From the NCBI RefSeq assembly GCF_026898135.2, contig NZ_CP114035.2, positions 2,273,501 through 2,337,500 of the forward strand: a DNA stretch of 64,000 bases. The letters are read 5' to 3'. The first letter of the stretch is position 1, and every line of letters starts with the position of its first letter. Below, piece by piece: positions 1 to 64,000 of the stretch. The notes beneath the pieces are model-generated. The model made no database searches, was not told the origin of the DNA, and worked only from the letters and a program-made list of their open reading frames with translations. Origin of the DNA: Pseudomonas fortuita (GTDB taxonomy: Bacteria > Pseudomonadota > Gammaproteobacteria > Pseudomonadales > Pseudomonadaceae). The translations under genes and the position numbers were made by a program.

Positions 1-144
1 GCCCAGCAGTTCGGCCAGTGCCGTACCCACCTGCGCCAGTGGCACGAACGCATAGGCCCCGGCCGCCCCTTGGCGCGAGGCGTACTCCCAGGCGCCGAGC
101 AGCAACAGTGGCAGTACCAGGCCACGCAAATCAGCTCGTTTCAT
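1..144 (-). CDS. ABC transporter permease, SsuC/TauC type (N-terminal part only)
   Basis: Only the first 48 codons lie in the window; the gene runs off the left edge. It starts with ATG at 144 (MKRADLRGLVLPLLLLGAWE), a positively charged end followed by a hydrophobic first membrane segment, as in SsuC/TauC-type inner-membrane permeases. It begins 10 bases after the stop of the permease upstream, so the two are almost certainly cotranscribed from the sigma-54 promoter at 943-958. Two consecutive permeases of this family suggest either a heterodimeric channel or two alternative channels sharing an ATPase that would lie further left. The substrate is inferred to be a sulfonate or related sulfur compound from context only. 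Confidence 0.75.
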   Translation of the reverse strand, partial: MKRADLRGLVLPLLLLGAWEYASRQGAAGAYAFVPLAQVGTALAELLG

Positions 145-154
145 CACAGCCTCC

Positions 155-907
155 TCAACGGCTTTGCCAGGCGGACAAGTGTCGTTCCACGCGGCGCAGG
201 GTGTAGTCCAGGGTGAAACCGATCAGCCCCGTCAGCACCACGCCAACCATCACTACATCGATGCGCAGCATCTGCCGGCCCATCTCGATCATCTGCCCCA
301 GGCCACTGTCGGCTGCCAGCAGCTCGCACGCTACCAGCACCACCCAGGCGCGGGTCAGGGCCACGCGTATGCCGGTGACGATCGCCGGCACCGCAGCGGG
401 CAGGGCGATCCGGCCTACCAGCGTGGGCCAGCGCAGGCGGTACACCGCCGCCACTTCGAAATGGCTGCGTGGGATGGCGCGGATACCTTCGCAGGTGGCC
501 AGTGCCACCGGGAAAAACGCAGTCTTGGCGACGATGACCACCTTGAAGGTTTCATCCACGCCAAACAGCAGGACGAACATCGGGATCAGCGCAATGCTGG
601 GCACTTGGCGCAGGGTGTGGAACAGCGGTGCGCAGTAGGCCTCCACGGTCTTCGACAAGGCCAGCGCCGCGCCGACACCAAGGCCGGCCAGTGCGCCGCC
701 GGTAAAGCCCAGGGCCAGTCGCGACAGGCTGCCAGCCAAGTGCTCTTGCAACTCGCCGGTGGCCAGCAGGTCGGTGAGGCTGTGCCACACCTCCAGCGGC
801 GGGATCAGCAGGTTGGCCGGAAACAGCCCGGCATTGGCCACCACCGCCCAGCAGGTAAGCAGGGCCAAGGGGGAGATGAACCAGGAAAGATGAGGGAGCA
901 CGCGCAT
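155..907 (-). CDS. ABC transporter permease, SsuC/TauC (BPD_transp_1) family
   Basis: The product is 250 aa, the normal size for SsuC/TauC permeases. The ATG at 907 is chosen because it gives MRVLPHLSWF followed at once by a membrane segment; longer in-frame extensions would run through the promoter and repeat region. The protein has several hydrophobic segments and the EAA-type loop area reading AVYRLRWPTLVGRIALPAAVP near residues 150-170, where the permease docks on its ATPase. It would form the inner-membrane channel of an importer for sulfonates, taurine or sulfate esters. It lies directly downstream of a -24/-12 promoter and a TGCTGC-N4-GCAGCA site, which ties it to the sulfur-starvation regulon. 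The exact substrate is not visible from sequence. Confidence 0.85.
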   Translation of the reverse strand: MRVLPHLSWFISPLALLTCWAVVANAGLFPANLLIPPLEVWHSLTDLLATGELQEHLAGSLSRLALGFTGGALAGLGVGAALALSKTVEAYCAPLFHTLRQVPSIALIPMFVLLFGVDETFKVVIVAKTAFFPVALATCEGIRAIPRSHFEVAAVYRLRWPTLVGRIALPAAVPAIVTGIRVALTRAWVVLVACELLAADSGLGQMIEMGRQMLRIDVVMVGVVLTGLIGFTLDYTLRRVERHLSAWQSR

Positions 908-942
908 GGCTGGCCTTGGGAAAGCAGAAGGTAAAGGTGTAT

Positions 943-958
943 CGCAAGAGCTGTGCCA
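943..958 (-). promoter_or_regulatory. sigma-54 (-24/-12) promoter of the permease operon
   Basis: On the minus strand this reads TGGCACAGCTCTTGCG, a close match to the sigma-54 consensus TGGCACG-N4-TTGCW with GG and GC ten bases apart. It lies 36 bases upstream of the permease start codon at 907, and an activator-type palindrome lies about 80 bases further upstream at 1021-1036. Confidence 0.8.
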
Positions 959-1020
959 GGGGGCGGGAGCCCCGTATTGCGGGGCTGGAGGGCGAGGGTG
1001 ATGCTTGAGCAGCAGCGAGG

Positions 1021-1036
1021 TGCTGCTACAGCAGCA
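1021..1036. promoter_or_regulatory. TGCTGC-N4-GCAGCA palindrome, putative SfnR-type activator site
   Basis: The sequence TGCTGC-TACA-GCAGCA is a perfect 6+6 inverted repeat with a 4-base spacer. It lies about 80 bases upstream of the sigma-54 promoter at 943-958, a typical enhancer distance. An extra half site (GCAGCA) follows at 1045-1050. The same 16-bp pattern recurs upstream of the other sigma-54 promoters in this window. The link to the SfnR-type protein encoded at 33,255 is inference. Confidence 0.7.
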
Positions 1037-1062
1037 GTCAGTCAGCAGCATCGGTGCTGGAT

Positions 1063-1147
1063 TCTTCGCGGGCATGCCCGCTCCCACAGGATGGCACCCG
1101 TCTGCGAACCTGTGCAGTACCTGTGGGAGCGGGCGAGCCCGCGAAGA
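1063..1147. repeat. Inverted pair of REP elements
   Basis: Two REP copies face each other: tcttcgcgggcatgcccgctcccacagg-like sequence at 1063-1090 and its near reverse complement at 1120-1147. It sits between the stop of the TonB receptor gene (1165) and the activator site of the permease operon, and may end transcription or protect the 3' end of the receptor mRNA. Confidence 0.8.
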
Positions 1148-1164
1148 AGACAACCTGGTTTCAG

Positions 1165-3612
1165 CTAGAAGTCGTAACTCACGCTGGTGTAGTAGAACGC
1201 TCCCTGCGCCCCTTCCGGGCTGGTGATGGAATACTTGGGCACGCCATACAGCTGCGCACCTTCCAGCTTGTCCGGGTGGCTGTCGAACAGGTTGATCGCG
1301 CCCGCCGACAAGGTCAGGCCCAGGTCGAAGCGGTACGACACGTCCAGGTCGGTCACCCACTGCGGGCTGAAGGTCTGGTCCAGCGTGGGGTTGGCAGCGT
1401 TGCGGTTCTTCCATTCACCATAACGGCGCTGGGCCACGGTGACGCTCCAGCCGTCATACAGCCAGTTGGCACTGAGGGTCAGCTTGTCCTCGGGCGTGCC
1501 ATCCTCGATCAGCCCCTGGGTGTTGCGGCCAATGATCTGGTTGCCGGGGATGCTGCCCACATCGTCCAGCCCGGTAATGCGGGTGTTGTTGCGCGCGTAA
1601 CCGCCGTTGAAATCCACGCGCCCCCAGCGGCCCGCATCCAGCTGGTAATGGCCTGCCAGCTCGAAACCGTCGGTGCGGGTGTCGGCAATGTTGGTATAGA
1701 ACGCCGCGCTCTGGATGTTGGCGTAGGGCGTACCGGCGAAGATCGGGCCTACCACCGATGCAGGCAACTGGTCGGACAGGGTGATGCGGTTGTCGATGTC
1801 AATACGGTAGGCGTCGAGTGTGACCGAGGCGTTAGGCAATGGCCGCCAGACCAGGCCCACGGAGAAGTTGGTCGACTCTTCCGGTTTCAGCGTCTTGCCT
1901 CCTAGCAAGGCTGCCTCTGGGCTGTCGGCGCGCAGGGTGCGTTGCTGCACCTCGACCCAGTTGCCACTGCCCGGTGGCTGTTCCACCACCTGCACACTGA
2001 ACGATGACAGCCCGCTCTGCACCAGCGAAGGCGCACGGTAGCCAGTGCTGGCGCTGGCGCGTGCGGCGATCTGCGGGGTGAAGTCGTAGCGCAGCGACAG
2101 CTTGCCGTTGGTGGTATCGCCAAAGTCCGAATAATGCTCGCTGCGCACGGCCACGCCGGCCTGGAATTTTTCGGTCAGCTGGGCTTCGACATCGAAGTAG
2201 GCACCGATCACGCGGCGGTCCAGTGACACGGCATCGACCTGGGTGATGCCCGAGTAGTAGCCAGGGATGCGTCGGCCGGTGATGGGGTCGATCGTATTGA
2301 ACAGCGGCCCGTTGGACCAACCGGCGGCGTCGCCTTCGCTGAGGTCGTAGTGTTCCTGGCGCCAGGCCAGCCCGGCGGAAACGGTCAACGGCTTGAACAG
2401 CCAGTCGTTGGCGAAGTCACGGGTCCAGTCCAGGGTCAGGTTGGTCTGGTCGGCTTCGCGGCGGCCGGTGTAGATGGTCGAGGGGCTTGCGCTGCCCCAG
2501 CTGGGGTTGATGGCGTCGCGGTCGGTGGAGTCGACCCGGTTGTCGCCGTAGTTGAGCGCCAGGTCGAATTTGCCCAGGGCCTGGTCCTCGAAGCGCAAGC
2601 CCCCGGTGACGGCAACGTCTTCCAGGCCGTAGCGGGTGACCGGCAGGCGGCCGTCCGGGTAGCGCGCCAGGGCTACGCTGCCGTAGTTGTTGCGCAGTGT
2701 GGTGGGCGGGTCGAAGAAGTTCTCTGCATCGGTATTCTTGTGCGCATAGGTGGCGAAACCGTAGGCGCTCAGCCCCTCGCTCAAACCCATTTCGGCGTTG
2801 GCAGTGAAGTTGTACTGGTCCGAGACATTGCCCGAACCCCAGCGCCAGTTGCGGTAGCGATTGTTCTGCTCGCGCGGGGTATCGATGCGGGTGGAACCGG
2901 GGTAGAACAGGCGGTTGTCGTCGCGGGTGTCGCTGGCAGGGTCTTGGCTGCCGGCGTCGAAGGCCAGGGTCAGGAAGCCGTCGTTGGGCAAGGCAAAGCC
3001 CTTCCAGCCGCTGAGCTTGCGCTGCAGGCCGTCGCCTTTTTTGTAGCCGCCGAAGCGGTAGCCGGCGTTACCGCCTTCGTCGCGCTCCTTGAGGACAATG
3101 TTGATCACCCCGGCAATAGCGTCCGAGCCGTACTGGGCGGCCGCACCATCGCGCAGGATTTCTACCCGTTCGATGGCCGACAGCGGGATCAGGCTGAGGT
3201 CCACGGCTGCCGCGCCACGGGCGTTGACCAGGCCCTGACGGGTGACGTTGGCACTGGTGTGGCGGCGCTTGCCGTTGACCAGCACCAGCACCTGATCCGA
3301 AGCCAGGCCGCGCAGCGAGGCGCCCTGCGCGATGGAACCGGCAAAGGCGCCCTGGGGCGACTGCGGGAAGCTGAACGAGGGCGAAAGCGCGGTGAGTGCT
3401 GCGGACAGGTCGCTGGCGCCGGTTTCCTGGAGTTTTTCACCGCTCAGCACATCGACCGGGGCGGCGCTTTGCAGGGCGGTGACGTCGCTGCGATGGGTGC
3501 CGACCACGACCACGGTGTCGAGGCGGTCGGCGGGTTCGGCGGCGAATGCGGGCACGGCGAGGCCGGCGATGGTCAGGGCGATGGCGCTGGCCAAGGGGTT
3601 GTGGTGGGGCAT
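1165..3612 (-). CDS. TonB-dependent outer-membrane receptor
   Basis: This 815-aa protein has a signal peptide (about residues 1-24, ending near VPAFAAEP) and a plug domain with a short TonB box-like VVVVGTH near residue 35. The plug body includes EILRDGAAAQYGSDAIAGVINI near residue 155. A 22-strand barrel-type region follows, ending in a C-terminal aromatic residue (SVSYDF), as expected for insertion by BAM. The ATG at 3612 follows AGGAA at a good distance. No STN signalling domain is present, so it is a transporter rather than a transducer. It follows another receptor gene on the same strand across 140 bases containing a REP pair and may be cotranscribed with it. Its place among sulfur genes suggests uptake of a sulfur-containing ligand; an iron-complex role cannot be excluded. 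Confidence 0.9.
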   Translation of the reverse strand: MPHHNPLASAIALTIAGLAVPAFAAEPADRLDTVVVVGTHRSDVTALQSAAPVDVLSGEKLQETGASDLSAALTALSPSFSFPQSPQGAFAGSIAQGASLRGLASDQVLVLVNGKRRHTSANVTRQGLVNARGAAAVDLSLIPLSAIERVEILRDGAAAQYGSDAIAGVINIVLKERDEGGNAGYRFGGYKKGDGLQRKLSGWKGFALPNDGFLTLAFDAGSQDPASDTRDDNRLFYPGSTRIDTPREQNNRYRNWRWGSGNVSDQYNFTANAEMGLSEGLSAYGFATYAHKNTDAENFFDPPTTLRNNYGSVALARYPDGRLPVTRYGLEDVAVTGGLRFEDQALGKFDLALNYGDNRVDSTDRDAINPSWGSASPSTIYTGRREADQTNLTLDWTRDFANDWLFKPLTVSAGLAWRQEHYDLSEGDAAGWSNGPLFNTIDPITGRRIPGYYSGITQVDAVSLDRRVIGAYFDVEAQLTEKFQAGVAVRSEHYSDFGDTTNGKLSLRYDFTPQIAARASASTGYRAPSLVQSGLSSFSVQVVEQPPGSGNWVEVQQRTLRADSPEAALLGGKTLKPEESTNFSVGLVWRPLPNASVTLDAYRIDIDNRITLSDQLPASVVGPIFAGTPYANIQSAAFYTNIADTRTDGFELAGHYQLDAGRWGRVDFNGGYARNNTRITGLDDVGSIPGNQIIGRNTQGLIEDGTPEDKLTLSANWLYDGWSVTVAQRRYGEWKNRNAANPTLDQTFSPQWVTDLDVSYRFDLGLTLSAGAINLFDSHPDKLEGAQLYGVPKYSITSPEGAQGAFYYTSVSYDF

Positions 3613-3647
3613 GGGGTGTTCCTGCTGAATGATGTATTGGCAGTGCT

Positions 3648-3740
3648 GGCCTTATCGCCGGCAAGCCAGCTCCCACAGGTCCCCACACATTTCAGGCCCT
3701 GTGCTGTACCTGTGGGCGCTGGCTTGCCGGCGCTAAGGCC
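3648..3740. repeat. Inverted pair of REP-like elements
   Basis: The sequence ggccttatcgccggcaagcc at 3648 onward is mirrored by ggcttgccggcgctaaggcc ending at 3740, with gctcccacagg and cctgtgggcgc further in. This forms a long imperfect hairpin between two TonB receptor genes on the same strand. I see no clear promoter in this gap, so it may modulate read-through between the two receptors. Confidence 0.8.
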
Positions 3741-3752
3741 GGAAAGGGCAAC

Positions 3753-5996
3753 CTAGAACCGGCTGGTAACGCTGAGCCCGACGGTGCGTGGGTCGCCGTA
3801 GGTGATCACGTACTGCCCGGCAGTGCCGTTGGGCCGGCCGTGCACCTGGTAGCGGCGGTCGGTGAGGTTGTTGACGAAACCGGTCACGCTCAGCTTGTCG
3901 TCGTGGCTGAACCAGCTCAGGCGGGCGTTGGCCAACGTGTAGTGCGGCTGGCTGAGGGTTTCGTCGGCGCTGCTCTGGCGGTCGGCCAGGAAGTACTCCT
4001 TGTCACGGAAGCTCACGTCGCCCCCTGCCACCAGTTTGCCGCCCACTTCCAATGGAATGGTGTAGTCGGCGCCAAGCGACACCACGTTGCGCGGCGAACG
4101 CACGAAGCTGTTGCCGCTGTAGTCGCCGGTGACCGCGCCAGTGGTCGGGTTGGTGTTCTTGAAGTCGGTGTATTCGGTGTCGAGGAACGACACCGCCGCG
4201 CGCAGGTGCAGGCGCTCGGTCGGCTGGCCTTCGATCTCCAGTTCCGCACCCTTGACCTTGCCCTTGGCGCCGTTGGTCAGCGCGGTGGTGAGCACGCCGT
4301 TGTTCACCGTCAGCAGGTTCACCTGGATGTCGGAGTAGTCGTAGTAGAAGAGGTTGGCGTTGACGGTCAGGCGGCGGTCGAACCACTCCGACTTCAGCCC
4401 CAGCTCGTAGGCATCCAGCTCTTCCGGGTCGACCGTGGTCAGCTGCGCCAGGCTGGTCGACAGCCCGGTGTTGAAGCCGCCCGAGCGGAAGCCGTGGGCG
4501 TAGCGGAAGAACACCCGCAGGTTGTCATTGATGCGGTACTCGGGCGTCAGGTCGTAGGTCCAGGCTTCCCAGGTCTTGTCTTCCTGGCGATTGCCGTTGG
4601 TGCCCACGCCCGCCAGCGGGATCAGCGGGCCGTTGGCGGTGGCGCGGGTCAGCTGCACCAGGTCCAGGTCGATGTCCTTTTTCTCCTGGGTCCAGCGCAG
4701 GCCGCCCGTGACGCTGAAGTCATCGGTGAAGTCGTAGGTCAGGTTGCCGAACAGCGCGTAGCTGTCGGTGCGGTGATCGAAGCCCATATCGCGCAACGCC
4801 GTGGTGCCCACCTGGTTCGAGCCGGTACCGTTTGGCGTCGGCCCGGGGGTTACCACCCGCTGTGCCGCGCTGTCGAGGTCTTCGTGGAAGTAGTGCGCAC
4901 CCAGCAGCCAGTGCAGCGGGCGGTCTTCCGGCGAGGCCAGGCGCAGCTCCTGCGACCATTGGCGATAGCTGTTGTCGGTGATCGACGCGCCGTTGACCTC
5001 GTAGGGGGTGTAGTCGGCGTCGCTGGTGGAGCGGTTGCGGATGTAGTCGTAGGCGCTGATCGAGGTCAGCGTGTAGTCGCCCAGGTAGTAGTTGAACGTC
5101 AGCGAGGCGCCATCGTGGTCCAGGCGGTAGTCTTCGTTGACGTTCAGCGAGATGTCGCGGCCATGCGGGCGTTCGTAGCCGACGTTGTAGTAGCGGCCCA
5201 CGGGCAGCGAACCATTGCTGCCGTCGCCCTTGAACTGGCGGCTGTGCACCTTGAGCAGGGCGTCCAGGTCGGGGTTGAGCTGGGCCAGGAACTGCAGGCG
5301 GATGGCTTTCTTGTTCACATCGCCATAGGTGTTGCCGTCGAAGTCGTTGTTCTGGAAGCCGTCACGCTCCTCGGAATACAGCGCCACTCGCCCGGCCAGT
5401 TTTTCGTCCACCAACGCGCCGCCGATGGCACCGGTAACGATGCGTTCGTTCTTGCTGCCAAAGCCTACGGTGCCGTAACCGTCGGTGTCGAAGGTGGGTT
5501 TCCTGGAAATCACATTCACTGCACCGGCAGTGGTGTTCTTGCCATACAGGGTGCCTTGTGGCCCACGCAGGATTTCGATGCGCTCCAGGTCAAACAGCGG
5601 CCCGCCGCCAGCGATGGGGGCGTTGAGGTAGACGTCATCGGCGTAGATGCCCACCGGGAAGACCGTTGCCGCGCCGGTGTCGCCGGTGCCCAGGCCGCGG
5701 ATATACCAACGTGGGCGGCCGTCGCCGTCGGGGTTCTTGGCCGAGGCGTTGGGCACGAAGGTGGTGATGTCGCCCATCGAGCGCACCCCATCGGCGGTAA
5801 TGCTGGTGCCTTTGATGGCTGATACGGCCACCGGTACTTCCTGCAAGGTCTGTTCGCGGTGCTGGGCGGTGACGGTGACGGTTTCCAGGGCCGGTTCGTT
5901 TTTAGTGTCTTCGTTGGCGGCGATGGCCTGGCTGCCGGTGCCGGCCAGCAGCAGCGCCAGGCTGATCTGGCGGGCCAGTGGATTGAGCTGGTGCAT
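3753..5996 (-). CDS. TonB-dependent outer-membrane receptor, sigma-54 controlled
   Basis: The product is 747 aa. It has a signal peptide (cleavage near GSQAIAANE), a TonB-box-like ETVTVTAQHREQTLQEVPVA near residue 38, and a plug with ERIEILRGPQGTLYGKNTTAGAVNV near residue 145. A beta-barrel follows, ending in VTSRF. This layout is typical of family receptors that import small organic ligands as well as siderophores. The ATG at 5996 is preceded by GGGGAG. It has its own TGGCACAGTCCCTGCT sigma-54 promoter (6039-6054) and TGCTGC-N4-GCAGCA site (6140-6155), which places it under the same control as the monooxygenase operons. A role in bringing an organosulfur compound across the outer membrane is inferred; TonB-type receptors for sulfate esters are known in Pseudomonas (SftP). 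Confidence 0.9.
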   Translation of the reverse strand: MHQLNPLARQISLALLLAGTGSQAIAANEDTKNEPALETVTVTAQHREQTLQEVPVAVSAIKGTSITADGVRSMGDITTFVPNASAKNPDGDGRPRWYIRGLGTGDTGAATVFPVGIYADDVYLNAPIAGGGPLFDLERIEILRGPQGTLYGKNTTAGAVNVISRKPTFDTDGYGTVGFGSKNERIVTGAIGGALVDEKLAGRVALYSEERDGFQNNDFDGNTYGDVNKKAIRLQFLAQLNPDLDALLKVHSRQFKGDGSNGSLPVGRYYNVGYERPHGRDISLNVNEDYRLDHDGASLTFNYYLGDYTLTSISAYDYIRNRSTSDADYTPYEVNGASITDNSYRQWSQELRLASPEDRPLHWLLGAHYFHEDLDSAAQRVVTPGPTPNGTGSNQVGTTALRDMGFDHRTDSYALFGNLTYDFTDDFSVTGGLRWTQEKKDIDLDLVQLTRATANGPLIPLAGVGTNGNRQEDKTWEAWTYDLTPEYRINDNLRVFFRYAHGFRSGGFNTGLSTSLAQLTTVDPEELDAYELGLKSEWFDRRLTVNANLFYYDYSDIQVNLLTVNNGVLTTALTNGAKGKVKGAELEIEGQPTERLHLRAAVSFLDTEYTDFKNTNPTTGAVTGDYSGNSFVRSPRNVVSLGADYTIPLEVGGKLVAGGDVSFRDKEYFLADRQSSADETLSQPHYTLANARLSWFSHDDKLSVTGFVNNLTDRRYQVHGRPNGTAGQYVITYGDPRTVGLSVTSRF

Positions 5997-6038
5997 GGTG
6001 GATCTCCCCGTATGTAAAGCGTTGTTGGGGAGAGCTAG

Positions 6039-6054
6039 AGCAGGGACTGTGCCA
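6039..6054 (-). promoter_or_regulatory. sigma-54 promoter of the 747-aa TonB receptor gene
   Basis: The minus strand reads TGGCACAGTCCCTGCT, with GG and GC ten bases apart and only two departures from TGGCACG-N4-TTGCW. The start codon (5996) lies 43 bases downstream. Confidence 0.75.
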
Positions 6055-6106
6055 TGTTGTTAAGCTATTGAAATATAAGGTTTTTATTAGGTTTTTGAGC
6101 GGGTGT

Positions 6107-6155
6107 TGCAGATGGGGCAGCAGTGGGGTGCTGGCCGGGTGCTGCTGGGGCAGCA
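6107..6155. promoter_or_regulatory. Tandem putative SfnR-type sites upstream of the TonB receptor
   Basis: A full TGCTGC-TGGG-GCAGCA palindrome occupies 6140-6155. A degenerate copy, TGCAGA-TGGG-GCAGCA, occupies 6107-6122. Their centres are 33 bases apart, about three DNA turns, so two activator dimers could bind the same face. They lie 60-110 bases upstream of the sigma-54 promoter at 6039-6054. Confidence 0.65.
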
Positions 6156-6166
6156 GTGGCGGGGCC

Positions 6167-6203
6167 GAGATTGTTGGGGCCGCAAAGCGGCCCCAACAAT
6201 CTC
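6167..6203 (-). terminator. Hairpin terminator with a 17-bp perfect stem
   Basis: The arms at 6167-6183 and 6187-6203 are perfect reverse complements around an AAA loop (core GGGGCCGC-AAA-GCGGCCCC). The right arm overlaps the stop codon of the desulfinase-like gene ending at 6202, so it closes that minus-strand operon just before the regulatory sites of the TonB receptor gene. No long T run follows on the minus strand. Confidence 0.8.
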
Positions 6204-7260
6204 AAACCGCCAACCGCGAAGTCGACCCGATCACACTCTCCAGCACACGAAAATCAATCCACTCGCGCACATCGAAACGCCGCGGTATGAACCCCCACCT
6301 GAACAGGAACTCGGTAAAGTCCTGCAGCGCCTCGATCGAGCGGCTGTCCAGGGTAGTACGCAGGCGCCGATGCGCATCATCGCCATAGGCCGCCGCCACC
6401 CAGTACTCGCTGGTGTTCAGCTCGCGCGCCAGAAAGCGCCGGGTCTCTTCCGGGTTAGCCCAGGCCCATTGCTCGGTGCGCAGCACCGTGTCGACCAGCG
6501 TACGGCTGGCATCGAAGTGGTTTTCCAGCAAGTGCCTGTCCACGGTCAGTGTGCGCGGGGTGCCGTTGTTGCTGCGGATCAGCGGGTCCGGATGGCTGCC
6601 GGTGTCGACCACCACGCGCAGGCCGAACTCGTGGGCCAGGTGCACCGCATGCGCACCTTTGAGGAAGATCGCGTCGATGTCGCCACGCAGCAGGCCGATC
6701 AGCTCATTGTTGCGGCGGCTGAAGCGGCTGGTGTCCAGGCTCACTTCAGCACCGTACAGGTGCTGCTTGGCATCGTCGCTGTAGGTGCCGCCGTAGGGGT
6801 AGTCGACCAGTTCCACATCGGCCACCGCCAGGCCTTCGAGCTTCAGGGCGTTTTCCAGCCCGCGCAGGGCCTGGGCGCGGGTGAAGTCGATCTGTACGTT
6901 GGCCCACTTGGGTATGCCGAAACGGCGGTTCTTCAGGTCGCGAATGCTGCGTACGCCGCTTTCTTCGGTGGTGAGGATCAACTGCACCTCATCACTCCAC
7001 GACAGCCCCAGCACGCGGGTCTCGACGCCGCTGGCGTAGGCCCAGATCGCCGGGATGTTACCGCCGTGGCGCACCGAGTTCTGCAGATGATGGTCGTAGT
7101 GGGCTTCACGCACCTCGCGTTCGCTGGACTCGCGCAGCGACTGGATATTGGTGCCAAACGGCGTGAAGGCCTCGGCCAGCCGCCCCGATTGTACGGCGAT
7201 GCCGAGGCCGGTGGGCACGGGGCTGTGGGTGTACCAGAGCGTTTCCAGGGGCTTGGTCAT
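6202..7260 (-). CDS. DszB-like desulfinase paralog with Cys-to-Ser change at the catalytic position
   Basis: The 352-aa protein belongs to the periplasmic-binding-protein-fold family that includes the cytoplasmic 2'-hydroxybiphenyl-2-sulfinate desulfinase DszB. DszB uses Cys27, His60 and Arg70. Here the opening motif is WYTHSPVP, with Ser13 where DszB has SNCPVP. The histidine (EAHYDH, His54) and arginine (SVRHGG, Arg64) keep the 10-residue spacing of DszB. There is no signal peptide, which fits a cytoplasmic enzyme rather than an exported binding protein. The start overlaps the upstream paralog by four bases (ATGA), so the two are translationally coupled. With serine as the nucleophile position it may be inactive, act on a different bond, or partner the Cys-containing paralog. 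Annotation pipelines would call it an ABC substrate-binding protein. Confidence 0.8.
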   Translation of the reverse strand: MTKPLETLWYTHSPVPTGLGIAVQSGRLAEAFTPFGTNIQSLRESSEREVREAHYDHHLQNSVRHGGNIPAIWAYASGVETRVLGLSWSDEVQLILTTEESGVRSIRDLKNRRFGIPKWANVQIDFTRAQALRGLENALKLEGLAVADVELVDYPYGGTYSDDAKQHLYGAEVSLDTSRFSRRNNELIGLLRGDIDAIFLKGAHAVHLAHEFGLRVVVDTGSHPDPLIRSNNGTPRTLTVDRHLLENHFDASRTLVDTVLRTEQWAWANPEETRRFLARELNTSEYWVAAAYGDDAHRRLRTTLDSRSIEALQDFTEFLFRWGFIPRRFDVREWIDFRVLESVIGSTSRLAV

Positions 7261-8321
7261 GGGGTAACGGGTTTCCTGTCCATGTGGAGGGGGGCCAGCA
7301 GTTGGTCCAGTGGTTGGCGAGTGATCCAGTCGCGCACCTCGAAGCGCGCCGGGATGAAGCGCCAGCGCTTGAGGAACTCGACAAAGTCCTGCAAGGCATC
7401 AATGGCCTGTTCGTCCAGGCGCGTGCTCAGGCGCAGGTGGGCGTCGGTGCCGTAAGCCACTTGCACCCAGTACTCGCTGCTGTTGGTTTCCCGCGCCAGA
7501 TAGCGGCGGGTTTCGTCGGGGTGCTGGTGGGCCCAGCGTTCGGCGCGCAGCACCGAACCGAGCAGGGTGCGCACCACCTGCGGGTGCTGCGCCAGCAGGT
7601 GGCTGTCCACCGCCAGGGTGCGTGGCGTGCCGTTGTTGCTGCGGATCAGCGGGTCGGGGTGGCTGCCGGTGTCGATCACCGTGTGCAGGGCGAAGGCGTG
7701 GGCCAGTTGTACGGCGCTGGCGCCCTTGAGGAAAATCGCGTCGACCTCGCCGCGCAGCAGGCCGGTCAGCTCCAGGTTGCGGCCTTCGCTCTGGGTGCTG
7801 GACACCGGCGTGCCGGCCACGCTGCGCACCGGGCGGTCGCTGAAGGTACCGTCGTAGCGGTAGTTGACCAAGTCCACGTCGCCCACTTGCAAGCCTGCGA
7901 GCTTGAGGGCGTTTTCCAGCCCGCGCAGGGCCTGGGCACGGGTGAAGTCGATCTGTGCGGCGGCCCAGTCGGGCAGGCCGAAGCGGCGGCCTTTGAGGTC
8001 TTTTACGGTGTGGATGCCGCTGTCTGGGCGGGTCAGGATCAACTGCGCCTCATCGGCCCACGACAGGCCGATGACCCGGGTGTCGCGGCCCTGGGCGCGG
8101 GCCCAGATAGCCGGGATGCTGCCGCCGTGGCGTACCGAATTGAGCAGGCTGTGGTCAAAGTGCGATTCGCGCACCGCCTGCTGGTCGGCTTCACGCAGGG
8201 ACTGCACCCGGGTGCCGAGGCCGGCCAGGTCTTCCTGCAGCCAGCCTTGCTGCACGGCAATGCCCAGGCCGGTGGGCACCGGACAGCGGGTGTACCACAA
8301 GGTATCGAGGGGTTGGCTCAT
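7257..8321 (-). CDS. DszB-like sulfinate desulfinase family protein (Cys present)
   Basis: This 354-aa protein is a close paralog of the next gene downstream. It opens with WYTRCPVPTGLG, placing Cys13 at the DszB catalytic cysteine, followed by ESHFDH (His54) and SVRHGG (Arg64), the counterparts of His60 and Arg70. Later conserved blocks include LRGEVDAIFLKGA and DPLIRSNNGTPRTL. It has no signal peptide. DszB-type enzymes cleave an aryl C-S bond to release sulfite from a sulfinate; the actual substrate here is unknown. It follows the SsuD-like monooxygenase after 18 bases and has a CGGAG ribosome site, so oxygenase and desulfinase are made together. An alternative reading is a cytoplasmic ligand-binding protein. 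Confidence 0.82.
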   Translation of the reverse strand: MSQPLDTLWYTRCPVPTGLGIAVQQGWLQEDLAGLGTRVQSLREADQQAVRESHFDHSLLNSVRHGGSIPAIWARAQGRDTRVIGLSWADEAQLILTRPDSGIHTVKDLKGRRFGLPDWAAAQIDFTRAQALRGLENALKLAGLQVGDVDLVNYRYDGTFSDRPVRSVAGTPVSSTQSEGRNLELTGLLRGEVDAIFLKGASAVQLAHAFALHTVIDTGSHPDPLIRSNNGTPRTLAVDSHLLAQHPQVVRTLLGSVLRAERWAHQHPDETRRYLARETNSSEYWVQVAYGTDAHLRLSTRLDEQAIDALQDFVEFLKRWRFIPARFEVRDWITRQPLDQLLAPLHMDRKPVTP

Positions 8322-8339
8322 GTTCAGCTCCGTTCGGCT

Positions 8340-9491
8340 TCAGGCACTGGCCTGCAAAGGGGGGGTGGTGGCAGCCTGCTGCACCAGCGGCAACACTTCC
8401 TGGCCGATGCGCAGCGCCTCTTCCAGGTGCGGGTTAGCGGCGAGGATGAAGGTGCTGAAACCGGCATCGCGGTATTCAGCCAGGCGTTCGGCGATGTTCT
8501 GATGGCTGCCCACCAGGCCCACGGTGGGGCCGGGCTTGGCCTTGGCGAAGCCGGCCCACAGGTTGCGCGCCAGGATCAGTTCATCGAAGCCCTGCAAGCC
8601 TTGGTGATAGGCGGCCTGGCGTGCACCGCCGACAGAGTCCGAGCCGGTCACGAAGCCCTTGGCGCTGGCGCTGGCCTTGCCTTCCAGGCGCTCGAACTGC
8701 TGGCGCAGTTCGCGCCAGGCTTGTTCTTCGGTCTCGCGGGCGAACAGGTCGACACGCAGGCCGAAACGCACGGTGCGGCCCTGCTTGTCGGCCAACTCGC
8801 GCACGCGTTCGATATGCGGCTTGAGCTTGTCGATGGGCTCGGCCCAGTTCAGGTACACATCGGCATGGCGCGCGGCCACGTCCAGTGCGGCATCGGAAAA
8901 GCCGGAGAAGTACACGCCCGGTTTGCGTTCGTGTTGCAGGCCCGGCGGCAGGCTGCCGTTTTCCAGGCGGTAGATATCGCCTTCGTAGGAGAACTTTTCC
9001 TGTGTCCAAAGGCCCTGGATCACGTCGAGGAATTCGCCGGTGCGCTTGTAGCGCAGGTCATGCTCCAGGAAGTCGCCATTGGCCCTTTGGCTGGCCGGGT
9101 TACCGCCGGTGATGATGTTCCAGTCCAGCCGGCCCCCGCTAAGGTTTTGCAGAATTGCCGCCTGCTGGGCGGCATAGGCGGGCAGGGTCCAGGTGGCCTG
9201 AAAGGCGATCAGGAAGCGGATGCGCCGGGTTTCGCGGGCCAGCGCGGCGGCGGCTATCCACGGCTCCGGGCCGGTGGGTAGCAAGGCGCCTTCGAACCCG
9301 GCCAGCTCGGCGGCCTTGGCCACCTGGGCGATGTAGTCGATGTAGCTGAAACCGTCAGCCTGGCCATCGGGCAGGCGACCGGGGGCGATATTGCCGGGGC
9401 GGTGCGCGGGGTTGCCGCGGTTGTGGCGGTCGGTGGACAGCTGCGGGCCATCGGTGCCCAAGGGCAGGCGCCAGAAGAATTCGGTGGTCAT
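8340..9491 (-). CDS. LLM-class flavin-dependent monooxygenase, SsuD-like
   Basis: The product is 383 aa, the usual size for SsuD. It shows FFWRLPLGTDGPQ at the start (compare MFWFLPTHGDG in SsuD), a TIM-barrel core with DWNIITGGNP near residue 150, VYFSGFSDAALDVAARHADVYLNW near residue 215, and RNLWAGF followed by ANPHLEEALRIGQEVLPL near the end. Such enzymes use FMNH2 from a separate reductase and oxygen to split sulfonates, or to open sulfones to sulfinates. The region matching the SsuD Cys54 area reads PTGPEPW and lacks that cysteine. The ATG at 9491 lies 43 bases from a near-perfect sigma-54 promoter. It leads an operon with two DszB-like proteins, so a sulfone-to-sulfinate-to-sulfite sequence is plausible. 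Confidence 0.88.
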   Translation of the reverse strand: MTTEFFWRLPLGTDGPQLSTDRHNRGNPAHRPGNIAPGRLPDGQADGFSYIDYIAQVAKAAELAGFEGALLPTGPEPWIAAAALARETRRIRFLIAFQATWTLPAYAAQQAAILQNLSGGRLDWNIITGGNPASQRANGDFLEHDLRYKRTGEFLDVIQGLWTQEKFSYEGDIYRLENGSLPPGLQHERKPGVYFSGFSDAALDVAARHADVYLNWAEPIDKLKPHIERVRELADKQGRTVRFGLRVDLFARETEEQAWRELRQQFERLEGKASASAKGFVTGSDSVGGARQAAYHQGLQGFDELILARNLWAGFAKAKPGPTVGLVGSHQNIAERLAEYRDAGFSTFILAANPHLEEALRIGQEVLPLVQQAATTPPLQASA

Positions 9492-9533
9492 GGGGGCTCC
9501 TGAAGGGGGCGGTTGTGCGGATGAGGAGGGTGG

Positions 9534-9549
9534 TGCAACGGCTGTGCCA
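9534..9549 (-). promoter_or_regulatory. sigma-54 promoter of the monooxygenase-desulfinase operon
   Basis: The minus strand reads TGGCACAGCCGTTGCA, which departs from TGGCACG-N4-TTGCW at one position only. It is the best -24/-12 element on the minus strand of the window. Confidence 0.85.
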
Positions 9550-9603
9550 TGCGCGGCGCATGGCCTGTGGGGCGGGGGTTTGAGGCGTAGAGGGGGGGAG
9601 GGG

Positions 9604-9651
9604 TGCTGCTGTGGCAGCAGTGCGGCAGCAACGGATGCTGGGGTAGCAGCA
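9604..9651. promoter_or_regulatory. Tandem putative SfnR-type sites of the monooxygenase-desulfinase operon
   Basis: TGCTGC-TGTG-GCAGCA (9604-9619) is perfect and TGCTGG-GGTA-GCAGCA (9636-9651) has one arm mismatch. The centres are 32 bases apart, three helical turns. They lie 55-117 bases upstream of the sigma-54 promoter at 9534-9549. Confidence 0.7.
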
Positions 9652-9664
9652 TGAACAGGTCCGG

Positions 9665-9903
9665 CCTCTTCGCGGGGCAAGCCCGCTCCCACAGGTTCGG
9701 CGCTGTCAGTCAGTCCGGCGCCATACCTATGGGAGCGGGCTTGCCCCGCGAAGAGGCGCTCCCACAGGTTCGGCGCTGTCAGTCAGTCCGGCACCATACC
9801 TGTGGGAGCGGGCTTGCCCCGCGAAGAGGTGCTCCCACAGGTTCGGCGCTGTCAGTCAGTCCGGCGCCATACCTATGGGAGCGGGCTTGCCCCGCGAAGA
9901 GGC
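9665..9903. repeat. Tandem array of a 73-bp REP-containing unit, three copies
   Basis: Units start at 9685, 9758 and 9831, each exactly 73 bases, and begin gctcccacaggttcggcgc. Each carries an inverted REP core (gggagcgggcttgccccgc) and the word gtcagtcagtccggc. Copies differ at only a few bases. A reversed half REP at 9665-9684 begins the block. It fills the gap between the 3' end of the ABC exporter (9911) and the activator sites of the next operon, and may act as a terminator. It is not a CRISPR array: there are no unique spacers. Confidence 0.9.
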
Positions 9904-9910
9904 CGACGAG

Positions 9911-11761
9911 TCAGACCCCGATTTGCTCGGTTGCAACCTCCCCGGCGCTGCGCAGATACGCTTGGTACAGCGCCGCATACGCGCCACTACGCCCGATCAG
10001 ATCGGCATGCGCCCCTTGTTCCACCACCCGACCATGCTTCACCACGGCAATCCGGTCGGCATCGCGAATGGTCGCCAGGCGGTGGGCGATGATGATTGCA
10101 GTGCGCCCCTGGCACAGCCTGCGCAGCGCGCGCTGGATACGCCGCTCGGTGTGCACGTCCACCGCCGAGGTGGCTTCGTCCAGCACCAGCACCGCCGGGT
10201 CGGCCAGGTAAGCCCGCACCAGGCACACCAGCTGCCGCTGGCCATGGCTCAGGTGCGCGCCCAGCGGGCCGACTTCGGTGTGGTAGCGCTGCGGCAGACG
10301 TTCCAGCACCTCGTCGGCACCCAGCTCACGGGCGGCGGCCACCAACTGCGCATCGTCTGCGTCGGGCGCGGCCAGGCGCAGGTTGTCGAGGATGCTGCCG
10401 CTGAACAGCACGTTGTCCTGCAGCACCACGCCCACGTTGCGCCGCAAGTCATGCTGGGCCAGCGCACGCAGGTCGATGCCGTCCAGCTTCACGGCGCCGT
10501 GCTGCACTTCGTAGAAACGCGTCAGCAACTGCACCAGGGTGCTCTTGCCATGCCCGGAGGGGCCGACGATGGCCAGCACTTCACCGGCGCGGATGTGCAG
10601 GTCGAGCCCGTCGATCACCGGGCGCGAGCTGTTAGGGGTATAGGCAAAGCCGACCGCGTCGAAGTCCACCTGGCCGCGCGCCCGGGTCAGGGCGTGTGGC
10701 GCGGGCGGGTCGAGCACTTGCGGGCGGGTGTCGAGCAGCAGGAAGATGCGCTGGGCTGAAGCGCTGCCGGTGGCGTAGCGCTCGAACAGGTCTGACAGCT
10801 CTTGCAGCGGGCCAAGGAACAGGAACACGTAGAACAGGCTCTCGGCCACCTGCCCCACGCTGACCTTGCCCTCGGCCAGGCCATGGGCACCGACCAGCAA
10901 CAGCACGGCCATGCCGGCGGTGCTGAGCAACGCGGTAAACGGCGCGAACCAGCCGGCGCGCAGGCTGCCGCGGATCAGCGCCTGGTTGAAGTCCTCCAGC
11001 AGGCGCCGGTAGCGTGCCTGGTTGGTCTGCGCTTGCCCGCATTGCTGGATCAGCCGCACCCCGCTCACACTTTCCACCAAGTGCGCGGTGAAGCGGCTGC
11101 GCTGCTCGGCCACCTTGGCCCAGTTGCGTTGCGACACGCGCTTGAAGCGCCAAGTGGCCACGGCCAGCAACGGCACTGTGGCCGCCAGGCTGTAAAAGAA
11201 GCTGGGCTCGATACGCCACAGCATTACCGCTGCCAGGCCGCAACGCAGCAGGGCGCCGAGTAGCTCGGGCGGGCCTTGCACGAGCAACGGCTCCAGCGCA
11301 TCCACGTCCCGGTCGGCACGGGAAATGATGCGCCCGGCACGGGTCTGGTCGAAGTAGCTCACCGACAGCGCCTGCACATGGGCGAACACTTTCACCCGCA
11401 GGGCATTGAGCACGCCGATCGCCGCGCGCCCGGCGATGAACTGCGATACCCCGGCCAGCAGAAAGCGCCCCAGCCAGCTCGCGGCCAGCCCCAGGCCCAA
11501 CCACAGTACCAGGCGCTCGTCGAGCAGCCAGTGGTCGGCGCTGGGCACCAGGCCCTTGTCCAGCAGTTCCCGCACGAACCACGGGCGCAGGAACACGGTG
11601 AACACCAGCAGCAGCTCGATGCCGATCACGGCAAGGATCTGCCCGCGAATGGGCTGCAACAGCGGCAGCAAGCGGTGGAACATGCCCCGGTCCAGCGCCT
11701 GGCGGGCCAAGCGCTGCTCGATGTCGATATCGCTGGCGGGGGTGTGCTGCGCATCAGTCAT
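9911..11761 (-). CDS. ABC exporter half-transporter (fused membrane and ATPase domains), catalytic partner
   Basis: The 616-aa protein has six predicted membrane helices (about residues 35-330) followed by a nucleotide-binding domain. Walker A is GPSGHGKST (residues 400-408), and Walker B VLVLDEATSA carries the catalytic Glu529. The switch histidine (IAHRLAT) is present. The signature is LSHGQ rather than LSGGQ. The ATG at 11761 is chosen because it overlaps the stop of the upstream half-transporter by 8 bases; the longer in-frame start would overlap it by 71. Type I exporters move lipophilic molecules out of the cytoplasm. The paired gene has the complementary defects, so the two form a heterodimer with one consensus ATP site. 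Its position behind the SfnB/DszC-like gene suggests export of a desulfurised product, but this is inference. Confidence 0.9.
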   Translation of the reverse strand: MTDAQHTPASDIDIEQRLARQALDRGMFHRLLPLLQPIRGQILAVIGIELLLVFTVFLRPWFVRELLDKGLVPSADHWLLDERLVLWLGLGLAASWLGRFLLAGVSQFIAGRAAIGVLNALRVKVFAHVQALSVSYFDQTRAGRIISRADRDVDALEPLLVQGPPELLGALLRCGLAAVMLWRIEPSFFYSLAATVPLLAVATWRFKRVSQRNWAKVAEQRSRFTAHLVESVSGVRLIQQCGQAQTNQARYRRLLEDFNQALIRGSLRAGWFAPFTALLSTAGMAVLLLVGAHGLAEGKVSVGQVAESLFYVFLFLGPLQELSDLFERYATGSASAQRIFLLLDTRPQVLDPPAPHALTRARGQVDFDAVGFAYTPNSSRPVIDGLDLHIRAGEVLAIVGPSGHGKSTLVQLLTRFYEVQHGAVKLDGIDLRALAQHDLRRNVGVVLQDNVLFSGSILDNLRLAAPDADDAQLVAAARELGADEVLERLPQRYHTEVGPLGAHLSHGQRQLVCLVRAYLADPAVLVLDEATSAVDVHTERRIQRALRRLCQGRTAIIIAHRLATIRDADRIAVVKHGRVVEQGAHADLIGRSGAYAALYQAYLRSAGEVATEQIGV

Positions 11762-13529
11762 GGTCGATCCCCAGCAAGTCGCGATAATGGGCGTTGTTCG
11801 TGCACAGTTCGGCATGGCTGCCATTGGCAGTGATGCGGCCGTTTTCCAGCATCAGCACGCGGTCGGCCAGCAGCAGGGTGGAGAGGCGACTGGTGATCAG
11901 CAGCAAGGTCGGGCCTTGGCCGCTGGCGCTGTGCAGGCGGCGGATGTTGTGCAGCACCTGGCGTTCGCCCAAGGCATCCAGGGCGCTGGTGGCGTCGTCC
12001 AGGCAGAGGATGTCGGGTGCACCGAGCAGCGCCCGGGCCAGGCACAGGCGCTGGCGCTGGCCGCCGGACAGGGTCACACCGCGGTCGCCTAGCGGGGTGT
12101 CGAGGCCGTGGGGCAGGCGCTCCAGCACGTCCTCGGCGGCGGCCAGGCGCAAGGCTTCACGCAACCGGGCGTCGCTGGCCTGTGGTGCGGCCATGCGCAG
12201 GTTGGCGGCCAGGCTGTCGGAGAACAGAAAGCTTTCCTGCGCCAGCACGTGCACGCGGCGGCGCAGGTCGGCAAGGTCGAGGTCGCGTACGTTGTACCAA
12301 CCGGCAGTGTCGCTACCGACCTGCACGCTGCCGTGCTGTGCATCGGCCAAACGTGGCAGCAGGCTGGCCAGCAGGCTTTTGCCGGTGCCGGTGGCGCCGA
12401 CCAACGCCACCACTTCACCGGGCAGCAGGGTTAGCGAGCAGCCCTGCAGAACAGGCCGGCCAGCCTCTGCCGCACTGACCTGCACCTGGTCAAGCTTCAG
12501 CCCCAACGGCCCCGCAGGCAGGGTGGCATGGCCGCCGACAATGGCCGGGCGTTCGTCCAGCAGCTGCCAGATGCGTTCGGCGCTGGCGCGGGCATCGGCG
12601 AAGGTCTGCATTACTCGGCCTATGCCTTCGATGCGGAACACCAGCGTGGTGGCCACCAGCAGCGAAGTGACCAGCTCGCCGATGCCCAGCGCGCCAGCCG
12701 CCACGCGATGGGCGCCGTATACCAGGATCCACACATGCCCCAGCGCCACCACCGCCTGCGGTAGCGGAATGCGTGAACTGGCGTAGGCCAGGGCGGCGCG
12801 GGCATGGTCGGTGAACACCTCGACCTGCCGGGCGAAGCGGGCAATGCGCTGCTGCTCCAGGCCAAAGGCCTTGATCACCCGCACCCCACCGATGCCTTCT
12901 GCCAAGTCCTGGCTGACCTGGTCATAGGCAGCGCCCACGGCGCGGTCAAGCGTGACCAGGCGATCGGTCTGCACCACGAACAGCCATAACCCGGCGCCGG
13001 TCAGCAGCAGTGGCACCAGCCCCAGCAGCGGGTCGTACCAGCTCAACAGGCCCACCGCGACGAGCACCACCAGCGGGGTTTCGATGATCTGCCGCCAGAA
13101 GGTGATCAGTGCGTCGCGCACTTTGTCGGCATCGCGGGTGGTGCGGGTGACCAGTTCGCCCATGCCGTGGTGCCAGTGATAGCCCAGGTGCAGGCGCTGC
13201 ACCTGGCTGAGGATGCGTTCACGCAGGCGCGTGAGCAGGGCCTGGCTGAGCACCAGCGACAGCACGGCGGCGGCGTATTGCAGCAGGCCGCGGCCCAGGG
13301 CGATGGCCAGCAGCAGCCACAACCAGTGCCAGGCCACGCTGGCGTCCAGGCTGCCGTCGGCCAGGCGCAGCACGGCGCGGCCGGCGCTGACATCATCGAC
13401 CGCATGGCCGATCAGCCACTGCTGCCAGGCCAGGCCGAGGTTGCCGGCGATGTACAAGGCAGTGACCAGAGCAAAGCGCCAAGGCATTTCGCGGTAGATG
13501 GCCAATGCCCGAAGAAGCGGGTGGTTCAT
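11754..13529 (-). CDS. ABC exporter half-transporter with degenerate ATP site
   Basis: This 591-aa protein has an N-terminal six-helix membrane domain and a C-terminal ATPase. Walker A is GATGTGKSL and the signature LSGGQ is canonical. Walker B reads LCLDDATSALD, with Asp512 where the catalytic Glu belongs, and the switch region reads ITSRLST, lacking the histidine. These are the hallmarks of the degenerate half of heterodimeric exporters such as TM287/288 or BmrCD. The intact signature here would complete the active site of the partner, whose own signature (LSHGQ) is altered. It starts 92 bases after the SfnB-like gene; a short hairpin lies in the gap, so read-through may be partial. I see no sign of CydDC-specific features. 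Confidence 0.9.
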   Translation of the reverse strand: MNHPLLRALAIYREMPWRFALVTALYIAGNLGLAWQQWLIGHAVDDVSAGRAVLRLADGSLDASVAWHWLWLLLAIALGRGLLQYAAAVLSLVLSQALLTRLRERILSQVQRLHLGYHWHHGMGELVTRTTRDADKVRDALITFWRQIIETPLVVLVAVGLLSWYDPLLGLVPLLLTGAGLWLFVVQTDRLVTLDRAVGAAYDQVSQDLAEGIGGVRVIKAFGLEQQRIARFARQVEVFTDHARAALAYASSRIPLPQAVVALGHVWILVYGAHRVAAGALGIGELVTSLLVATTLVFRIEGIGRVMQTFADARASAERIWQLLDERPAIVGGHATLPAGPLGLKLDQVQVSAAEAGRPVLQGCSLTLLPGEVVALVGATGTGKSLLASLLPRLADAQHGSVQVGSDTAGWYNVRDLDLADLRRRVHVLAQESFLFSDSLAANLRMAAPQASDARLREALRLAAAEDVLERLPHGLDTPLGDRGVTLSGGQRQRLCLARALLGAPDILCLDDATSALDALGERQVLHNIRRLHSASGQGPTLLLITSRLSTLLLADRVLMLENGRITANGSHAELCTNNAHYRDLLGIDHD

Positions 13530-13587
13530 GTAGATGCTCGATCAGAATGCGACACCGCCCTTGCAGGAGCGGCCTTGTGCCGCGAAT

Positions 13588-13604
13588 GGGGCGCGACGCG
13601 CCCC
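13588..13604 (-). terminator. Short GC hairpin after the SfnB-like gene
   Basis: GGGGCGC-GAC-GCGCCCC forms a 7-bp stem with a 3-base loop just past the stop at 13622. A half REP (gcaggagcggccttgtgcc) abuts it at about 13563-13582. It lacks a T tract and may only attenuate transcription into the exporter genes. Confidence 0.5.
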
Positions 13605-13621
13605 CCCGGCTCCAGCTGGGT

Positions 13622-14854
13622 TCAACGGCGGGTAGCGCCCTGGCTCTCCTTGGCATTAAGCACCGCCGTGTACTCCCCCGGGTCTGCCCCGTTCAGGTAG
13701 TAGTTGCCCACGTTGTGCAGCCGCCAGCGGATCGGGTCGTGGGTGGTGTGCACCCGGGCATTGCGCCAGAAGCGGTCGAGGTTCCACTTGCTCAGCGAAG
13801 CGCTGGCCCCCAGCAACGAGAACAAGTCGCTGGAAATCTTCAGCGATGCAGCATCGGAATGCGCACGGGCGGTAGCGACCGACAGGATCAGCTCATCCTG
13901 CAACGCCTTGTTCTCCGGGTCGCGCTCGTGTTCGTCGAACACCCGCGCCGCCTCGCGCAGCACCGACTCAGCGCCGCGCAGCGCCACGGCGTACTCACCG
14001 ACCTGGCGAATGACATGCGGCTCGTCACTGGCGCGCTCCACGCCGCTCTCCACCCAGGCCCGGGCATGCTCGCGCAAGTACTCGACAGCCGCCTGCAAGG
14101 CGCCAGCGGCGATGCCGGTGTCGATGGCGGCGTGGAGGATCTGCGGGAAGGTCAGGCCAGTGCGTTTCATCGGCCCGTTGCGGCGGGTCAGGTAGCGCTC
14201 ATCGAGCACGATGTTGTCGAAATTCACCGTACCGCTCACCGAGTTCTGCTGGCCAAAGGCTTGCCAGTCATCGATCAGGGTCAGCCCCGGAGTGTCGCGG
14301 TGCAGCAGCACGCCGACGCCGCCGTCTTCGCTGGCGGCGGTCAGCGAGATCCACTCGGCCAGGTAGGAGCCTGTCGAGTAGAACTTGCTGCCGTTGAGCA
14401 CCCACTGGCCATCGGCGCGGCGCTCGACGCGGGTCTTGAGGGCGAACTTGTTCTTGCCGCCGACTTCGGCCAGGGCGTTGCCAAAGCGCTTGCCAGCGAG
14501 TACGTCGGCAATCAGCCGGTCGCGTATTTCGTCGGGGTAGCCGGTAAAGATGCCGCGCAGCATCACATTGTGAATTTGCAGCAGCTGGCCGACACCGCCG
14601 TCGGCGGTGGAGACCAGGCGCACGGTTTCCACCACAGTCTGCACCGAGGCACCGAGGCCGCCGAACTGGGCGGGCACCGCGATGGCGGTCAGGCCGCTGC
14701 TGGACAACAGCTCGGCCTGGCGGTGGGGGAGCTGGCCGTTGTTGCGCGGATCGGCGGCCAGTTCGGCGATGTGCGCGGCGACCTGGCGGGCGGTTTCGAT
14801 GGCTTCCGTTTCGCTGGTGAGGCGGCGGGCAGGGGAAGGTTCTATGGCACTCAT
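13622..14854 (-). CDS. SfnB/DszC-like flavin-dependent monooxygenase (acyl-CoA dehydrogenase fold)
   Basis: This 410-aa protein has the acyl-CoA dehydrogenase/flavin monooxygenase layout. An N-terminal helical domain contains LSSSGLTAIAVPAQFGG. A central beta-domain contains NGSKFYSTGSYLAEW near residue 155. A C-terminal helical domain ends with FWRNARVHTTHDP, the run seen in SfnB and DszC. DszC oxidises dibenzothiophene to its sulfone using FMNH2; SfnB homologs occur in dimethyl-sulfone and other organosulfur clusters. The ATG at 14854 gives the normal family length. It is preceded by a REP pair and, about 150 bases upstream, by a sigma-54-like promoter sharing an activator site with the divergent operon. 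It would supply the oxidation step before an LLM oxygenase and a DszB-like desulfinase. Confidence 0.87.
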   Translation of the reverse strand: MSAIEPSPARRLTSETEAIETARQVAAHIAELAADPRNNGQLPHRQAELLSSSGLTAIAVPAQFGGLGASVQTVVETVRLVSTADGGVGQLLQIHNVMLRGIFTGYPDEIRDRLIADVLAGKRFGNALAEVGGKNKFALKTRVERRADGQWVLNGSKFYSTGSYLAEWISLTAASEDGGVGVLLHRDTPGLTLIDDWQAFGQQNSVSGTVNFDNIVLDERYLTRRNGPMKRTGLTFPQILHAAIDTGIAAGALQAAVEYLREHARAWVESGVERASDEPHVIRQVGEYAVALRGAESVLREAARVFDEHERDPENKALQDELILSVATARAHSDAASLKISSDLFSLLGASASLSKWNLDRFWRNARVHTTHDPIRWRLHNVGNYYLNGADPGEYTAVLNAKESQGATRR

Positions 14855-14890
14855 GGTGGGGTCTCGAATTGTCAGAAGGGCCAGTGCGCC

Positions 14891-14978
14891 TGTTTCGCGG
14901 GCTTGCCCGCTCCCACAGAGGCAGCACTGCCCTTGGGGGTTGTGCTGGCCCTTGTGAGAGCGGGCATGCCCGCGAGTG
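14891..14978. repeat. Inverted pair of REP elements in a 5' leader
   Basis: tgtttcgcgggcttgcccgc at 14891 is mirrored by gcgggcatgcccgcgag ending near 14978, with gctcccaca and tgtgagagc flanks. It lies between the inferred sigma-54 promoter (15004-15019) and the SfnB-like start codon, so it would be transcribed as part of a long leader. Confidence 0.75.
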
Positions 14979-15003
14979 GCCACACCTCGGTACCAAGCCC
15001 TAG

Positions 15004-15019
15004 AGCAATATCTTTGCCA
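15004..15019 (-). promoter_or_regulatory. Candidate sigma-54 promoter toward the SfnB-like gene
   Basis: The minus strand reads TGGCAAAGATATTGCT, keeping GG and GC ten bases apart and the TTGCT end. It is about 42-57 bases from the palindrome at 15061-15076 and 150 bases upstream of the gene it would serve. Confidence 0.6.
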
Positions 15020-15060
15020 CCCCTCCTCAGGCCACATCCTGTGTGGCTTCCAGCGGCCTT

Positions 15061-15099
15061 TGCTGCCTCAGCAGCAGTCATGTTGCTGATCTGGCAGCA
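15061..15099. promoter_or_regulatory. Putative SfnR-type site pair shared by two divergent operons
   Basis: TGCTGC-CTCA-GCAGCA (15061-15076) is perfect. TGCTGA-TCTG-GCAGCA (15084-15099) has one arm mismatch. The centres are 23 bases apart, about two turns. One block lies between a minus-strand sigma-54 element (15004-15019) and a plus-strand one (15184-15199), so it could drive both directions. Confidence 0.7.
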
Positions 15100-15183
15100 C
15101 CCCGCCCGCAATCCTGCTCCCAGCCAAGCACCCAGCCCTCCGACACAACAGCCAATCCTACGGAAATCAAGGCCTCCAGCGGT

Positions 15184-15199
15184 TGGCACGCACGCTGCA
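15184..15199 (+). promoter_or_regulatory. sigma-54 promoter of the DszB-like/aldolase/importer operon
   Basis: TGGCACGCACGCTGCA departs from TGGCACG-N4-TTGCW at one position only. It lies 34 bases upstream of the start codon at 15233. Confidence 0.82.
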
Positions 15200-15232
15200 A
15201 TGGTGCTTGCACGACGCCCAAGGAGCCACCCC

Positions 15233-16294
15233 ATGACCCTCGCAACCCCCACAGCAAACCGCCTGGCAGACGACCCATCCGCCCTGGAACGCATCTGGTT
15301 CACCCGCTGCCCTGTGCCCACCGCCTCAGGCCTGGCCTACAAACTCGGCTGGCTGGAGCAAGAGTTCGCCGCCGATGGCTTGCCTGTCTCGACCTTGCAG
15401 GAGGCCCGCCAGCTAGGCCATCACCACTACGATCACCAACTGCCCGGGTTGTTTCGCGAAGGCGGCAACGTGCCGGCGCTGGCGGCACGTGCGGCCGGCT
15501 CCCCCAGTCGGTTGATCGGCCTGACCTGGATCGAGGAATGGCAAACCATCCTGGTCCGCCCGGACTCCGGCATCCGCAGCGCCGCCGACTTGCGCGGCAA
15601 ACGCCTGGCGCTGCCGGCCTGGGGCGATAGTCGGCCTGGCAGCATTGCCCGGGCCATGAGCCTTCACGGTTACAAAGGCGCCCTGGCCTCGGCGGGCCTG
15701 CACCTGGATGACGTGCAACTGGTGGAAGTGGCCCTGCTCGACCAGGCCAGTGCCGCCACCCCGGCGTTGGGCTTGCAGCGGCTGTGGTCGGGGTTGGAAT
15801 ACCTGGCGCGCGGTGAAGTCGATGCCGTGTACGTGAAGGGCGCGGCAGCAGCCGATGCCGCACGCCGGCTGGGCCTGGTGGTGGGCGTCGACCTCGACCT
15901 GCTGCCCGACCCGCGCCACCGCATCAACAACGGCACGCCACGGCCGATCACCGTGCATCAACGCCTGCTCGACAACCATTTCGACCTGGTGGTGCGCTTC
16001 CTTGCCCAGACCTTGCGTGCCGCCGAGTGGGCAGCCGGCAACCGCGACGCGCTCAACCGCATTCTCGAAGAAGAAACCCGCGCGGGCAGCCAGGGTGTGG
16101 CCGAGGCCTACCGCGGTGACTTCCACACCACGCTGGCGCCGGACCTGTCCGCACAGCGCCTGGCCTTCCTCGGAACTCAAAAGGACTTTCTGTACCTGCA
16201 CGGTTTCCTCGAAGCCGATTTCGCCATTGCCGACTGGGTCGACCCGCGGCCTCTGCAAGCTGCCCATGAACTGCTGGCCCAACGCCGCGCCTGA
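15233..16294 (+). CDS. DszB-like sulfinate desulfinase family protein, third paralog
   Basis: The 353-aa product opens with RIWFTRCPVPTASG, placing Cys26 at the DszB catalytic cysteine. It continues with HHHYDHQL (His65) and LFREGG (Arg75), ten residues apart like DszB His60 and Arg70. It is more divergent than the pair at 6202-8321 but shares LARGEVDAVYVKGA and INNGTPRPITV. The ATG at 15233 is chosen because AAGGAG at 15220-15225 precedes it and the sigma-54 promoter is just upstream; an in-frame ATG 11 codons earlier would start inside the -12 region. No signal peptide is present. It leads a seven-gene operon with an aldolase, a monooxygenase and a full importer, so it likely releases sulfite from a product of the imported compound. 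Confidence 0.82.
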   Translation: MTLATPTANRLADDPSALERIWFTRCPVPTASGLAYKLGWLEQEFAADGLPVSTLQEARQLGHHHYDHQLPGLFREGGNVPALAARAAGSPSRLIGLTWIEEWQTILVRPDSGIRSAADLRGKRLALPAWGDSRPGSIARAMSLHGYKGALASAGLHLDDVQLVEVALLDQASAATPALGLQRLWSGLEYLARGEVDAVYVKGAAAADAARRLGLVVGVDLDLLPDPRHRINNGTPRPITVHQRLLDNHFDLVVRFLAQTLRAAEWAAGNRDALNRILEEETRAGSQGVAEAYRGDFHTTLAPDLSAQRLAFLGTQKDFLYLHGFLEADFAIADWVDPRPLQAAHELLAQRRA

Positions 16295-16312
16295 CCTGAC
16301 TGGAGATTGAAC

Positions 16313-17044
16313 ATGACCGTACTGATCAACGAACGCCCTGTCACTGCCGAACTGCAAGCCTTTATCGACCAGGTAGTGGCCGACGCTGAAGCGGCCTTCA
16401 GCGTCTTTCGCGAAACCAACACCATTACCGCCAATGGCACGGTTGGCTTCATCGAACGTGTGCCGGGTGAAGAGCTGCTGGTGTCGGTGAATTACGGCGG
16501 GCCGTGGAACCATCGCAAGCCGCTGCAGGCCACCGTCACCGATTTTGCGGGCAACGTCATCGTCGGCAAAGGTAAAGGCGGTTTGGGGCGTTACACCAAG
16601 CTGTTCCAGACCCACGCCGACGTCACCACCGTGTCGCACGTGCACAGCCCGTACCTCGGTGCCTGGGCGCAAACCCACCGCACCTTGCCGTTCCACTACG
16701 TGCCGGTGCAACGCTGTCAGCTGGCCCGCGAGCTGCCGGTGTACATCGACCGGCGCCAGGCCGAGGTGGACTTCATCCTCGACAAGATTGCCGAGAACCC
16801 GTTCAACCTGGCCATCCTGGAAGCCAACGGCGGCTCCACGGTGTGGGGCAAGCAGGGGCTGCGGGCCACGGCGGAGTTCATCCTGTTGCTGGAGGAGGGG
16901 GCGCAGATCCAGTTGCTGGCTGATGCCCTGGGCGGGTCGCGGCCTTACGGGCCAGGGGTGCTGACCCAGCAATGGAAGATGAGCGGGTTGTACGACCGTG
17001 CTACCGAATTGGGCCTGGTGCCTGGCATCGATCGGCGCAACTGA
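16313..17044 (+). CDS. Class II aldolase/adducin-family protein
   Basis: The 243-aa protein has the class II aldolase/adducin fold. Metal-ligand histidines are visible in VSHVHSPYLG (near residues 108-110), with a further histidine in FHYVPVQ. The family includes fuculose- and ribulose-phosphate aldolases, MtnB dehydratase of methionine salvage, and (methylthio)ribulose-phosphate aldolases. The phosphate-binding pattern is not clear enough to name a substrate. The ATG at 16313 follows TGGAGA and lies 18 bases after the desulfinase-like gene. Its presence in a sulfur operon suggests retro-aldol cleavage of a carbon fragment left after desulfination, or cleavage of a sulfo-sugar; both are inference. 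Confidence 0.82.
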   Translation: MTVLINERPVTAELQAFIDQVVADAEAAFSVFRETNTITANGTVGFIERVPGEELLVSVNYGGPWNHRKPLQATVTDFAGNVIVGKGKGGLGRYTKLFQTHADVTTVSHVHSPYLGAWAQTHRTLPFHYVPVQRCQLARELPVYIDRRQAEVDFILDKIAENPFNLAILEANGGSTVWGKQGLRATAEFILLLEEGAQIQLLADALGGSRPYGPGVLTQQWKMSGLYDRATELGLVPGIDRRN

Positions 17045-17069
17045 TGCGATCGCTGGGGGCGCTTTGCGC

Positions 17070-17148
17070 CCCTATCGCGACACAAGGCCGCTCCCACAAG
17101 GCCCGCGTACGCCGACCAATGTGGGAGCGGCCTTGCGTCGCGATAGGG
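17070..17148. repeat. Inverted pair of REP elements inside an operon
   Basis: cctatcgcgacacaaggccgctcccaca and its near reverse complement (tgtgggagcggccttgcgtcgcgatagg) occupy 17071-17098 and 17120-17147. The pair lies between the aldolase and monooxygenase genes of one apparent operon and may set their relative mRNA levels. Confidence 0.85.
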
Positions 17149-17207
17149 CTGCGCAGCAGCCCCAGAGGCCTGCCCTCAAACACCTCATCTGAAAAGGACC
17201 CAGCCCC

Positions 17208-18395
17208 ATGGCAGTCAAAATCCTTTGGTACCTCACCACCCCCGACGGCCCCTATCCCTGGGAGCCCGAAGGCCGCTGGCACACCGATTTCGAACACCTC
17301 AAGCAACTGGCCATCGCCGCTGACCGTCTGGGCTTCTACGGCTCGCTGCTCGGCTCAAGCCCCAACGAAAGCCTGGCCGTGTCGGCAGCACTGATCGACG
17401 CCACCACGCGCCTGCGCTTTCTGGTCGCCCAGCACCCGGGGGAGTTGTCGCCAGCGGTGCTGGCTAAATGGGCGCTCACCTTCGACCAGTTCTCCAACGG
17501 CCGCCTGCTGTTCAACGTGGTCAACGGCAACGATGCCGGCCTGGCTACCTTGGGCGTGCACTACCCGCACGATGAACGCTACGACTTCAGCCTGGAATAC
17601 TGGCGCGCCTTCCAGAGTTTCTACGCCGGTGAAACGGCGGGTTACGACGGCCGCTACGTCAAGCTTTCACCCCGTTCGCCGGCCGCCGCCCATCACCCGC
17701 TGGGCGGTTGGCACCCACCGAAGCAAAAGCCCGGCATTCCGTTGTGGGGCGCCGGCACGTCGGCACCGGGCGTGGCCCATTCGGTGCAGTTGCTGGACGT
17801 GTACCTGAGCTTCGCCGACACCCCGCAAAAGCTCGGCGACAAGTTCCGCCGGGTAGCGGCCGAGGCGGCGAAGATTGGCCGTGAGCTGACCTACGGCACC
17901 CGCCTGCAAGTGATCGTGCGCGAAACCGAGGAAGAGGCCTGGGCCCATGCCGAGCGCCTGTTGCAGCGCACCTCGCTGGCCACCGCGCGCGCGGCCATCG
18001 AACGCCAGTTGCCGCCGGGGCAAACCTTCGACAGCTACGTCAGCGACGACCCGCGCATCCAGCGCAACCTCGACAGCCTCCGCGCCGGGCGGCTGCCCAC
18101 CGCCCGCGAGCTGGAGATCTACCCCAACGTCTGGCTGGGCCCCAGCCTGTTCGGCTTCAACATCCTCGGCCCGGCAGCCGGCACGTACCTGGTGGGTAGC
18201 GCCGAACAGGTCGCCGAACGCATCCGTGAATACGAGGCCCAGGGCACGTCGGCATTCATCCTGTCAGGCTTCCCGCTGATCGATGAGGCGCACCGGGTGG
18301 CAGACCTGCTGTTCCCGCTGCTTGACCTGGACCATGGCTTCGAGGTGCCGCGCCTGGGCGCAGTCAGCAAGCCCGGCGTGGCGCAACCGGCGTAA
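17208..18395 (+). CDS. LLM-class flavin-dependent monooxygenase, SsuD-like
   Basis: This 395-aa protein has the SsuD fold: ILWYLTTPDGPYPW at the start, FNVVNGNDAG near residue 105, IPLWGAGTSAPG near residue 180, then LQVIVRETEEEAWAHAERLL near residue 235 and FILSGFPLIDEAHRVADLLFPLL near the end. It needs reduced FMN from a reductase not found in this window. It lies between the aldolase and a Dpp-type importer in one operon, so its substrate is probably the imported compound. It is distant from the other three SsuD-like proteins here in its first 60 residues, which suggests a different substrate. Confidence 0.87.
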   Translation: MAVKILWYLTTPDGPYPWEPEGRWHTDFEHLKQLAIAADRLGFYGSLLGSSPNESLAVSAALIDATTRLRFLVAQHPGELSPAVLAKWALTFDQFSNGRLLFNVVNGNDAGLATLGVHYPHDERYDFSLEYWRAFQSFYAGETAGYDGRYVKLSPRSPAAAHHPLGGWHPPKQKPGIPLWGAGTSAPGVAHSVQLLDVYLSFADTPQKLGDKFRRVAAEAAKIGRELTYGTRLQVIVRETEEEAWAHAERLLQRTSLATARAAIERQLPPGQTFDSYVSDDPRIQRNLDSLRAGRLPTARELEIYPNVWLGPSLFGFNILGPAAGTYLVGSAEQVAERIREYEAQGTSAFILSGFPLIDEAHRVADLLFPLLDLDHGFEVPRLGAVSKPGVAQPA

Positions 18396-18405
18396 GGAGA
18401 AGGTC

Positions 18406-19977
18406 ATGAGCGAGCTGTTTTCGCGCCGGGTGTTTCTCGGCAACAGCCTGGCCGTTGGCGGCAGCTTGCTGCTGGGGGGGCTGCTCAGTGGCTGCGACAG
18501 CGGCGCGTCTTCAGCGGCCAGTGCGGCGCTGCCGGGCACGCCGGTGCACGGTGGGCGCTTGCGGGTGGGCATTATTGATGGCGACCAGGCCGGCAACCTT
18601 GATGCGCACAAGCCGGTGGGCGGCGGCATCATCCGGGGCTGGGCGCTGTACGCCAAGTGCTGGGAATGGAACGCCGACGTCAGCACGCGCCTGGCACTGG
18701 CCGAGTTCGCCGAGCCGAATGCCGACGCCAGCGCCTGGACCATCCGCCTCAAGCCTGGGCTGGAGTTTCACCACGGCAAAAGCATCACCGCCGACGACAT
18801 GCTGTTCTCGATCCTGCGCCTGACCGACCCGCAGCTGGCCTCGCCCTTCGCCGGGCTGGTCGGCGCTATCGATCGGCAGGCACTGCGCAAACTGGACGAG
18901 CGCACAATTGAAATACGTTTCAAGCAGGGGCAAAGCTTCTACCCGCTCGATGAAACGTTGATCAGCTTCGGCGGCATCGTGCCCACCGACTACCACCCGG
19001 TGACCAACCCGGTGGGCGCCGGGCCATACCGGCTGAAAAGCTTCATACCTGGCCAGCGCTCGCTCTACACCCGTTTTGAAAACTACTACAAGCCCAATCG
19101 CCCCTACGCGGACGAGCTGGAAATCATCGAATTCAAGGACCAGGTGTCGCGGGCCGCAGCGCTGCGCGCCGGGCAGATCGATGTGGCCAGTGGTGTACAG
19201 GCTGAGCACAGTGCACTGCTCAAGGCCGACCCACGGCTGCGGCTGTACGCCTCGCCGAGCACCTCGTTCACCGGCTTCAACCTGAACCTGGCCAAGGCGC
19301 CGTTCCAGGATGTACGGGTGCGTCAGGCATTCCGCCTGTTGGCCGACCGTCAGGAGCTGGTGGCGCGTGGGCTCAATGGCTTTGGCCGGGTGGCCAACGA
19401 CTTGTATTCGCCTCACGACCCCACCTTCAACCACGCCATTGCCCAGCGCCCTTACGCGCTGGACCAGGCCCGTTCGCTGCTGCGCCAGGCGGGGCAGGAC
19501 GATTTGCGTGTGGAACTGACCACCACGCCAGGGCCTGGCGTCAACGCCGCGCTGGTGTTTGCCCAGCAGGCCCTTAAGGCCGGGGTGCAGGTGAAGGTCA
19601 ACCAGGTGGACGGGTCCGTTTTCAACGGCCCGCAACGTGAGCAATGGCAGCTGTCGCCCGGGTCGACCCCGGCGCGCGGCTTTCTCGCCTCGGCGCTGCA
19701 CAACGATGCGCCGCAGGCCATCTACAACCGCAGCAACTTCCACGACCCGCGCTTTACCGAACTGTTCCAGCAAGCCCTGGCCCAGCCCGACCTGGCGCGG
19801 CGCAGGGCCTTGGTGCATGAAGCCCAGGCCATCCAGCACGAACGTGGCGGGTTGCTGATCTGGGGCTTTTCCGACGTGCTCGATGCGGCGTCGTCCAGGG
19901 TTGGCGGGCTTGCCCCGGAACAGACCACCTTCGCCTCCTGGCGCTTTGACGAACTCTGGTTGAACCCCAATGCCTGA
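18406..19977 (+). CDS. ABC importer substrate-binding lipoprotein, family 5 (Dpp/Opp type)
   Basis: The 523-aa protein starts with SRRVFLGNS, a twin-arginine-like export signal, followed by LLSGC, a lipobox with Cys at about residue 30. It would therefore be a lipid-anchored periplasmic binding protein. The body shows the SBP_bac_5 pattern (ITADDMLFSILRLTDPQ, NPVGAGPYRLKSF). The ATG at 18406 is preceded by AAGGAGAAGG. It is followed, with 8-base overlaps, by two permeases and a double ATPase, giving a complete importer. A close paralog at 27883-29436 shares long stretches, such as GNLDAHKP near residue 65. The ligand is not known; family members bind peptides, nickel, glutathione or opines. 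Confidence 0.9.
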   Translation: MSELFSRRVFLGNSLAVGGSLLLGGLLSGCDSGASSAASAALPGTPVHGGRLRVGIIDGDQAGNLDAHKPVGGGIIRGWALYAKCWEWNADVSTRLALAEFAEPNADASAWTIRLKPGLEFHHGKSITADDMLFSILRLTDPQLASPFAGLVGAIDRQALRKLDERTIEIRFKQGQSFYPLDETLISFGGIVPTDYHPVTNPVGAGPYRLKSFIPGQRSLYTRFENYYKPNRPYADELEIIEFKDQVSRAAALRAGQIDVASGVQAEHSALLKADPRLRLYASPSTSFTGFNLNLAKAPFQDVRVRQAFRLLADRQELVARGLNGFGRVANDLYSPHDPTFNHAIAQRPYALDQARSLLRQAGQDDLRVELTTTPGPGVNAALVFAQQALKAGVQVKVNQVDGSVFNGPQREQWQLSPGSTPARGFLASALHNDAPQAIYNRSNFHDPRFTELFQQALAQPDLARRRALVHEAQAIQHERGGLLIWGFSDVLDAASSRVGGLAPEQTTFASWRFDELWLNPNA

Positions 19978-21046
19978 TCCTCGACACACGCCCCGCACGC
20001 CGGCCTGGCTGGCCTGGTTCATCGGCCGCCTCGGTTACGGGTTGCTCACGGCCTGGGTGATCAGCCTGGTGGTGTTCATCGCCACCCAGGCACTGCCTTC
20101 TGACCCTGCGCGGGTGATTCTCGGCCCAGATGCGCCGCTGGAAAGCATCCTCACCCTGCAACGGCAACTGGGCCTCGACCAGCCGATTCTGGTGCAGTAC
20201 CTGCGCTGGCTAGGCGCAGCATTACGCGGGGACCTGGGCATTTCACTGGACTCACAGGTGCCGGTGGCACAACTGCTGTTCGGCCGGTTGGGCCACACCC
20301 TTGCCCTGCTGGCCGGGGTGTTGGCACTGGTGGTTCCGGTGGCCTTGCTGTTGGGGGTGAGCCTGGCCCTGCGCCGCGACAGCCGGCTGGACCGCTGGGG
20401 CCTGTCGGCGTTGATTCTGCTCAAGGCCACGCCGGGCTTTCTGCTGGCCATCGGCCTGGTGTTGCTGTTTTCAATGCCGGGCATGGGCTGGCTGCCGGCG
20501 GTGTCGATCCTCGACCCGCAGTTGCCGTTGTGGCGGCAGTGGCCGTCACTGGTGCTACCGGTGCTGGCCCTGAGCCTGACGGCCTTGCCGTACCTCACGC
20601 GCATGGTGCGGGCCTCGATGATCGAGGCGCTGGAGTCCGAGTATGTGATTGCCGCGCGGCTGCGGGGTGTCCCCGAGCGGCGCATCGTCTGGCGGCACAC
20701 CTTGCCCAATGCCCTGACCCCGGCGATCCAGGGCGTGGCCCTGACCCTGCGCACGCTGGTCGGCGGTGCATTGCTGGCCGAGGTGATTTTCAGCTACCCC
20801 GGTATTGGCACTGCGTTGAATGCGGCGATCCAGATGCGCGACCTGCCGATGATCCAGGGCGTGGTGCTGGTCATCACCGTGGCGGTGGTGCTGATCAACC
20901 TGCTGGCCGACCTGCTGACCGTATTGCTCACCCCCAAGCTGCGCACGGCGCGCCGGGTGCGGATGATCCGCCGTATCCGGCGCGGCATTCGGCCTTGGTG
21001 GCGACGCGCGCGCAGCACCCCTGCCCAGGAGGCGACCCATGATTGA
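19970..21046 (+). CDS. ABC importer permease, DppB-like
   Basis: The 358-aa integral membrane protein has an N-terminal helix (LGYGLLTAWVISLVVFIATQ), the DppB/GsiC loop LGLDQPILVQYLRWLGAALRGDLG, and the EAA loop AARLRGVPERRIVWRHTLPNAL near residue 230. The ATG overlaps the end of the binding-protein gene by 8 bases, so translation is coupled. It pairs with the DppC-like permease next to it. The basic C-terminal tail (RRVRMIRRIRRGIRPWWRRA) is unusually arginine-rich for this family. Confidence 0.92.
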   Translation: MPDPRHTPRTPAWLAWFIGRLGYGLLTAWVISLVVFIATQALPSDPARVILGPDAPLESILTLQRQLGLDQPILVQYLRWLGAALRGDLGISLDSQVPVAQLLFGRLGHTLALLAGVLALVVPVALLLGVSLALRRDSRLDRWGLSALILLKATPGFLLAIGLVLLFSMPGMGWLPAVSILDPQLPLWRQWPSLVLPVLALSLTALPYLTRMVRASMIEALESEYVIAARLRGVPERRIVWRHTLPNALTPAIQGVALTLRTLVGGALLAEVIFSYPGIGTALNAAIQMRDLPMIQGVVLVITVAVVLINLLADLLTVLLTPKLRTARRVRMIRRIRRGIRPWWRRARSTPAQEATHD

Positions 21047-21866
21047 ATCCCGTTGGCTGGCCGACCCACAGGTGCGGCGTGGCGCTGTAATCACCTTGAT
21101 GGTGGCGCTGCTGGCCGCTTTTGGCCCCTGGCTGGCACCTCATGCGCCCACGGCGATGGTCGGGCCGGTGTACGGCCCCCCGGCTGCCGGGGCACCGCTG
21201 GGGCACGATTTTCTGGGCCACGACCTGCTCTCGCGGTTGCTCAGCGGCGGCCTGTCGGTGCTGTGGATGTCGGTGGCAGCAGCCACCCTCGCATTGCTGG
21301 TTGGCGGCAGCCTGGGCCTGTTGGCCGGCTTCTCGCGCAGGCGCCTGGACCAGGCGATCAGCTGGGCGGCGGACGTATCGCTGGCGTTCCCGGACCTGAT
21401 CCTGGTGCTGCTGATCGTGTCCATGCTCGGCCGTGCACCTTGGCTGATCGTGCTGACCGTGGCCATCGCCTTTACCCCGGGGGTTGTCCGCCTGGCCCGC
21501 GGCAGTGCCGTGGCGGTCGCCGGGCAGGAGTACGTGGAGGCGGCGCAGATGATGGGTTACCCGCGTTGGCGCATCCTCTTTCATGAAATCCTGCCGAACA
21601 TCCTCACGCCGCTATTGGTGCACTTCGGCAACATGCTGACCTGGGCGGTGGGCATGCTGTCCGGCTTGAGTTTTCTGGGCTACGGGGTGGCACCGCCGGC
21701 GGCGGACTGGGGCTTGATGATCAACGAAAACCAGGCCGGCCTGCTGGTGCAGCCCTGGGCCGTACTGGCACCTGCATTGCTGATCGGGGTGTTTGCCTAT
21801 GGCACCAACATCCTGGCCGAAGGGGTTGGCCGGGCCAGTGCCCGGATTGGGGAGAAGCAGCCATGA
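21039..21866 (+). CDS. ABC importer permease, DppC-like
   Basis: The 275-aa protein has DppC features: GTDxxGRDxxSR-like LGHDFLGHDLLSRLLSGG near residue 55, six membrane segments, and the EAA loop AAQMMGYPRWRILFHEILPN near residue 170. AGGAGG precedes the start, which overlaps the DppB-like gene by 8 bases. It completes the channel of the importer fed by the lipoprotein at 18406-19977. Confidence 0.92.
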   Translation: MIESRWLADPQVRRGAVITLMVALLAAFGPWLAPHAPTAMVGPVYGPPAAGAPLGHDFLGHDLLSRLLSGGLSVLWMSVAAATLALLVGGSLGLLAGFSRRRLDQAISWAADVSLAFPDLILVLLIVSMLGRAPWLIVLTVAIAFTPGVVRLARGSAVAVAGQEYVEAAQMMGYPRWRILFHEILPNILTPLLVHFGNMLTWAVGMLSGLSFLGYGVAPPAADWGLMINENQAGLLVQPWAVLAPALLIGVFAYGTNILAEGVGRASARIGEKQP

Positions 21867-23647
21867 GCGCGCTGTTGAATGTGGCCAGTGAAGTGTTGCA
21901 GGTCAGCGACCTGCGGGTAGAGCTGGCCGGGCAGGTCGATGTGCTGGCCGAGGTGTCCTTCAGCGTTGCAGCGGGCGAGATTGTTGGCCTGGTGGGTGAG
22001 TCCGGCTCGGGCAAGACCACCTTGGCCACGGCGTTGCTGCGCCATGCCCGGCAGGGCGCGCGCATTGTGGGCGGGCAAGTGGTGGTGGCCGGGCAATCGC
22101 TGCTTGAACTCGAAGGTGAGGCCTTGCGCCTGGCCCGTGGCGGGCTGGTCGGCTACGTCGCCCAGGACCCGGCCACGGCGCTGAACCCTGCGCTGCGCCT
22201 GGGGGCTTTGCTGCGTGAAACCCTCTTGGCACACCAGCCTGCGCTGTCGCGTGAAGCGGTGCGCCAGCGCATCGGCGAAACCCTGCTGGATGTGGGCTTG
22301 CCCGATGACGACGGCTTCCTGCGGCGTTTTGCGCATCAACTGTCTGGCGGGCAGCAACAGCGGGTGATGCTGGCGCTGGCGTTCGTCTTGCGGCCAAAGC
22401 TGATCGTACTCGACGAGCCCACCACCGCACTGGACGTTACCACCCAGGCCCATGTGCTGCAGACCCTCAAGCGCCTGTGCCGTGACCAAGGTGTGGCGGC
22501 GCTGTACGTCACCCATGACCTGGCGGTGGTGCGTGACCTGGTCGACCGGGTGATGGTGATGTACGCCGGGCGGCTGGTGGAAGTGGCCGGGCGTGAGGCG
22601 TTGTTCCGCGCGCCGTCGCATCCCTACACTCGCGCTTTGCTCGCGGCCATACCTGACATTGCCCGGCGCCAGCCCTTGCAGGCGATTGCCGGGCATGCAC
22701 CGGCACCGGGGCAGCGCCCGGATGGCTGTGCGTTTGCGCCGCGCTGCGGCAGGCGTCGTGCAGAGTGTTCAGTGATCGAGCCGTCGTTGCTAGCGCATGA
22801 CGGCGGGCATCGAGTGGCCTGCCTGGTGCCGCACCGAGAGCCGCTGCCCCTCGGTGAAGCGGCTGTCGAGGCGGCTGCTGCGCCGGGCGCAGCGGTGTTG
22901 CTGGAGGTGCAGGGGCTGGACGTAGCTTACGATCGCCAGGTGTTGTTCGATGTGTCTCTGCGGGTGAGGCAAGGGGAGTGCCTGGCGCTGGTGGGCGAGT
23001 CGGGTTCGGGCAAGACCAGCCTGGCCAGGGCCATTGCCGGGCTGGGCGAAAACGTTCAGGGGCAACTCAGTTACGCCGGCGCGCCTTTGGCGTTTGCCGC
23101 GCGCGAACGTGATGCGCGGCTGCGTCACCAGATCCAGTATGTGTTCCAGAACCCCTATAGGGCCTTGAACCCGAGGCAGACCATCGGGCAAACGCTCAGC
23201 GCGCCGTTGGCGCACTTTTTCGGGGTGCGCGGTGGTAAAGCGCGCGAGCGGGTCGAGGCCGTGCTGGAGCGGGTGTCGCTACCGGCGCGTGTGGCCGACT
23301 TGTATCCGCATAGCTTGTCTGGTGGTGAACGCCAGCGGGTGGCGATAGCCAGGGCGTTGATCTGCGGGCCGAAGTTGCTGGTATGTGACGAGATCACCTC
23401 GGCGCTGGATGTGTCGGTGCAGGCATCGATACTGGCCTTGTTGCAGCGCTTGCAGGGGGAGGGGTTGACCTTGCTGTTCGTCACCCATGACCTTGGGGTG
23501 GTGCGGGCGATTGCCGACCGCGTGCTGGTGTTGCGCCAGGGGCGGGTGGTGGAGCAGGGCATTGCCGATCAGGTGCTGGGGCGGCCGGTTGATGCTTATA
23601 CCCGCACGCTGGTGGAGCATTCGCCCAGGTTGCGTGTTGGCCTCTAG
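21863..23647 (+). CDS. ABC importer ATPase with two fused nucleotide-binding domains (DppD-DppF type)
   Basis: The 594-aa protein contains two ABC ATPase domains in tandem. The first has Walker A GESGSGKTT at residues 45-53, signature LSGGQQQRV and Walker B LIVLDEPTTALD. After a DppD-type linker with cysteine-rich CAFAPRCGRRRAEC, the second has GESGSGKTS, LSGGERQRV and LLVCDEITSALD. Both sites look competent. Fused forms of this kind are known in YejF and GsiA. The start overlaps the permease stop (ATGA). It is the last gene of the operon that begins at 15233 and is followed by a long inverted repeat. Confidence 0.93.
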   Translation: MSALLNVASEVLQVSDLRVELAGQVDVLAEVSFSVAAGEIVGLVGESGSGKTTLATALLRHARQGARIVGGQVVVAGQSLLELEGEALRLARGGLVGYVAQDPATALNPALRLGALLRETLLAHQPALSREAVRQRIGETLLDVGLPDDDGFLRRFAHQLSGGQQQRVMLALAFVLRPKLIVLDEPTTALDVTTQAHVLQTLKRLCRDQGVAALYVTHDLAVVRDLVDRVMVMYAGRLVEVAGREALFRAPSHPYTRALLAAIPDIARRQPLQAIAGHAPAPGQRPDGCAFAPRCGRRRAECSVIEPSLLAHDGGHRVACLVPHREPLPLGEAAVEAAAAPGAAVLLEVQGLDVAYDRQVLFDVSLRVRQGECLALVGESGSGKTSLARAIAGLGENVQGQLSYAGAPLAFAARERDARLRHQIQYVFQNPYRALNPRQTIGQTLSAPLAHFFGVRGGKARERVEAVLERVSLPARVADLYPHSLSGGERQRVAIARALICGPKLLVCDEITSALDVSVQASILALLQRLQGEGLTLLFVTHDLGVVRAIADRVLVLRQGRVVEQGIADQVLGRPVDAYTRTLVEHSPRLRVGL

Positions 23648-23668
23648 GTGCTTGCCTTGGGGTATGCA

Positions 23669-23909
23669 GCGCCTGTGAGACCGAGCGCCGCCCGCGCGGC
23701 GCATCGCGACGCAAGGCCGCTCCCACATCTGTTTCGGGCCAGTCATACCTGTACCAATGCGCGCGACCGCCTTGTTGGCCCGTCTCGATATTGAGGTGGG
23801 CGCCAAGGGGACGCGCGCCCATGTCACAGGAGTAATTGGCCCGAAACAGATGTGGGAGCGGCCTTGCGTCGCGATGCGCCGCGCGGGCGGCGCTCGATCT
23901 CACAGGCGC
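23669..23909. repeat. Near-perfect 73-bp inverted repeat between convergent operons
   Basis: The arms at 23669-23741 and 23837-23909 are reverse complements with a single mismatch and enclose 95 bases. The arms contain a REP core (cgcaaggccgctcccacat). The structure fills most of the 323 bases between the stop of the ATPase gene (plus strand) and the stop of the monooxygenase gene (minus strand). It could end transcription from both sides. I see no gene in this interval. Confidence 0.92.
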
Positions 23910-23970
23910 CAAACAACCCAAGGCATGCACCCGGCAAACCAGATGCACCCCATAGCCATACCCCCCACCT

Positions 23971-25059
23971 TCACCCCACAAACCGGGCCTGGCGGCGCCG
24001 CACCTCCTCGCGCACCGCCGGTATCACCCAGCGCCCGTAATCCACCGTGTCATACAGCGGGTCATAGCCCCGGTTGAGAAAGGTGGTCACCCCAAGGTCG
24101 ACATAATCGAGCAACGCCTGGGCCACGGTCTCCGGCGTGCCCACCAGTGCGGTGGTATCGCCATAGGCACCCACCGCCGTCGCCGTCGGCATCCACAACG
24201 CCCGGTCATGCCGGTCGGCACGGGCGGCGGCTGCCAGCAGGCGTTCAGAACCGGTGCCCTTGATGCGTTTCTGCCAAGGGCTGTCGGCCGCAAATTGCGG
24301 GTTGGCCTTGATCTGCGCGAGGATCTGTTCGGCACGCTGCCAGGCCTGCTCCTCGGTGGCACCCAGGATCAGCCGCACCGACAGGCTGACCCTTGGCGCT
24401 GCCACCCCTGCGGCGTTCGCGGCAGCCTTGAGTTTGCCGATCTGCTCGGCGACGCCGCTCAGCGGTTCCCCCCACAGCGCATACAGATCCGCATGCTTGA
24501 CGGCGATCTGGTAGGCGATGTCGGACGAGCCTCCGAAGGAAATCGGGATATGCGGCTGCTGCAGCGGCTTCACCGGTGAAAAGGCACCCTTGATATTGAA
24601 GTAGCGGCCCTCGAAGTCGAACGGCGCCTCGGCCGTCCAGGTGCGGCGGACAATCTCCAGGTATTCGTCGGCACGCCGGTAGCGCTCGGTCTTGTCCAGC
24701 AGCGTGTCCCCCTCTTGCGGCTCGGCGGTGATACCGGTGATTGCATGCAGGCGGATGCGCCCGCCGCCGGTGGTGTGGTCGAGCGTGGCGAATGCCCGTG
24801 CGGCCACCGTCGGCGCGGTCAGCGCCGGGCGGTGGGCAATCATGAAACCCAGGCGTTCGGTGTGCGCGGCAGCATAGGCGGCAATCTGCAGGCTGTCGGC
24901 GCTGCCAGGGCCGCTGGCGATCAGCACCCGGTCGAACCCGGCATGCTCATGGGCGCGGGCGTGGTGACGGATGAATGGCAGGTCGAAGTCGGGTGTGCGT
25001 ACGCCACGGGTCTCGGACCACTGGCGGGGGAAGATCATGCCGACAAATTCAATGGACAT
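23971..25059 (-). CDS. LLM-class flavin-dependent monooxygenase, SsuD/MsuD-like
   Basis: The 362-aa protein starts SIEFVGMIFPRQWSE and carries VLIASGPGSADSLQIAAYAA, HAITGITAEPQEGDTLL, IPISFGGSSDIAYQIAVKHADLYALWGEP (near residue 175) and ALVGTPETVAQALLDYV. The FGGSSD and ALWGEP motifs match SsuD closely. It is the last gene of the minus-strand run that begins at 32961 and lies 28 bases after the TonB receptor. The expected activity is oxygenolytic cleavage of a sulfonate to sulfite and aldehyde, or a related sulfone reaction, with FMNH2 from a separate reductase. Confidence 0.87.
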   Translation of the reverse strand: MSIEFVGMIFPRQWSETRGVRTPDFDLPFIRHHARAHEHAGFDRVLIASGPGSADSLQIAAYAAAHTERLGFMIAHRPALTAPTVAARAFATLDHTTGGGRIRLHAITGITAEPQEGDTLLDKTERYRRADEYLEIVRRTWTAEAPFDFEGRYFNIKGAFSPVKPLQQPHIPISFGGSSDIAYQIAVKHADLYALWGEPLSGVAEQIGKLKAAANAAGVAAPRVSLSVRLILGATEEQAWQRAEQILAQIKANPQFAADSPWQKRIKGTGSERLLAAAARADRHDRALWMPTATAVGAYGDTTALVGTPETVAQALLDYVDLGVTTFLNRGYDPLYDTVDYGRWVIPAVREEVRRRQARFVG

Positions 25060-25087
25060 GGCTAAGGCCTTTCAGGTTGAGGAGGAA

Positions 25088-27664
25088 TCAGAATTGGTAA
25101 TCGACCTGGGCCAGCAGCGTGCGGCCCGGCATCGGTTGCAGAAAGGTATTGGTGGACCCGGCCAGGCCACTGACGAAATTCAGCTCGTCGGTGACGTTGA
25201 GCATGCGCACCGTCACGCCCCACTGCGGCTGGCGGTAGTACACGGCAAGATCGAGGTTGTATTCGTCCGGCACTTTCACCGTCTTGCTCAGGTTCAGGTA
25301 CCAGCTGCTGGTCCACCAGCCGGAAAGCTCAACGCCAAACCCTGAGTCGAAGCGGTAGTCGACATACCCGCCAGCGTTGTATTCGGGGATCTGCACCGCA
25401 TCGAACTTGCCGGCCGGGCGCTGGTTGAGGCTGTTGTTTTCGCCAAACACAGTGCCGTTGTCGGGGATGAAGCCGGCCGAGGCAAACCCGGCCTGGCTGG
25501 TGAACTCGTTGTAGGCGCTGATGCGGCTGAGGTTGAGGCCGCCGCGCAGGTGCTGGTCCTGGTAGCGCAGGGTGGCTTCCCAGCCTTTGACGATCAGCCG
25601 GGCAATGTTGTTGTTGCTGTCCGGCGACTGGTCACGGGCCTGCTTGTAGGCAGCCAGGGTGAAGAACAGCTGGTCGGGCACAGCCTCCACCTTCAAACCG
25701 ACCTCATGCAACACGCTCAGGCTCTCGAAGGCCAGTGGGTTGAGCTGGTTGGCCCCCGTGCCGCTGCCCCAGCCCAGGCCGTTGGTGAAGAAGCCGGTAT
25801 TCACTGCGAGGGAACGGTCGAACGTGTAGTACAGCGTGCTGTTTTCCGTGGGTTTGAAATAGGGACTGACCTGCACCGAGAACAGCCGGTAATTATCCGA
25901 GTCCTTGCGCGGGTTGCCGCCGGTCAGCACGAACGGGTTTTCGATGCGGGCGTCGATCCAGCTGCGGCTGGCGCCCACGTTCAGGCCCACACGTTCACCC
26001 AGGCGCAGGTTGTGCTGGCTGAACAGCGTCTGGGTGGTCCAGGTGCTGTCGGCGGTGTAGGGCGCCACCGATTCTGCATACAGACCGTGCCCGGCCGGGT
26101 ACATGGCGGGCAGGTTGAGCCAGCCGTAGTAGCTGGAAAGCTGCGGCACACCGGGTTGGCCGATCCAGGCGGCGTTGCCACCGGCGGGGTTGCGGCCGCT
26201 CAGGCCGAGCAGGTCGCCGGGGTTTTTCAAGGTGGGGTCGAGGGTCAGGTCATAGGCGTTGATGGTGCTGCCGAAGCTGTTGTTGGCGGCGATCGACTCA
26301 TTGCGCTCGCGGCGGTAGATCAGCCCGGTGTTGCTGTCGTCGACCAGGGTCAGGTCGCCCAGTTGCCACTGGCCACGTGCGCGGAATTCGAAGCGGTTGT
26401 CGAAGATGTCGTCCTTGCCCTGCACCTGGAACGCCCCGACGGCATCGGTGGTGTCGGTGGAGTGCTGGTAGAAGGTGCTGTTGGCCAAGGTGATCGACGG
26501 GGTCAGGTCGCCTTCGATGCGCAGTTGCGTGGTAAAGCGCCGCGAACGGTTTTCGTCCTGCGCACGCTGGCCGGTTTGTGACGACAAGGAGGTCAGGCCG
26601 TTGCCCGCCAGCGACGGGTCATAGACCCAGCCCCGCAGGCTGCCGGGGTTGGCCTGCGTATTGGGTGACGCGCCCTGGAAGCTGCCGTTGACCACCTGGT
26701 ACTGGCCCTGGGCATTGCGCTGGCGTTGCACCCAGCCCAGCACCTGGGCATCGGAGGCACCGGAGGACAGCACTGGCGACCACAGTGTATTGCCGTTCTG
26801 GATGACCGGTGTGGCGCGGCCGGCGTAGTACTTGCCGTGGTCGACCAGGTCCTGGGTGGCGCGGTTCCAGCCGTGGGTGATGTTGTAGTCGAAGTAGTCG
26901 TCGTAGGCGGCGTTCCAGTCCACCCGCAGGTTGTCGTTGCGCCAGGCCAGCGCGCCGTAGAAGGCGTCGAAGTTGTTCTCGACATTGTCGTAGAAGTCTT
27001 CCTGGCGCTGGCGGGTGATGCTCACCCGGTAAGCCAGGTTGTCCGTCAGCGGGCCGGTGTTGTCGATGCTGAACTTGGTGGCATCGCGTGATTCGCCATC
27101 GGGGATCCAGCTGCCGATTTCGCCGCTGAGCTTGGTGCGGAAACGGTTGAAGTCAGGCTTCTTGCTCAGGTAGTTGACGTAGCCGCCACTGCCGCTGACC
27201 GAGCCGTAGGTCACCGACGACGGCCCGGCGACGATGTCGGCGCCTTCGTAGGCGTTGAAGTTGGCCGGGTGGCGCACGCCGTAGGCACGCTGGCCATCCT
27301 GGAACACCTCGGTATTCTGCCCGCGCATCTGCGGGGCGATGCCGGCGTTCTGGCCACCGCCGCGGGTGATGCCGGGGGCGTACTTGACCAGGTCGTCGGA
27401 GCTGCGGATCGGGTCGTTGGCCAGTTGCTCGGCGTTGATCTGGGTGACTGAGCGCGGGGTGTCCAGCACCTTGGCTTCCAGGCCGCCATAGATCGAGGCG
27501 GGCGGTCGGGTGGGCAGGGCATCGTCGTCAGTCTGTTCGGCCTGCACCGTGACGGTTTGCAGTTGGGTGTCTTGGGCGTGGGCCAGCGGCGCGCTGGCGG
27601 CCAGCATGGCCAGCGCCAGGGCGCTGGGCGGGAATTTGGGGTGCAGCAAGGTCACGCGGGGCAT
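25088..27664 (-). CDS. TonB-dependent receptor, FhuA/siderophore-type family
   Basis: The 858-aa protein has a signal peptide ending near PLAHAQDTQ, a TonB-box-like QTVTVQAEQ, and a plug with VLDTPRSVTQINAEQLAND, as in the siderophore-receptor subfamily. The C-terminus is aromatic (QVDYQF). The ATG at 27664 is preferred over an in-frame TTG at 27682 because ACGAGG lies just upstream. No STN domain is present. It sits between an orphan Dpp-type binding protein and a monooxygenase, in an operon headed by a SsuA-like protein, so uptake of an organosulfur ligand is likelier than iron. The family also takes up other ligands. Confidence 0.9.
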   Translation of the reverse strand: MPRVTLLHPKFPPSALALAMLAASAPLAHAQDTQLQTVTVQAEQTDDDALPTRPPASIYGGLEAKVLDTPRSVTQINAEQLANDPIRSSDDLVKYAPGITRGGGQNAGIAPQMRGQNTEVFQDGQRAYGVRHPANFNAYEGADIVAGPSSVTYGSVSGSGGYVNYLSKKPDFNRFRTKLSGEIGSWIPDGESRDATKFSIDNTGPLTDNLAYRVSITRQRQEDFYDNVENNFDAFYGALAWRNDNLRVDWNAAYDDYFDYNITHGWNRATQDLVDHGKYYAGRATPVIQNGNTLWSPVLSSGASDAQVLGWVQRQRNAQGQYQVVNGSFQGASPNTQANPGSLRGWVYDPSLAGNGLTSLSSQTGQRAQDENRSRRFTTQLRIEGDLTPSITLANSTFYQHSTDTTDAVGAFQVQGKDDIFDNRFEFRARGQWQLGDLTLVDDSNTGLIYRRERNESIAANNSFGSTINAYDLTLDPTLKNPGDLLGLSGRNPAGGNAAWIGQPGVPQLSSYYGWLNLPAMYPAGHGLYAESVAPYTADSTWTTQTLFSQHNLRLGERVGLNVGASRSWIDARIENPFVLTGGNPRKDSDNYRLFSVQVSPYFKPTENSTLYYTFDRSLAVNTGFFTNGLGWGSGTGANQLNPLAFESLSVLHEVGLKVEAVPDQLFFTLAAYKQARDQSPDSNNNIARLIVKGWEATLRYQDQHLRGGLNLSRISAYNEFTSQAGFASAGFIPDNGTVFGENNSLNQRPAGKFDAVQIPEYNAGGYVDYRFDSGFGVELSGWWTSSWYLNLSKTVKVPDEYNLDLAVYYRQPQWGVTVRMLNVTDELNFVSGLAGSTNTFLQPMPGRTLLAQVDYQF

Positions 27665-27760
27665 TGGCTGGGCCTCGTTCAATAGCAGGAATGTGGGAGA
27701 AGCGAGGGCGCAGCCGCGCCTGCGGTTGGGTGGGTATCTCTCAAGCCTGTCAGGAGGTCC

Positions 27761-27859
27761 GGTGGGAGCGGGCTTGTCCCGCGAACCAGGGCGAAGCCCT
27801 GGCCATGCACCTCTGGTGTCCAGGCGGGCCTATTCGCGGGACAAGCCCGCTCCCACAGG
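27761..27859. repeat. Inverted pair of REP elements with an inner hairpin
   Basis: ggtgggagcgggcttgtccc at 27761 is mirrored by gggacaagcccgctcccaca at 27839-27858, with a small hairpin (ccagggc-gaa-gccctgg) at 27786-27802 inside. It lies in the 218-base gap between two genes of the same strand. No sigma-54 or obvious sigma-70 promoter is seen there. Confidence 0.85.
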
Positions 27860-27882
27860 GGAATAGGCTGTCTTGGGACGGA

Positions 27883-29436
27883 TCAGGTTTTCAGCCACAG
27901 GCTCTCGAACCGCCAGGTACTGAACAGCGACTGCTCGGCCTGCGCGCCACCCACGCGGGTGCTGACGCTGTCGAGCAGGTCGGCAAAGCCCCATATCAGC
28001 ATGCCGCCGCGCTCGTACTGAATGCGTTGCGCCCGGTGTACCAGCGCTTTGCGTTGCTCCAGGTCCGGCTGGGCCATTGCGGCGAGGAAGGCCTCACTGA
28101 ATTCGCGGTCGTGGAAGTGGGTCTTGTTGGCTACAGCAAACGGCGCGTCGGTGTGGATGGCACTGGCCAGGAACGGCGCACCGATGCTGCCGCCGGTACT
28201 CAAGGTCCAGTCGTCGCGCTGCGGGCCCTGGAAGGTGGCCAGGTCGACCTGGCGCACGTTCAGGGTCACGCCGATACGTCGGGCCTGCTCGGCCAATACC
28301 AGGGCCGAAGCCAGCCCCGGCCCTGGTGTGGTCACCAGATCCACCTGCAACTGTTCATGGCCGGCCTGGCGCAGCAACTGCGCCGCACGCTGCGGGTCAT
28401 GAGGGCGCGGGCCAAGGCTGTGGTCGAAGGTGGGGTCGAACGGTGCATACAGGTCGTTCGCCACCCGGCCCTGGCCATTCAGCGCACGGCGCACCAATTC
28501 GTCACGGTCGGCCAGCAGGCGGAATGCTTCCCGTACGCGCGGGTCGTTGAAGGGCGCCTTGGCGGTGTTCATGTCGAACGACAGCCAGTTGCCGCTCACC
28601 GATTTCAGCAGCCGCAGCCGAGGGTCGGCCTGCAGTACCTGCAAGTGCTCGGTGGACATGACGTTGGCCATGTCGATTTGCCCCGCACGCAACGCTGCCA
28701 GGCGGCCGGTCTGGTCCTTGAAGTCGATGATCTCCAGTTCATCGGCGTAGGGCTTGCCGGGCTTGTAGTAGTTGTCGAAGCGGGTGAACAGCGAGCGCTG
28801 GCCTGGGGTGAAGCTTTTCAATTTGTACGGCCCGGCACCGACCGGGTTGGTGACCGGGTGGTAGTCCACCGGTACGATGCCGCCGAAGTTGACCCAGGTT
28901 TCTGCCAGCGGCAGGTAGCTGCGCCCCTCGCGAAAGCCCAGGCGTACGGTGCGGTCGTCCAGCTTGACCAGGTTGTTGCGGTCTACCCAGTGCAGCAGCG
29001 CCGCATAGGGCGAGGCCAGCTGCGGGTCGGTGAGGCGGCGGATGGAAAAGATCAGGTCGTCGGCGTCGATGGTCTTGCCGTGGTGGAATTCCAGCCCCGG
29101 TTTCAGCCGCAAGGTCCAGCTGCTGGCATCGGCATTGGGCTCGGCGAACTCGGCCAGGGCCAGGCGCGGCTGCATCTGCTCGTCCCATTCCCACAGTTTG
29201 CTGTACAGGGCAAAGCCACGCACGATGCCGCTGCCGATGGGCTTGTGGGCGTCGAGGTTGCCGCTCTGGTTGCCGTCGATGATGCCCAGGCGCAAGCGCC
29301 CGCCGTGGCGCGGCTGGTCGGCTGCAGCGTGGGTGGGGCTGTCGGCGGGGCCGCAGCCGGCCAGCAGCCCGCCCGCCAGCACGCCAGCGTGGCCGAGGAA
29401 GCCGCGCCGGCTCAGTGGGTAACCGTCCCTGGCCAT
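27883..29436 (-). CDS. Orphan ABC substrate-binding lipoprotein, family 5
   Basis: The 517-aa protein has a twin-arginine-like SRRGFLGHA followed by lipobox LLAGC (Cys near residue 28). It is a clear paralog of the binding protein at 18406-19977, sharing GGRLR.GIIDG, GNLDAHKP, FAEPNADAS and NPVGAGPYKLKSF. No permease or ATPase accompanies it, so it probably feeds the importer encoded at 19970-23647. The ATG at 29436 lies 4 bases after the stop of the monooxygenase gene. A longer in-frame start would overlap that gene heavily and remove the export signal from the N-terminus. Confidence 0.88.
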   Translation of the reverse strand: MARDGYPLSRRGFLGHAGVLAGGLLAGCGPADSPTHAAADQPRHGGRLRLGIIDGNQSGNLDAHKPIGSGIVRGFALYSKLWEWDEQMQPRLALAEFAEPNADASSWTLRLKPGLEFHHGKTIDADDLIFSIRRLTDPQLASPYAALLHWVDRNNLVKLDDRTVRLGFREGRSYLPLAETWVNFGGIVPVDYHPVTNPVGAGPYKLKSFTPGQRSLFTRFDNYYKPGKPYADELEIIDFKDQTGRLAALRAGQIDMANVMSTEHLQVLQADPRLRLLKSVSGNWLSFDMNTAKAPFNDPRVREAFRLLADRDELVRRALNGQGRVANDLYAPFDPTFDHSLGPRPHDPQRAAQLLRQAGHEQLQVDLVTTPGPGLASALVLAEQARRIGVTLNVRQVDLATFQGPQRDDWTLSTGGSIGAPFLASAIHTDAPFAVANKTHFHDREFSEAFLAAMAQPDLEQRKALVHRAQRIQYERGGMLIWGFADLLDSVSTRVGGAQAEQSLFSTWRFESLWLKT

Positions 29437-29440
29437 GGCG

Positions 29441-30640
29441 TCAGGCCCCGTTGCTGGCGTGCAGTTGCACGGGTTCGGCTGCCGGGCGGGCAAGGGCTGC
29501 GCGCTGCGCACGGAAGTGCGGCAGGATGTGTTCGCCGATGCGGTAGGCCTCTTCCAGGTGCGGGTAGCCGGCGAGGAAGAACAGATCGACACCGATGCCG
29601 TGATACTCGCGGATACGCGCCACCACGTTGGTGTAGCTGCCCACCAGTGCGCAGCCCGGCGGGATGCCGATGTAGCCGAAACCGGTCCACACATTGGGGT
29701 GGATGAAGAAGTCGTCAAAGGCCTGCTGCTGGTCCTGGTCGCTGTAGCCGTGCTCGTAGCTCAGCTTGCGCGCCGTGCGCAGGCCGGCGTGGGCGGCGCG
29801 GGCCTTGACCGTGCCTTTGGCCACGCCTTCGTCGAAGAAGCGCTTGGCCTCGGCCAGCGCGGCTGCTTCGGTCTCGCGTGCGATCACGTCGATGGACAGG
29901 CCAAAGCGGATGTCGGTACGGCCCCACTTCAGCGCCCGGGCGCGGATGTCGGCGATCAGCGCGGCGATCTCGTCCGGGTGCTCGGCGCGCATCAGGTAGA
30001 AATCGGCGTGCTTGGCGGCGAACTCGCGCGCTGCCACCGACGAGCCTGCGGTGCAGATCAGCGGCAGCTCGGCCTTTTTCAGCGGGCCGCGCAGGCCACC
30101 GCCCTCGGCGCGGTAGTAGGTGCCTTCGTAGTGGAACTGCTCGTTGTGCCAATAGCCGCGGACCACGTCCATGAATTCGGTGGCACGGGCGTAGCGCTGG
30201 TCATGGTCTTCAAAGTCGCCCACCTGGCGCTGGATGGCATCGGAACCGCCGTTGATGATGTTCCACACCAGCCGGTTGCCGGTGGCGCGCTGGTAGGTCG
30301 CGGCCTGTTGCACGGCCACCCACGGGGTGTAGTGATAGGGCTGGAACGCGGTGACGAATTTCAGCGTGCGGGTTTCCCGGGCCAGCAGCGAGCACACCGT
30401 CCATGGCTCTTCGCCGGTGGGGGCGTTGACCATCAGTGCGCCGCCAAAGCCGTTTATTTCAGCGGCGCGGGCGATTTGACCGAGGTAGTCGATATAGGTG
30501 AAGTGATCACCCACGGCAAACCCCGACACCGCACCGGTGCTGGGCCCGCCCGCATGCCAGTCGCCGCGGTTGCGCGGGTCGCCGGGGAGGAACTGGGTTT
30601 CGCCATGCAAGGGCAGGCGGGTGAAGAATTCGATGCTCAT
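29441..30640 (-). CDS. LLM-class flavin-dependent monooxygenase, SsuD-like
   Basis: The 399-aa protein starts SIEFFTRLPLHGET and has FNIINGG-type WNIINGGSDAIQRQVGDF near residue 130, LPLICTAGSSVAAREFAAKHADFYLMRAEHPDE near residue 200, and FLAGYPHLEEAYRIGEHILP near the end. The last block is nearly identical to SsuD. The ATG at 30640 follows GTAAGGAGG. It lies between the secreted hydrolase and the orphan binding lipoprotein. In overall layout (an extended N-terminus with RNRGDW) it resembles the enzyme at 8340-9491 more than the other two. Confidence 0.87.
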   Translation of the reverse strand: MSIEFFTRLPLHGETQFLPGDPRNRGDWHAGGPSTGAVSGFAVGDHFTYIDYLGQIARAAEINGFGGALMVNAPTGEEPWTVCSLLARETRTLKFVTAFQPYHYTPWVAVQQAATYQRATGNRLVWNIINGGSDAIQRQVGDFEDHDQRYARATEFMDVVRGYWHNEQFHYEGTYYRAEGGGLRGPLKKAELPLICTAGSSVAAREFAAKHADFYLMRAEHPDEIAALIADIRARALKWGRTDIRFGLSIDVIARETEAAALAEAKRFFDEGVAKGTVKARAAHAGLRTARKLSYEHGYSDQDQQQAFDDFFIHPNVWTGFGYIGIPPGCALVGSYTNVVARIREYHGIGVDLFFLAGYPHLEEAYRIGEHILPHFRAQRAALARPAAEPVQLHASNGA

Positions 30641-30652
30641 GGGTTGGCCTCC

Positions 30653-31876
30653 TTACTGGACGCTTGGGCTGCAATTGGGGGTGACCGGCTGGCCGCTGAT
30701 GACCTGGCGGGCGAAGGGGATCGAGTCCTTCAGCGAGGCATTCACCGTTTCGCTGTGGCCCAGGCCCTTGTAAAGGTGGCCCTGCACCACCGAGCCGGCC
30801 TTGCAGGCGTCCTGCATCAGCGCCACTTGGGTAGCGGCGGCGGGGGTCTTGTCCTCGGCGCCGGTGCCGATGAAGATCGGCTGGGCCAGTTTCAGGGTCG
30901 GGTACGACACCTGCGCCAGCCATGGCTTGAGCTGGTCGCCCTTGTAGTCTTTCTTGGCGTTGGCCGGGGTCAGGCCTGTGCCGACCACGTCGCTGACCAA
31001 GGCTGACAGGCAGCTGGTGCGCGCCTGCTCGAACAGCGGCAAGGCCTTGTCGGTGTAGAAGTCGCGCGGGTCGATGTTTGGGTCGTACTGCTGCGCAGCC
31101 AGCAGGGTGTAGAAGCCATAGGCCAGGGCCGGGTCGACCTTGTCCTGGTCTTGTTCACCGACATTCTTCGAGCCCACGGTGTAGATCACCCCCGTGCCGA
31201 TACTGCCCTTGACGCCCAGCTTGGGCGCATAGGTCGCCGCATAGGCACCGGCGGCAAAGGCCCCGGCGCCGCCTTGCGACTGGCCAATGATCAGCACCTT
31301 GTCTGCCAGCCCTGGCACGCCGGCGACCACCGCCTTGGCCGCATCGAGAATGCCGTAGGCGGCCATGCGGTTGTTCAGCAGCGGGTGGCCACCCGGTACA
31401 CCGAGGCCTTGGTAGTCGGTGGCGACGATGGCGTAGCCCTCATCGAGCCAGCGGTTGAGGTATTGCACATCGCGGTAGCTGCGGCCAGCCCAGGACGGTG
31501 CGCAGATATCTGCCACGCCGACGGTGCCGTGGCCCCAGCTGGCGACCGGCCAGCCGCCTGCCGGTGCCTGGCCTTTGGGAATGAACAGTGCGCCGGACAC
31601 CACGATCGGGGTCTTGCCGTCGATACCATCCAGCGAGGTGTAGAGAATGCGTTGCGCGCTGGCTGCGTTGGGCAGGCTGAGTGCCTGGTCCAGCGGTTCG
31701 CTGCGCAGCAGTTTACCGGGCGTGCCGGGGATGGCCTTGCTCCAGGTGTAGAAGGCCGACACACGGCCATCGCCCTGCTGCGGATCAGGTTTGGGTGCGT
31801 AGGTTTCGGCGGCCATGGCACCGATGGACAGGGCCAGGGCGCTGAGGCCGAAGACGAGCGAAGCAGGCAGTTTCAT
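30653..31876 (-). CDS. Secreted alpha/beta hydrolase, secretory lipase (LIP) family
   Basis: The 407-aa protein has a signal peptide (SALALSIGAMAAE) and an alpha/beta-hydrolase core. The nucleophile elbow is GQSQGG, near residue 200. Aspartate and histidine candidates follow in GTGAEDKTP and GLGHSETV. Family members hydrolyse lipids or other esters outside the cytoplasm. The ATG at 31876 begins the signal peptide; longer in-frame starts would overlap the binding-protein gene. It is second in the operon after a SsuA-like binding protein. In that setting it may free a sulfur-containing acid or alcohol from an ester before uptake; this is inference. Confidence 0.85.
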   Translation of the reverse strand: MKLPASLVFGLSALALSIGAMAAETYAPKPDPQQGDGRVSAFYTWSKAIPGTPGKLLRSEPLDQALSLPNAASAQRILYTSLDGIDGKTPIVVSGALFIPKGQAPAGGWPVASWGHGTVGVADICAPSWAGRSYRDVQYLNRWLDEGYAIVATDYQGLGVPGGHPLLNNRMAAYGILDAAKAVVAGVPGLADKVLIIGQSQGGAGAFAAGAYAATYAPKLGVKGSIGTGVIYTVGSKNVGEQDQDKVDPALAYGFYTLLAAQQYDPNIDPRDFYTDKALPLFEQARTSCLSALVSDVVGTGLTPANAKKDYKGDQLKPWLAQVSYPTLKLAQPIFIGTGAEDKTPAAATQVALMQDACKAGSVVQGHLYKGLGHSETVNASLKDSIPFARQVISGQPVTPNCSPSVQ

Positions 31877-31887
31877 GGGTAAGGCTC

Positions 31888-32961
31888 TCAAGGTTGTTGG
31901 CTGATCTGGGCGTCGAGGGACGGCCAGTAGTGGGTCAGTTGCAGGTCGATCAGCGCCTGGCGGGTAAAGCCTGTGGCCAGGTCGCTGGTAATGTCGTAGG
32001 GCGTGCGGATCAGCCGGTTGGCCAGGGCGTACTGGCCCAGGGCGTCGTAGTGGGCCTTGAGCTGGGCATCGCTTTTCGGTGCCCAGCGCGCCTTCCACAC
32101 GACCGGGTCGTCATGGTCGTCCCGGCGCAGCACGCTTTCGCTCACACCGGCGCGCGAAGACAACCCGTAGTAGGCGTCGCGGTTCTGCTCCTGAGAAATC
32201 CACCAGGCGGCGCGCACCCAGGCGGTGGCCACCAGCTGCGTCAGGTCGGCGTGCTGCTGCACGAAGCGGTCAGTGCCCCACAGGTCCGACACCAGCCGCC
32301 AGTCGTTGGCGCCTTGCTTGGTCGACCAGAGGATGCGCGCCACGCCTTTGTCTTCCAGGGCATAGGCTTCGTTGAGCAGCACGGCAGCGTCGACCTTGCC
32401 GGCGGACACCGCAGCCGCGCCTACTTGCGGGTTGAGGTTGGCGATCTTGAAATCACTGAGTGCCAGGCCCTGGCTTTGCAGGAAATTGCTGAAGGCGAAC
32501 TCCCATGGGCGGCCGCGGTGCAAAGCCAGGCGCTTGCCTTTGAGGTCCTGAATGCTGCGCACCGTCGAGTTGCTCGGTACTACCAGGTAGATGTTGTTGC
32601 CGCTGCCACCCGGTACCACCAGCTTGCCCGGCACCTGGCCGGCGCCGGCGATGACCGAGGGCAGGTCGCCGCGTACGGCAAAGTCCAGGCTGTCGTTGCT
32701 GAAGCCTTCGTTGATCTGCGGCCCGGCGCCGGCATGCGGCAGGGCGGTCCATTGCAGTTTCACGCCGCGGGCGGCCAGTTGCTGTTCCAGCCAGCCTTCT
32801 TCAATCACCCGCCCCGGGATGCCGCCGAACACCGGGGCGCCACCCTGGGTGAAGGCAACAATGGCGATGCGCACCGCCGCCGGTGGCTCGGCGGCCAGCG
32901 CAGTCAGGCTAAGGAACAGGCCGCCCAGCAGGGCGAGGGCATTACGCCAGGGATTGTTCAT
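31888..32961 (-). CDS. ABC substrate-binding protein, SsuA/TauA/NrtA type
   Basis: The 357-aa protein has a signal peptide ending near LSLTALAAE. The body has a SsuA-like fold: GWLEQQLAARGVKLQW, NEGFSNDSLDFAVRGDLPSVIAGA, GNNIYLVVPSNSTVRSIQDLKGKRLALHRG, and AAVSAGKVDAAVLLNE. Such proteins deliver sulfonates or sulfate esters to SsuC-type permeases. No permease lies in this operon; the pair at the left edge of the window may be its partner. It is the first gene of the run, 34 bases downstream of a sigma-54-like element and near a perfect TGCTGC-N4-GCAGCA site. Confidence 0.88.
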   Translation of the reverse strand: MNNPWRNALALLGGLFLSLTALAAEPPAAVRIAIVAFTQGGAPVFGGIPGRVIEEGWLEQQLAARGVKLQWTALPHAGAGPQINEGFSNDSLDFAVRGDLPSVIAGAGQVPGKLVVPGGSGNNIYLVVPSNSTVRSIQDLKGKRLALHRGRPWEFAFSNFLQSQGLALSDFKIANLNPQVGAAAVSAGKVDAAVLLNEAYALEDKGVARILWSTKQGANDWRLVSDLWGTDRFVQQHADLTQLVATAWVRAAWWISQEQNRDAYYGLSSRAGVSESVLRRDDHDDPVVWKARWAPKSDAQLKAHYDALGQYALANRLIRTPYDITSDLATGFTRQALIDLQLTHYWPSLDAQISQQP

Positions 32962-32994
32962 GTGCAGCTCCAGGCAAAGGTTCTACAGGCCAGG

Positions 32995-33010
32995 AGCGAA
33001 ATGCATGCCA
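32995..33010 (-). promoter_or_regulatory. Candidate sigma-54 promoter of the SsuA-like operon
   Basis: The minus strand reads TGGCATGCATTTCGCT, with GG and GC ten bases apart and two departures from consensus (T for C, TCGC for TTGC). The spacing to the start codon (34 bases) equals that of the other sigma-54 operons here. Confidence 0.6.
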
Positions 33011-33086
33011 GCATGCCTTGAAGTGGCGCAAGCCCCCTATTTACAGGGCCTCCAGCCATGAGCACGTAGGTGTGCAAGGCAAGGTC

Positions 33087-33135
33087 TGCTGATCGGCGGG
33101 CAGGGGAGTGCTGACGGGTTGCTGCTGTGGCAGCA
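33087..33135. promoter_or_regulatory. Putative SfnR-type site(s) between the SsuA-like operon and sfnR
   Basis: TGCTGC-TGTG-GCAGCA at 33120-33135 is perfect and identical to the site at 9604-9619. A weak copy, TGCTGA-TCGG-CGGGCA, lies at 33087-33102, 33 bases away centre to centre. It could serve the minus-strand operon, and the same site lies about 120 bases before the activator gene, so self-control is possible. Confidence 0.65.
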
Positions 33136-33149
33136 ATCAGCTGCTGAAA

Positions 33150-33210
33150 ATTTGAATATTCTTAATTCGAATATCTAAATATTAATTAATAATTTTTTGA
33201 TCTAATTTGT
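33150..33210 (+). promoter_or_regulatory. AT-rich promoter region of the sigma-54 activator gene
   Basis: This is the most AT-rich stretch of the window, with small palindromes gaatattc (33154-33161) and attcgaat (33165-33172). No -24/-12 element faces the activator gene, so a sigma-70 promoter is expected here. In P. putida DS1, sfnR is under CysB control, and CysB sites are AT-rich and poorly conserved, so this could be a CysB target; the sequence alone does not prove it. Confidence 0.4.
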
Positions 33211-33254
33211 TTCATGCACTATGGGCCTGCGCGTCAACTGCCAGGAATGCCCCT

Positions 33255-34313
33255 ATGTCGCTGATCACCCACCCCAATGCCCGCGAGCTGACCAAGTCGG
33301 TACGTGCCACCGTGCTCGTGTTCAAGGACCCGCGCTCCCAGGAACTGCTCAGCCGCATCGAGCGCCTGGCGCCCAGCGAGGCCAACACCCTGATCATCGG
33401 CGAAACCGGCACCGGCAAGGAGCTGGTCGCCCGTCATATCCACCACCTTAGCCGCCGTGGGCGTGAGCCATTCGTGGCAGTCAACTGCGGTGCCTTTGCC
33501 GAAACCTTGGTGGAGAGCGAGCTGTTTGGCCACGAAAAAGGCGCGTTTACGGGCGCCACCAGTAACAAGGCTGGCTGGTTCGAGGCGGCTAATGGCGGCA
33601 CGTTGTTCCTGGATGAAATCGGTGACCTGCCGCTGAACATGCAGGTGAAGTTGCTGCGGGTGCTACAGGAGCGTGAAGTGGTGCGCCTGGGTTCACGAAC
33701 GCCAATTCCGATCAATGTCCGGCTGGTGGCGGCGACCAACGTCAACCTGGCCGATGCGGTGGTGGCGGGGCACTTTCGTGAAGACCTGTTCTACCGCCTG
33801 CATGTGGCGACGATTCGCTTGCCGCCGTTGCGCGAGCGGCCGGGGGACATCCTGCCGCTGGCGGAATTCTTCATCGAGGAACATTGCCGACGCCTGGGTT
33901 ACGAGCGTGCTTCGTTGAGCCCGGATGCCGAACGCAAATTGCTGGCGCATAGCTGGCCGGGCAACATCCGCGAGCTGGAAAACGCCATTCACCATGCGTT
34001 GCTGGTGTGCCGGTATCAGGTGGTGGCGCCGGCGGACCTGCACCTGGTCGATATGCGGCCACAGGTGGCGGCGCCTGCGGCCCATGCGTATTTGCCGGCA
34101 GCGAGCGCGGCACCGCCTGACCTGGAAAGCGCGTTGCTGGCGTTGTTCGAGCAGAACGTGCCGAATTTGTATGAGCATATTGAGGAGACGGTGTTCAGGG
34201 CGGCGTATCGGTATTGCCACGGCAACCAGTTGCAGACAGGGCGGTTGCTGAACATCAGCCGCAACATCGTGCGGGCGCGGCTGGAGAAGATTGGCGAACT
34301 GTCGAAGGCTTGA
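33255..34313 (+). CDS. sfnR: SfnR-type sigma-54-dependent transcriptional activator
   Basis: The 352-aa protein has only the AAA+ and DNA-binding parts of an enhancer-binding protein. Walker A is GETGTGKE (residues 49-56), the sigma-54 contact loop GAFTGA is at 96-101, and Walker B FLDEIGDL is near 118-125. A Fis-type helix-turn-helix lies at the end ([25 protein letters not shown]). It lacks an N-terminal receiver or sensor domain, as SfnR of P. putida does, so control is probably by its own level. The ATG at 33255 is chosen because AGGAA precedes it; an in-frame ATG 16 codons earlier has no clear site. SfnR activates dimethyl-sulfone and other organosulfur genes under sulfate limitation. 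P. putida strains carry more than one such protein, so the exact ortholog is uncertain. Confidence 0.85.
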
Positions 34314-34325
34314 TTTGCTTGTCTT

Positions 34326-34343
34326 GGGGCCGCACAGCGGCCC
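34326..34343. terminator. GGGCCGC-ACA-GCGGCCC hairpin
   Basis: A 7-bp GC stem with a 3-base loop lies 13 bases after the activator stop codon. It also lies just past the 3' end of the fumarase remnant on the other strand, so it could be the original terminator of either. Confidence 0.65.
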
Positions 34344-34356
34344 GAAAGTGGCTTGG

Positions 34357-34548
34357 TTATTTGATGAAGCGCACCTGGCTGATGATCTTCTCGATCACTG
34401 CCCCTTTACGTTCGTTGAAGCGGGCCTTGTTCTGCTCGAACAGGTTGTTGCCCTTGGTATCGATGGAGATGATCAGCGGCCCGAGCTCGCGAACACGGTT
34501 CACCCAAAGGGTCTCCGGCATGCCCAGGTCCTGCCACTCCGCACGCTC
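34357..34548 (-). pseudogene. Remnant of class I fumarate hydratase (C-terminus only)
   Basis: About 63 codons match the extreme C-terminus of class I fumarases. They include ERAEWQDLGMPETLWVNRVR, ELGPLIISIDTKGNNLFEQN and the final QVRFIK with a proper stop. The rest of the enzyme (about 440 residues and the Fe-S cysteines) is missing. The similarity ends abruptly at about 34548, where a LysR fragment on the opposite strand begins. Confidence 0.75.
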
Positions 34549-34549
34549 T

Positions 34550-34945
34550 ACTATCGATGTGGCCATTCGCTTTGGTGAGCTGCCTGATTCGCGCCTGATC
34601 GCGCGCAAGATCGCTGCCAACCGCCGCCGGTTATGCGCGGCGCCCGCTTACCTGGAGGCCCACGGCACCCCTGAAGCACCAAAAGACCTGGCCAGCCACA
34701 ACTGCATCGTGTTGCGCCAGAACGATGCCGCGTTCGGCATCTGGCGGCTCAGCCGTGGCAAGCAGAGCGAGTCGGTGAAAGTGCGCGGCAGCCTGAGCAC
34801 AAACGATGGCGAGGTCGCCCTGAACTGGGCCCTCGATGGGCAAGGCATCCTGATGCGGGCCGAGTGGAACCTGGCTGACCACCTGCGATGGCGCATCGTC
34901 AGCTCAGCGTTCTTGGGCCTGGCCGAAGACCTTGGTTTCCCATGA
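34550..34945 (+). pseudogene. Remnant of a LysR-type regulator (effector domain)
   Basis: The frame reads IDVAIRFGELPDSRLIARKI, then RRRLCAAPAYLEAHGTPEAP, and VALNWALDGQGILMRAEWNL, typical of the co-inducer-binding domain of CrgA/DsdC-like LysR proteins. The N-terminal helix-turn-helix and about half of the effector domain are missing. After LADHLR the typical ending is replaced by WRIVSSAFLG and a stop. It is a deletion remnant, not a functional regulator. Confidence 0.75.
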
Positions 34946-34985
34946 CCGCTGCGCAAAGCAATTGCGAAATCCGGTCAGACTCAGG

Positions 34986-35004
34986 TTAAATGAGAGTCAT
35001 TATT
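34986..35004 (+). promoter_or_regulatory. Fur box upstream of the first ECF sigma gene
   Basis: TTAAATGAGAGTCATTATT matches 13 of 19 positions of GATAATGATAATCATTATC, including the ATGA and TCATTAT cores. It ends 24 bases before the start codon at 35029, where bound Fur would block transcription in iron-rich cells. Confidence 0.7.
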
Positions 35005-35028
35005 AAAGACGTTCTCATCGGTTCTACC

Positions 35029-35538
35029 ATGTCCTGTGCTGACCCTTCCCTGCAAAAAGCCGTGCACACGCTTTACGAGGACCACCATGCCTGGTTGTGC
35101 GGGTGGCTGCGCCGCAAGCTCGGGTGTGCGGAGCATGCGGCCGACCTGGCCCAGGACACGTTCATGCGGGTACTGACCCTGCGCAAGGCGGCCGAGCTGC
35201 AACAGCCACGGGCTTATCTGAGCAGTATTGCCCGCAGCCTGATGATCGACATGTTTCGGCGGCGTGCCGTGGAGCAGGCCTACCTGGAAACCCTCGCGGC
35301 ACGGCCTGAGCCTGTAGAAGTTTCGCCGGAGGCGCGCCTGCTGATCATCGAGACCCTGCTGGAAATCGATCGGCTACTCGACGGGCTGGGCTCGCGTACC
35401 CGCGAGATCTTCCTCATGGCCCAGCTCGATGGCTTGAGCTATGTGGAAATTGCGCGGCGCCTGGATGTTTCGCTCACTACTGTCAAAAAGCATGCAGTGC
35501 GGGCGCTGACTCATTGCCTGATGCTGGCCGAGGCCTGA
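35029..35538 (+). CDS. FecI-type ECF sigma factor (iron-starvation sigma)
   Basis: The 169-aa protein has sigma region 2 (LYEDHHAWLCGWLRRKLGCAEHAADLAQDTFMRVL near residue 12) and region 4 (LDGLGSRTREIFLMAQLDGLSYVEIARRLDVSLTTVKKH near residue 115). The ATG at 35029 is chosen over 34990 because the upstream ATG lies inside the Fur box. Such sigma factors are held by a FecR-type inner-membrane protein and released when the cognate outer-membrane receptor binds its ligand. The FecR and receptor genes follow directly. Confidence 0.92.
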   Translation: MSCADPSLQKAVHTLYEDHHAWLCGWLRRKLGCAEHAADLAQDTFMRVLTLRKAAELQQPRAYLSSIARSLMIDMFRRRAVEQAYLETLAARPEPVEVSPEARLLIIETLLEIDRLLDGLGSRTREIFLMAQLDGLSYVEIARRLDVSLTTVKKHAVRALTHCLMLAEA

Positions 35539-35541
35539 ACC

Positions 35542-36486
35542 ATGGCGGCCGAACCATTGGACCGCGATACACTGGAGGCTGCCGCACGCTGGTATGTCGA
35601 GCTGCGCTGCGGGGCGGATGACACCCTGCGAGCGGCGCACCAGCGCTGGTTGTCGAGTAACCCGCAACACTTGCTGGCCTGGGAGCGCCTGGCACGCTTG
35701 CAGGGCAAGCTGGCGCAGGTTACGCCCGGCATTGCACGGCCGACGTTAACCAGTGCCAGGGCCAAGCGACGTGAGGTCCTCAAGGTGCTTTCAGTGCTGC
35801 TGGTCGGGAGCGCGACAGGGGGGGTGGTGTTGCAGGATGGCATCGTTGCACGGTTGACAGCCGATGTGCGCACAGGCGTTGGCCAGCAGCGTTCGTTGCG
35901 GCTGGACGATGGGACCCAGTTGCGCCTGAACACCGACACTGCTGTTGATATTCGCTACAACGGCGAGTGGCGGGCCCTTGAGTTGCTCAAAGGAGAGATT
36001 CTGGTGCAAACCGCCTCGGATGCATTGTCTCGGCCTTTCGTCGTGCATACCGGGCAGGGTAGCGTCCGCGCACTCGGTACGCGCTTCATCGTGCGCTGCG
36101 ACAACGACCTTGTGCGGGTCTGTGTATTGCAGCATGCCGTGGAGGTGCGCAGTGCACTTGCCTTGGCGTCTGTGCGGGTAGAGGCCGGGCAACAGCTGGA
36201 ATTCAGCGCGGGGAAAACCGGCAACGTGACACCGCTAGCGGCGATGGCAGACGCCTGGTCCCGCGAGATGTTGATCGTGGATGACTGGCGCCTCGCCGAT
36301 GTTGTCAGCGAACTGCAGCGGTATCGGCCCGGGTACCTGGGCTGTGATGAGGCCGTGGGTGGGTTGCGACTGTCCGGGGCGTTTCACTTGGGCGACATCG
36401 ATATCGTCCTGGAAAACCTCACGACCACGCTGCCTGTGCGCATTCGTCGCTTCAGCCGCTACTGGACGCGCGTCGAGGCTGCCTGA
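35542..36486 (+). CDS. FecR-type anti-sigma regulator
   Basis: The 314-aa protein has an N-terminal DUF4880 domain that binds sigma (EAAARWYVELRCGADDTLRAAHQRWL). One membrane segment follows near residue 75 (VLKVLSVLLVGSATGGVVL). The periplasmic FecR domain has TGVGQQRSLRLDDGTQLRLNTDTAVD and TGQGSVRALGTRFIVR, and the C-terminal STN-contacting part includes YRPGYLGCDEAVGGLRLSGAFHL. It starts 3 bases after the sigma gene stop. Confidence 0.92.
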   Translation: MAAEPLDRDTLEAAARWYVELRCGADDTLRAAHQRWLSSNPQHLLAWERLARLQGKLAQVTPGIARPTLTSARAKRREVLKVLSVLLVGSATGGVVLQDGIVARLTADVRTGVGQQRSLRLDDGTQLRLNTDTAVDIRYNGEWRALELLKGEILVQTASDALSRPFVVHTGQGSVRALGTRFIVRCDNDLVRVCVLQHAVEVRSALALASVRVEAGQQLEFSAGKTGNVTPLAAMADAWSREMLIVDDWRLADVVSELQRYRPGYLGCDEAVGGLRLSGAFHLGDIDIVLENLTTTLPVRIRRFSRYWTRVEAA

Positions 36487-36514
36487 AGCCTGATGCCGGT
36501 AGTTGAGCATTTTA

Positions 36515-36531
36515 GGGCCGCAACGCGGCCC
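36515..36531 (+). terminator. GGGCCGC-AAC-GCGGCCC hairpin
   Basis: A 7-bp GC stem lies 29 bases after the FecR stop. It separates the constitutive or Fur-controlled sigma/anti-sigma pair from the receptor gene, which is expected to have its own ECF-sigma promoter in the 140 bases that follow; I cannot identify that promoter with confidence. Confidence 0.6.
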
Positions 36532-36674
36532 CAGGATGCTTGATTGAGTGTCGTGGCCTTAAGGCTGGCGATTTTTTTGCCTGGGGGGGTTATCGATTGT
36601 CGTTCTCGTTCGACTTGTAGGTAGACGCGCACCAAGCGCAATGAAAACACTGCCGCAGGGCGAAAGGAAACCGC

Positions 36675-39161
36675 ATGCTCGCTGTCAACGATTGCAACCG
36701 CATCCTCTTGATCAACTCGACCAAAACCAGACTGGCGCGTGCCGTGAATCGCGCAATGTTCAGTGTGGTGCTGGCGACGCCATTGGCAACGCTGATGGTG
36801 GCCAGCCCTGCCATTGCCCAAAGCCAGGCCGAAACTTCGTTCGATATTGCCGCCGGCCCCCTGGCCACGGCGCTTACGCAATTTGCTTCGGCTGCGGGAG
36901 TGACGGTGTCCTTCGAGCCGTCATCGGTGCAGGCACTGAAGTCGCCCGGCCTGCATGGCCGCTACAGCTCCGATGCCGGCCTGCGCCAGTTGCTGGCGGG
37001 TAACCGGTTGCAGGTGTTGAAGCAGGCCAATGGCAGCTACTCGCTGCTGCCCATGGTCGGTGACGATTCGACCCTGCAGCTTGATACCACCAGCATCACC
37101 GGTGCGGCTGCGGAGTCCGCCTATGGGCCCGTGAATGGCTACGTTGCCAGCCGCAGTGCCACCGGGACCAAGACTGACACGCCCATCCTGGAGATCCCTC
37201 AGGCCATCAACGTGATCACCGCCGACCAGGTACAAGCCCAGGGCGCGCGCAACCTGACCCAGGCGCTGCGCTACACCCCGGGCCTGGCCACCGGCGGCTT
37301 TACCGATCGCAACAGCATTGCTGACGAAATCACCAGCCGCGGGTTTGCTCCGACCCCGCTGTACCTGGACGGCGCATACCTGCCGTACGCCGGTAGCCTC
37401 GGGGGTGCACCCCAGATCGACCCCTACACGCTGGAGCGTATCGAAGTACTCAAAGGCCCATCTTCGGTGCTGTACGGGCAGAACCAGCCGGGTGGGTTGA
37501 TCAACATGGTTTCCAAGCGCCCCACCCGCGAGCCGCGTAGCCAGGTGAAGCTTGGCGCTGGCAGCTACAACCGGGTCAACGGCGCCTTCGATACCAGCGG
37601 CCCGCTGGACGAGCAGAAGGTCTTTACCTATCGCCTGGTCGGGGTTGCCGACAAAGGCAACGAAATGGTCGCTCACTCGCATAGCGAGCGCTTGTTGCTG
37701 GCGCCGAGCCTGACCTGGGCGCCAAACGAAGACACGTCCCTGACGCTGCTCGCCCAAGTGCAGCGTGATGATGGCCTGCCCGATTATCAGACGTTGCCGA
37801 TGATCGGCTCGCTCAAGCGTGGCCCGACAGGCCAGCATATCGACCGCGACTTCTTTTCGGGGGACTCGCGGTACAACGATTACAAGCGCAACCAGTACAT
37901 CTTCGGCTATGACTTCAGCCACCGTTTCAATGACGAGCTGGCATTCAGATCTACCGCGCGCTACACCGACGTACGAGACCGCTACAAAGGCTTTTACCTG
38001 CGCAGCTTCGTGACAGAAGGTGATGTGGTCGACTACACCCGCGCCAACCGGGTCAAGCTTGACTGGCGTCAGCACAACATCGCCTACACCCTCGATAACA
38101 ACCTGGAGTACACCTTTGACACGGGCGCACTGCGGCACACCTTGCTGGCCGGCGCGGACTACCGTCACTTCTCGCGCAAGTACGATGGTTACAACGCCTA
38201 CAACGTGTTGCCGGTCGACCTGTATGGCAAGAACAACTACCCCACCAGCAACGTAACGCCGGTGCTGGATACCCGTTGGGACAATACACTGCGCCAGACC
38301 GGGGTCTACGTGCAGGACCAGATCAAGCTGGATAACTGGATCCTGACGGTAGGCGGGCGCCAGGACTGGGCGGAAGTCGACAACAAGGATCTGCTGGCGC
38401 ACAGCATTGCCTCCCAACGCGACAGCAAGTTCACCGGGCGCATCGGCCTTACCTATGTCACCGAGTTTGGCCTGGCGCCGTATGTCAGCTATTCGCAGTC
38501 GTTCTTGCCAACCGTGGGCACGGCAGCGCCCGAGCGCGGTGGCAAGGCGTTCGAGCCAAGCGAAGGCGAGCAATACGAGGTGGGGCTGAAGTATCAGCCT
38601 GTCGACGGGACCTTGTTCACGGCGTCGGTGTTCCAGGTGAAACAGAAGAACATGCTGACCGGCGATACCGAGTACCCGCAGTACCAGACGCAAAATGGCG
38701 AGGTGCGCTCCCGTGGTGTGGAGCTGGAGCTCAAATCCAGCATCGAGAATGTCGATGTACTGGCCGCGGCCACCTACATCGACTCGTTCTATACCAAAAG
38801 CACCTATGGCGACCAGGGCAACCGCAATGAGGCGCAGGCCCCGGTGTCTGCCACATTGTGGGTGGATTACCACTTCACCCAGGCCACCCTCAATGGCCTG
38901 ACCTTTGGCGCCGGGGCACGTTATACCGGCCGCAAACAGGGTAACTCGGCCAATACCTTCGAAGTACCGGCCTACGCCGTGTATGACGCTACCGTCAGCT
39001 ACGACCTGGCCAAGCTCGACCCAAGCCTGCGTGGCCTGCAGGCCAGCGTGAATGTTCAGAATATTTTCGATCGCGAGTACGTTTCTGACTGCAACTACGC
39101 GTTTGGCTGCTATTACGGACAGGAGCGGGTTGCGTCGGTAGAGCTGACCTACGACTGGTGA
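36675..39161 (+). CDS. TonB-dependent siderophore receptor with STN signalling domain
   Basis: The 828-aa protein has a long signal region to about residue 55 (ending near PAIAQSQAE), then an STN domain (SFDIAAGPLATALTQFASAAG near residue 55 and LQVLKQANGSYSLL near 115). A plug (ILEIPQAINVITADQVQAQGARN, IEVLKGPSSVLYGQNQPGGLIN) and barrel follow, ending in VELTYDW. The STN domain marks it as a signal-transducing receptor that contacts the FecR protein encoded upstream. The plug and barrel resemble ferrichrome/FoxA-type siderophore receptors. AAGGAAA precedes the ATG. Confidence 0.92.
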   Translation: MLAVNDCNRILLINSTKTRLARAVNRAMFSVVLATPLATLMVASPAIAQSQAETSFDIAAGPLATALTQFASAAGVTVSFEPSSVQALKSPGLHGRYSSDAGLRQLLAGNRLQVLKQANGSYSLLPMVGDDSTLQLDTTSITGAAAESAYGPVNGYVASRSATGTKTDTPILEIPQAINVITADQVQAQGARNLTQALRYTPGLATGGFTDRNSIADEITSRGFAPTPLYLDGAYLPYAGSLGGAPQIDPYTLERIEVLKGPSSVLYGQNQPGGLINMVSKRPTREPRSQVKLGAGSYNRVNGAFDTSGPLDEQKVFTYRLVGVADKGNEMVAHSHSERLLLAPSLTWAPNEDTSLTLLAQVQRDDGLPDYQTLPMIGSLKRGPTGQHIDRDFFSGDSRYNDYKRNQYIFGYDFSHRFNDELAFRSTARYTDVRDRYKGFYLRSFVTEGDVVDYTRANRVKLDWRQHNIAYTLDNNLEYTFDTGALRHTLLAGADYRHFSRKYDGYNAYNVLPVDLYGKNNYPTSNVTPVLDTRWDNTLRQTGVYVQDQIKLDNWILTVGGRQDWAEVDNKDLLAHSIASQRDSKFTGRIGLTYVTEFGLAPYVSYSQSFLPTVGTAAPERGGKAFEPSEGEQYEVGLKYQPVDGTLFTASVFQVKQKNMLTGDTEYPQYQTQNGEVRSRGVELELKSSIENVDVLAAATYIDSFYTKSTYGDQGNRNEAQAPVSATLWVDYHFTQATLNGLTFGAGARYTGRKQGNSANTFEVPAYAVYDATVSYDLAKLDPSLRGLQASVNVQNIFDREYVSDCNYAFGCYYGQERVASVELTYDW

Positions 39162-39220
39162 TCAAGCCCCCGCGCCACGCGGTATACTCCGCGCCATTTT
39201 GCCAATGGCGGGAGAACGCT

Positions 39221-39706
39221 ATGCGCCAGGTTTTGCTCATCGTCGATGTCCAGTCCACCTTCAGCCCGCCCGAGTGGCTGGTCGATGGCTTGCGACGGTT
39301 GTCAGCGAACATCCCTACCGTTGCCTCGGTCGAGTTGCACGACGAACAGGTCACGCCGTTCGAACGGCAGCTCGGCTGGCACCCGGCTGCCGAGGACGAA
39401 AGCCTGGTCGAAGCCGACCAGGTGTTCGTCAAGCATGGCTACGGGCAAAGCGCCGAAGCCATCGAGTACATCAGGCAACTGGGTGTGGAGCGCGTGCTGG
39501 TGTGTGGGCTGCAGACCGAAACCTGTGTGCTGGCCGCCGGCTTTGCCCTGTTCGATGCGGGGCTGACGCCCACCCTGGTGACGGACATGACGGTTGGGTC
39601 TTCACTGGACCGGTCGGCCAAGCTGGGGATCCAGCTGTGGCAGCATCACTTTCGCCACGTCACGACCTCGGCTGAAGTGCTGGCCGAACTGGCGGGACAA
39701 CGCTAA
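39221..39706 (+). CDS. Isochorismatase-like cysteine hydrolase
   Basis: The 161-aa protein has the catalytic triad of the isochorismatase-like fold: Asp9 (LLIVDVQ), Lys71 (VFVKHGYG) and Cys102 (GLQTETCVLAAG). Family members hydrolyse amides, such as nicotinamide or ureidoacrylate. The ATG at 39221 follows GGGAGAA, and a tatact box lies at 39184 as a possible -10 element. It is 59 bases after the receptor gene. No function in iron uptake is implied by the sequence; the adjacency may be incidental. Confidence 0.87.
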   Translation: MRQVLLIVDVQSTFSPPEWLVDGLRRLSANIPTVASVELHDEQVTPFERQLGWHPAAEDESLVEADQVFVKHGYGQSAEAIEYIRQLGVERVLVCGLQTETCVLAAGFALFDAGLTPTLVTDMTVGSSLDRSAKLGIQLWQHHFRHVTTSAEVLAELAGQR

Positions 39707-39751
39707 GACCTGCAGTGCCAGATCATCGTGCAGGCAGGCTAGTCTGTCAGT

Positions 39752-39840
39752 CCTGTGGGAGCGGGCTTGCCCCGCGAACACCGGCAAAGCCGGTGCCATG
39801 CAGCGCACGGTCCCCCTCGCGGGACAAGCCCGCTCCCACA
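39752..39840. repeat. Inverted pair of REP elements between convergent genes
   Basis: cctgtgggagcgggcttgcc at 39752 and its counterpart (ggacaagcccgctcccaca) ending at 39840 enclose a smaller hairpin (caccggc-aaa-gccggtg, 39779-39795). It lies between the convergent ends of the hydrolase (39706) and the second receptor (39868) and could serve both as terminator. Confidence 0.85.
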
Positions 39841-39867
39841 ATGGCTGGGCGCTGGTTCACCGCCCTG

Positions 39868-42318
39868 TCAGAAGTCCCAGCGGGTCGTGACCATCAGGTT
39901 GCGTGGTTCGCCGTAGTACGTGGTATCGAAGTTTCCAAGCCCGGTCAGGTAAACCTTGTCGAACACGTTGTTGGCATTGACCGTGAAGCTCAAGTGCTCG
40001 CTGTACTGATAGCGGGCCATCAGGTCCACCAGTGTGTAGCCGCCTTGCTTGATGCGGGTATAGTCGTTGGCGATCGGGCTGTAGATATTCCCGTAGAAGC
40101 CGCTCTGCCAGCGCAGCCCACCGCCCACGGTCAGCTGGTCGAATGCGCCAGGCAGGCGGTAAGTATTGAACAGCCGTACCACGTGCTCGGGCTTGGTGGT
40201 TGCCAGTGGGAAGCCGAAAATCCGTTGGTCGTCGGCATCGCGGGTACGGGCGTAGGTGTAGCCGGCGGTGACGTTCCAGCCGGGTGCCAGTTCGCCGGCC
40301 AGCTCCAGTTCGACGCCCTTGGTGGTGGCGCCGTCGATGGCTTTGTAGATGCCTTCGTTGGTCACCGGATTGGTGCCGATATTGGAAGCGACGTTGTCTT
40401 GCTCGATGCGGAAGAACGCCAGGGTGCCGTTCAGCCTGCCGTCGTACCAGGCAGCCTTCAGCCCGGCTTCATAGCCGTCGCCTTCGACGGGAGCGAGGGT
40501 GGCGCCGTTGATGTCCTTGTAAACCTGCGGCTGATAGATCGACGTGTAGCTGGCATACACCGAGTAGGTGTCGTCCAGGTCATAGACCACGCCCGCATAG
40601 GGGGTGACCACACCGTGTTCCTTGTAGCTTGCGTGGGTGTCGCTCAACGAAGACGTTGGGTAATAGTCCTGATCATCGTTGTACTTGAAGGTGCTGACCC
40701 GGGTGCCGAGAATGACCGAGAGCTTGTCGGTCGGCCTCAGGCGGGTGGCCACATAGGCGCCATTCTGGCTTTGCGTGGTGGTGTAGTCGCCGTTTTTCGG
40801 GAAGTTCTGCTCCGGCAGTTTGCCGTTCCAGTCGAAGATGGAGCCGGGCACCATGGCGAACGCGCTGGCGTCGTAGGTATCGCCGGTCTGCTTCGAATGC
40901 GAGGTCATGAAGCCTGCCACCAGGTCGTTCTCACGGCCGAACAGGGTGAACGGGCCGGATATATTCACGTCTGCGGTGTTTTGCACGCGGTGACCTTCCC
41001 AACGCCCCCAGTACAGGAACATGCCCTCGCCGGTTGCCGGGTTTGGGTTGCCGCCGCTGGCAGACGCCAGGCGCGTATCATGGTCGCTGATCATGTGGTT
41101 GAGGCTGAGCTTGACCTTCCAGTCGTTGGCCAGGGCCTGCTCCAGCGAGGTGAAGTACGTGGTTGACTCGAAGTCGCGACGGCTCCAGTCTGCCGCCGGG
41201 TTGTGCGAACGCGAGAAATCGGTGCGGCTGCCGTCGGAAAAGTAAGTCGGGTTACCGGTCCACGACGACCCACGCGGAGTCGTGGTCTGGTTGTCGATGC
41301 CGAAGGTGAGCAGGGTGTCGGGTGTCAGGTCGGCTTCAAGAATGCCGTAGTAAACATCCTTTTTCTGCTTGTAGTGGTCCAGGTACGACTTGCGGTCCTG
41401 GTAGGCCCCCACCAGGCGGCCACGTACGCTACCGCTGTCGTTGAGCGAACCCGAAATATCACCTTCGGTACGGTAGTTGTCCCAGGACCCCGCGCTGGCG
41501 GTGATCGACGCCTTGAAGTCTTGAGTGGGCTTCTTGCGCACCAGGTTGACCGTCGCCGAGGGGTCGCCAGAGCCGGTCATCAGGCCGGTGGCACCCTTGA
41601 TCACTTCGATGCGGTCGTAGGGCGCCATGTCGACGTGGGTCACGCCCTCATCGTAAACGCCGTCGTAAATGGTATTGATGCCATCGTACTGGTAGTTGGT
41701 GATGGCAAACCCGCGTGCGGAGTACTCCATGCGTTCGCTGTCGTACGCCTGGACCGAAACCCCGGGCGTGTTGCGCAGCACGTCGCCGATGTCTTGCGAG
41801 CCGTGGTCGTCGATAACCTGGCGGGTGATCACGCTGACCGACTGCGGCGTTTCGCGCAGGGTCAGCGGCAGTTTGGTTGCGCTGGTAGAACCGCCGGTGG
41901 TGTAGGCGCCGGTACCCTCGGTGCCGTTACCCAGCCCCAGCGCATCGACGCGGCTGGGGGCCAACTCAAGCACATCCCCCTGTTGGGTGCTCAACAGCAG
42001 CGAGTAGCGCCCGTCGCTTTCCCGGGTGGCCTGCAACCCGGTGCCACTGAGCAGGATCTGCAAGGCTTGGTCGACGTCATAGCGCCCCTCAAGCGCAGGC
42101 GAACGTTTACCGCGCGTCCAGTGGGTGTCGAACGACAGCACGATGCCAGACTCGGCAGCGAACTGGGTCAGCGTTTCGCCAAGGTCGCCCTGTGGCAGGT
42201 GGTAGTCATGGGCTTGCGCAGCGCTGGCAGCGCCAGGCCCCGCGAGCAGTGCAGTCAGTAGCAGGCAGGTGCGCAGGCCTGGCGCAGTGAAAGGCCTGGG
42301 TTTGAAGCGGCAGGTCAT
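39868..42318 (-). CDS. TonB-dependent siderophore receptor with STN signalling domain
   Basis: The 816-aa protein has a signal peptide (ending near GPGAASAAQA) and an STN domain (YHLPQGDLGETLTQFAAESGIVLSFDTHW and LQATRESDGRYSLL). The plug shows LTLRETPQSVSVITRQVIDDHG and IEVIKGATGLMTGSGDPSATVNL, and a barrel ends in VTTRWDF. The pattern is that of FpvA/FoxA-like ferrisiderophore receptors with signalling. The ATG at 42318 is preferred because the longer start adds a non-signal stretch. It lies 84 bases after the FecR gene of its own module. Confidence 0.92.
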   Translation of the reverse strand: MTCRFKPRPFTAPGLRTCLLLTALLAGPGAASAAQAHDYHLPQGDLGETLTQFAAESGIVLSFDTHWTRGKRSPALEGRYDVDQALQILLSGTGLQATRESDGRYSLLLSTQQGDVLELAPSRVDALGLGNGTEGTGAYTTGGSTSATKLPLTLRETPQSVSVITRQVIDDHGSQDIGDVLRNTPGVSVQAYDSERMEYSARGFAITNYQYDGINTIYDGVYDEGVTHVDMAPYDRIEVIKGATGLMTGSGDPSATVNLVRKKPTQDFKASITASAGSWDNYRTEGDISGSLNDSGSVRGRLVGAYQDRKSYLDHYKQKKDVYYGILEADLTPDTLLTFGIDNQTTTPRGSSWTGNPTYFSDGSRTDFSRSHNPAADWSRRDFESTTYFTSLEQALANDWKVKLSLNHMISDHDTRLASASGGNPNPATGEGMFLYWGRWEGHRVQNTADVNISGPFTLFGRENDLVAGFMTSHSKQTGDTYDASAFAMVPGSIFDWNGKLPEQNFPKNGDYTTTQSQNGAYVATRLRPTDKLSVILGTRVSTFKYNDDQDYYPTSSLSDTHASYKEHGVVTPYAGVVYDLDDTYSVYASYTSIYQPQVYKDINGATLAPVEGDGYEAGLKAAWYDGRLNGTLAFFRIEQDNVASNIGTNPVTNEGIYKAIDGATTKGVELELAGELAPGWNVTAGYTYARTRDADDQRIFGFPLATTKPEHVVRLFNTYRLPGAFDQLTVGGGLRWQSGFYGNIYSPIANDYTRIKQGGYTLVDLMARYQYSEHLSFTVNANNVFDKVYLTGLGNFDTTYYGEPRNLMVTTRWDF

Positions 42319-42402
42319 CGTCGCGTTTCTCTGATAGGTAAAAGTCGGGATACCTATGAGTCGGATAAGCCCTGGCAAAGTGATCAGGCGCCCAGCATTT
42401 TT

Positions 42403-43356
42403 TTACGCCGCCGTGATGGTGACCCAGAAACGCGTACGCACCTGTACCTGCACCGGCAGCGACGTGGTCAGCGCGCGCAGGATCTGGTCGGTATCGTCGA
42501 GCCGGTAGGTGCCGCTGATACGCAGCCCTGCCACGGCTGGCGCGCAGCGCAGCCAGCCCGGGCGGTAGCGTGAAAGGTTGCTGATGAAGGCGTCGAGGCG
42601 CTGATCATTGGCAATCAGCAAGCCGCGGCCCCAGGCATCTGCGGCCAGGGGGACGGGTTCCAGCGCGGCGAAGCCTTGCTCATTGAAGCGACAACGCTCG
42701 CCACTGTTTACCAGCAGGGTCTGGCCCGAGCTCAGGGTTACACGGGCCTGCCGGGCAAATACCTCCAGGCTGCTGCCGTCATCGAACAGCCGCAGGGCAA
42801 AGCGGCTTTCGCCGGCTTCGACCGTGCCGTTTCGGGTGCTGACCCTGCAGTGCTGGCGCGCCGGCACAGCGACCATGACTTCACCTTGGCGCAGGCGCAA
42901 GCGCGCAGGGTCGAGCGCGTCATCCACATCGACCGCAGAGGCGGTATTGAGCATCAGCTTGGTGCCATTGTTCAGCATCAGCGAGCGCTGTTCGCCCACC
43001 CCGGTGCGCAGGTCTGCCAACACTGCAGACTGCTTGACCTCGCGGTACCCCCCCAGGCCCAGCGCGCCGCCGCCCAGCAGCAGCAAGCCTGCCTTGACCA
43101 CCCGCCGACGGCTGGCGTTGCGGTCATGCGCTGCCAGCGCCAACACCCGTGCCGATGCCGGGTTTTCGCTTGCTGCCATGCGCGTTTGCAGGCGCTCGGC
43201 CTGCTGCCAGGCCCAGGCATTGACGGGCGTTGCATTCAGCCACAGTTGCCAGGCCGAGTAATCACTGGCCTGCACCTCACCGCTGTTGAGCTGGCTGAAC
43301 CAGTGCGCGGCCTGGCGTAGCGAGGCCAGTTGCTCGGCGTTCAGGTTCATGCTCAC
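42403..43356 (-). CDS. FecR-type anti-sigma regulator
   Basis: The 317-aa protein has the N-terminal DUF4880 part (LRQAAHWFSQLNSGEVQASDYSAWQLWLNA) and one membrane segment with a twin-arginine-like lead (SRRRVVKAGLLLLGGGALGLGG, near residue 85). The periplasmic FecR domain has TGVGEQRSLMLNNGTKLMLNTASAVD. The GTG start at 43356 overlaps the sigma gene stop (GTGA); an ATG two codons later at 43350 is equally possible. It would relay the signal from the receptor at 39868 to the sigma factor at 43353. Confidence 0.9.
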   Translation of the reverse strand: MSMNLNAEQLASLRQAAHWFSQLNSGEVQASDYSAWQLWLNATPVNAWAWQQAERLQTRMAASENPASARVLALAAHDRNASRRRVVKAGLLLLGGGALGLGGYREVKQSAVLADLRTGVGEQRSLMLNNGTKLMLNTASAVDVDDALDPARLRLRQGEVMVAVPARQHCRVSTRNGTVEAGESRFALRLFDDGSSLEVFARQARVTLSSGQTLLVNSGERCRFNEQGFAALEPVPLAADAWGRGLLIANDQRLDAFISNLSRYRPGWLRCAPAVAGLRISGTYRLDDTDQILRALTTSLPVQVQVRTRFWVTITAA

Positions 43357-43883
43357 TGGCCATGGCCAAGGCTGTAGATCATGCAGTGCTCGGCGGCCTT
43401 GGCAATGTAGCGGCGCACGCTGACTTCGGAAACACCCAGCTGGATGGCGATGTGCTTGTAGGGCATGCCGTCGATCTGCGAAAGCAGAAATGCTTCACGT
43501 ACCTTGGGCCCGAGCGAAGCCAGCATGGCGTCGAGTTCGAACAAGGTTTGCAGCAAGGCCAAACGTTGCTCTGGTGAGATGTCCAGTGCTTCGGGTTGCT
43601 CGGCGAGCACCTGAAGCCAGGCCCTTTCCAGGTGCACCCGGCGCAGGTGATCGATCATCAGGCGGCGAGCGATGGTCGCCAGGTAGCCTTTGGGTTCGCG
43701 TACGGCGGCGAGCTTGACGGCGGCGTCGGCGGCAGACATGACACGCACGAACACATCCTGGACCAGGTCCGCTGCCAGGTGGCTGCAGTTCACCCGCGGT
43801 TTCAGCCAGTTATGCAACCATTTGCTCTGGGCCCGGTACAGCTGGCTGACTTGAGAAGTGAACGCTACATCCGGGATGCTCAT
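43353..43883 (-). CDS. FecI-type ECF sigma factor
   Basis: The 176-aa protein carries sigma region 2 (LYRAQSKWLHNWLKPRVNCSHLAADLVQDVFVRVM) and region 4 (LASLGPKVREAFLLSQIDGMPYKHIAIQLGVSEVSVRRYIA). The ATG at 43883 gives MSIPDVAFTSQ and lies 28 bases from a Fur-like box; an in-frame start at 43925 would fall within that box. It heads a sigma/anti-sigma/receptor module transcribed leftward and mirrors the module at 35029-39161. Confidence 0.9.
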   Translation of the reverse strand: MSIPDVAFTSQVSQLYRAQSKWLHNWLKPRVNCSHLAADLVQDVFVRVMSAADAAVKLAAVREPKGYLATIARRLMIDHLRRVHLERAWLQVLAEQPEALDISPEQRLALLQTLFELDAMLASLGPKVREAFLLSQIDGMPYKHIAIQLGVSEVSVRRYIAKAAEHCMIYSLGHGQ

Positions 43884-43910
43884 CCGTGCCGCCTGAAAAT
43901 GCTTGCAAAT

Positions 43911-43929
43911 GTTAATGGTTCGCATTTTA
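43911..43929 (-). promoter_or_regulatory. Fur box upstream of the second ECF sigma gene
   Basis: The minus strand TAAAATGCGAACCATTAAC matches 13 of 19 positions of the Fur consensus, with the AATG and CATTA cores intact. Confidence 0.6.
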
Positions 43930-43980
43930 GGCAGAGTGTTTCAGGGTTTGCAATCACAGATCCCGTGCCGGCAATTCAGC

Positions 43981-46752
43981 TCAGGCAGAGGTAGCACGCC
44001 TGGCCGAATCAGCCTCACGCGCCTGGTTCTGCTTGTGCCTGCGCGCAAACAGCAGACGCAACAGGGTGTTCCAGCAGTAACCCACCAGCACCCCTCCGGC
44101 GAGTGCCAGGGCTACCTCGAACAACGGGTGCCTTAAAACATGGTCTGCCAGCGACTGGAACTGGAAATGCGTCAGGTAGATAAACAAGGTTGACGATGCG
44201 ATGACCGCACCCGCCCGTGCGACCAGGGCAGGCACTGGCACCGAGCGGAACCAGATAAGGGCCAGGATTGCTGGCAGGGCGATATCGACATAGCGCGAGA
44301 AAGCCTCCCAGCCAACGCCGGCAACCGCCATCAAATCCAGCTCGGCGACCACCAGCACGGCCACCGCGCTGGCTACCCACTTGCGCGCTGTGGTGTCGGC
44401 ATGGTGCACGGCCATGCCCAGCACCATGACCGCCAGGAAGTGCTGCGGTACCCGGTTGAGCAGCGCACTGGCGTCGAACACGAAGCGGTTGAGCAGCACA
44501 TCCAGCGCCACCAGCGCACAGGTTGCAATGATCAGGCAGCGGAACGGGTCGGCGAGGACGACCCGACGTACGCGCCTGATCGACAGCACGATACCGATGA
44601 TCACGATCATCTGTACCAGCACTTCGATGTACCAGTAATTGAACAGGCTCACCTCATTGGCCGGGAACCAGTTGGACACCAGAAGCAGTGATTGCCAGTG
44701 CAACCGGTCGAACACCAACTGGATCAGCGCGGTGTACAACAGCGTCGGCACCACAATGGCCGCCAGCGACCTGAGCAGCGTGCGGGCATCTCCGCGTTCG
44801 TCGATTGCCTTGAGCTGGAACCGCGCCAGGCTGATGCCGGACACCAGGAACAGCACAGACGTTTCGCCGACGATCAGCCAGTGGTCGAACTCGCTCAGGT
44901 GGCCGACCACGATCAGGATGATGGCGAGCATGCGCACGAACACCGGCATTTCCATCGACCGCAACGCGCCTTTGGGGGGCGCACTCAGCTCGGCCAGCTG
45001 GCACACCGGCAGCGTTTCCCAGCGCTGCGGCAGGTGGCCGATCAGCTCCTCCAGCACCCGCGAGGCCTGCACGAATGACAACGAGTCGCCCCCCAGTTCG
45101 ACAAAGCTCAACCTGGCGTCCAGGCGTGGCACCTGCAGAATGCGAGCCCAGGCCGAGCTCAGTTTTTCGGCCAGAGGGGACAAAGGTGGGTGGGCACTGT
45201 CGTCAAATGGCGCAGGCAGGGCGCGTTTGTCCACCTTGCCGTTAGGGGTGAGCGGCAGGGCGTCGAGGAACACGAATAGCGCTGGCACCATGTAGTCCGG
45301 CAACTGGCGTGTGAGCGCCTGGCGCAGGTCCTCGGCGGGTATGGGTTTTTGCCCAACGCAATAGGCAACCAGCCGGGGCGACGCACTGTCGCGGTTGGCC
45401 ACCACCACGCATTGGCCGATGAGCGGGTGACGGGTAATGGCGTTCTCGATTTCCGCCAGCTCGATGCGATGGCCACGGATTTTGACCTGGTTGTCACCGC
45501 GCCCCAGGAAACTGGCGCTGCCATCGGCCAGGTAGGTGCCCAGGTCACCGGTGCGATAACAGCGGTCGCCTGCGGCGCCGGTGAACGGGTTGGCGATGAA
45601 CGTGGCCTCGGTCAGCGCCGGGTCGCCCCAGTATCCCTGCGACAGGTAGGGGCTGCGGATCAGGATTTCACCGGTTTCGCCCACGCTGACCAACTGGTTG
45701 GTCGAGTCGACCACCAGCAGCTGCGCATTGGCGATGCCTTTGCCCAAGGGCACCCGGGTACTGTCCGAATCAGGGTCGAGGGTATGGAAGGCCATGGCTT
45801 GTGGCGTTTCCGTGGTGCCATAGAAGTTCACGTTGACAGCATTGGGCGCAATGGCGCGGATGTGCTGGTACAGCGCCGGGCTGAGCGCATCGCCGCCCCA
45901 GAACAGGTAGCGCAGGTGTTCGAGTAGCTGGCCATTCAGGTGTGCGCCGGTTTCGATCAGCTTGCCCAGCGGCGGGGTGAGGTGGATCACGCTCACGCCG
46001 TGCTGGTGAATCCAGCCTGCCAGCCGTGCCGGGTCGGTCAGGGTCGACTGGGCGGGGCAGGCGAGGGTTGCGCCAATTGACAGGGGCGTGAACACGTCGC
46101 GGTACACCGGGTCATGGCCCAGACCGGAAAGCAGAGAGAAGGTGTCGGCCTGGGTGAAGCCATGCTGGCGCACATGCCAGTCGATGAAATGCACCAGGGG
46201 CGCGTGATGGGTAACGATACCCTTGGGTTCACCGGTGCTGCCCGAGGTGAAAGTGATGTAAGCCGGTTGCTCGGGGCTCACACTGGGCAGCGCGACGCAG
46301 TGGCAAGGGAAGGCTTGTAGTGCCTCGGCGGTGGTTTCCGGCACCGATATGACAAGGGGGCCGTTGGTATCGACGGATGCCTCGCCACAGCGCAAGACCA
46401 CAGCCGGCGTCAGTGTGCGGATGATCTGCCCGATGCGCGCGGGCGGGTAGGCGGCGTCGGCCACGGTGAAGGCCAGGCCGGCGCGCAGGCAGCCGAGCAT
46501 GGCGTACACCAGACCCGCGCCCCGGCTGGCGACGATAACCACACGATCGGCGCCACTGGCAGATTGTTCCAGCAGACAGGCGGCAATGCCCTGGCTGATC
46601 TGCGCCAGTTGGGCATAGCTGCAGGTGGTGTGCCGGGCCAGGATGGCGGTGGCATCCGGGCAGCGGCCGGCCTGCTCGAGGAAGGCGCAATGAATCGGCT
46701 GGTCGGCACGGTACTCCAGGCACAGCGTCGGGTTCGGGCGCAGGTCCGGCAT
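43981..46752 (-). CDS. Adenylation domain - carrier protein - membrane acyltransferase (acyltransferase 3) fusion
   Basis: The 923-aa protein joins three parts. Residues about 15-510 form an NRPS-type adenylation domain with A3 YITFTSGSTGEPKG, A5 FYGTTETP, A7 YRTGDLG, A8 GRGDNQVKIRGHRIEL and A10 NGKVDKRAL. A carrier domain follows with LGGDSLSF, where Ser557 would take phosphopantetheine. From about residue 610 to the end is a ten-helix acyltransferase-3 domain that begins with MPVFVRMLAIILIVVGHLSEF and its characteristic histidine. There is no condensation or thioesterase domain. The A4 region reads LGHDPVYRDVF and keeps the aspartate that pairs with an alpha-amino group, so an amino acid substrate is likely. 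It could activate an amino acid and transfer it onto a membrane acceptor. The ATG at 46752 is preferred; a GTG at 46797 is possible. Confidence 0.85.
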   Translation of the reverse strand: MPDLRPNPTLCLEYRADQPIHCAFLEQAGRCPDATAILARHTTCSYAQLAQISQGIAACLLEQSASGADRVVIVASRGAGLVYAMLGCLRAGLAFTVADAAYPPARIGQIIRTLTPAVVLRCGEASVDTNGPLVISVPETTAEALQAFPCHCVALPSVSPEQPAYITFTSGSTGEPKGIVTHHAPLVHFIDWHVRQHGFTQADTFSLLSGLGHDPVYRDVFTPLSIGATLACPAQSTLTDPARLAGWIHQHGVSVIHLTPPLGKLIETGAHLNGQLLEHLRYLFWGGDALSPALYQHIRAIAPNAVNVNFYGTTETPQAMAFHTLDPDSDSTRVPLGKGIANAQLLVVDSTNQLVSVGETGEILIRSPYLSQGYWGDPALTEATFIANPFTGAAGDRCYRTGDLGTYLADGSASFLGRGDNQVKIRGHRIELAEIENAITRHPLIGQCVVVANRDSASPRLVAYCVGQKPIPAEDLRQALTRQLPDYMVPALFVFLDALPLTPNGKVDKRALPAPFDDSAHPPLSPLAEKLSSAWARILQVPRLDARLSFVELGGDSLSFVQASRVLEELIGHLPQRWETLPVCQLAELSAPPKGALRSMEMPVFVRMLAIILIVVGHLSEFDHWLIVGETSVLFLVSGISLARFQLKAIDERGDARTLLRSLAAIVVPTLLYTALIQLVFDRLHWQSLLLVSNWFPANEVSLFNYWYIEVLVQMIVIIGIVLSIRRVRRVVLADPFRCLIIATCALVALDVLLNRFVFDASALLNRVPQHFLAVMVLGMAVHHADTTARKWVASAVAVLVVAELDLMAVAGVGWEAFSRYVDIALPAILALIWFRSVPVPALVARAGAVIASSTLFIYLTHFQFQSLADHVLRHPLFEVALALAGGVLVGYCWNTLLRLLFARRHKQNQAREADSARRATSA

Positions 46753-46867
46753 GATGGGTGAGGGCTCCGCATGAACGTTGGGGCTGGCTGGTAGCACAAC
46801 GCTAGTGCAGGGTGGCCGATGGCGCCAATGTTCAGCGGGATTGGGCGAGGCTTGTCGACAGTCGGGT

Positions 46868-46967
46868 GCGCTGTGCGCCCCAATCGCGGCACAAGCCCGC
46901 TCTCCTAGAACAGACCATGACTCATTGATCTGGCAGGGACTCTGTGGGAGCCCTGTCCGCTGCGATT
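46868..46967. repeat. Degenerate REP-like inverted pair
   Basis: gtgcgccccaatcgcggcacaagcccgctctcc near 46870-46905 and ctgtgggagccctgtccgctgcgattt near 46940-46967 resemble opposed REP halves with several mismatches. It lies just past the stop of the pirin gene (46968). Confidence 0.45.
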
Positions 46968-47666
46968 TCAGGCCACATCCACCAGCACGATCTCGCTGTC
47001 CTCGACGGCGGTGACCCGCAGCACTTCTTCCTGCTCGATCGCCACACCATCGCGCGCCTTGGCCCGCAGCCCATTGATCTCCACCAGCCCCTTGGCCGGC
47101 ACCAGGTAACCCCGGCGTGCGGCCTCAAAGCGATACTCGGCGGTTTCACCTGCACGCAAGGTGGCAGCTACCAGTCGGGCATCGGTACGAATCTGCAGGC
47201 TGTCTTCATCACCGGCACGGCCGCTGGCCAGGGTGACGAAGCCTTCGCCACGCTCGCCTTTGGGGAACGGCCGGCTACCCCACTGCGGTGCTTCACCCGT
47301 GCGCTCAGGCACAATCCAGATCTGGAAAATACGCGTGTCGACGTCTTCCAGGTTGTACTCGCTGTGCACGATGCCGCTACCGGCACTCATCACCTGCACG
47401 TCACCGGCCTCGGTGCGGCCTTTGTTACCCAGGCTGTCCTGATGGCTGATCGCGCCTTCACGCACATAGGTGATGATTTCCATGTCGCGGTGCGGGTGCG
47501 GCGGGAAGCCACTGCCAGCCGCGATCAGGTCGTCGTTCCATACACGCAGGTTGCCCCAGTGCATGCGCTGCGCGTCGTGGTACTCGGCGAACGAGAAATG
47601 GTGATGGGCATCGAGCCAGCCGTGGTTGGCGTGGCCAAGGCCTTCGAAGGGTCGCAGTTGCAGCAT
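46968..47666 (-). CDS. Pirin-family bicupin (quercetinase-like)
   Basis: The 232-aa protein is typical of bacterial pirins such as YhhW. The N-terminal cupin contains FPPHPHRDMEIITYVREG and SAGSGIVHSEYN, which supply the His-His-His-Glu metal site (His57, His59, a later His and Glu). The C-terminal cupin lacks clear ligands. Family members have quercetin 2,3-dioxygenase activity or act as redox-sensitive regulators. AAGGAG precedes the ATG. It is divergent from the helicase gene at 47886 with about 220 bases between. Confidence 0.92.
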   Translation of the reverse strand: MLQLRPFEGLGHANHGWLDAHHHFSFAEYHDAQRMHWGNLRVWNDDLIAAGSGFPPHPHRDMEIITYVREGAISHQDSLGNKGRTEAGDVQVMSAGSGIVHSEYNLEDVDTRIFQIWIVPERTGEAPQWGSRPFPKGERGEGFVTLASGRAGDEDSLQIRTDARLVAATLRAGETAEYRFEAARRGYLVPAKGLVEINGLRAKARDGVAIEQEEVLRVTAVEDSEIVLVDVA

Positions 47667-47885
47667 GATCGTGCTCCTTGAATCAGTGGAATGACGCCAT
47701 GATGCGCTAAAGAAACATCGAAAATAAGCGTAAATATCGGCTCAAAACAATCATATTGGTCGATATTATTTGTGCAGTGTTTGACTCGCTTCATCGCCTA
47801 ATCCACTGATCTGCAAGCATTCGCTGGCGATTTTCCGTCGATGCGGCGAACATGCCGGCTGTTTTTGTTTTTCAACGGAGTGACC

Positions 47886-50357
47886 GTGGCCCACGAGCAA
47901 CCCCAGGCCCCCGCCGACCTTACGCCGCCTGCACAACTGCCCTGGTTTCGCCGCCTGGCCGCCCGCCTGCTGGGGCGTGGCCTGACCCGCCTGCAAGCCC
48001 AGCATCGTGACTCCTGGTTCCTGGGCCACGCCACGGGCCAGCGCACTGGGCATGCCGACGGTGTGCGTGAGGGGTTCGAGCGCGGTCGGCTGGAGGGCTA
48101 TGAGGCTGGGCGCCAGGTACTGGTGATTCGCGATTCGCGCCCTGACACCGCTGCGGTACCCGGCCGGGACGACAACCTGTTCGACGACTGGCGCCTGCCG
48201 CTGACGGCCGAGCTGAAGAAACGCTTCAAGGCCGATGTCGCCCAGCGCCTGCCCGCCGAGGCGCAGCCCAGCGCCGCGCAGTGGAAGCTGATCTTCAGTG
48301 ACACCCCGTCTACCTGTGTAGTGGCCGGCGCCGGGGCAGGCAAGTCCACGTCGCTGGTGTTACGCATTCTGCTGCTGCGCCATTATCTGGGTTACGAACT
48401 GGACGCGATGACCGTGGTCACGTTCACCCGCGAGTCGCGCAAGGACTTCATCAAGCGCCTGCTGCAGGTGTTCGCCCTGTGGCAGATCAACCTGCAGCCG
48501 GCACAGGCGCGCGAGCTGGTGCGTACCTTCCATTCACGCATCCTGCCGCTGGTGCGCAGCCTGCCGGGTTTCGGCCAGGTACGCGCATTCGAAACCCTGG
48601 GCAACGAGATGCCTGCCGGGCGCGAAGCCGAGGCTGACAGTAACCCGTTCGACTTGCGCCTTAACGATGCCCAGCGCCAGCAACTTAACCAGTGCTACAG
48701 CGGCTTGCTGGGCGAGAGCCCGCGTTTTGCCGAGCTGGTAGGCCTGTTGCGCAGCGAAGCCTTGCAGCTGAAACCACTGGACCCGAACAACCCCGACGTA
48801 CAGAAGCGTGCACAGGTGACCCAATTGGCGGCCCAGCGCGACGAAGAACTGTGCGACGTGATCGAAGACCTGTGGTTCGCCGCCGGCGCCTGGCCGATCA
48901 AGGGCATAGAGCCTTGCCGCGAAACCGTGGATATCCGGGGCAGCCGCTTCCATGTGCATGGCCGCCTGGCTGGCCAAGGGCCTCTGGTCGTGCTGGGCTT
49001 CGACCCTGCCGAGAGCGCGCAGTACCAGCGCCCCGGGGCCAAGCTGGCAGTGCGTGCCGAGTGGGCGGTCAAGCGCACGCTGTTGCAGGCCTTTTGTGAT
49101 CGGCCGCTGATCTGGCTCGACAACTACGCCATGGCCCGGCGCCTGGCGGCTTCGCTGGCTGGCGATGCTGTGGCCGGCCCCGGGTTCGAGTACAAGGTCA
49201 AGGGTGAACTGGCCCCGGCGCCGTTGCTGGATGCCTTTGTCGGTGCGGCCAACTTCATCGAGAACCTTGGCCTGGACGTGAACAACGCGGTGGCGGCAAT
49301 GAGCTTTCCTTCCGGCGACAGCGATGCCTTGTTCTTCGAGGCCCTGGCGCTGTACTGGAAGGCACTGGAGGCACACCTGCTGGACCAGTCGCCGCCGGTG
49401 ATGAGCTACAACCGCATGTTCGCCCTGTTCGGCGAGAACAACCCGGAAAACCTTCAACTGCTGCCCGACCCGTTGTTGCGGCCTTTGGCTCACCTGATGA
49501 TCGATGAGTTCCAGGACGTGTCGCCGCAGATCGTCAGCTGGTTGCGTGCCAGCCTTGCAGAAATCCGCCGGCGTGGCCCCGCCATGCACACCGGGCGCCA
49601 TGCACAGCACTCGTCATTGCTTTGTGTGGGTGACGACTGGCAGTCGATCTATGGCTGGCGTGGCAGTTCGCCCAAGTATTTCATGGAGTTCAGCAAAGCC
49701 TTCCCGTCACCGGCCAGCACGCGGGTGATGCTGGTCGACAACTACCGCTGCCAGCAGCAGGTGATCGACGCGGCTGAGCACCTGGTCAAAGGGACCCCGG
49801 CAATTGCCGGCAAGAAAGCCCGCGCCAGCGGCCCGGCAGCCGGCTTGCCCTGCTCGCCGGTCAAGGTGTTCGACCGTGATGAGGCTGCCCTGGGCGAGAC
49901 GCTGATCGAGCACTACCAACGGGGCGAGACGGTCATGATGCTGTACCGCAAGGGCAGTGACAGGGCCTTGATGAGCGAGCACCTGCAAAGCGTGCTGCAC
50001 GCCGAGGCCGCATTGCCGGCCGAGCAGCGCCGGCTGCGACAGCTGACTTACCACAGTGCCAAGGGCTTGCAGGCCGATGCGGTGTTCATGTTGGGCGACT
50101 GCCATTACCTGACCAGCTCGCCTTACAAGAACCAGGTGTATCGCCAGGCCGGTCTGGGCAAGGCCGGTGACGCCCAGCCGTTCGATACGGCGCAGAAGGA
50201 CGAAGTGCAACGCCTGGCCTACGTGGCGGTGACGCGCGCAGTGCAGCACTGCTATTGGCATGTCGAGGCCGCCAATGGTGATGCGGCCGCTGCCCCGCGG
50301 GCGTCCAGCCAGGTGGATGGCAGGCAGGCCTTTTTCGAAGACCTGCGTGGGCAGTAG
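47886..50357 (+). CDS. UvrD/Rep-family superfamily 1 DNA helicase
   Basis: The 823-aa protein has SF1A helicase motifs: motif I VVAGAGAGKSTSL near residue 155, motif Ia VVTFTRES, motif II HLMIDEFQDVSP near residue 540, motif III LLCVGDDWQSIYGWRGS, motif IV VDNYRCQQQVI, and motif V/VI TYHSAKGLQADAVF and LAYVAVTRA near the end. The first 140 residues are not helicase; they contain a GHATGQRTGHADGVREG run and arginine-rich helices. The GTG at 47886 is chosen because ACGGAG lies five bases upstream. It is like HelD/UvrD-type accessory helicases, but no exact named match is claimed. Confidence 0.88.
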   Translation: MAHEQPQAPADLTPPAQLPWFRRLAARLLGRGLTRLQAQHRDSWFLGHATGQRTGHADGVREGFERGRLEGYEAGRQVLVIRDSRPDTAAVPGRDDNLFDDWRLPLTAELKKRFKADVAQRLPAEAQPSAAQWKLIFSDTPSTCVVAGAGAGKSTSLVLRILLLRHYLGYELDAMTVVTFTRESRKDFIKRLLQVFALWQINLQPAQARELVRTFHSRILPLVRSLPGFGQVRAFETLGNEMPAGREAEADSNPFDLRLNDAQRQQLNQCYSGLLGESPRFAELVGLLRSEALQLKPLDPNNPDVQKRAQVTQLAAQRDEELCDVIEDLWFAAGAWPIKGIEPCRETVDIRGSRFHVHGRLAGQGPLVVLGFDPAESAQYQRPGAKLAVRAEWAVKRTLLQAFCDRPLIWLDNYAMARRLAASLAGDAVAGPGFEYKVKGELAPAPLLDAFVGAANFIENLGLDVNNAVAAMSFPSGDSDALFFEALALYWKALEAHLLDQSPPVMSYNRMFALFGENNPENLQLLPDPLLRPLAHLMIDEFQDVSPQIVSWLRASLAEIRRRGPAMHTGRHAQHSSLLCVGDDWQSIYGWRGSSPKYFMEFSKAFPSPASTRVMLVDNYRCQQQVIDAAEHLVKGTPAIAGKKARASGPAAGLPCSPVKVFDRDEAALGETLIEHYQRGETVMMLYRKGSDRALMSEHLQSVLHAEAALPAEQRRLRQLTYHSAKGLQADAVFMLGDCHYLTSSPYKNQVYRQAGLGKAGDAQPFDTAQKDEVQRLAYVAVTRAVQHCYWHVEAANGDAAAAPRASSQVDGRQAFFEDLRGQ

Positions 50358-50394
50358 GCCAAAGCCTAAGCACTCCTGGGCCTGCTTTGCAGCC

Positions 50395-50482
50395 CCTCGC
50401 GGGCACGCCCGGTCCCACAGCTTCCCAAATGTGCAGTCCCTGTGGGAGCGGGCGTGCCCGCGAAGGGCCGCAAAGCGGCCCC
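50395..50482. repeat. Inverted REP pair followed by a GC hairpin terminator
   Basis: cctcgcgggcacgcccggtc at 50395 is mirrored by gagcgggcgtgcccgcgaagg ending near 50466. GGGCCGC-AAA-GCGGCCC (50465-50481) follows. It lies between convergent genes, the helicase (50357) and the first NEL protein (50531). Confidence 0.8.
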
Positions 50483-50530
50483 AAATGGCGTGACTGAGAG
50501 GCTTCAGGTGAACCTGTTCAAATGAGAGGC

Positions 50531-53500
50531 TCAGCGGTTCGGGTCTTGCGCGTGGGTCAGCGTTTCGAACAATGCCTCGCGCTGCTGGTCACGCCCGGCA
50601 TTCAGGCGCCGACTGGCCAGGTCGTAAGCCTGGCTACCCAAGTCCATCCTGTGCAATTGACCGTTTACATCCAGCGGTGGCGCGGGCAGTACCTCGGTGA
50701 GGGTTTGCAGCACCGCGCCATCCAATAAGGTGACGGCTTCGCTTTCGCCATCCAGGCAATAATCCAGGTACTGCATGCCGTGGTACCAACGCTCATCCAG
50801 CGCGGCGAAGCGGCTGGCGAAGCGCTGGGCAAGGTAGCGTTGCCAGCTGGGCTGCCGGGCAACCCAGGCCCTGCGTTCGGCAACAGTATCGTCGAGCTGC
50901 AGGACAGCGCGTTCGACATTGCTGGCCACACGTGCCGAGATCATCGCTTCTTGGCGATACAGCATGCCTTGGCTGGTTTCCGGGAAATTGAGCGGTTCTG
51001 CCAGTGACTGGCGCAAGGCCAGGCGTATTTCGATCAGGTCAGTGCCGCCGGTGAGCAGGGCGTCGTCACTCAGTTCGTCCAGGGGGTCCAGTTCAGGTAC
51101 GTCAAGCCTTGCGGGCTGAGCCTGGGCGGGCAGCCGTTCCAGCTCCAGCAGGCGCGCCTGGCGGGCCAGGCGGGCAAGCTGAATCCGTTCGGCCAGCGCG
51201 TTGACCATTTCGCGGCGATAGAGGTTTCTGAAAAAGGTGAACAGGTAGGCAGGGCGCTCCGCTTCCTCGGCCACTTGCCTGAACACCTGGGCTTCGAGCT
51301 CCAGGGCACTGAATGCATCGGTGCCGGCGTCGCCACAGGTAGGTGGGTAATCTTGCGCGACATTGTCCAGATGGGTGCGCAACGCCTCGTCACGTCCGGC
51401 CTGTTCAAGCAGCTGCCAAACCTGCTGGGTCAGCGCTCGCAGGTTGCGCTCGGCTTGCTGCGAGCGTGCCACGCGTTCGACCACTTCGCGCAAATGGCGG
51501 TTTGCATCACCCTCGAACAGCGCGTCCCAGAGCTGCGCCTGTTCCGGGCTGGCATCCACCAGCCAGAAGTCCTCGCTGATATCCGACAGCTGATCGGCGC
51601 CGTGCACTTCGACCCCTGCCGTGCGCAGCCGGCGGTTGCTGGCGGCATCCAGGTTGTTTTCATTGAAGTCCCAGAAGCTATCGCGTCCAGGCGTACGCAA
51701 GGCTTCGGCAAAGGGGCTGGCCAGTACCTGATCGAGGTCCGGCACCTCGCCGATCGGGTTGTAGCTCAGGCTGAGGTGACGCAATTGCGGGGCGGTCGGC
51801 GTCATCAGCGAGGTGAGGCCACGTGGCCATTCACGCAGGCCGCAGTTGCGCAGTTGCAGGTTGGCCAGGAATGTCAGGCCGGTCACGTCAGGCGCCTGCC
51901 CCAGCGGGTTGTTGGTCAGGCGCAGATGGCGCAGGCTGCGCAGGTCGGCGAAACGCGCTGCCACGCCTTCACTCAATGCAATGTGGTTGTTCTCCAGGTC
52001 AAGGTATTCGAGGGGTAACCGTGCAAGGGTCTGCAGGTCGGCTTCGGCCAGCTGCAACCTGTTCAGACGCAAGCTCAGCCGGCGCAGGCGGGTAAGGCCA
52101 CCCAGCCGGTGACGCATTACCTCAGTCAGGCTGTTCAACTGGTTGTTGCCCAGATCCAGTACTTCGAGTTGCGGGGTGGCCGCCAGTGCCTGGAACAGCC
52201 CTTCGAAGTCGAGTTCTGGGTTTTGCGTCAGGCGCAGGACGCGCAGCGAGGGGAAGCTCTGGAAAAAGTCTGACGGTATCTGGCGGATGCCAATGGCGCG
52301 GATGTTCAAGGTGGTGATGTGATCGAAGCGCGCTGGCAGTGATGGCAGGGTGTCGAGTTCCAGGTCTTGCAGTGTCAGGCTGTACGGGTCGTCACGGCGC
52401 CAGGCGGCATTGAACAGTTCACGCACCACGGTGCGCGCGTTGCGCTGGCTTTCACCGCCTTGGTTCGCCCAGTCACGCAGCGAGTCGTCAAGGGTGTCGC
52501 GCTCGATTTCCAGTGCCCTGAGCTGTGCCGAGACGCTACCGCGCTGGCGTAGCTGGCCCCGCAAGGTATTGCGTGCGCTTGCGTTCAGGCCGGGGTAGAG
52601 CGCACGCAAACGTCGATCTGCAGTATTGGGCCAAGGCAGCCTCCCGCTGAGTGGGTAGCCAACGCGCCCATCGGCCAGGCGCATTGGCGAACGGTAACCA
52701 GGCCTGATGGGCTGTTGCCCGATCAGGCTGGCCGCATGCCCCCGGTCGGCGATGGCCACGTGATACCGTTGGCGCGCATCGAGATCAGGGTGTTCTGCTT
52801 GCAGCGCAAGGTCCAGTACCTCACTGTCGGCGGTGGCCAGATCAGTGCGATACAGCCCCAGCAAGGCCCTGCTCAGGCGGGTGTGTGCCTGCAGGGCCCG
52901 GGCCTCTTCGGCAACGCGCAAGGGCACCCTGCCTTGGGCCATCAGCAGGCGTTCACGGGCACAGGTCCTGGCCATGATCTGCTCGATGGCATGCTGCGGC
53001 AGGCCCGGGAATTGCCTGTTCAGAGGCCCGGCCTCTTCGGGCATGCCGGGCTGGTTTGGGGCTTTCAATCGCTCAAGTACGTCGGACAGCAAGGCGGGCG
53101 GATGCTGTGCGGCCACCTGGGTGTGGCGCAGTTCATCACCTTGCACCCCTGAGCACTCCAGCGCGGCCTGCAACTCGCTGTCAGTCAGGCCCTCACTGAT
53201 CGGCCCCAAACGTCGCAAGAGCTGCAGGTCATCCCACTCCAGAGGCACTTCGTGTGCCGCGCGCCACGCGCCTGCGGCATTGTCCCGAATCACTGGCCGA
53301 TAGGCCTGCGGGTCTTGCGGGTGGGGGATCCGCCATTGGCCGCGTTCCTGCAACTGTTCGTACACAACACCCTCGATACGTATGTAGTGACGCCCGTCAA
53401 CCGTGTAACGGCCCTGCACATCGGGTTCAAGGTCTTCGCCAATCGACACGGGGCTTGCATGGTCCTTCAGCGTGGCGTTCCACAGGTAGTCCTTGCCATC

Positions 53501-55009
53501 CTTGACGATGCTCTGCATGGCGTCGACAAAGCCGGAAGCCTTCAGCGCCACGGCACCGCCACCTACGGCAGCGACCGTGACAATGTTCAGCAGCACCGAC
53601 TCAAGCTGGGCTGCAGCCTCTTCATTGTCACCTTCCTCCCAGGCCGAGATGCCCTCGAATACACTGCCCATGATTTGCGCGGCGCCGAGGGTCAACATGA
53701 TCGGGTTCAGGCATGGCACGACCATCGCTGCGACATTCAGCACGGTCATACCCAGGTCCAGCCAGTATTCGATGTTCTGCAAGCGTACCCTGGCGTCAAC
53801 ATCTTCGGTGGGAACCGCGACCCTGCGAGCATCCGCTCTCAGGCGCGCAAGGTGGCTGGACTCCAGTAGGCCCCAAGGGGCATCGGGCAAGCTTCTGTCG
53901 ATGGATTCCAGGTGTACCGACTTGCGGGGTTTCAGCTGCGCCCCTTCTTCCTGGTCGGCGTTGCTGTAGAGGGCGCGCTCGAGCCGCTTGCTCAAGGTAG
54001 CCTGCTGTGACTGCAATGCCAGGGCGACGAAGCGCTTGCGGTAGTCGTCCTGCATCAGCTGTTGGCGCAAATACTTGCGTGCTTCGCCCAGCGAGGCGAA
54101 CTCCCTGAGCGCATCGACATCCATCGGGTTGTAGAGAAATACCGGGTCGTGCTTGCGGTTTTGCAGGGGGGCAATGAACAACAGCTCATGGATCGGGATG
54201 CCAAACAGCTGCAACTGCCAGCAACGCAGGGGACGCCCTTGATAGGTGGGGTCGGCGCGTTCGGCACACAGGCCATGCAACGCGAGAGCGCCGGGCGCGC
54301 TGAGGTGGCCTTTGCAGCCAGCGATGCGGGTTTGCACACGAAACTCGTCACGCCGTGCGTTGATGGCCAGCGCTTGCAGTTCGGTTCTGTTTGGCCCGGC
54401 GAAGATTTGGTCAAGGTGCAGCTGGTAGCGCTGACCCAGGTTAAGCGCCCGGCATTGCTCAATGAAGCCTGTCAACGTCAGACCAGCCATGGCCCTGATG
54501 TCCTGCCGGCTGTGCTGCAGGCGACTGAACCGCGTGGTGTCGGCAGTGCCTTCGAAGTTGTGCAGGGCCGCTTCGAGCAGGCTGCGGTACTGCGGGGCCC
54601 CCTTGGAAACGATCTCGCCCTGCTCATGGGGCACTGCCGGGCCCGTGGGCAGCCCGACGGGTTGCTTGACCGTGGTCGCTTGATAAACGTATTGCGCCTG
54701 GGTGACCGGGGTGTCGATGTTCAGCTGCTTTTGCAGCAAAGGGGCGCAGAACTCGGTGACGCCCTGCAAGTTGCCGAGCGCTGCCTGCAAGGCCCTGCTG
54801 CTTGCATCGCGTTTGGCGATGGCGCGCTGCAGGGCTTGGCGGGTAGCTTCGTCTGCCTGTTGATACCAGGCGTAGGTATTGCCCTGGCCGTCCTGGTAGT
54901 CCTTGTGCAAGCGCGCCGTGATCTGGCGGGCATGCTCGCCATGCAATGCCTTGCTCCAGCCGGGCAGGGTACGCGCCATTTGCGCGTGGTGATAAGGGGT
55001 GTGGCTCAT
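50531..55009 (-). CDS. Giant leucine-rich-repeat protein with NEL-type E3 ubiquitin ligase domain
   Basis: The 1492-aa protein has an N-terminal domain of the DUF6543/dermonecrotic-toxin type, with a hydrophobic hairpin-like segment (ILMLTLGAAQIMGSVFE-like, near residue 440). Leucine-rich repeats follow at about 900-1150 (e.g. RLTQNPELDFEGL, LEVLDLGNNQLNSL, LEYLDLENNHIALS, LRHLRLTNNPL). The C-terminal NEL-like domain has PPTCGDAGTDAFSALE, whose Cys1225 matches the catalytic cysteine of SspH/IpaH-type ligases. There is no signal peptide. The ATG at 55009 starts MSHTPYHHAQM. NEL proteins are effectors in animal or plant cells; the secretion route here is not visible. A paralog lies 169 bases upstream. 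Confidence 0.85.
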   Translation of the reverse strand: MSHTPYHHAQMARTLPGWSKALHGEHARQITARLHKDYQDGQGNTYAWYQQADEATRQALQRAIAKRDASSRALQAALGNLQGVTEFCAPLLQKQLNIDTPVTQAQYVYQATTVKQPVGLPTGPAVPHEQGEIVSKGAPQYRSLLEAALHNFEGTADTTRFSRLQHSRQDIRAMAGLTLTGFIEQCRALNLGQRYQLHLDQIFAGPNRTELQALAINARRDEFRVQTRIAGCKGHLSAPGALALHGLCAERADPTYQGRPLRCWQLQLFGIPIHELLFIAPLQNRKHDPVFLYNPMDVDALREFASLGEARKYLRQQLMQDDYRKRFVALALQSQQATLSKRLERALYSNADQEEGAQLKPRKSVHLESIDRSLPDAPWGLLESSHLARLRADARRVAVPTEDVDARVRLQNIEYWLDLGMTVLNVAAMVVPCLNPIMLTLGAAQIMGSVFEGISAWEEGDNEEAAAQLESVLLNIVTVAAVGGGAVALKASGFVDAMQSIVKDGKDYLWNATLKDHASPVSIGEDLEPDVQGRYTVDGRHYIRIEGVVYEQLQERGQWRIPHPQDPQAYRPVIRDNAAGAWRAAHEVPLEWDDLQLLRRLGPISEGLTDSELQAALECSGVQGDELRHTQVAAQHPPALLSDVLERLKAPNQPGMPEEAGPLNRQFPGLPQHAIEQIMARTCARERLLMAQGRVPLRVAEEARALQAHTRLSRALLGLYRTDLATADSEVLDLALQAEHPDLDARQRYHVAIADRGHAASLIGQQPIRPGYRSPMRLADGRVGYPLSGRLPWPNTADRRLRALYPGLNASARNTLRGQLRQRGSVSAQLRALEIERDTLDDSLRDWANQGGESQRNARTVVRELFNAAWRRDDPYSLTLQDLELDTLPSLPARFDHITTLNIRAIGIRQIPSDFFQSFPSLRVLRLTQNPELDFEGLFQALAATPQLEVLDLGNNQLNSLTEVMRHRLGGLTRLRRLSLRLNRLQLAEADLQTLARLPLEYLDLENNHIALSEGVAARFADLRSLRHLRLTNNPLGQAPDVTGLTFLANLQLRNCGLREWPRGLTSLMTPTAPQLRHLSLSYNPIGEVPDLDQVLASPFAEALRTPGRDSFWDFNENNLDAASNRRLRTAGVEVHGADQLSDISEDFWLVDASPEQAQLWDALFEGDANRHLREVVERVARSQQAERNLRALTQQVWQLLEQAGRDEALRTHLDNVAQDYPPTCGDAGTDAFSALELEAQVFRQVAEEAERPAYLFTFFRNLYRREMVNALAERIQLARLARQARLLELERLPAQAQPARLDVPELDPLDELSDDALLTGGTDLIEIRLALRQSLAEPLNFPETSQGMLYRQEAMISARVASNVERAVLQLDDTVAERRAWVARQPSWQRYLAQRFASRFAALDERWYHGMQYLDYCLDGESEAVTLLDGAVLQTLTEVLPAPPLDVNGQLHRMDLGSQAYDLASRRLNAGRDQQREALFETLTHAQDPNR

Positions 55010-55178
55010 GTCGGCACTCCGTGTACGGGAGCCGCTATGGGGCCGCATACGCGGGCGCACTGTGCGGTAGATAATTGCCTGCCCAGGGCGCTCATGCGTA
55101 TGCGGGTGTTGCGTGCGTTCTGTCAGGCAGGTGGCCGGCAGGCCTTACTTGAAGGCTTGCGCGGCCAATGACTGCGGG

Positions 55179-58100
55179 TTAACTGCCCATTGTCTGCGTC
55201 TGGCGGGTGAGGCTTGTCAGCAGGCCGTGTTCCACCTGCTGCTGCTCGGCAGTCAGCAAGTCCACGCCTTGACGGTACTGCTGCTCGGTGATCGCCACGC
55301 GATGCAGAACACCCCGAGCATCCAAGGGGTTTTCCGGCATGACGCTGGTCAATGCTCGTCGCACAGAGTTGTCCAGGGACGTTACCGGGTCGGCGGTTTC
55401 ATCCAGGCAGTAGTAGAGGTAGTCCAGGCCTGGCCGCCAAAAATCGGTTATCAGGCTGAACTGTGCCGCATGTTCCCGTTTCAGGTACTCCACCCAGCCC
55501 GGCTGCTGGTTCAACCATTGCTCCCGGGCTGTGGCGTCTGTATCAAGTGCCACGACTGCTGCTTTCACACGGTTGATGATTGTCTGGTTGACCCTGGCCG
55601 TGTCGCGATACAGCATGCCTCGGCTCGGCTCAGGGTAATCCAGCGCAGTCGCCAAGGACTGGCGCAAGGCCAGGCGCAGCTCGATATCGTCCACCAGGCC
55701 CGTTTCAAGGTCGATGTCTGGAAAGGCTGAGGGGTCGTCGAGCTCGTCGTATGGGGGGAGGTCGCCGTTAAAGACGCCATCGAGCAGTGCCTGTTTGCGC
55801 ACGGACCTTTTCAAGCTGATACGGTCGGCCAGTTGGTTGACCTGATCGCGTCGATACAACTTGCAATACAGGTTCAGCAGATCGGCCGCTCGGCTACCGG
55901 CCTGGCCTGCAGCTTCGTGGGCCAGCACTTCTATCTCCAAGGCACTGAAAGCGTCGGCACCTGCATCGCCACAGGTTGGCGGGAAATCGCCGGCCACTGT
56001 GGCCAGGCGTTCGCGCAGCACGGTGTCCTGGGCAGCGTTCTCCAGCAAGCTCCAGACACGCTCCCTCAACGCCACGGCATCGCGCCGCGCTTCTGCCGAC
56101 TGGGCAAGCCGCTCCAGCACCCCAAGCACCGCCGCATTCTCACCTTGGTCGAACAGGTCGCGCCACAGTTGCTCTTCGGCACTGCTCGCCTGGCCACGGT
56201 ACAGGCCTTGCCACTGCGGCATGTCGCCTGCGTGCTCGAATACGTTGACGCCACTGCTGCCCAGGCGTGCGCGTGTTTGGGCTTCCAAGGTGTTGTAGTT
56301 GAACAGCCAGCGGCGCTCCGGCAAGCGCGCCGCGACATCGCGGGCGAACGGGGTTCGCAGCACGCCTGGCAAATCTGTCAGGGTACGAATGCGGTTGAAG
56401 GAGAGGTTCAGATAGCGCAGCTGATACTGCGGCTGGCTCATCAGGATTGTCAGGCTGTCCGGCCACTGCTGCAGTTGGCAACCCTCGAGGTCCAGATGGC
56501 TCAGGCGGGCCATGAAGCGCAGGTCTGGCGCCAGCCGCAGGGGGTTGCCCGACAGGTGCAGCACCCTGGGGTGGATCATGTCCTGAAACTGGGCGGCCAG
56601 GCTTTCATCAAGTGTGATCTGGTTGCTGCTCAGGCCAAGTCCATCCAGGGGTAAACGCGTCAGGAAGGCCAGGCTGGCAGTATCGAGCCGTAGCCGATTA
56701 CGGCTGAGGATCAGTACCCTCAGGCCGGGCATCGCCCCGATGGCCTGTAGGGCAGTGGCTGAAAGGCTGGTCAAGCCATTGTCTGTCAGGGCCAGTTCGC
56801 GTAGCCGTGGCACAGACTTGAGTGCCTCGAACAATGTTTCGGCGTCCATATCCGGGTTGCCGATGATTTCCAGGGTTTCCAGGTTAGGGAAGTTTGGCAA
56901 AAAACCGCTTTCCAGGCGCCGCATCTGCAGCCCATCAACTACCAGTTGCCGGATATGCGGCATAGGGGCAGTGAACGGTGGCAGCGCTTCCATGTGCATA
57001 TGGTTCAGCACAAGTGCTGCGCGTTGCGTGCCGCCTTCTCGGCGCGAAGCACTCAGCAGTCGCGCCGTGCACCGCTGCCGATCAAAGCGTTCGTCAAGGG
57101 TGGCTGAGGTGTTAATCCAGCGATTGAGATCTCGGTTGAGGGTGCGTTGCTCTACTTCAAGCCGACTGATCACGCTGCCCAGGTCGCCTCCCAAGGCAAG
57201 TTCGGTTTGCAGTGCGCTGATCTGCTGGCCGCTGAGCTCGGGGTACAGTGCCCGAAGCCGGCGCGCGGCTGGCAAGGCGCGCCCTTGGGAGCCTCGGCCG
57301 CTCAGGGGATAGCCAAGCTGGCCGCTGGCCAATCGCAAGGGGGAGCGGAATCTGGGGTTGATCGGTTGCTGGCCGAGCAGTGAGGCGCAGTGCTGGCGAT
57401 CGCCCAGGGCGAGTTGCAGCAACTGGGCCGAGTCGGCCTGTGGGTGCTCAGCTTGCAGCGCTTGTATCAGGCGCTGGCTGTCGTCATTAGCCAGGCTGGG
57501 CCTGAAGATGCCAAGGATGGCGCGGTCAAGCCGCCCCCGTGCTTGCAGAAGGCGGGCTTCCTCGGCAATGCGAAGAGGCACACGTCCGTTTGCCAGGCGT
57601 TCCTGCTCCACGGTGCTGATGTTGGCCAGCAATGCTTCGAGCGCGCTGTCCGGCAGGCCGGGAAACTGCCGGGCGAGAGGTTGTACGGTGGGGGGGAGGG
57701 TGGGCCGGTGACTTTGTTGCAGGCTGCTCAACAGAGCCCCACGATGTTGTTCAAGGCGTTGTGCGAGTTTATGGTTCAGGGTAGATGATCTGTGCTCGGT
57801 CGGCGTGTCACCGAGCAACTGCAGAATGGCTTCTTCATCCAGCTGAGCCAACACGGTCTGGCTCAGCTGGCCATTGTCCAGATCACTACGGGTAACCTCG
57901 ATTTCTACCTGGCCAACCGTGTCGATAGCGCCGTAGCGCACCGATTCGCCCCAAGGTTCTGGCCCTTGGTAAACCTTGATCACGTTCCCCTCAGGCCAGC
58001 CCGGCAGGCGCAGCAACTCGGGTAAGGCAAAGTTCTCGTGCGCAGCCAGCGGTAGCCCATGGCGTACGCGGGTGATGATGTGTTGTGCCTGGTTATCCAG

Positions 58101-60068
58101 TTGCAGGCGCAGTAGCGTGTCGAGCAACAAGGCAGGTGGACGCACGCCGGCAGCGTGGGTGCGGCGCAACACGGTTTGATCAGTACCGGTAATGCGCATG
58201 GCGTTTTCCAGTTCGCTGTCGTCCAGGCCTGTGCTATAGCTGCCGAGGCGGCGCATGAGTTGTGCGCCGTCCCATTCCAGAGGCTGTTCATGCGCCAGTT
58301 GCCAGCGAGCGTTACCATGATGCAGCAGGGGTGGGGCATAGGCCTGCGCGTCATCGGGGTGGCGAACGCGCCATTGTTGTGCTGCGTCCTGAAACACTTC
58401 GTACAGCGTGCCGTCCAGTTTGAGAAAGGTCTTCCCACCGACGTGCACATGGCCGAGCGAATCGGGTTGAGCCTGATCAGGGATGGGCGCTGTGCTCGCG
58501 TATGGCTTCATGTCGGGGTGCCAGAGCACTTCTTTGTCTTCATGCCACACACTGGTCAGCGCATCGACAAAGCCTGATGCCTGGACGATCTTGGCACCCG
58601 TGGCAAAGCCGGCAATCACTGCCGCATTGACGGCCAACGATTCCAGTTGCGCCAGTGCTTGCCGGGTATCACCTTCTTCCCACGCCTCGAACCCGGTGAA
58701 CACCGAGCTCATCAGATCGTATGCGCAAACGCCCAGCATGACCGTGTTCAACCCCGGCACAAAAAAGGCGGCGACGTTGAGTACATTCATACCCCAATCG
58801 AGCCAGTGCTTCAGGCGCTTGTCACGGGCTCTGGCGTCGACCTCGGCGGTAGGGACTGCAATGGTTTTTGCGTCGGCCTTCATGCGCGCAAGGTGTGCGT
58901 TGTACAAGGTCGTCCAAGGGTCGGTTCGGATGGGCGAGGGCGTGAAACGGAGGACGGGGGTGCTTCTGGGTGTGCGTCTGCCGGCTTCATCCTGTTCGAA
59001 CAGCGCATGTTCCAGTGCTTCGGCCAGTTCCTTTTGCCTGTCCTTGTAGGCGCATTGCACCAGGGCTCGGCGAAACCCGCTTTGCAATAGCCGGCTGCGC
59101 AGGTGCTTGCCCGCGTCCTGACGAGAAGCATATTCCCTTACCGGGTGCTCGCTGTCGCCAGGTATGTACACGATACAGGGGTTTTGCCGGTCCGGATCGT
59201 CTGGCCCCATGAACAGCACGTCGTGAACGGGGATCTCGAACAGGCTGAAGTTCCAGCAATGCAATGGCTGGTTTTCATAGGTGGGCTGAGGCTGGCCGTT
59301 GCACAGTTGCATAAGCGCCTCGAGCCCAGGTCTGCTCAACAGGCCTTTGAGCTTTGCCATCAGTGCCTGGACCCTGAGGGATTCGCGATTTGCTGCTATC
59401 GACAGGTGCTGGATTTCGGCGCGATTGGCGCCTTCGTGGGTGGCAAGCAAATGCGCTTGATAGCGTTCGCCAAGGTCCAGCGCCCGACAATGGTTGACGA
59501 AGTCCGCCATCGTCAGGCCAGGCAGGGGCGTATCGCTGCCAGCAGCGCTGGTGAGCCTGCTGTAAGCACCGACTTCGTCCAGGCCCTCGAAGTTGTGCAG
59601 GGCAGCCTCCAGCAAACTGCGGGTTTGCGGCTCGCCCACGGGGCGAGTGGCAAGGACGTCCACCTCAAGGTCCGGGACCAAGGGCGTTTCTACAGCGGGT
59701 ACGCCGACCCAGATGTTGGCTGTGGGTTCGAAGGGCTGGAAGACATATTGCGCCCTGTCTACGGGCACGCTTACCTGCAACTGCCGGGTCAGCAGAGGGG
59801 TACAGAAGTCGATGATGTCCTTGAAACCCGCCAAGGCCTGCCGGACTTGCGCCAGGTATTTGTTCCGCGTTTCGATAGCGCTGTGCAACTGCTCACGCGC
59901 TTGCTCATCGGCAGTGGCGTACCACGAGTAAGGGGTGCCATCTTCAGCCAGGTATTCCTTGCGCAGGCTTTGCAGCACGGTATGCGTATGCGCGGGGTGC
60001 AGCGCCTTGCTCCATTTCGGCAGTGTTCGGGTTATCTGGCTTTGATGTAAGGGCGTGGGGTGGGTCAT
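55179..60068 (-). CDS. Giant leucine-rich-repeat protein with NEL-type E3 ubiquitin ligase domain
   Basis: The 1629-aa protein is a paralog of the next gene (shared N-terminus RTLPKWSKALH versus RTLPGWSKALH, and RAPxxRAIL-type helical blocks). It has a membrane-like segment near residue 465 (MNVLNVAAFFVPGLNTVMLGV), leucine-rich repeats at about 1050-1270, and PPTCGDAGADAFSALE with Cys1366 as the expected catalytic residue. A long linker follows between the first domain and the repeats, about 130 residues longer than in the sister protein. The ATG at 60068 is preceded by AAGAGATCG; the longer start adds 33 residues of low quality. Cotranscription with the sister gene is likely. Confidence 0.85.
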   Translation of the reverse strand: MTHPTPLHQSQITRTLPKWSKALHPAHTHTVLQSLRKEYLAEDGTPYSWYATADEQAREQLHSAIETRNKYLAQVRQALAGFKDIIDFCTPLLTRQLQVSVPVDRAQYVFQPFEPTANIWVGVPAVETPLVPDLEVDVLATRPVGEPQTRSLLEAALHNFEGLDEVGAYSRLTSAAGSDTPLPGLTMADFVNHCRALDLGERYQAHLLATHEGANRAEIQHLSIAANRESLRVQALMAKLKGLLSRPGLEALMQLCNGQPQPTYENQPLHCWNFSLFEIPVHDVLFMGPDDPDRQNPCIVYIPGDSEHPVREYASRQDAGKHLRSRLLQSGFRRALVQCAYKDRQKELAEALEHALFEQDEAGRRTPRSTPVLRFTPSPIRTDPWTTLYNAHLARMKADAKTIAVPTAEVDARARDKRLKHWLDWGMNVLNVAAFFVPGLNTVMLGVCAYDLMSSVFTGFEAWEEGDTRQALAQLESLAVNAAVIAGFATGAKIVQASGFVDALTSVWHEDKEVLWHPDMKPYASTAPIPDQAQPDSLGHVHVGGKTFLKLDGTLYEVFQDAAQQWRVRHPDDAQAYAPPLLHHGNARWQLAHEQPLEWDGAQLMRRLGSYSTGLDDSELENAMRITGTDQTVLRRTHAAGVRPPALLLDTLLRLQLDNQAQHIITRVRHGLPLAAHENFALPELLRLPGWPEGNVIKVYQGPEPWGESVRYGAIDTVGQVEIEVTRSDLDNGQLSQTVLAQLDEEAILQLLGDTPTEHRSSTLNHKLAQRLEQHRGALLSSLQQSHRPTLPPTVQPLARQFPGLPDSALEALLANISTVEQERLANGRVPLRIAEEARLLQARGRLDRAILGIFRPSLANDDSQRLIQALQAEHPQADSAQLLQLALGDRQHCASLLGQQPINPRFRSPLRLASGQLGYPLSGRGSQGRALPAARRLRALYPELSGQQISALQTELALGGDLGSVISRLEVEQRTLNRDLNRWINTSATLDERFDRQRCTARLLSASRREGGTQRAALVLNHMHMEALPPFTAPMPHIRQLVVDGLQMRRLESGFLPNFPNLETLEIIGNPDMDAETLFEALKSVPRLRELALTDNGLTSLSATALQAIGAMPGLRVLILSRNRLRLDTASLAFLTRLPLDGLGLSSNQITLDESLAAQFQDMIHPRVLHLSGNPLRLAPDLRFMARLSHLDLEGCQLQQWPDSLTILMSQPQYQLRYLNLSFNRIRTLTDLPGVLRTPFARDVAARLPERRWLFNYNTLEAQTRARLGSSGVNVFEHAGDMPQWQGLYRGQASSAEEQLWRDLFDQGENAAVLGVLERLAQSAEARRDAVALRERVWSLLENAAQDTVLRERLATVAGDFPPTCGDAGADAFSALEIEVLAHEAAGQAGSRAADLLNLYCKLYRRDQVNQLADRISLKRSVRKQALLDGVFNGDLPPYDELDDPSAFPDIDLETGLVDDIELRLALRQSLATALDYPEPSRGMLYRDTARVNQTIINRVKAAVVALDTDATAREQWLNQQPGWVEYLKREHAAQFSLITDFWRPGLDYLYYCLDETADPVTSLDNSVRRALTSVMPENPLDARGVLHRVAITEQQYRQGVDLLTAEQQQVEHGLLTSLTRQTQTMGS

Positions 60069-60252
60069 GGCAACGATCTCTTGCGTTGGGGGGTGAATAG
60101 TCCACGCTGATGAAGGCGCCATGGTGCGGTAGATAGATGTCGGCACCGGTCGGTCCTGCGCATGCACGGGTCGGTGAGGGGCTAGCAGCGAGGGGGCATC
60201 TGCGAGAGGGTGAAGCAGGCCATGGCGCAGGCTTCAGCCAAGGAGAATTGCA

Positions 60253-61179
60253 ATGCGTTCGCTGTGCAGTCCGAAAGATCATCTGCTTGACCTCGATGGT
60301 ATTGAAATAGCGGTGCGTACCTGGGGGGCCGAAGACGGTATCCCGGTGCTGGCCTTGCATGGCTGGCTGGACAACGCTGCCTCGTTCGAACGCCTGGCAC
60401 CGATGCTGGACGGCTGCTTCGTTGTGGCCCCCGACCTGGTCGGTCATGGCCGTTCGGACCATCGCCGGCATGACAGCGGCTACTACCTGTGGGAGCACGC
60501 CGAAGATATGTTGGCGGTGACCGACAGCCTGGGCCTGTCACAGTTTCATGTGCTGGCCCATGGCATGGGCACCGGTGTTGCATCGTTGCTGGCGGCCATG
60601 ACCAGTGGCATCGTCAGCATGACCTTCCTCGACGGCATGGGTGCACCGTTCACAGTGGCCGAGGATGACCGCGTGCAGCACCTGGCGCGGGCCTATCGGC
60701 TCAAGCGCATGGTGCAGCGCAGCCAGCTGCCGGGTTTCGCCGAGCCGGACGTTGGCCGCTTCGAAGACCTGGACATTGCCCTGGCGCAACGCCGCGAGCG
60801 CCTCGACACCGAACTGTCGGAAGGTGCCGCACGGTTGCTGGCATTGCGGGACCTGCTGCAACTGGGTGATGGCTATTGCTGGCGCCACGACCCGCGCCTG
60901 GTGTTGCCCGAACCCATGCCGCTGACCGAGCGCGACGCCTGCGACCTGCTCAACCAGATCCGCTGCCCGTTGTACCTGCTGTTCGGCCGGCAGGGTGCAT
61001 TCACCGGTGAGGCTTTTACCCGGCGTCAGGCGGCCTTGCCCAGCCAGGCGAAGGTCTCCTGGCACCCGGGTGGGCACCACTTCCACCTGGATGCCCCGGA
61101 CCGGGCGCTGGTCGACCAACTGTTGCGAATACTCGCGCAGCATGAAGGCGGCGTGCTGCAACGGTTGGTGAATGAGTAG
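60253..61179 (+). CDS. Alpha/beta hydrolase-fold protein lacking the nucleophile serine
   Basis: The 308-aa protein has the alpha/beta hydrolase fold with oxyanion region LHGWLDNAASF and PDLVGHGRSDHR. The elbow that normally reads GHSMGG reads AHGMGTG, so the nucleophile position (residue 104) is glycine. The acid region (LYLLFGRQGAF) also lacks the usual aspartate, while the histidine (GGHHFHLD) is kept. It is probably not a hydrolase; a binding or scaffold role, or a non-hydrolytic lyase-type reaction, is possible. AAGGAGAA precedes the ATG. It lies 78 bases before a VOC-family gene. Confidence 0.87.
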   Translation: MRSLCSPKDHLLDLDGIEIAVRTWGAEDGIPVLALHGWLDNAASFERLAPMLDGCFVVAPDLVGHGRSDHRRHDSGYYLWEHAEDMLAVTDSLGLSQFHVLAHGMGTGVASLLAAMTSGIVSMTFLDGMGAPFTVAEDDRVQHLARAYRLKRMVQRSQLPGFAEPDVGRFEDLDIALAQRRERLDTELSEGAARLLALRDLLQLGDGYCWRHDPRLVLPEPMPLTERDACDLLNQIRCPLYLLFGRQGAFTGEAFTRRQAALPSQAKVSWHPGGHHFHLDAPDRALVDQLLRILAQHEGGVLQRLVNE

Positions 61180-61256
61180 CTGATTCTGGTCACGCTCCAG
61201 CGACCTGGGCTAAGGTGGCCAACGTCATTGCGTAAAACGCCAAAGGGAGCCCAGGC

Positions 61257-61676
61257 ATGCGACCGTTCACCATCAAGCACATCGATCACCTTGTGTTGCG
61301 CGTCAGCGACCTGCCGCGCAGCGTTGCTTTCTACACCGGGTTGCTCGGCTGCCATGTGAGCCGCGTACGGGAAGACCTGGGCATGGTGCACCTGGCCACG
61401 GGTACGGCGATGATCGACCTGGTAACCCTGGACGGCCCGTTGGGGCGGCCAGGCGGGGCGGCACCGGGGGTGGAGGGGCGCAACCTGCACCATTTCTGCC
61501 TGCGGATCGAGCCGTTCGACGAGGCCGCATTGACCGCCTACCTGGAAGCCGCCGGGGTAAAGGTCGAGCCCGCAGAAAAGCGTTATGGCGCCGAAGGCGA
61601 GGGGCTGTCCCTGTACTGCTACGACCCGGATGGCAACCAGGTGGAGTTGAAGGGGCCAGTCGCGGAGGCGAAATGA
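61257..61676 (+). CDS. VOC-family (glyoxalase/bleomycin-resistance fold) protein
   Basis: The 139-aa protein has two beta-alpha-beta-beta-beta halves with likely metal ligands: His10 in IDHLVLRV, His in NLHHFCLRI and Glu in GNQVELKGP. The family covers glyoxalase I, fosfomycin resistance and extradiol dioxygenases; length and motifs fit a small VOC lyase or unknown. It may be cotranscribed with the hydrolase-fold gene upstream. Confidence 0.87.
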   Translation: MRPFTIKHIDHLVLRVSDLPRSVAFYTGLLGCHVSRVREDLGMVHLATGTAMIDLVTLDGPLGRPGGAAPGVEGRNLHHFCLRIEPFDEAALTAYLEAAGVKVEPAEKRYGAEGEGLSLYCYDPDGNQVELKGPVAEAK

Positions 61677-61731
61677 GCGACCTGTGCATTCGCGAGCACT
61701 GGATCGAGCGGTTTTCTCGACTTTGACGCGG

Positions 61732-61783
61732 CCCCTGTGGAAACAGGCTTGGCCCGCGAACACCGGCAAAGTCCGCTCCCACA
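61732..61783. repeat. Degenerate REP-like hairpin
   Basis: ccctgtggaaacaggcttggcccgcg with cgaacaccggcaaagtccgctcccaca resembles an eroded REP pair after the VOC gene. Confidence 0.4.
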
Positions 61784-61921
61784 AGACCACTGTCTCTGTG
61801 TGGCAGCAGAACCCAAGGGGGCATTCATCCCCGATTCAGCGGCTGTGCATGCGCCGTTCTTTCAAGCGCCTACCTGGCCTCAGGCCCGACACTGGTGGCT
61901 CCTGACAACCTGGAGTCACCC

Positions 61922-62824
61922 ATGCGCACCCTCTACGCCCCGCTATTTTTCTTCGGTTACATTGCCGCGGCACTGTCATTGGCAGACCACCCGTTGTGGC
62001 TGCTGCCACTGCTGGCCAGTGCGGTGTTGCTGTCATTCACCTGCGAACGACTCATCCCCTACAAGGCCGCCTGGAACCAGACACAAGGCGATGGCCGCCG
62101 CGACCTTTGCCACGCACTGATCAACGAATGCCTGACGCTCTGCAGTGTGGCGGCCATCCCGCTGCTTGCCCACTGGCTGCCGGGAGCAGGGTTTTGGCCT
62201 GATCAGTGGCCGTTGGCCTTGCAGTTGCTGCTGGCCATTGCGTTGGCCGACCTGGGCATCACCCTGGTGCATTACGCCAGCCACCGTAGCCCGCTGCTGT
62301 GGCGGCTGCATGCGGTGCACCACAGTGTCACCCGCTTGTACGGCTTCAATGGGTTGATGAAACACCCTCTTCACCAGTTGCTCGAAACCTTGGGCGGCAC
62401 CTTGCCGCTGCTACTGCTCGGCTTACCCGTGGATGTGGCAGCGTTGCTGGCATTCAGTGTGTCTGTCCAGCTGTTGTTACAGCACAGTAATGTGGACATG
62501 CGCATCGGCGGCTTGCGCCATGTGTTTGCCTGGGCGCCGGTGCATCGCCTGCATCACCTGAAGTACGGCCGCACCGGCGACGTCAACTTTGCGCTGTTCT
62601 TTCCGCTCTGGGACCGCCTGCTTGGCACGCTACTGTACTTGCCAGGCTATGCGCTGGCGGATGACGACATGGGCATCGGTGATCGGCCTGACTACCCGCA
62701 GGCGTACCTGGCGCAATTGCGTGAGCCGTGGGTGAGCGGGGAGTTTCACCCACCTGCGCTATTGCCGGTCGGACTGCGCCAGGCTTTAGCCGAGCGTACG
62801 GAGGCGCAAGTGACGCAAAACTGA
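61922..62824 (+). CDS. Sterol desaturase/fatty acid hydroxylase-family membrane protein
   Basis: The 300-aa protein has several hydrophobic segments and the di-iron histidine boxes of the family: HYASH near residue 120, LHAVHHS near residue 133, HS near 190 and HRLHHLKYGR near 210. Such enzymes hydroxylate lipids with a di-iron centre. The ATG at 61922 is a good fit to the start of the first membrane segment. Its 3' end overlaps the convergent AraC gene by 39 bases. Confidence 0.87.
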   Translation: MRTLYAPLFFFGYIAAALSLADHPLWLLPLLASAVLLSFTCERLIPYKAAWNQTQGDGRRDLCHALINECLTLCSVAAIPLLAHWLPGAGFWPDQWPLALQLLLAIALADLGITLVHYASHRSPLLWRLHAVHHSVTRLYGFNGLMKHPLHQLLETLGGTLPLLLLGLPVDVAALLAFSVSVQLLLQHSNVDMRIGGLRHVFAWAPVHRLHHLKYGRTGDVNFALFFPLWDRLLGTLLYLPGYALADDDMGIGDRPDYPQAYLAQLREPWVSGEFHPPALLPVGLRQALAERTEAQVTQN

Positions 62825-63472
62825 CCCGGGGCTGAGGCCGAACTGGTGGCGAACGCTGCGGGTGAAATGCGCCGAGTCGGCAAACCCCGCCGCCAATGCC
62901 GCTTCGGTCAGGCTGGCGCCGCCCAGCGCCCGTTGCAGGGCCACGCGCAAGCGCTGCCACAGCACCAGCCGGCGCACTGACAGTTTCAGTGAGCCGCTGA
63001 ACAGGCGTTCCAGCTGGCTGATCGACAGCGCTGCAGTGCTGGCCAGTTCCTGGGCCGGCAATGTCTTGTGGTCGAGTGCGCGAATTCGCTCGAGGGCTTT
63101 TTCCAGTCGCGGGTCGAGCGGGCGACGCGGCCAGCGCCCCAGGCTCTCAGCCAGAAGCTCTGCGCTGTTGCCGGCTTGCTCGCAGGCCTGGGCAAGGTCT
63201 GCCAGGTCGAACGCCAGCGGTTCGGCGAACAGGGTAAGGCAGGGTACGCCATGACTGAGGATGGCATGGGGTTGCCGCGACGCGATCAGCACCTGCGGGC
63301 CGCTGCAGATCTGCTCGCCCAGGCGCACCTCGACATCCGCACCGAGGCCGACAAGTATCTGATGCGCGTAGTGCACGTGGCTGTCGGTCCTGCCGAGCGT
63401 AGACCGCAGCAGGCAGTAATCGTCAGCCAACCAGATGTCGCCCTGCCAGCCCGGTGTTGCCTTGTCGTTCAT
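62786..63472 (-). CDS. AraC-family transcriptional regulator
   Basis: The 228-aa protein has an N-terminal cupin-like part (VRLGEQICSGPQVLIASRQPHAILSHGVP) and a C-terminal AraC DNA-binding domain with LASTAALSISQLERLFSGSLKLSVRRLVLWQRLRVALQ and AALAAGFADSAHFTRSVRHQFGLSPG. The ATG at 63472 is chosen since the longer start adds 20 residues without a ribosome site. It points away from the MFS gene and toward the fatty acid hydroxylase gene. Confidence 0.87.
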   Translation of the reverse strand: MNDKATPGWQGDIWLADDYCLLRSTLGRTDSHVHYAHQILVGLGADVEVRLGEQICSGPQVLIASRQPHAILSHGVPCLTLFAEPLAFDLADLAQACEQAGNSAELLAESLGRWPRRPLDPRLEKALERIRALDHKTLPAQELASTAALSISQLERLFSGSLKLSVRRLVLWQRLRVALQRALGGASLTEAALAAGFADSAHFTRSVRHQFGLSPGSVLRHLRLRTLG

Positions 63473-63679
63473 GCCGCCCTCTTGTGTAGCGCCAGGCGGG
63501 TGGATATCCCGGCAAAGCCGATTATGCTTCATTTACCTTGCTGCGATCCGAGGCGGCCCGCCTCGTCGTGCTTCGCGCAACCAAAGCAAGCCCTAGGGCC
63601 TGGGTGCGACGGTGAAAGGGATGTGACTCACTCCCTGTGAGGTGCTCCGGCCTGCATGACGACAAGACGGAGGCAACCC

Positions 63680-64000
63680 ATGGCGGTTATCGACAGCGCA
63701 TCCACGGGCAGTAGCGCGCCCCAACGCGGCATTACCAAGGAGGAGCGCAAGGTCATCTTCGCCTCGTCTCTGGGCACGGTGTTCGAATGGTACGACTTCT
63801 ACCTGTATGGTTCACTGGCCGCGATCATCGCCAAGCACTTCTTTGCCGGTGTCAATGAAACCACCTCGTTCATCTTCGCCTTGATGGCCTTTGCCGCCGG
63901 TTTTGCCGTACGGCCATTCGGGGCTATCGTGTTCGGTCGCCTGGGCGACATGATCGGGCGCAAGCACACCTTCCTCATCACCATTGTGATCATGGGCCTG
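63680..64000 (+). CDS. MFS transporter, metabolite:H+ symporter family (N-terminal part only)
   Basis: The 107 codons in the window start with ATG at 63680 after GGAGG. They encode the MHS-type signature SSLGTVFEWYDFYLYGSLAA, a second membrane segment (TSFIFALMAFAAGFAVRPFGA), and the loop FGRLGDMIGRKHTF, matching the ProP/KgtP-like part of the major facilitator superfamily. The gene runs off the right edge. Substrate unknown. Confidence 0.85.
   Translation, partial: MAVIDSASTGSSAPQRGITKEERKVIFASSLGTVFEWYDFYLYGSLAAIIAKHFFAGVNETTSFIFALMAFAAGFAVRPFGAIVFGRLGDMIGRKHTFLITIVIMGL

Follow-up and report, generated by a model that had tools for sequence, protein, structure and literature searches.

Genes and sigma-54 promoters of the organosulfur island

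The window, a stretch of 64,000 nucleotides of the Pseudomonas fortuita genome (contig NZ_CP114035.2), carries in its first 33 kb an island of genes presumably for the uptake and oxidation of organosulfur compounds, which ends at the gene of a stand-alone sigma-54 activator. Genes were called by a codon-score caller together with profile matches and the operon limits were inferred from the gene order. This suggests six transcription units with one promoter-operator set each:

155..907, minus strand: ABC transporter permease (BPD_transp_1), P1 unit
1165..3612, minus strand: TonB-dependent receptor, P2 unit
3753..5996, minus strand: TonB-dependent receptor, P2 unit
6202..8321, minus strand: two substrate-binding proteins, P3 unit
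8340..9491, minus strand: SsuD-like monooxygenase of the luciferase-like, FMNH2-dependent type, scoring below the equivalog cut-offs of both SsuD and SfnG, P3 unit
9911..13505, minus strand: two ABC exporter-type genes (ABC_membrane and ABC_tran), P4 unit
13622..14854, minus strand: SfnB-like acyl-CoA-dehydrogenase-type oxidoreductase (396 bits, cut-off 430.9), P4 unit
15233..23647, plus strand: presumed P4' unit with an NMT1-type binding protein, a class II aldolase domain protein, a luciferase-like monooxygenase and an oligopeptide-type ABC transporter
23971..32961, minus strand: presumed P5 unit with an SsuA-type binding protein, a secretory-lipase-like protein, two luciferase-like monooxygenases, an SBP_bac_5 protein and a protein with a TonB-receptor plug domain
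33165..33223, plus strand: AT-rich conserved block 5' of the activator gene, possibly a CysB/sigma-70 region
33255..34313, plus strand: orphan sigma-54 activator of 352 amino acids, SfnR paralogue, SfnR2-like, with AAA+ domain and C-terminal helix-turn-helix

Within the P3 unit the product of 7257-8321 matches NMT1/SsuA; the product of 6202-7260 has no Pfam match and its N-terminus resembles that of the 7257-8321 product. Four island monooxygenases were scanned, and all of them stay below the equivalog cut-offs for SsuD and SfnG.

The -24/-12 promoters were searched with the pattern TGGCAC-N5-TTGC, which resulted in the following matches next to the palindromes described below:

944..958, minus strand: P1, TGGCACAGCTCTTGC, exact, 5' of the ABC permease (155-907) and of genes left of the window
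6040..6054, minus strand: P2, TGGCACAGTCCCTGC, one mismatch, 5' of the two TonB-dependent receptors
9535..9549, minus strand: P3, TGGCACAGCCGTTGC, exact, 5' of the monooxygenase and the two binding proteins
15005..15019, minus strand: P4, TGGCAAAGATATTGC, one mismatch, 5' of the SfnB-like oxidoreductase and the ABC exporter pair
15184..15198, plus strand: P4', TGGCACGCACGCTGC, one mismatch, 5' of 15233-23647
32996..33010, minus strand: P5, TGGCATGCATTTCGC, weak with two mismatches, kept in related loci

For P5, a divergent match of the same type (at most two mismatches, GG and GC exact) is present 100-300 bp 5' of the activator gene in 65 of 80 related loci, and the P5 blocks stand out in an alignment of 42 sequences. 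The promoter pattern alone is barely enriched in the window, with 137 matches at up to two mismatches compared to 122.7 expected and 5 of 100 shuffles reaching 137, and two further exact matches, at 21766 (inside a gene) and at 39784, have no adjoining palindrome. What is significant is the pairing of promoter matches with palindromic sites.

Palindromic sites in the window

A preliminary description of this DNA, made from the sequence alone, had placed five perfect copies of a 16 bp palindrome, TGCTGC-N4-GCAGCA, upstream of -24/-12 promoters, several of them accompanied by a second copy. All five copies are present as claimed, all five are intergenic with respect to the called genes, and each lies upstream of a -24/-12 match. 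Of these promoters, six in all, two are exact, three deviate by one base and one by two. The sites are listed without strand:

999..1014: second operator copy, one mismatch, 22 bp from the main site
1021..1036: perfect palindrome (TGCTGC-N4-GCAGCA), putative operator of P1
6107..6122: degenerate second operator copy, two mismatches, 33 bp from the main site
6140..6155: perfect palindrome, putative operator of P2
9604..9619: perfect palindrome, putative operator of P3
9636..9651: second operator copy, one mismatch, 32 bp from the main site
15061..15076: perfect palindrome, flanked by the divergent promoters P4 and P4'
15084..15099: second operator copy, one mismatch, 23 bp from the main site
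33087..33102: degenerate second operator copy, four mismatches, 33 bp from the 33120 site
33120..33135: perfect palindrome, putative operator of P5, at a conserved place 5' of the activator gene

The second copies are thus found at start-to-start offsets of 22, 33, 32 and 23 bp with at most two mismatches for four of the sites. For the fifth site the offset is 33 bp but the copy at 33087 has four mismatches; its TG.TG...CA skeleton is kept in the alignment of 42 sequences. All transcription units of the 33-kb island could be driven from the six promoters; the earlier statement was that the sites cover nearly all of its operons.

Compared to the whole genome (6.31 Mb) the concentration of sites in the island is high. 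The genome holds 12 perfect copies of TGCTGC-N4-GCAGCA compared to four of the reversed control, and all seven copies outside the window are located inside called coding sequence. The genome-wide scan proposed earlier as a check turned out in favor of the pairing, as none of these seven copies has TGGCAC-N5-TTGC (at most one mismatch) within 300 bp. In the first 33.3 kb five copies are observed. Dinucleotide shuffling, repeated 300 times, produced 0.03 copies on average and never more than one, and the background rate predicts 0.037 copies per 33.3 kb (P about 6e-10).

Conservation, pairing and helical phase in related loci

In the related activator loci, which are the best 80 of 218 found and comprise 1.60 Mb, 68 perfect copies of TGCTGC-N4-GCAGCA were counted vs none of the reversed control, and 179 vs 13 if one mismatch was allowed. 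A site with at most one mismatch to the relaxed form TGYTGC-N4-GCARCA is present within 260 bp 5' of the activator gene in 68 of these 80 loci, with 17 different spacers; the remaining 12 loci, among them that of Pseudomonas aeruginosa PA7, have no upstream site at this threshold.

The pairing of sites and promoters was analyzed in 41 stretches from 21 genomes, i.e., positions 1-33300 of the window and 40 others, some of which extend beyond the island. These comprise 95 kb of intergenic and 661 kb of coding DNA, so that 87% of the bases are coding. Perfect copies of TGYTGC-N4-GCARCA are found 65 times in intergenic and once in coding DNA (reversed control: none), and sites with one mismatch 50 times in intergenic and 24 times in coding DNA (control: 15, all coding). 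Of the intergenic regions of at least 80 bp, 71 bear a site, and 53 of these contain a sigma-54 match with at most one mismatch, compared to 5 of 170 site-free regions; the other 18 site-bearing regions have no promoter at this threshold. As orthologues are not independent, the P values are overstated. A correctly oriented promoter at a distance of 40-200 bp accompanies 91 of the 115 intergenic sites, and only two site-promoter pairs point the wrong way, which is partly expected from the gene orientation.

These data also bear on the view that the palindromes are chance occurrences, REP-like repeats or terminator hairpins. The seven perfect copies in coding sequence show that the word also occurs without promoters. 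The shuffles do not reach the five copies observed in the island, the spacers vary while the arms are kept, and none of the 34 convergent intergenic regions, where terminators would be common, holds a site. We therefore rejected chance and terminators, and consider this whole view to have a negligible probability.

The distances between site center and promoter center cluster near 56, 68, 79, 89, 99, 111, 120 and 131 bp. If only the nearest site of each distinct promoter is considered (n=43), the vector length is R=0.57 at a period of 10.5 bp, and the 104 distinct promoter-distance pairs result in R=0.58 at 10.8 bp. In a wider set of 115 pairs the observed R of 0.60 was reached by none of 5000 jitter controls, for which periods were scanned on a coarser grid than for the observed value (0.2 vs 0.1 bp); the 52 distinct integer distances of this set yield 0.45 at 10.8 bp. 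As is the rule for targets of sigma-54 activators of the bEBP family, the putative operators are thus positioned 5' of -24/-12 promoters in a workable phase. The phasing and the paired sites fit activator dimers that bind on one face of the DNA and contact the polymerase by looping.

The activator at the island edge and its SfnR paralogue

The protein encoded at 33255 matches PF00158 (Sigma54_activat) with E=8.7e-71, followed by AAA_lid_14. At its C-terminus HTH_30 matches weakly, below the cut-off, and the SRN motif is conserved, so that the AAA+ domain and the C-terminal helix-turn-helix by which members of the bEBP family are recognized are both present. No sensor domain was detected by Pfam. 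Named relatives carry an activator up to 99% identical to the protein.

The genome contains an SfnR-like pair, both being open frames of about 370 codons. The second gene, at C1:3798275-3799375, lies 1.5 Mb away and its product is 62% identical to the 33255 protein. It is located in an operon at C1:3.80 Mb, behind the genes of an MsuE-type FMN reductase, which scores 251 bits compared to the NCBIfam cut-off of 212.5, and of an oxidoreductase related to SfnB/DszC. The neighbor of the 33255 gene is an SsuA-like operon and not msuE/sfnE together with sfnC/msuC. Of the earlier assignment of an SfnR-type activator to the island edge, the relationship to SfnR holds, but the protein is a paralogue and not the SfnR of the msuE-sfnC-sfnR operon. 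Its identification as the sfnECR-type SfnR was rejected, that operon being the one at C1:3.80 Mb, and so was its grouping with SfnR, as the identity values, by which the activator clades were separated, form two separate groups across 149 same-genus genomes. The window-type activator (83-100% identity) is encoded in 21 of these genomes, and the SfnR type, with 59-64% identity, is clearly separate.

The window clade is probably SfnR2-like, a naming that follows from synteny and elimination. P. aeruginosa possesses an SfnR2, as the title of Lundgren 2019 indicates. In this species sfnR1 as well as sfnR2 is stated to group with msu (PMC8234197), and PA2354 is labeled SfnR1 (PMC8274868). In P. aeruginosa PA7 (locus L158) a window-clade gene with 82% identity is located upstream of msuE-msuD-msuC-SfnR, i.e., at the place beside msuEDC-sfnR1 where the SfnR2 orthologue is expected. 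The P. aeruginosa gene flanks msu, whereas the window gene borders a different and larger island. PA7 msuE has TGTTGCCCGGGCAACA, while the activator gene of this strain has no upstream site at up to one mismatch and its sfnG has neither site nor promoter at up to two mismatches within 400 bp.

The island monooxygenase (8340-9491; E<=1e-150) is present in exactly the same 21 of 149 genomes as the window-type activator, and the SfnB-like gene in 14 of these 21 and in none of the other genomes of the set. As activator and monooxygenase are mostly linked, this co-occurrence may be due to plain co-inheritance. The sole single-contig genome in which both are far apart (0.6 Mb) is G032. Here the activator match does not begin before residue 19 and the upstream region is unrelated, the sites of the monooxygenase are degenerate with two mismatches each, and no site with at most one mismatch is found in its two stretches. 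Genome-wide, 18.5 sites were counted in the 21 activator-bearing genomes vs 14.3 in the others (P=2e-4), which is weak support as many of the copies are probably coding background.

Proposed mechanism and likely reader of the sites

We consider it likely, judging from the sequence data, that the palindromes serve the orphan sigma-54 activator (gene at 33255-34313) as upstream activating sequences, through which it would switch on the units of the island. As no sensor domain was found, the protein is probably controlled through its abundance, which CysB would most likely adjust under sulfate limitation. Control by CysB is suggested by analogy with SfnR, for which a paper title speaks of regulation by CysB; the conserved AT-rich block lies just 5' of the gene. 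Activator dimers would bind two operators 22-33 bp apart and assemble the AAA+ ring there. From there it might contact the sigma-54 polymerase of promoters located some 55-190 bp away, preferably in steps of roughly 10.5-10.8 bp, and all six transcription units would be turned on in this way.

Sigma54_activat has 23 strong and three weak matches in this genome, which also encodes other regulators, and one might think of an unrelated regulator or a repressor that shares these promoters and binds the palindrome. This is improbable, as the site lies directly 5' of the activator gene in most of the related loci and is phased with sigma-54 promoters, and the same type of site recurs at sfnG and msuE/sfnE.

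The closest competitor is SfnR itself. The preliminary description took the palindromes for the SfnR binding site, and pairing, phasing and conservation indeed speak for a shared sigma-54 enhancer over the organosulfur island. The operator is of the SfnR type, but it is most likely read by the paralogue at the island edge. That SfnR from the msuE-sfnC-sfnR operon is the main reader, or shares the sites equally with this paralogue, seems rather unlikely to us. The two proteins are 62% identical and have similar helix-turn-helix motifs (SRNIVRARL and SRN[VI]TR[TSA]RL), and the site types differ at only one base per half-site. Four of the 21 genomes have no SfnR-type match (E<=1e-120), although an SfnR too diverged to reach this cut-off may be present, and no sfnG match (E<=1e-180), and nevertheless keep 15 island sites between them. 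Conversely, 73 of the 149 genomes have an SfnR-type match while lacking both the island monooxygenase and an activator of the window type.

Two operator types

The differing base is the third of each half-site, T/A vs C/G. The sites at sfnG and msuE/sfnE are mostly TGTTGC-N4-GCAACA, unlike the island sites, which are mostly TGCTGC-N4-GCAGCA. sfnG was found in 66 genomes and 30 loci were examined, the best site per locus being counted. Twenty of these have an upstream site with at most one mismatch (19 T/A and one C/A) and ten have no such site. The seven distinct loci of msuE/sfnE comprise five T/A and two C/A sites, again as best site per locus. Counted by half-sites, C vs T is 183/45 in the island (n=228), 1/39 at sfnG and 2/12 at msuE/sfnE, a comparison that leaves out a second T/A site of sfnG in L256 and a second C/G site with one mismatch 35 bp 5' of msuE in L156. 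The T-type sites of sfnG and msuE argue against SfnR as the main reader of the C-type island sites, while the 45 island half-sites with T speak for it.

As sfnG and msuE/sfnE sites are mostly T-type and island sites mostly C-type, the paralogues may prefer operators that differ by one base pair per half-site. Tentatively, and with clearly less than an even chance, we suggest from these sequences that the sister activators have split a common operator, SfnR preferring TGTTGC-N4-GCAACA and the island activator TGCTGC-N4-GCAGCA, a divergence to which a Val/Thr exchange in the presumed recognition helix would correspond. This helix was placed by motif and some loci overlap, so that the counts are not those of distinct proteins: the window-type helix SRNIVRARL is found in 112 of 114 matches (the other two being one SRNVVRARL and one false pattern match) and the SfnR-type helix SRN[VI]TR[TSA]RL in 18 of 18. 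If true, the operator split would allow a large, patchily inherited island to be run by an activator of its own while limiting cross-talk with the core dimethyl-sulfone system, and the pair of paralogues is suited for a base-by-base test of operator divergence.

Several observations count against the split. According to a published title SfnR2 governs the use of dimethyl sulfide in P. aeruginosa, which implies action of SfnR2 at T-type sites, and PA7 sfnG lacks a site. In genomes without an SfnR match 10 of 30 island half-sites carry T vs 35 of 198 in genomes with a match, a relaxation that is a trend only (Fisher P=0.05, Mann-Whitney P=0.06). Moreover, 5 of the 68 sites upstream of the activator are T/A in both halves (L096, L131, L147, L156 and L159), and in L147, L156 and L159 this site is that of the divergent msuE.

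Relation to known systems

The network is of a known kind, namely sigma-54 enhancer regulation of sulfur scavenging. In NtrC-type systems paired palindromic enhancers are located at helix-phased distances from -24/-12 promoters. The island resembles these systems in its paired palindromes and in the helix-phased -24/-12 distance, but the 33255 protein has no receiver domain and the operator sequence is another one than that of NtrC. The variable spacers, constant arms and helical phasing make the sites a usable model for the geometry of sigma-54 enhancers.

SfnR of Pseudomonas putida DS1 is, as the titles state, a sigma-54 activator of sfnFG (Endoh 2003, 2005; 2007 sfnA paper). Similar to the DS1 system, the island combines a stand-alone AAA+ activator, sigma-54 promoters, organosulfur genes and the TGYTGC-N4-GCARCA architecture. 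It differs in that its activator is a 62%-identical paralogue, with the sfnECR-type gene elsewhere in the genome. A description of the operator or regulon was not found in a literature search whose reach did not include the key SfnR papers, and it may already be published. For an entire island of organosulfur-scavenging genes, the sites provide a candidate operator, a list of predicted targets and the regulator that probably reads them.

Activator Gene and Predicted Operators Outside the Window

In P. sichuanensis, a second sigma-54 match (TGGCACGCTCATCGC) is located upstream of the activator gene (locus L144) in forward orientation and points at this gene, suggesting possible autoactivation of the SfnR2-like activator in this species. 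In genome G032, which encodes both the activator clade and the island monooxygenase, the activator gene (within the stretch L248, G032:C1:1062000-1081999) differs in its N-terminus and its upstream region, it is separated by 0.6 Mb from the monooxygenase gene, and the predicted operators of the latter are degenerate. The island in G032 is possibly decaying or rewired.

Two SfnB-family genes, both exceeding the equivalog cut-off, are arranged in tandem (L072/L073, G000:C1:273438-275933). In the stretches read, this pair is accompanied by a single TGCTGC-N4-GCAGCA-like word with two mismatches and no sigma-54 match with fewer than two mismatches was found.

Further Genes and Repeats in the Window

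Amid the monooxygenase genes, two further proteins are encoded, hinting at side-chain cleavage that precedes or follows desulfonation:

16313-17044, class II aldolase domain protein
30653-31876, secretory-lipase-like protein

Downstream of the activator gene, a separate cell-surface signalling set (35062-39161) is encoded:

35062-35538, ECF-type sigma factor
35542-36486, FecR protein
36675-39161, TonB receptor

The word TGGGAGCGGGCTTGC / TGGGAGCGGCCTTGC is repeated at 9677-9691, 9730-9744, 9803-9817, 9876-9890, 17122, 23711, 23853 and 39756. It looks like a portion of a REP-type repeat and scores as a false sigma-54 match in the promoter-pattern scan of the window.
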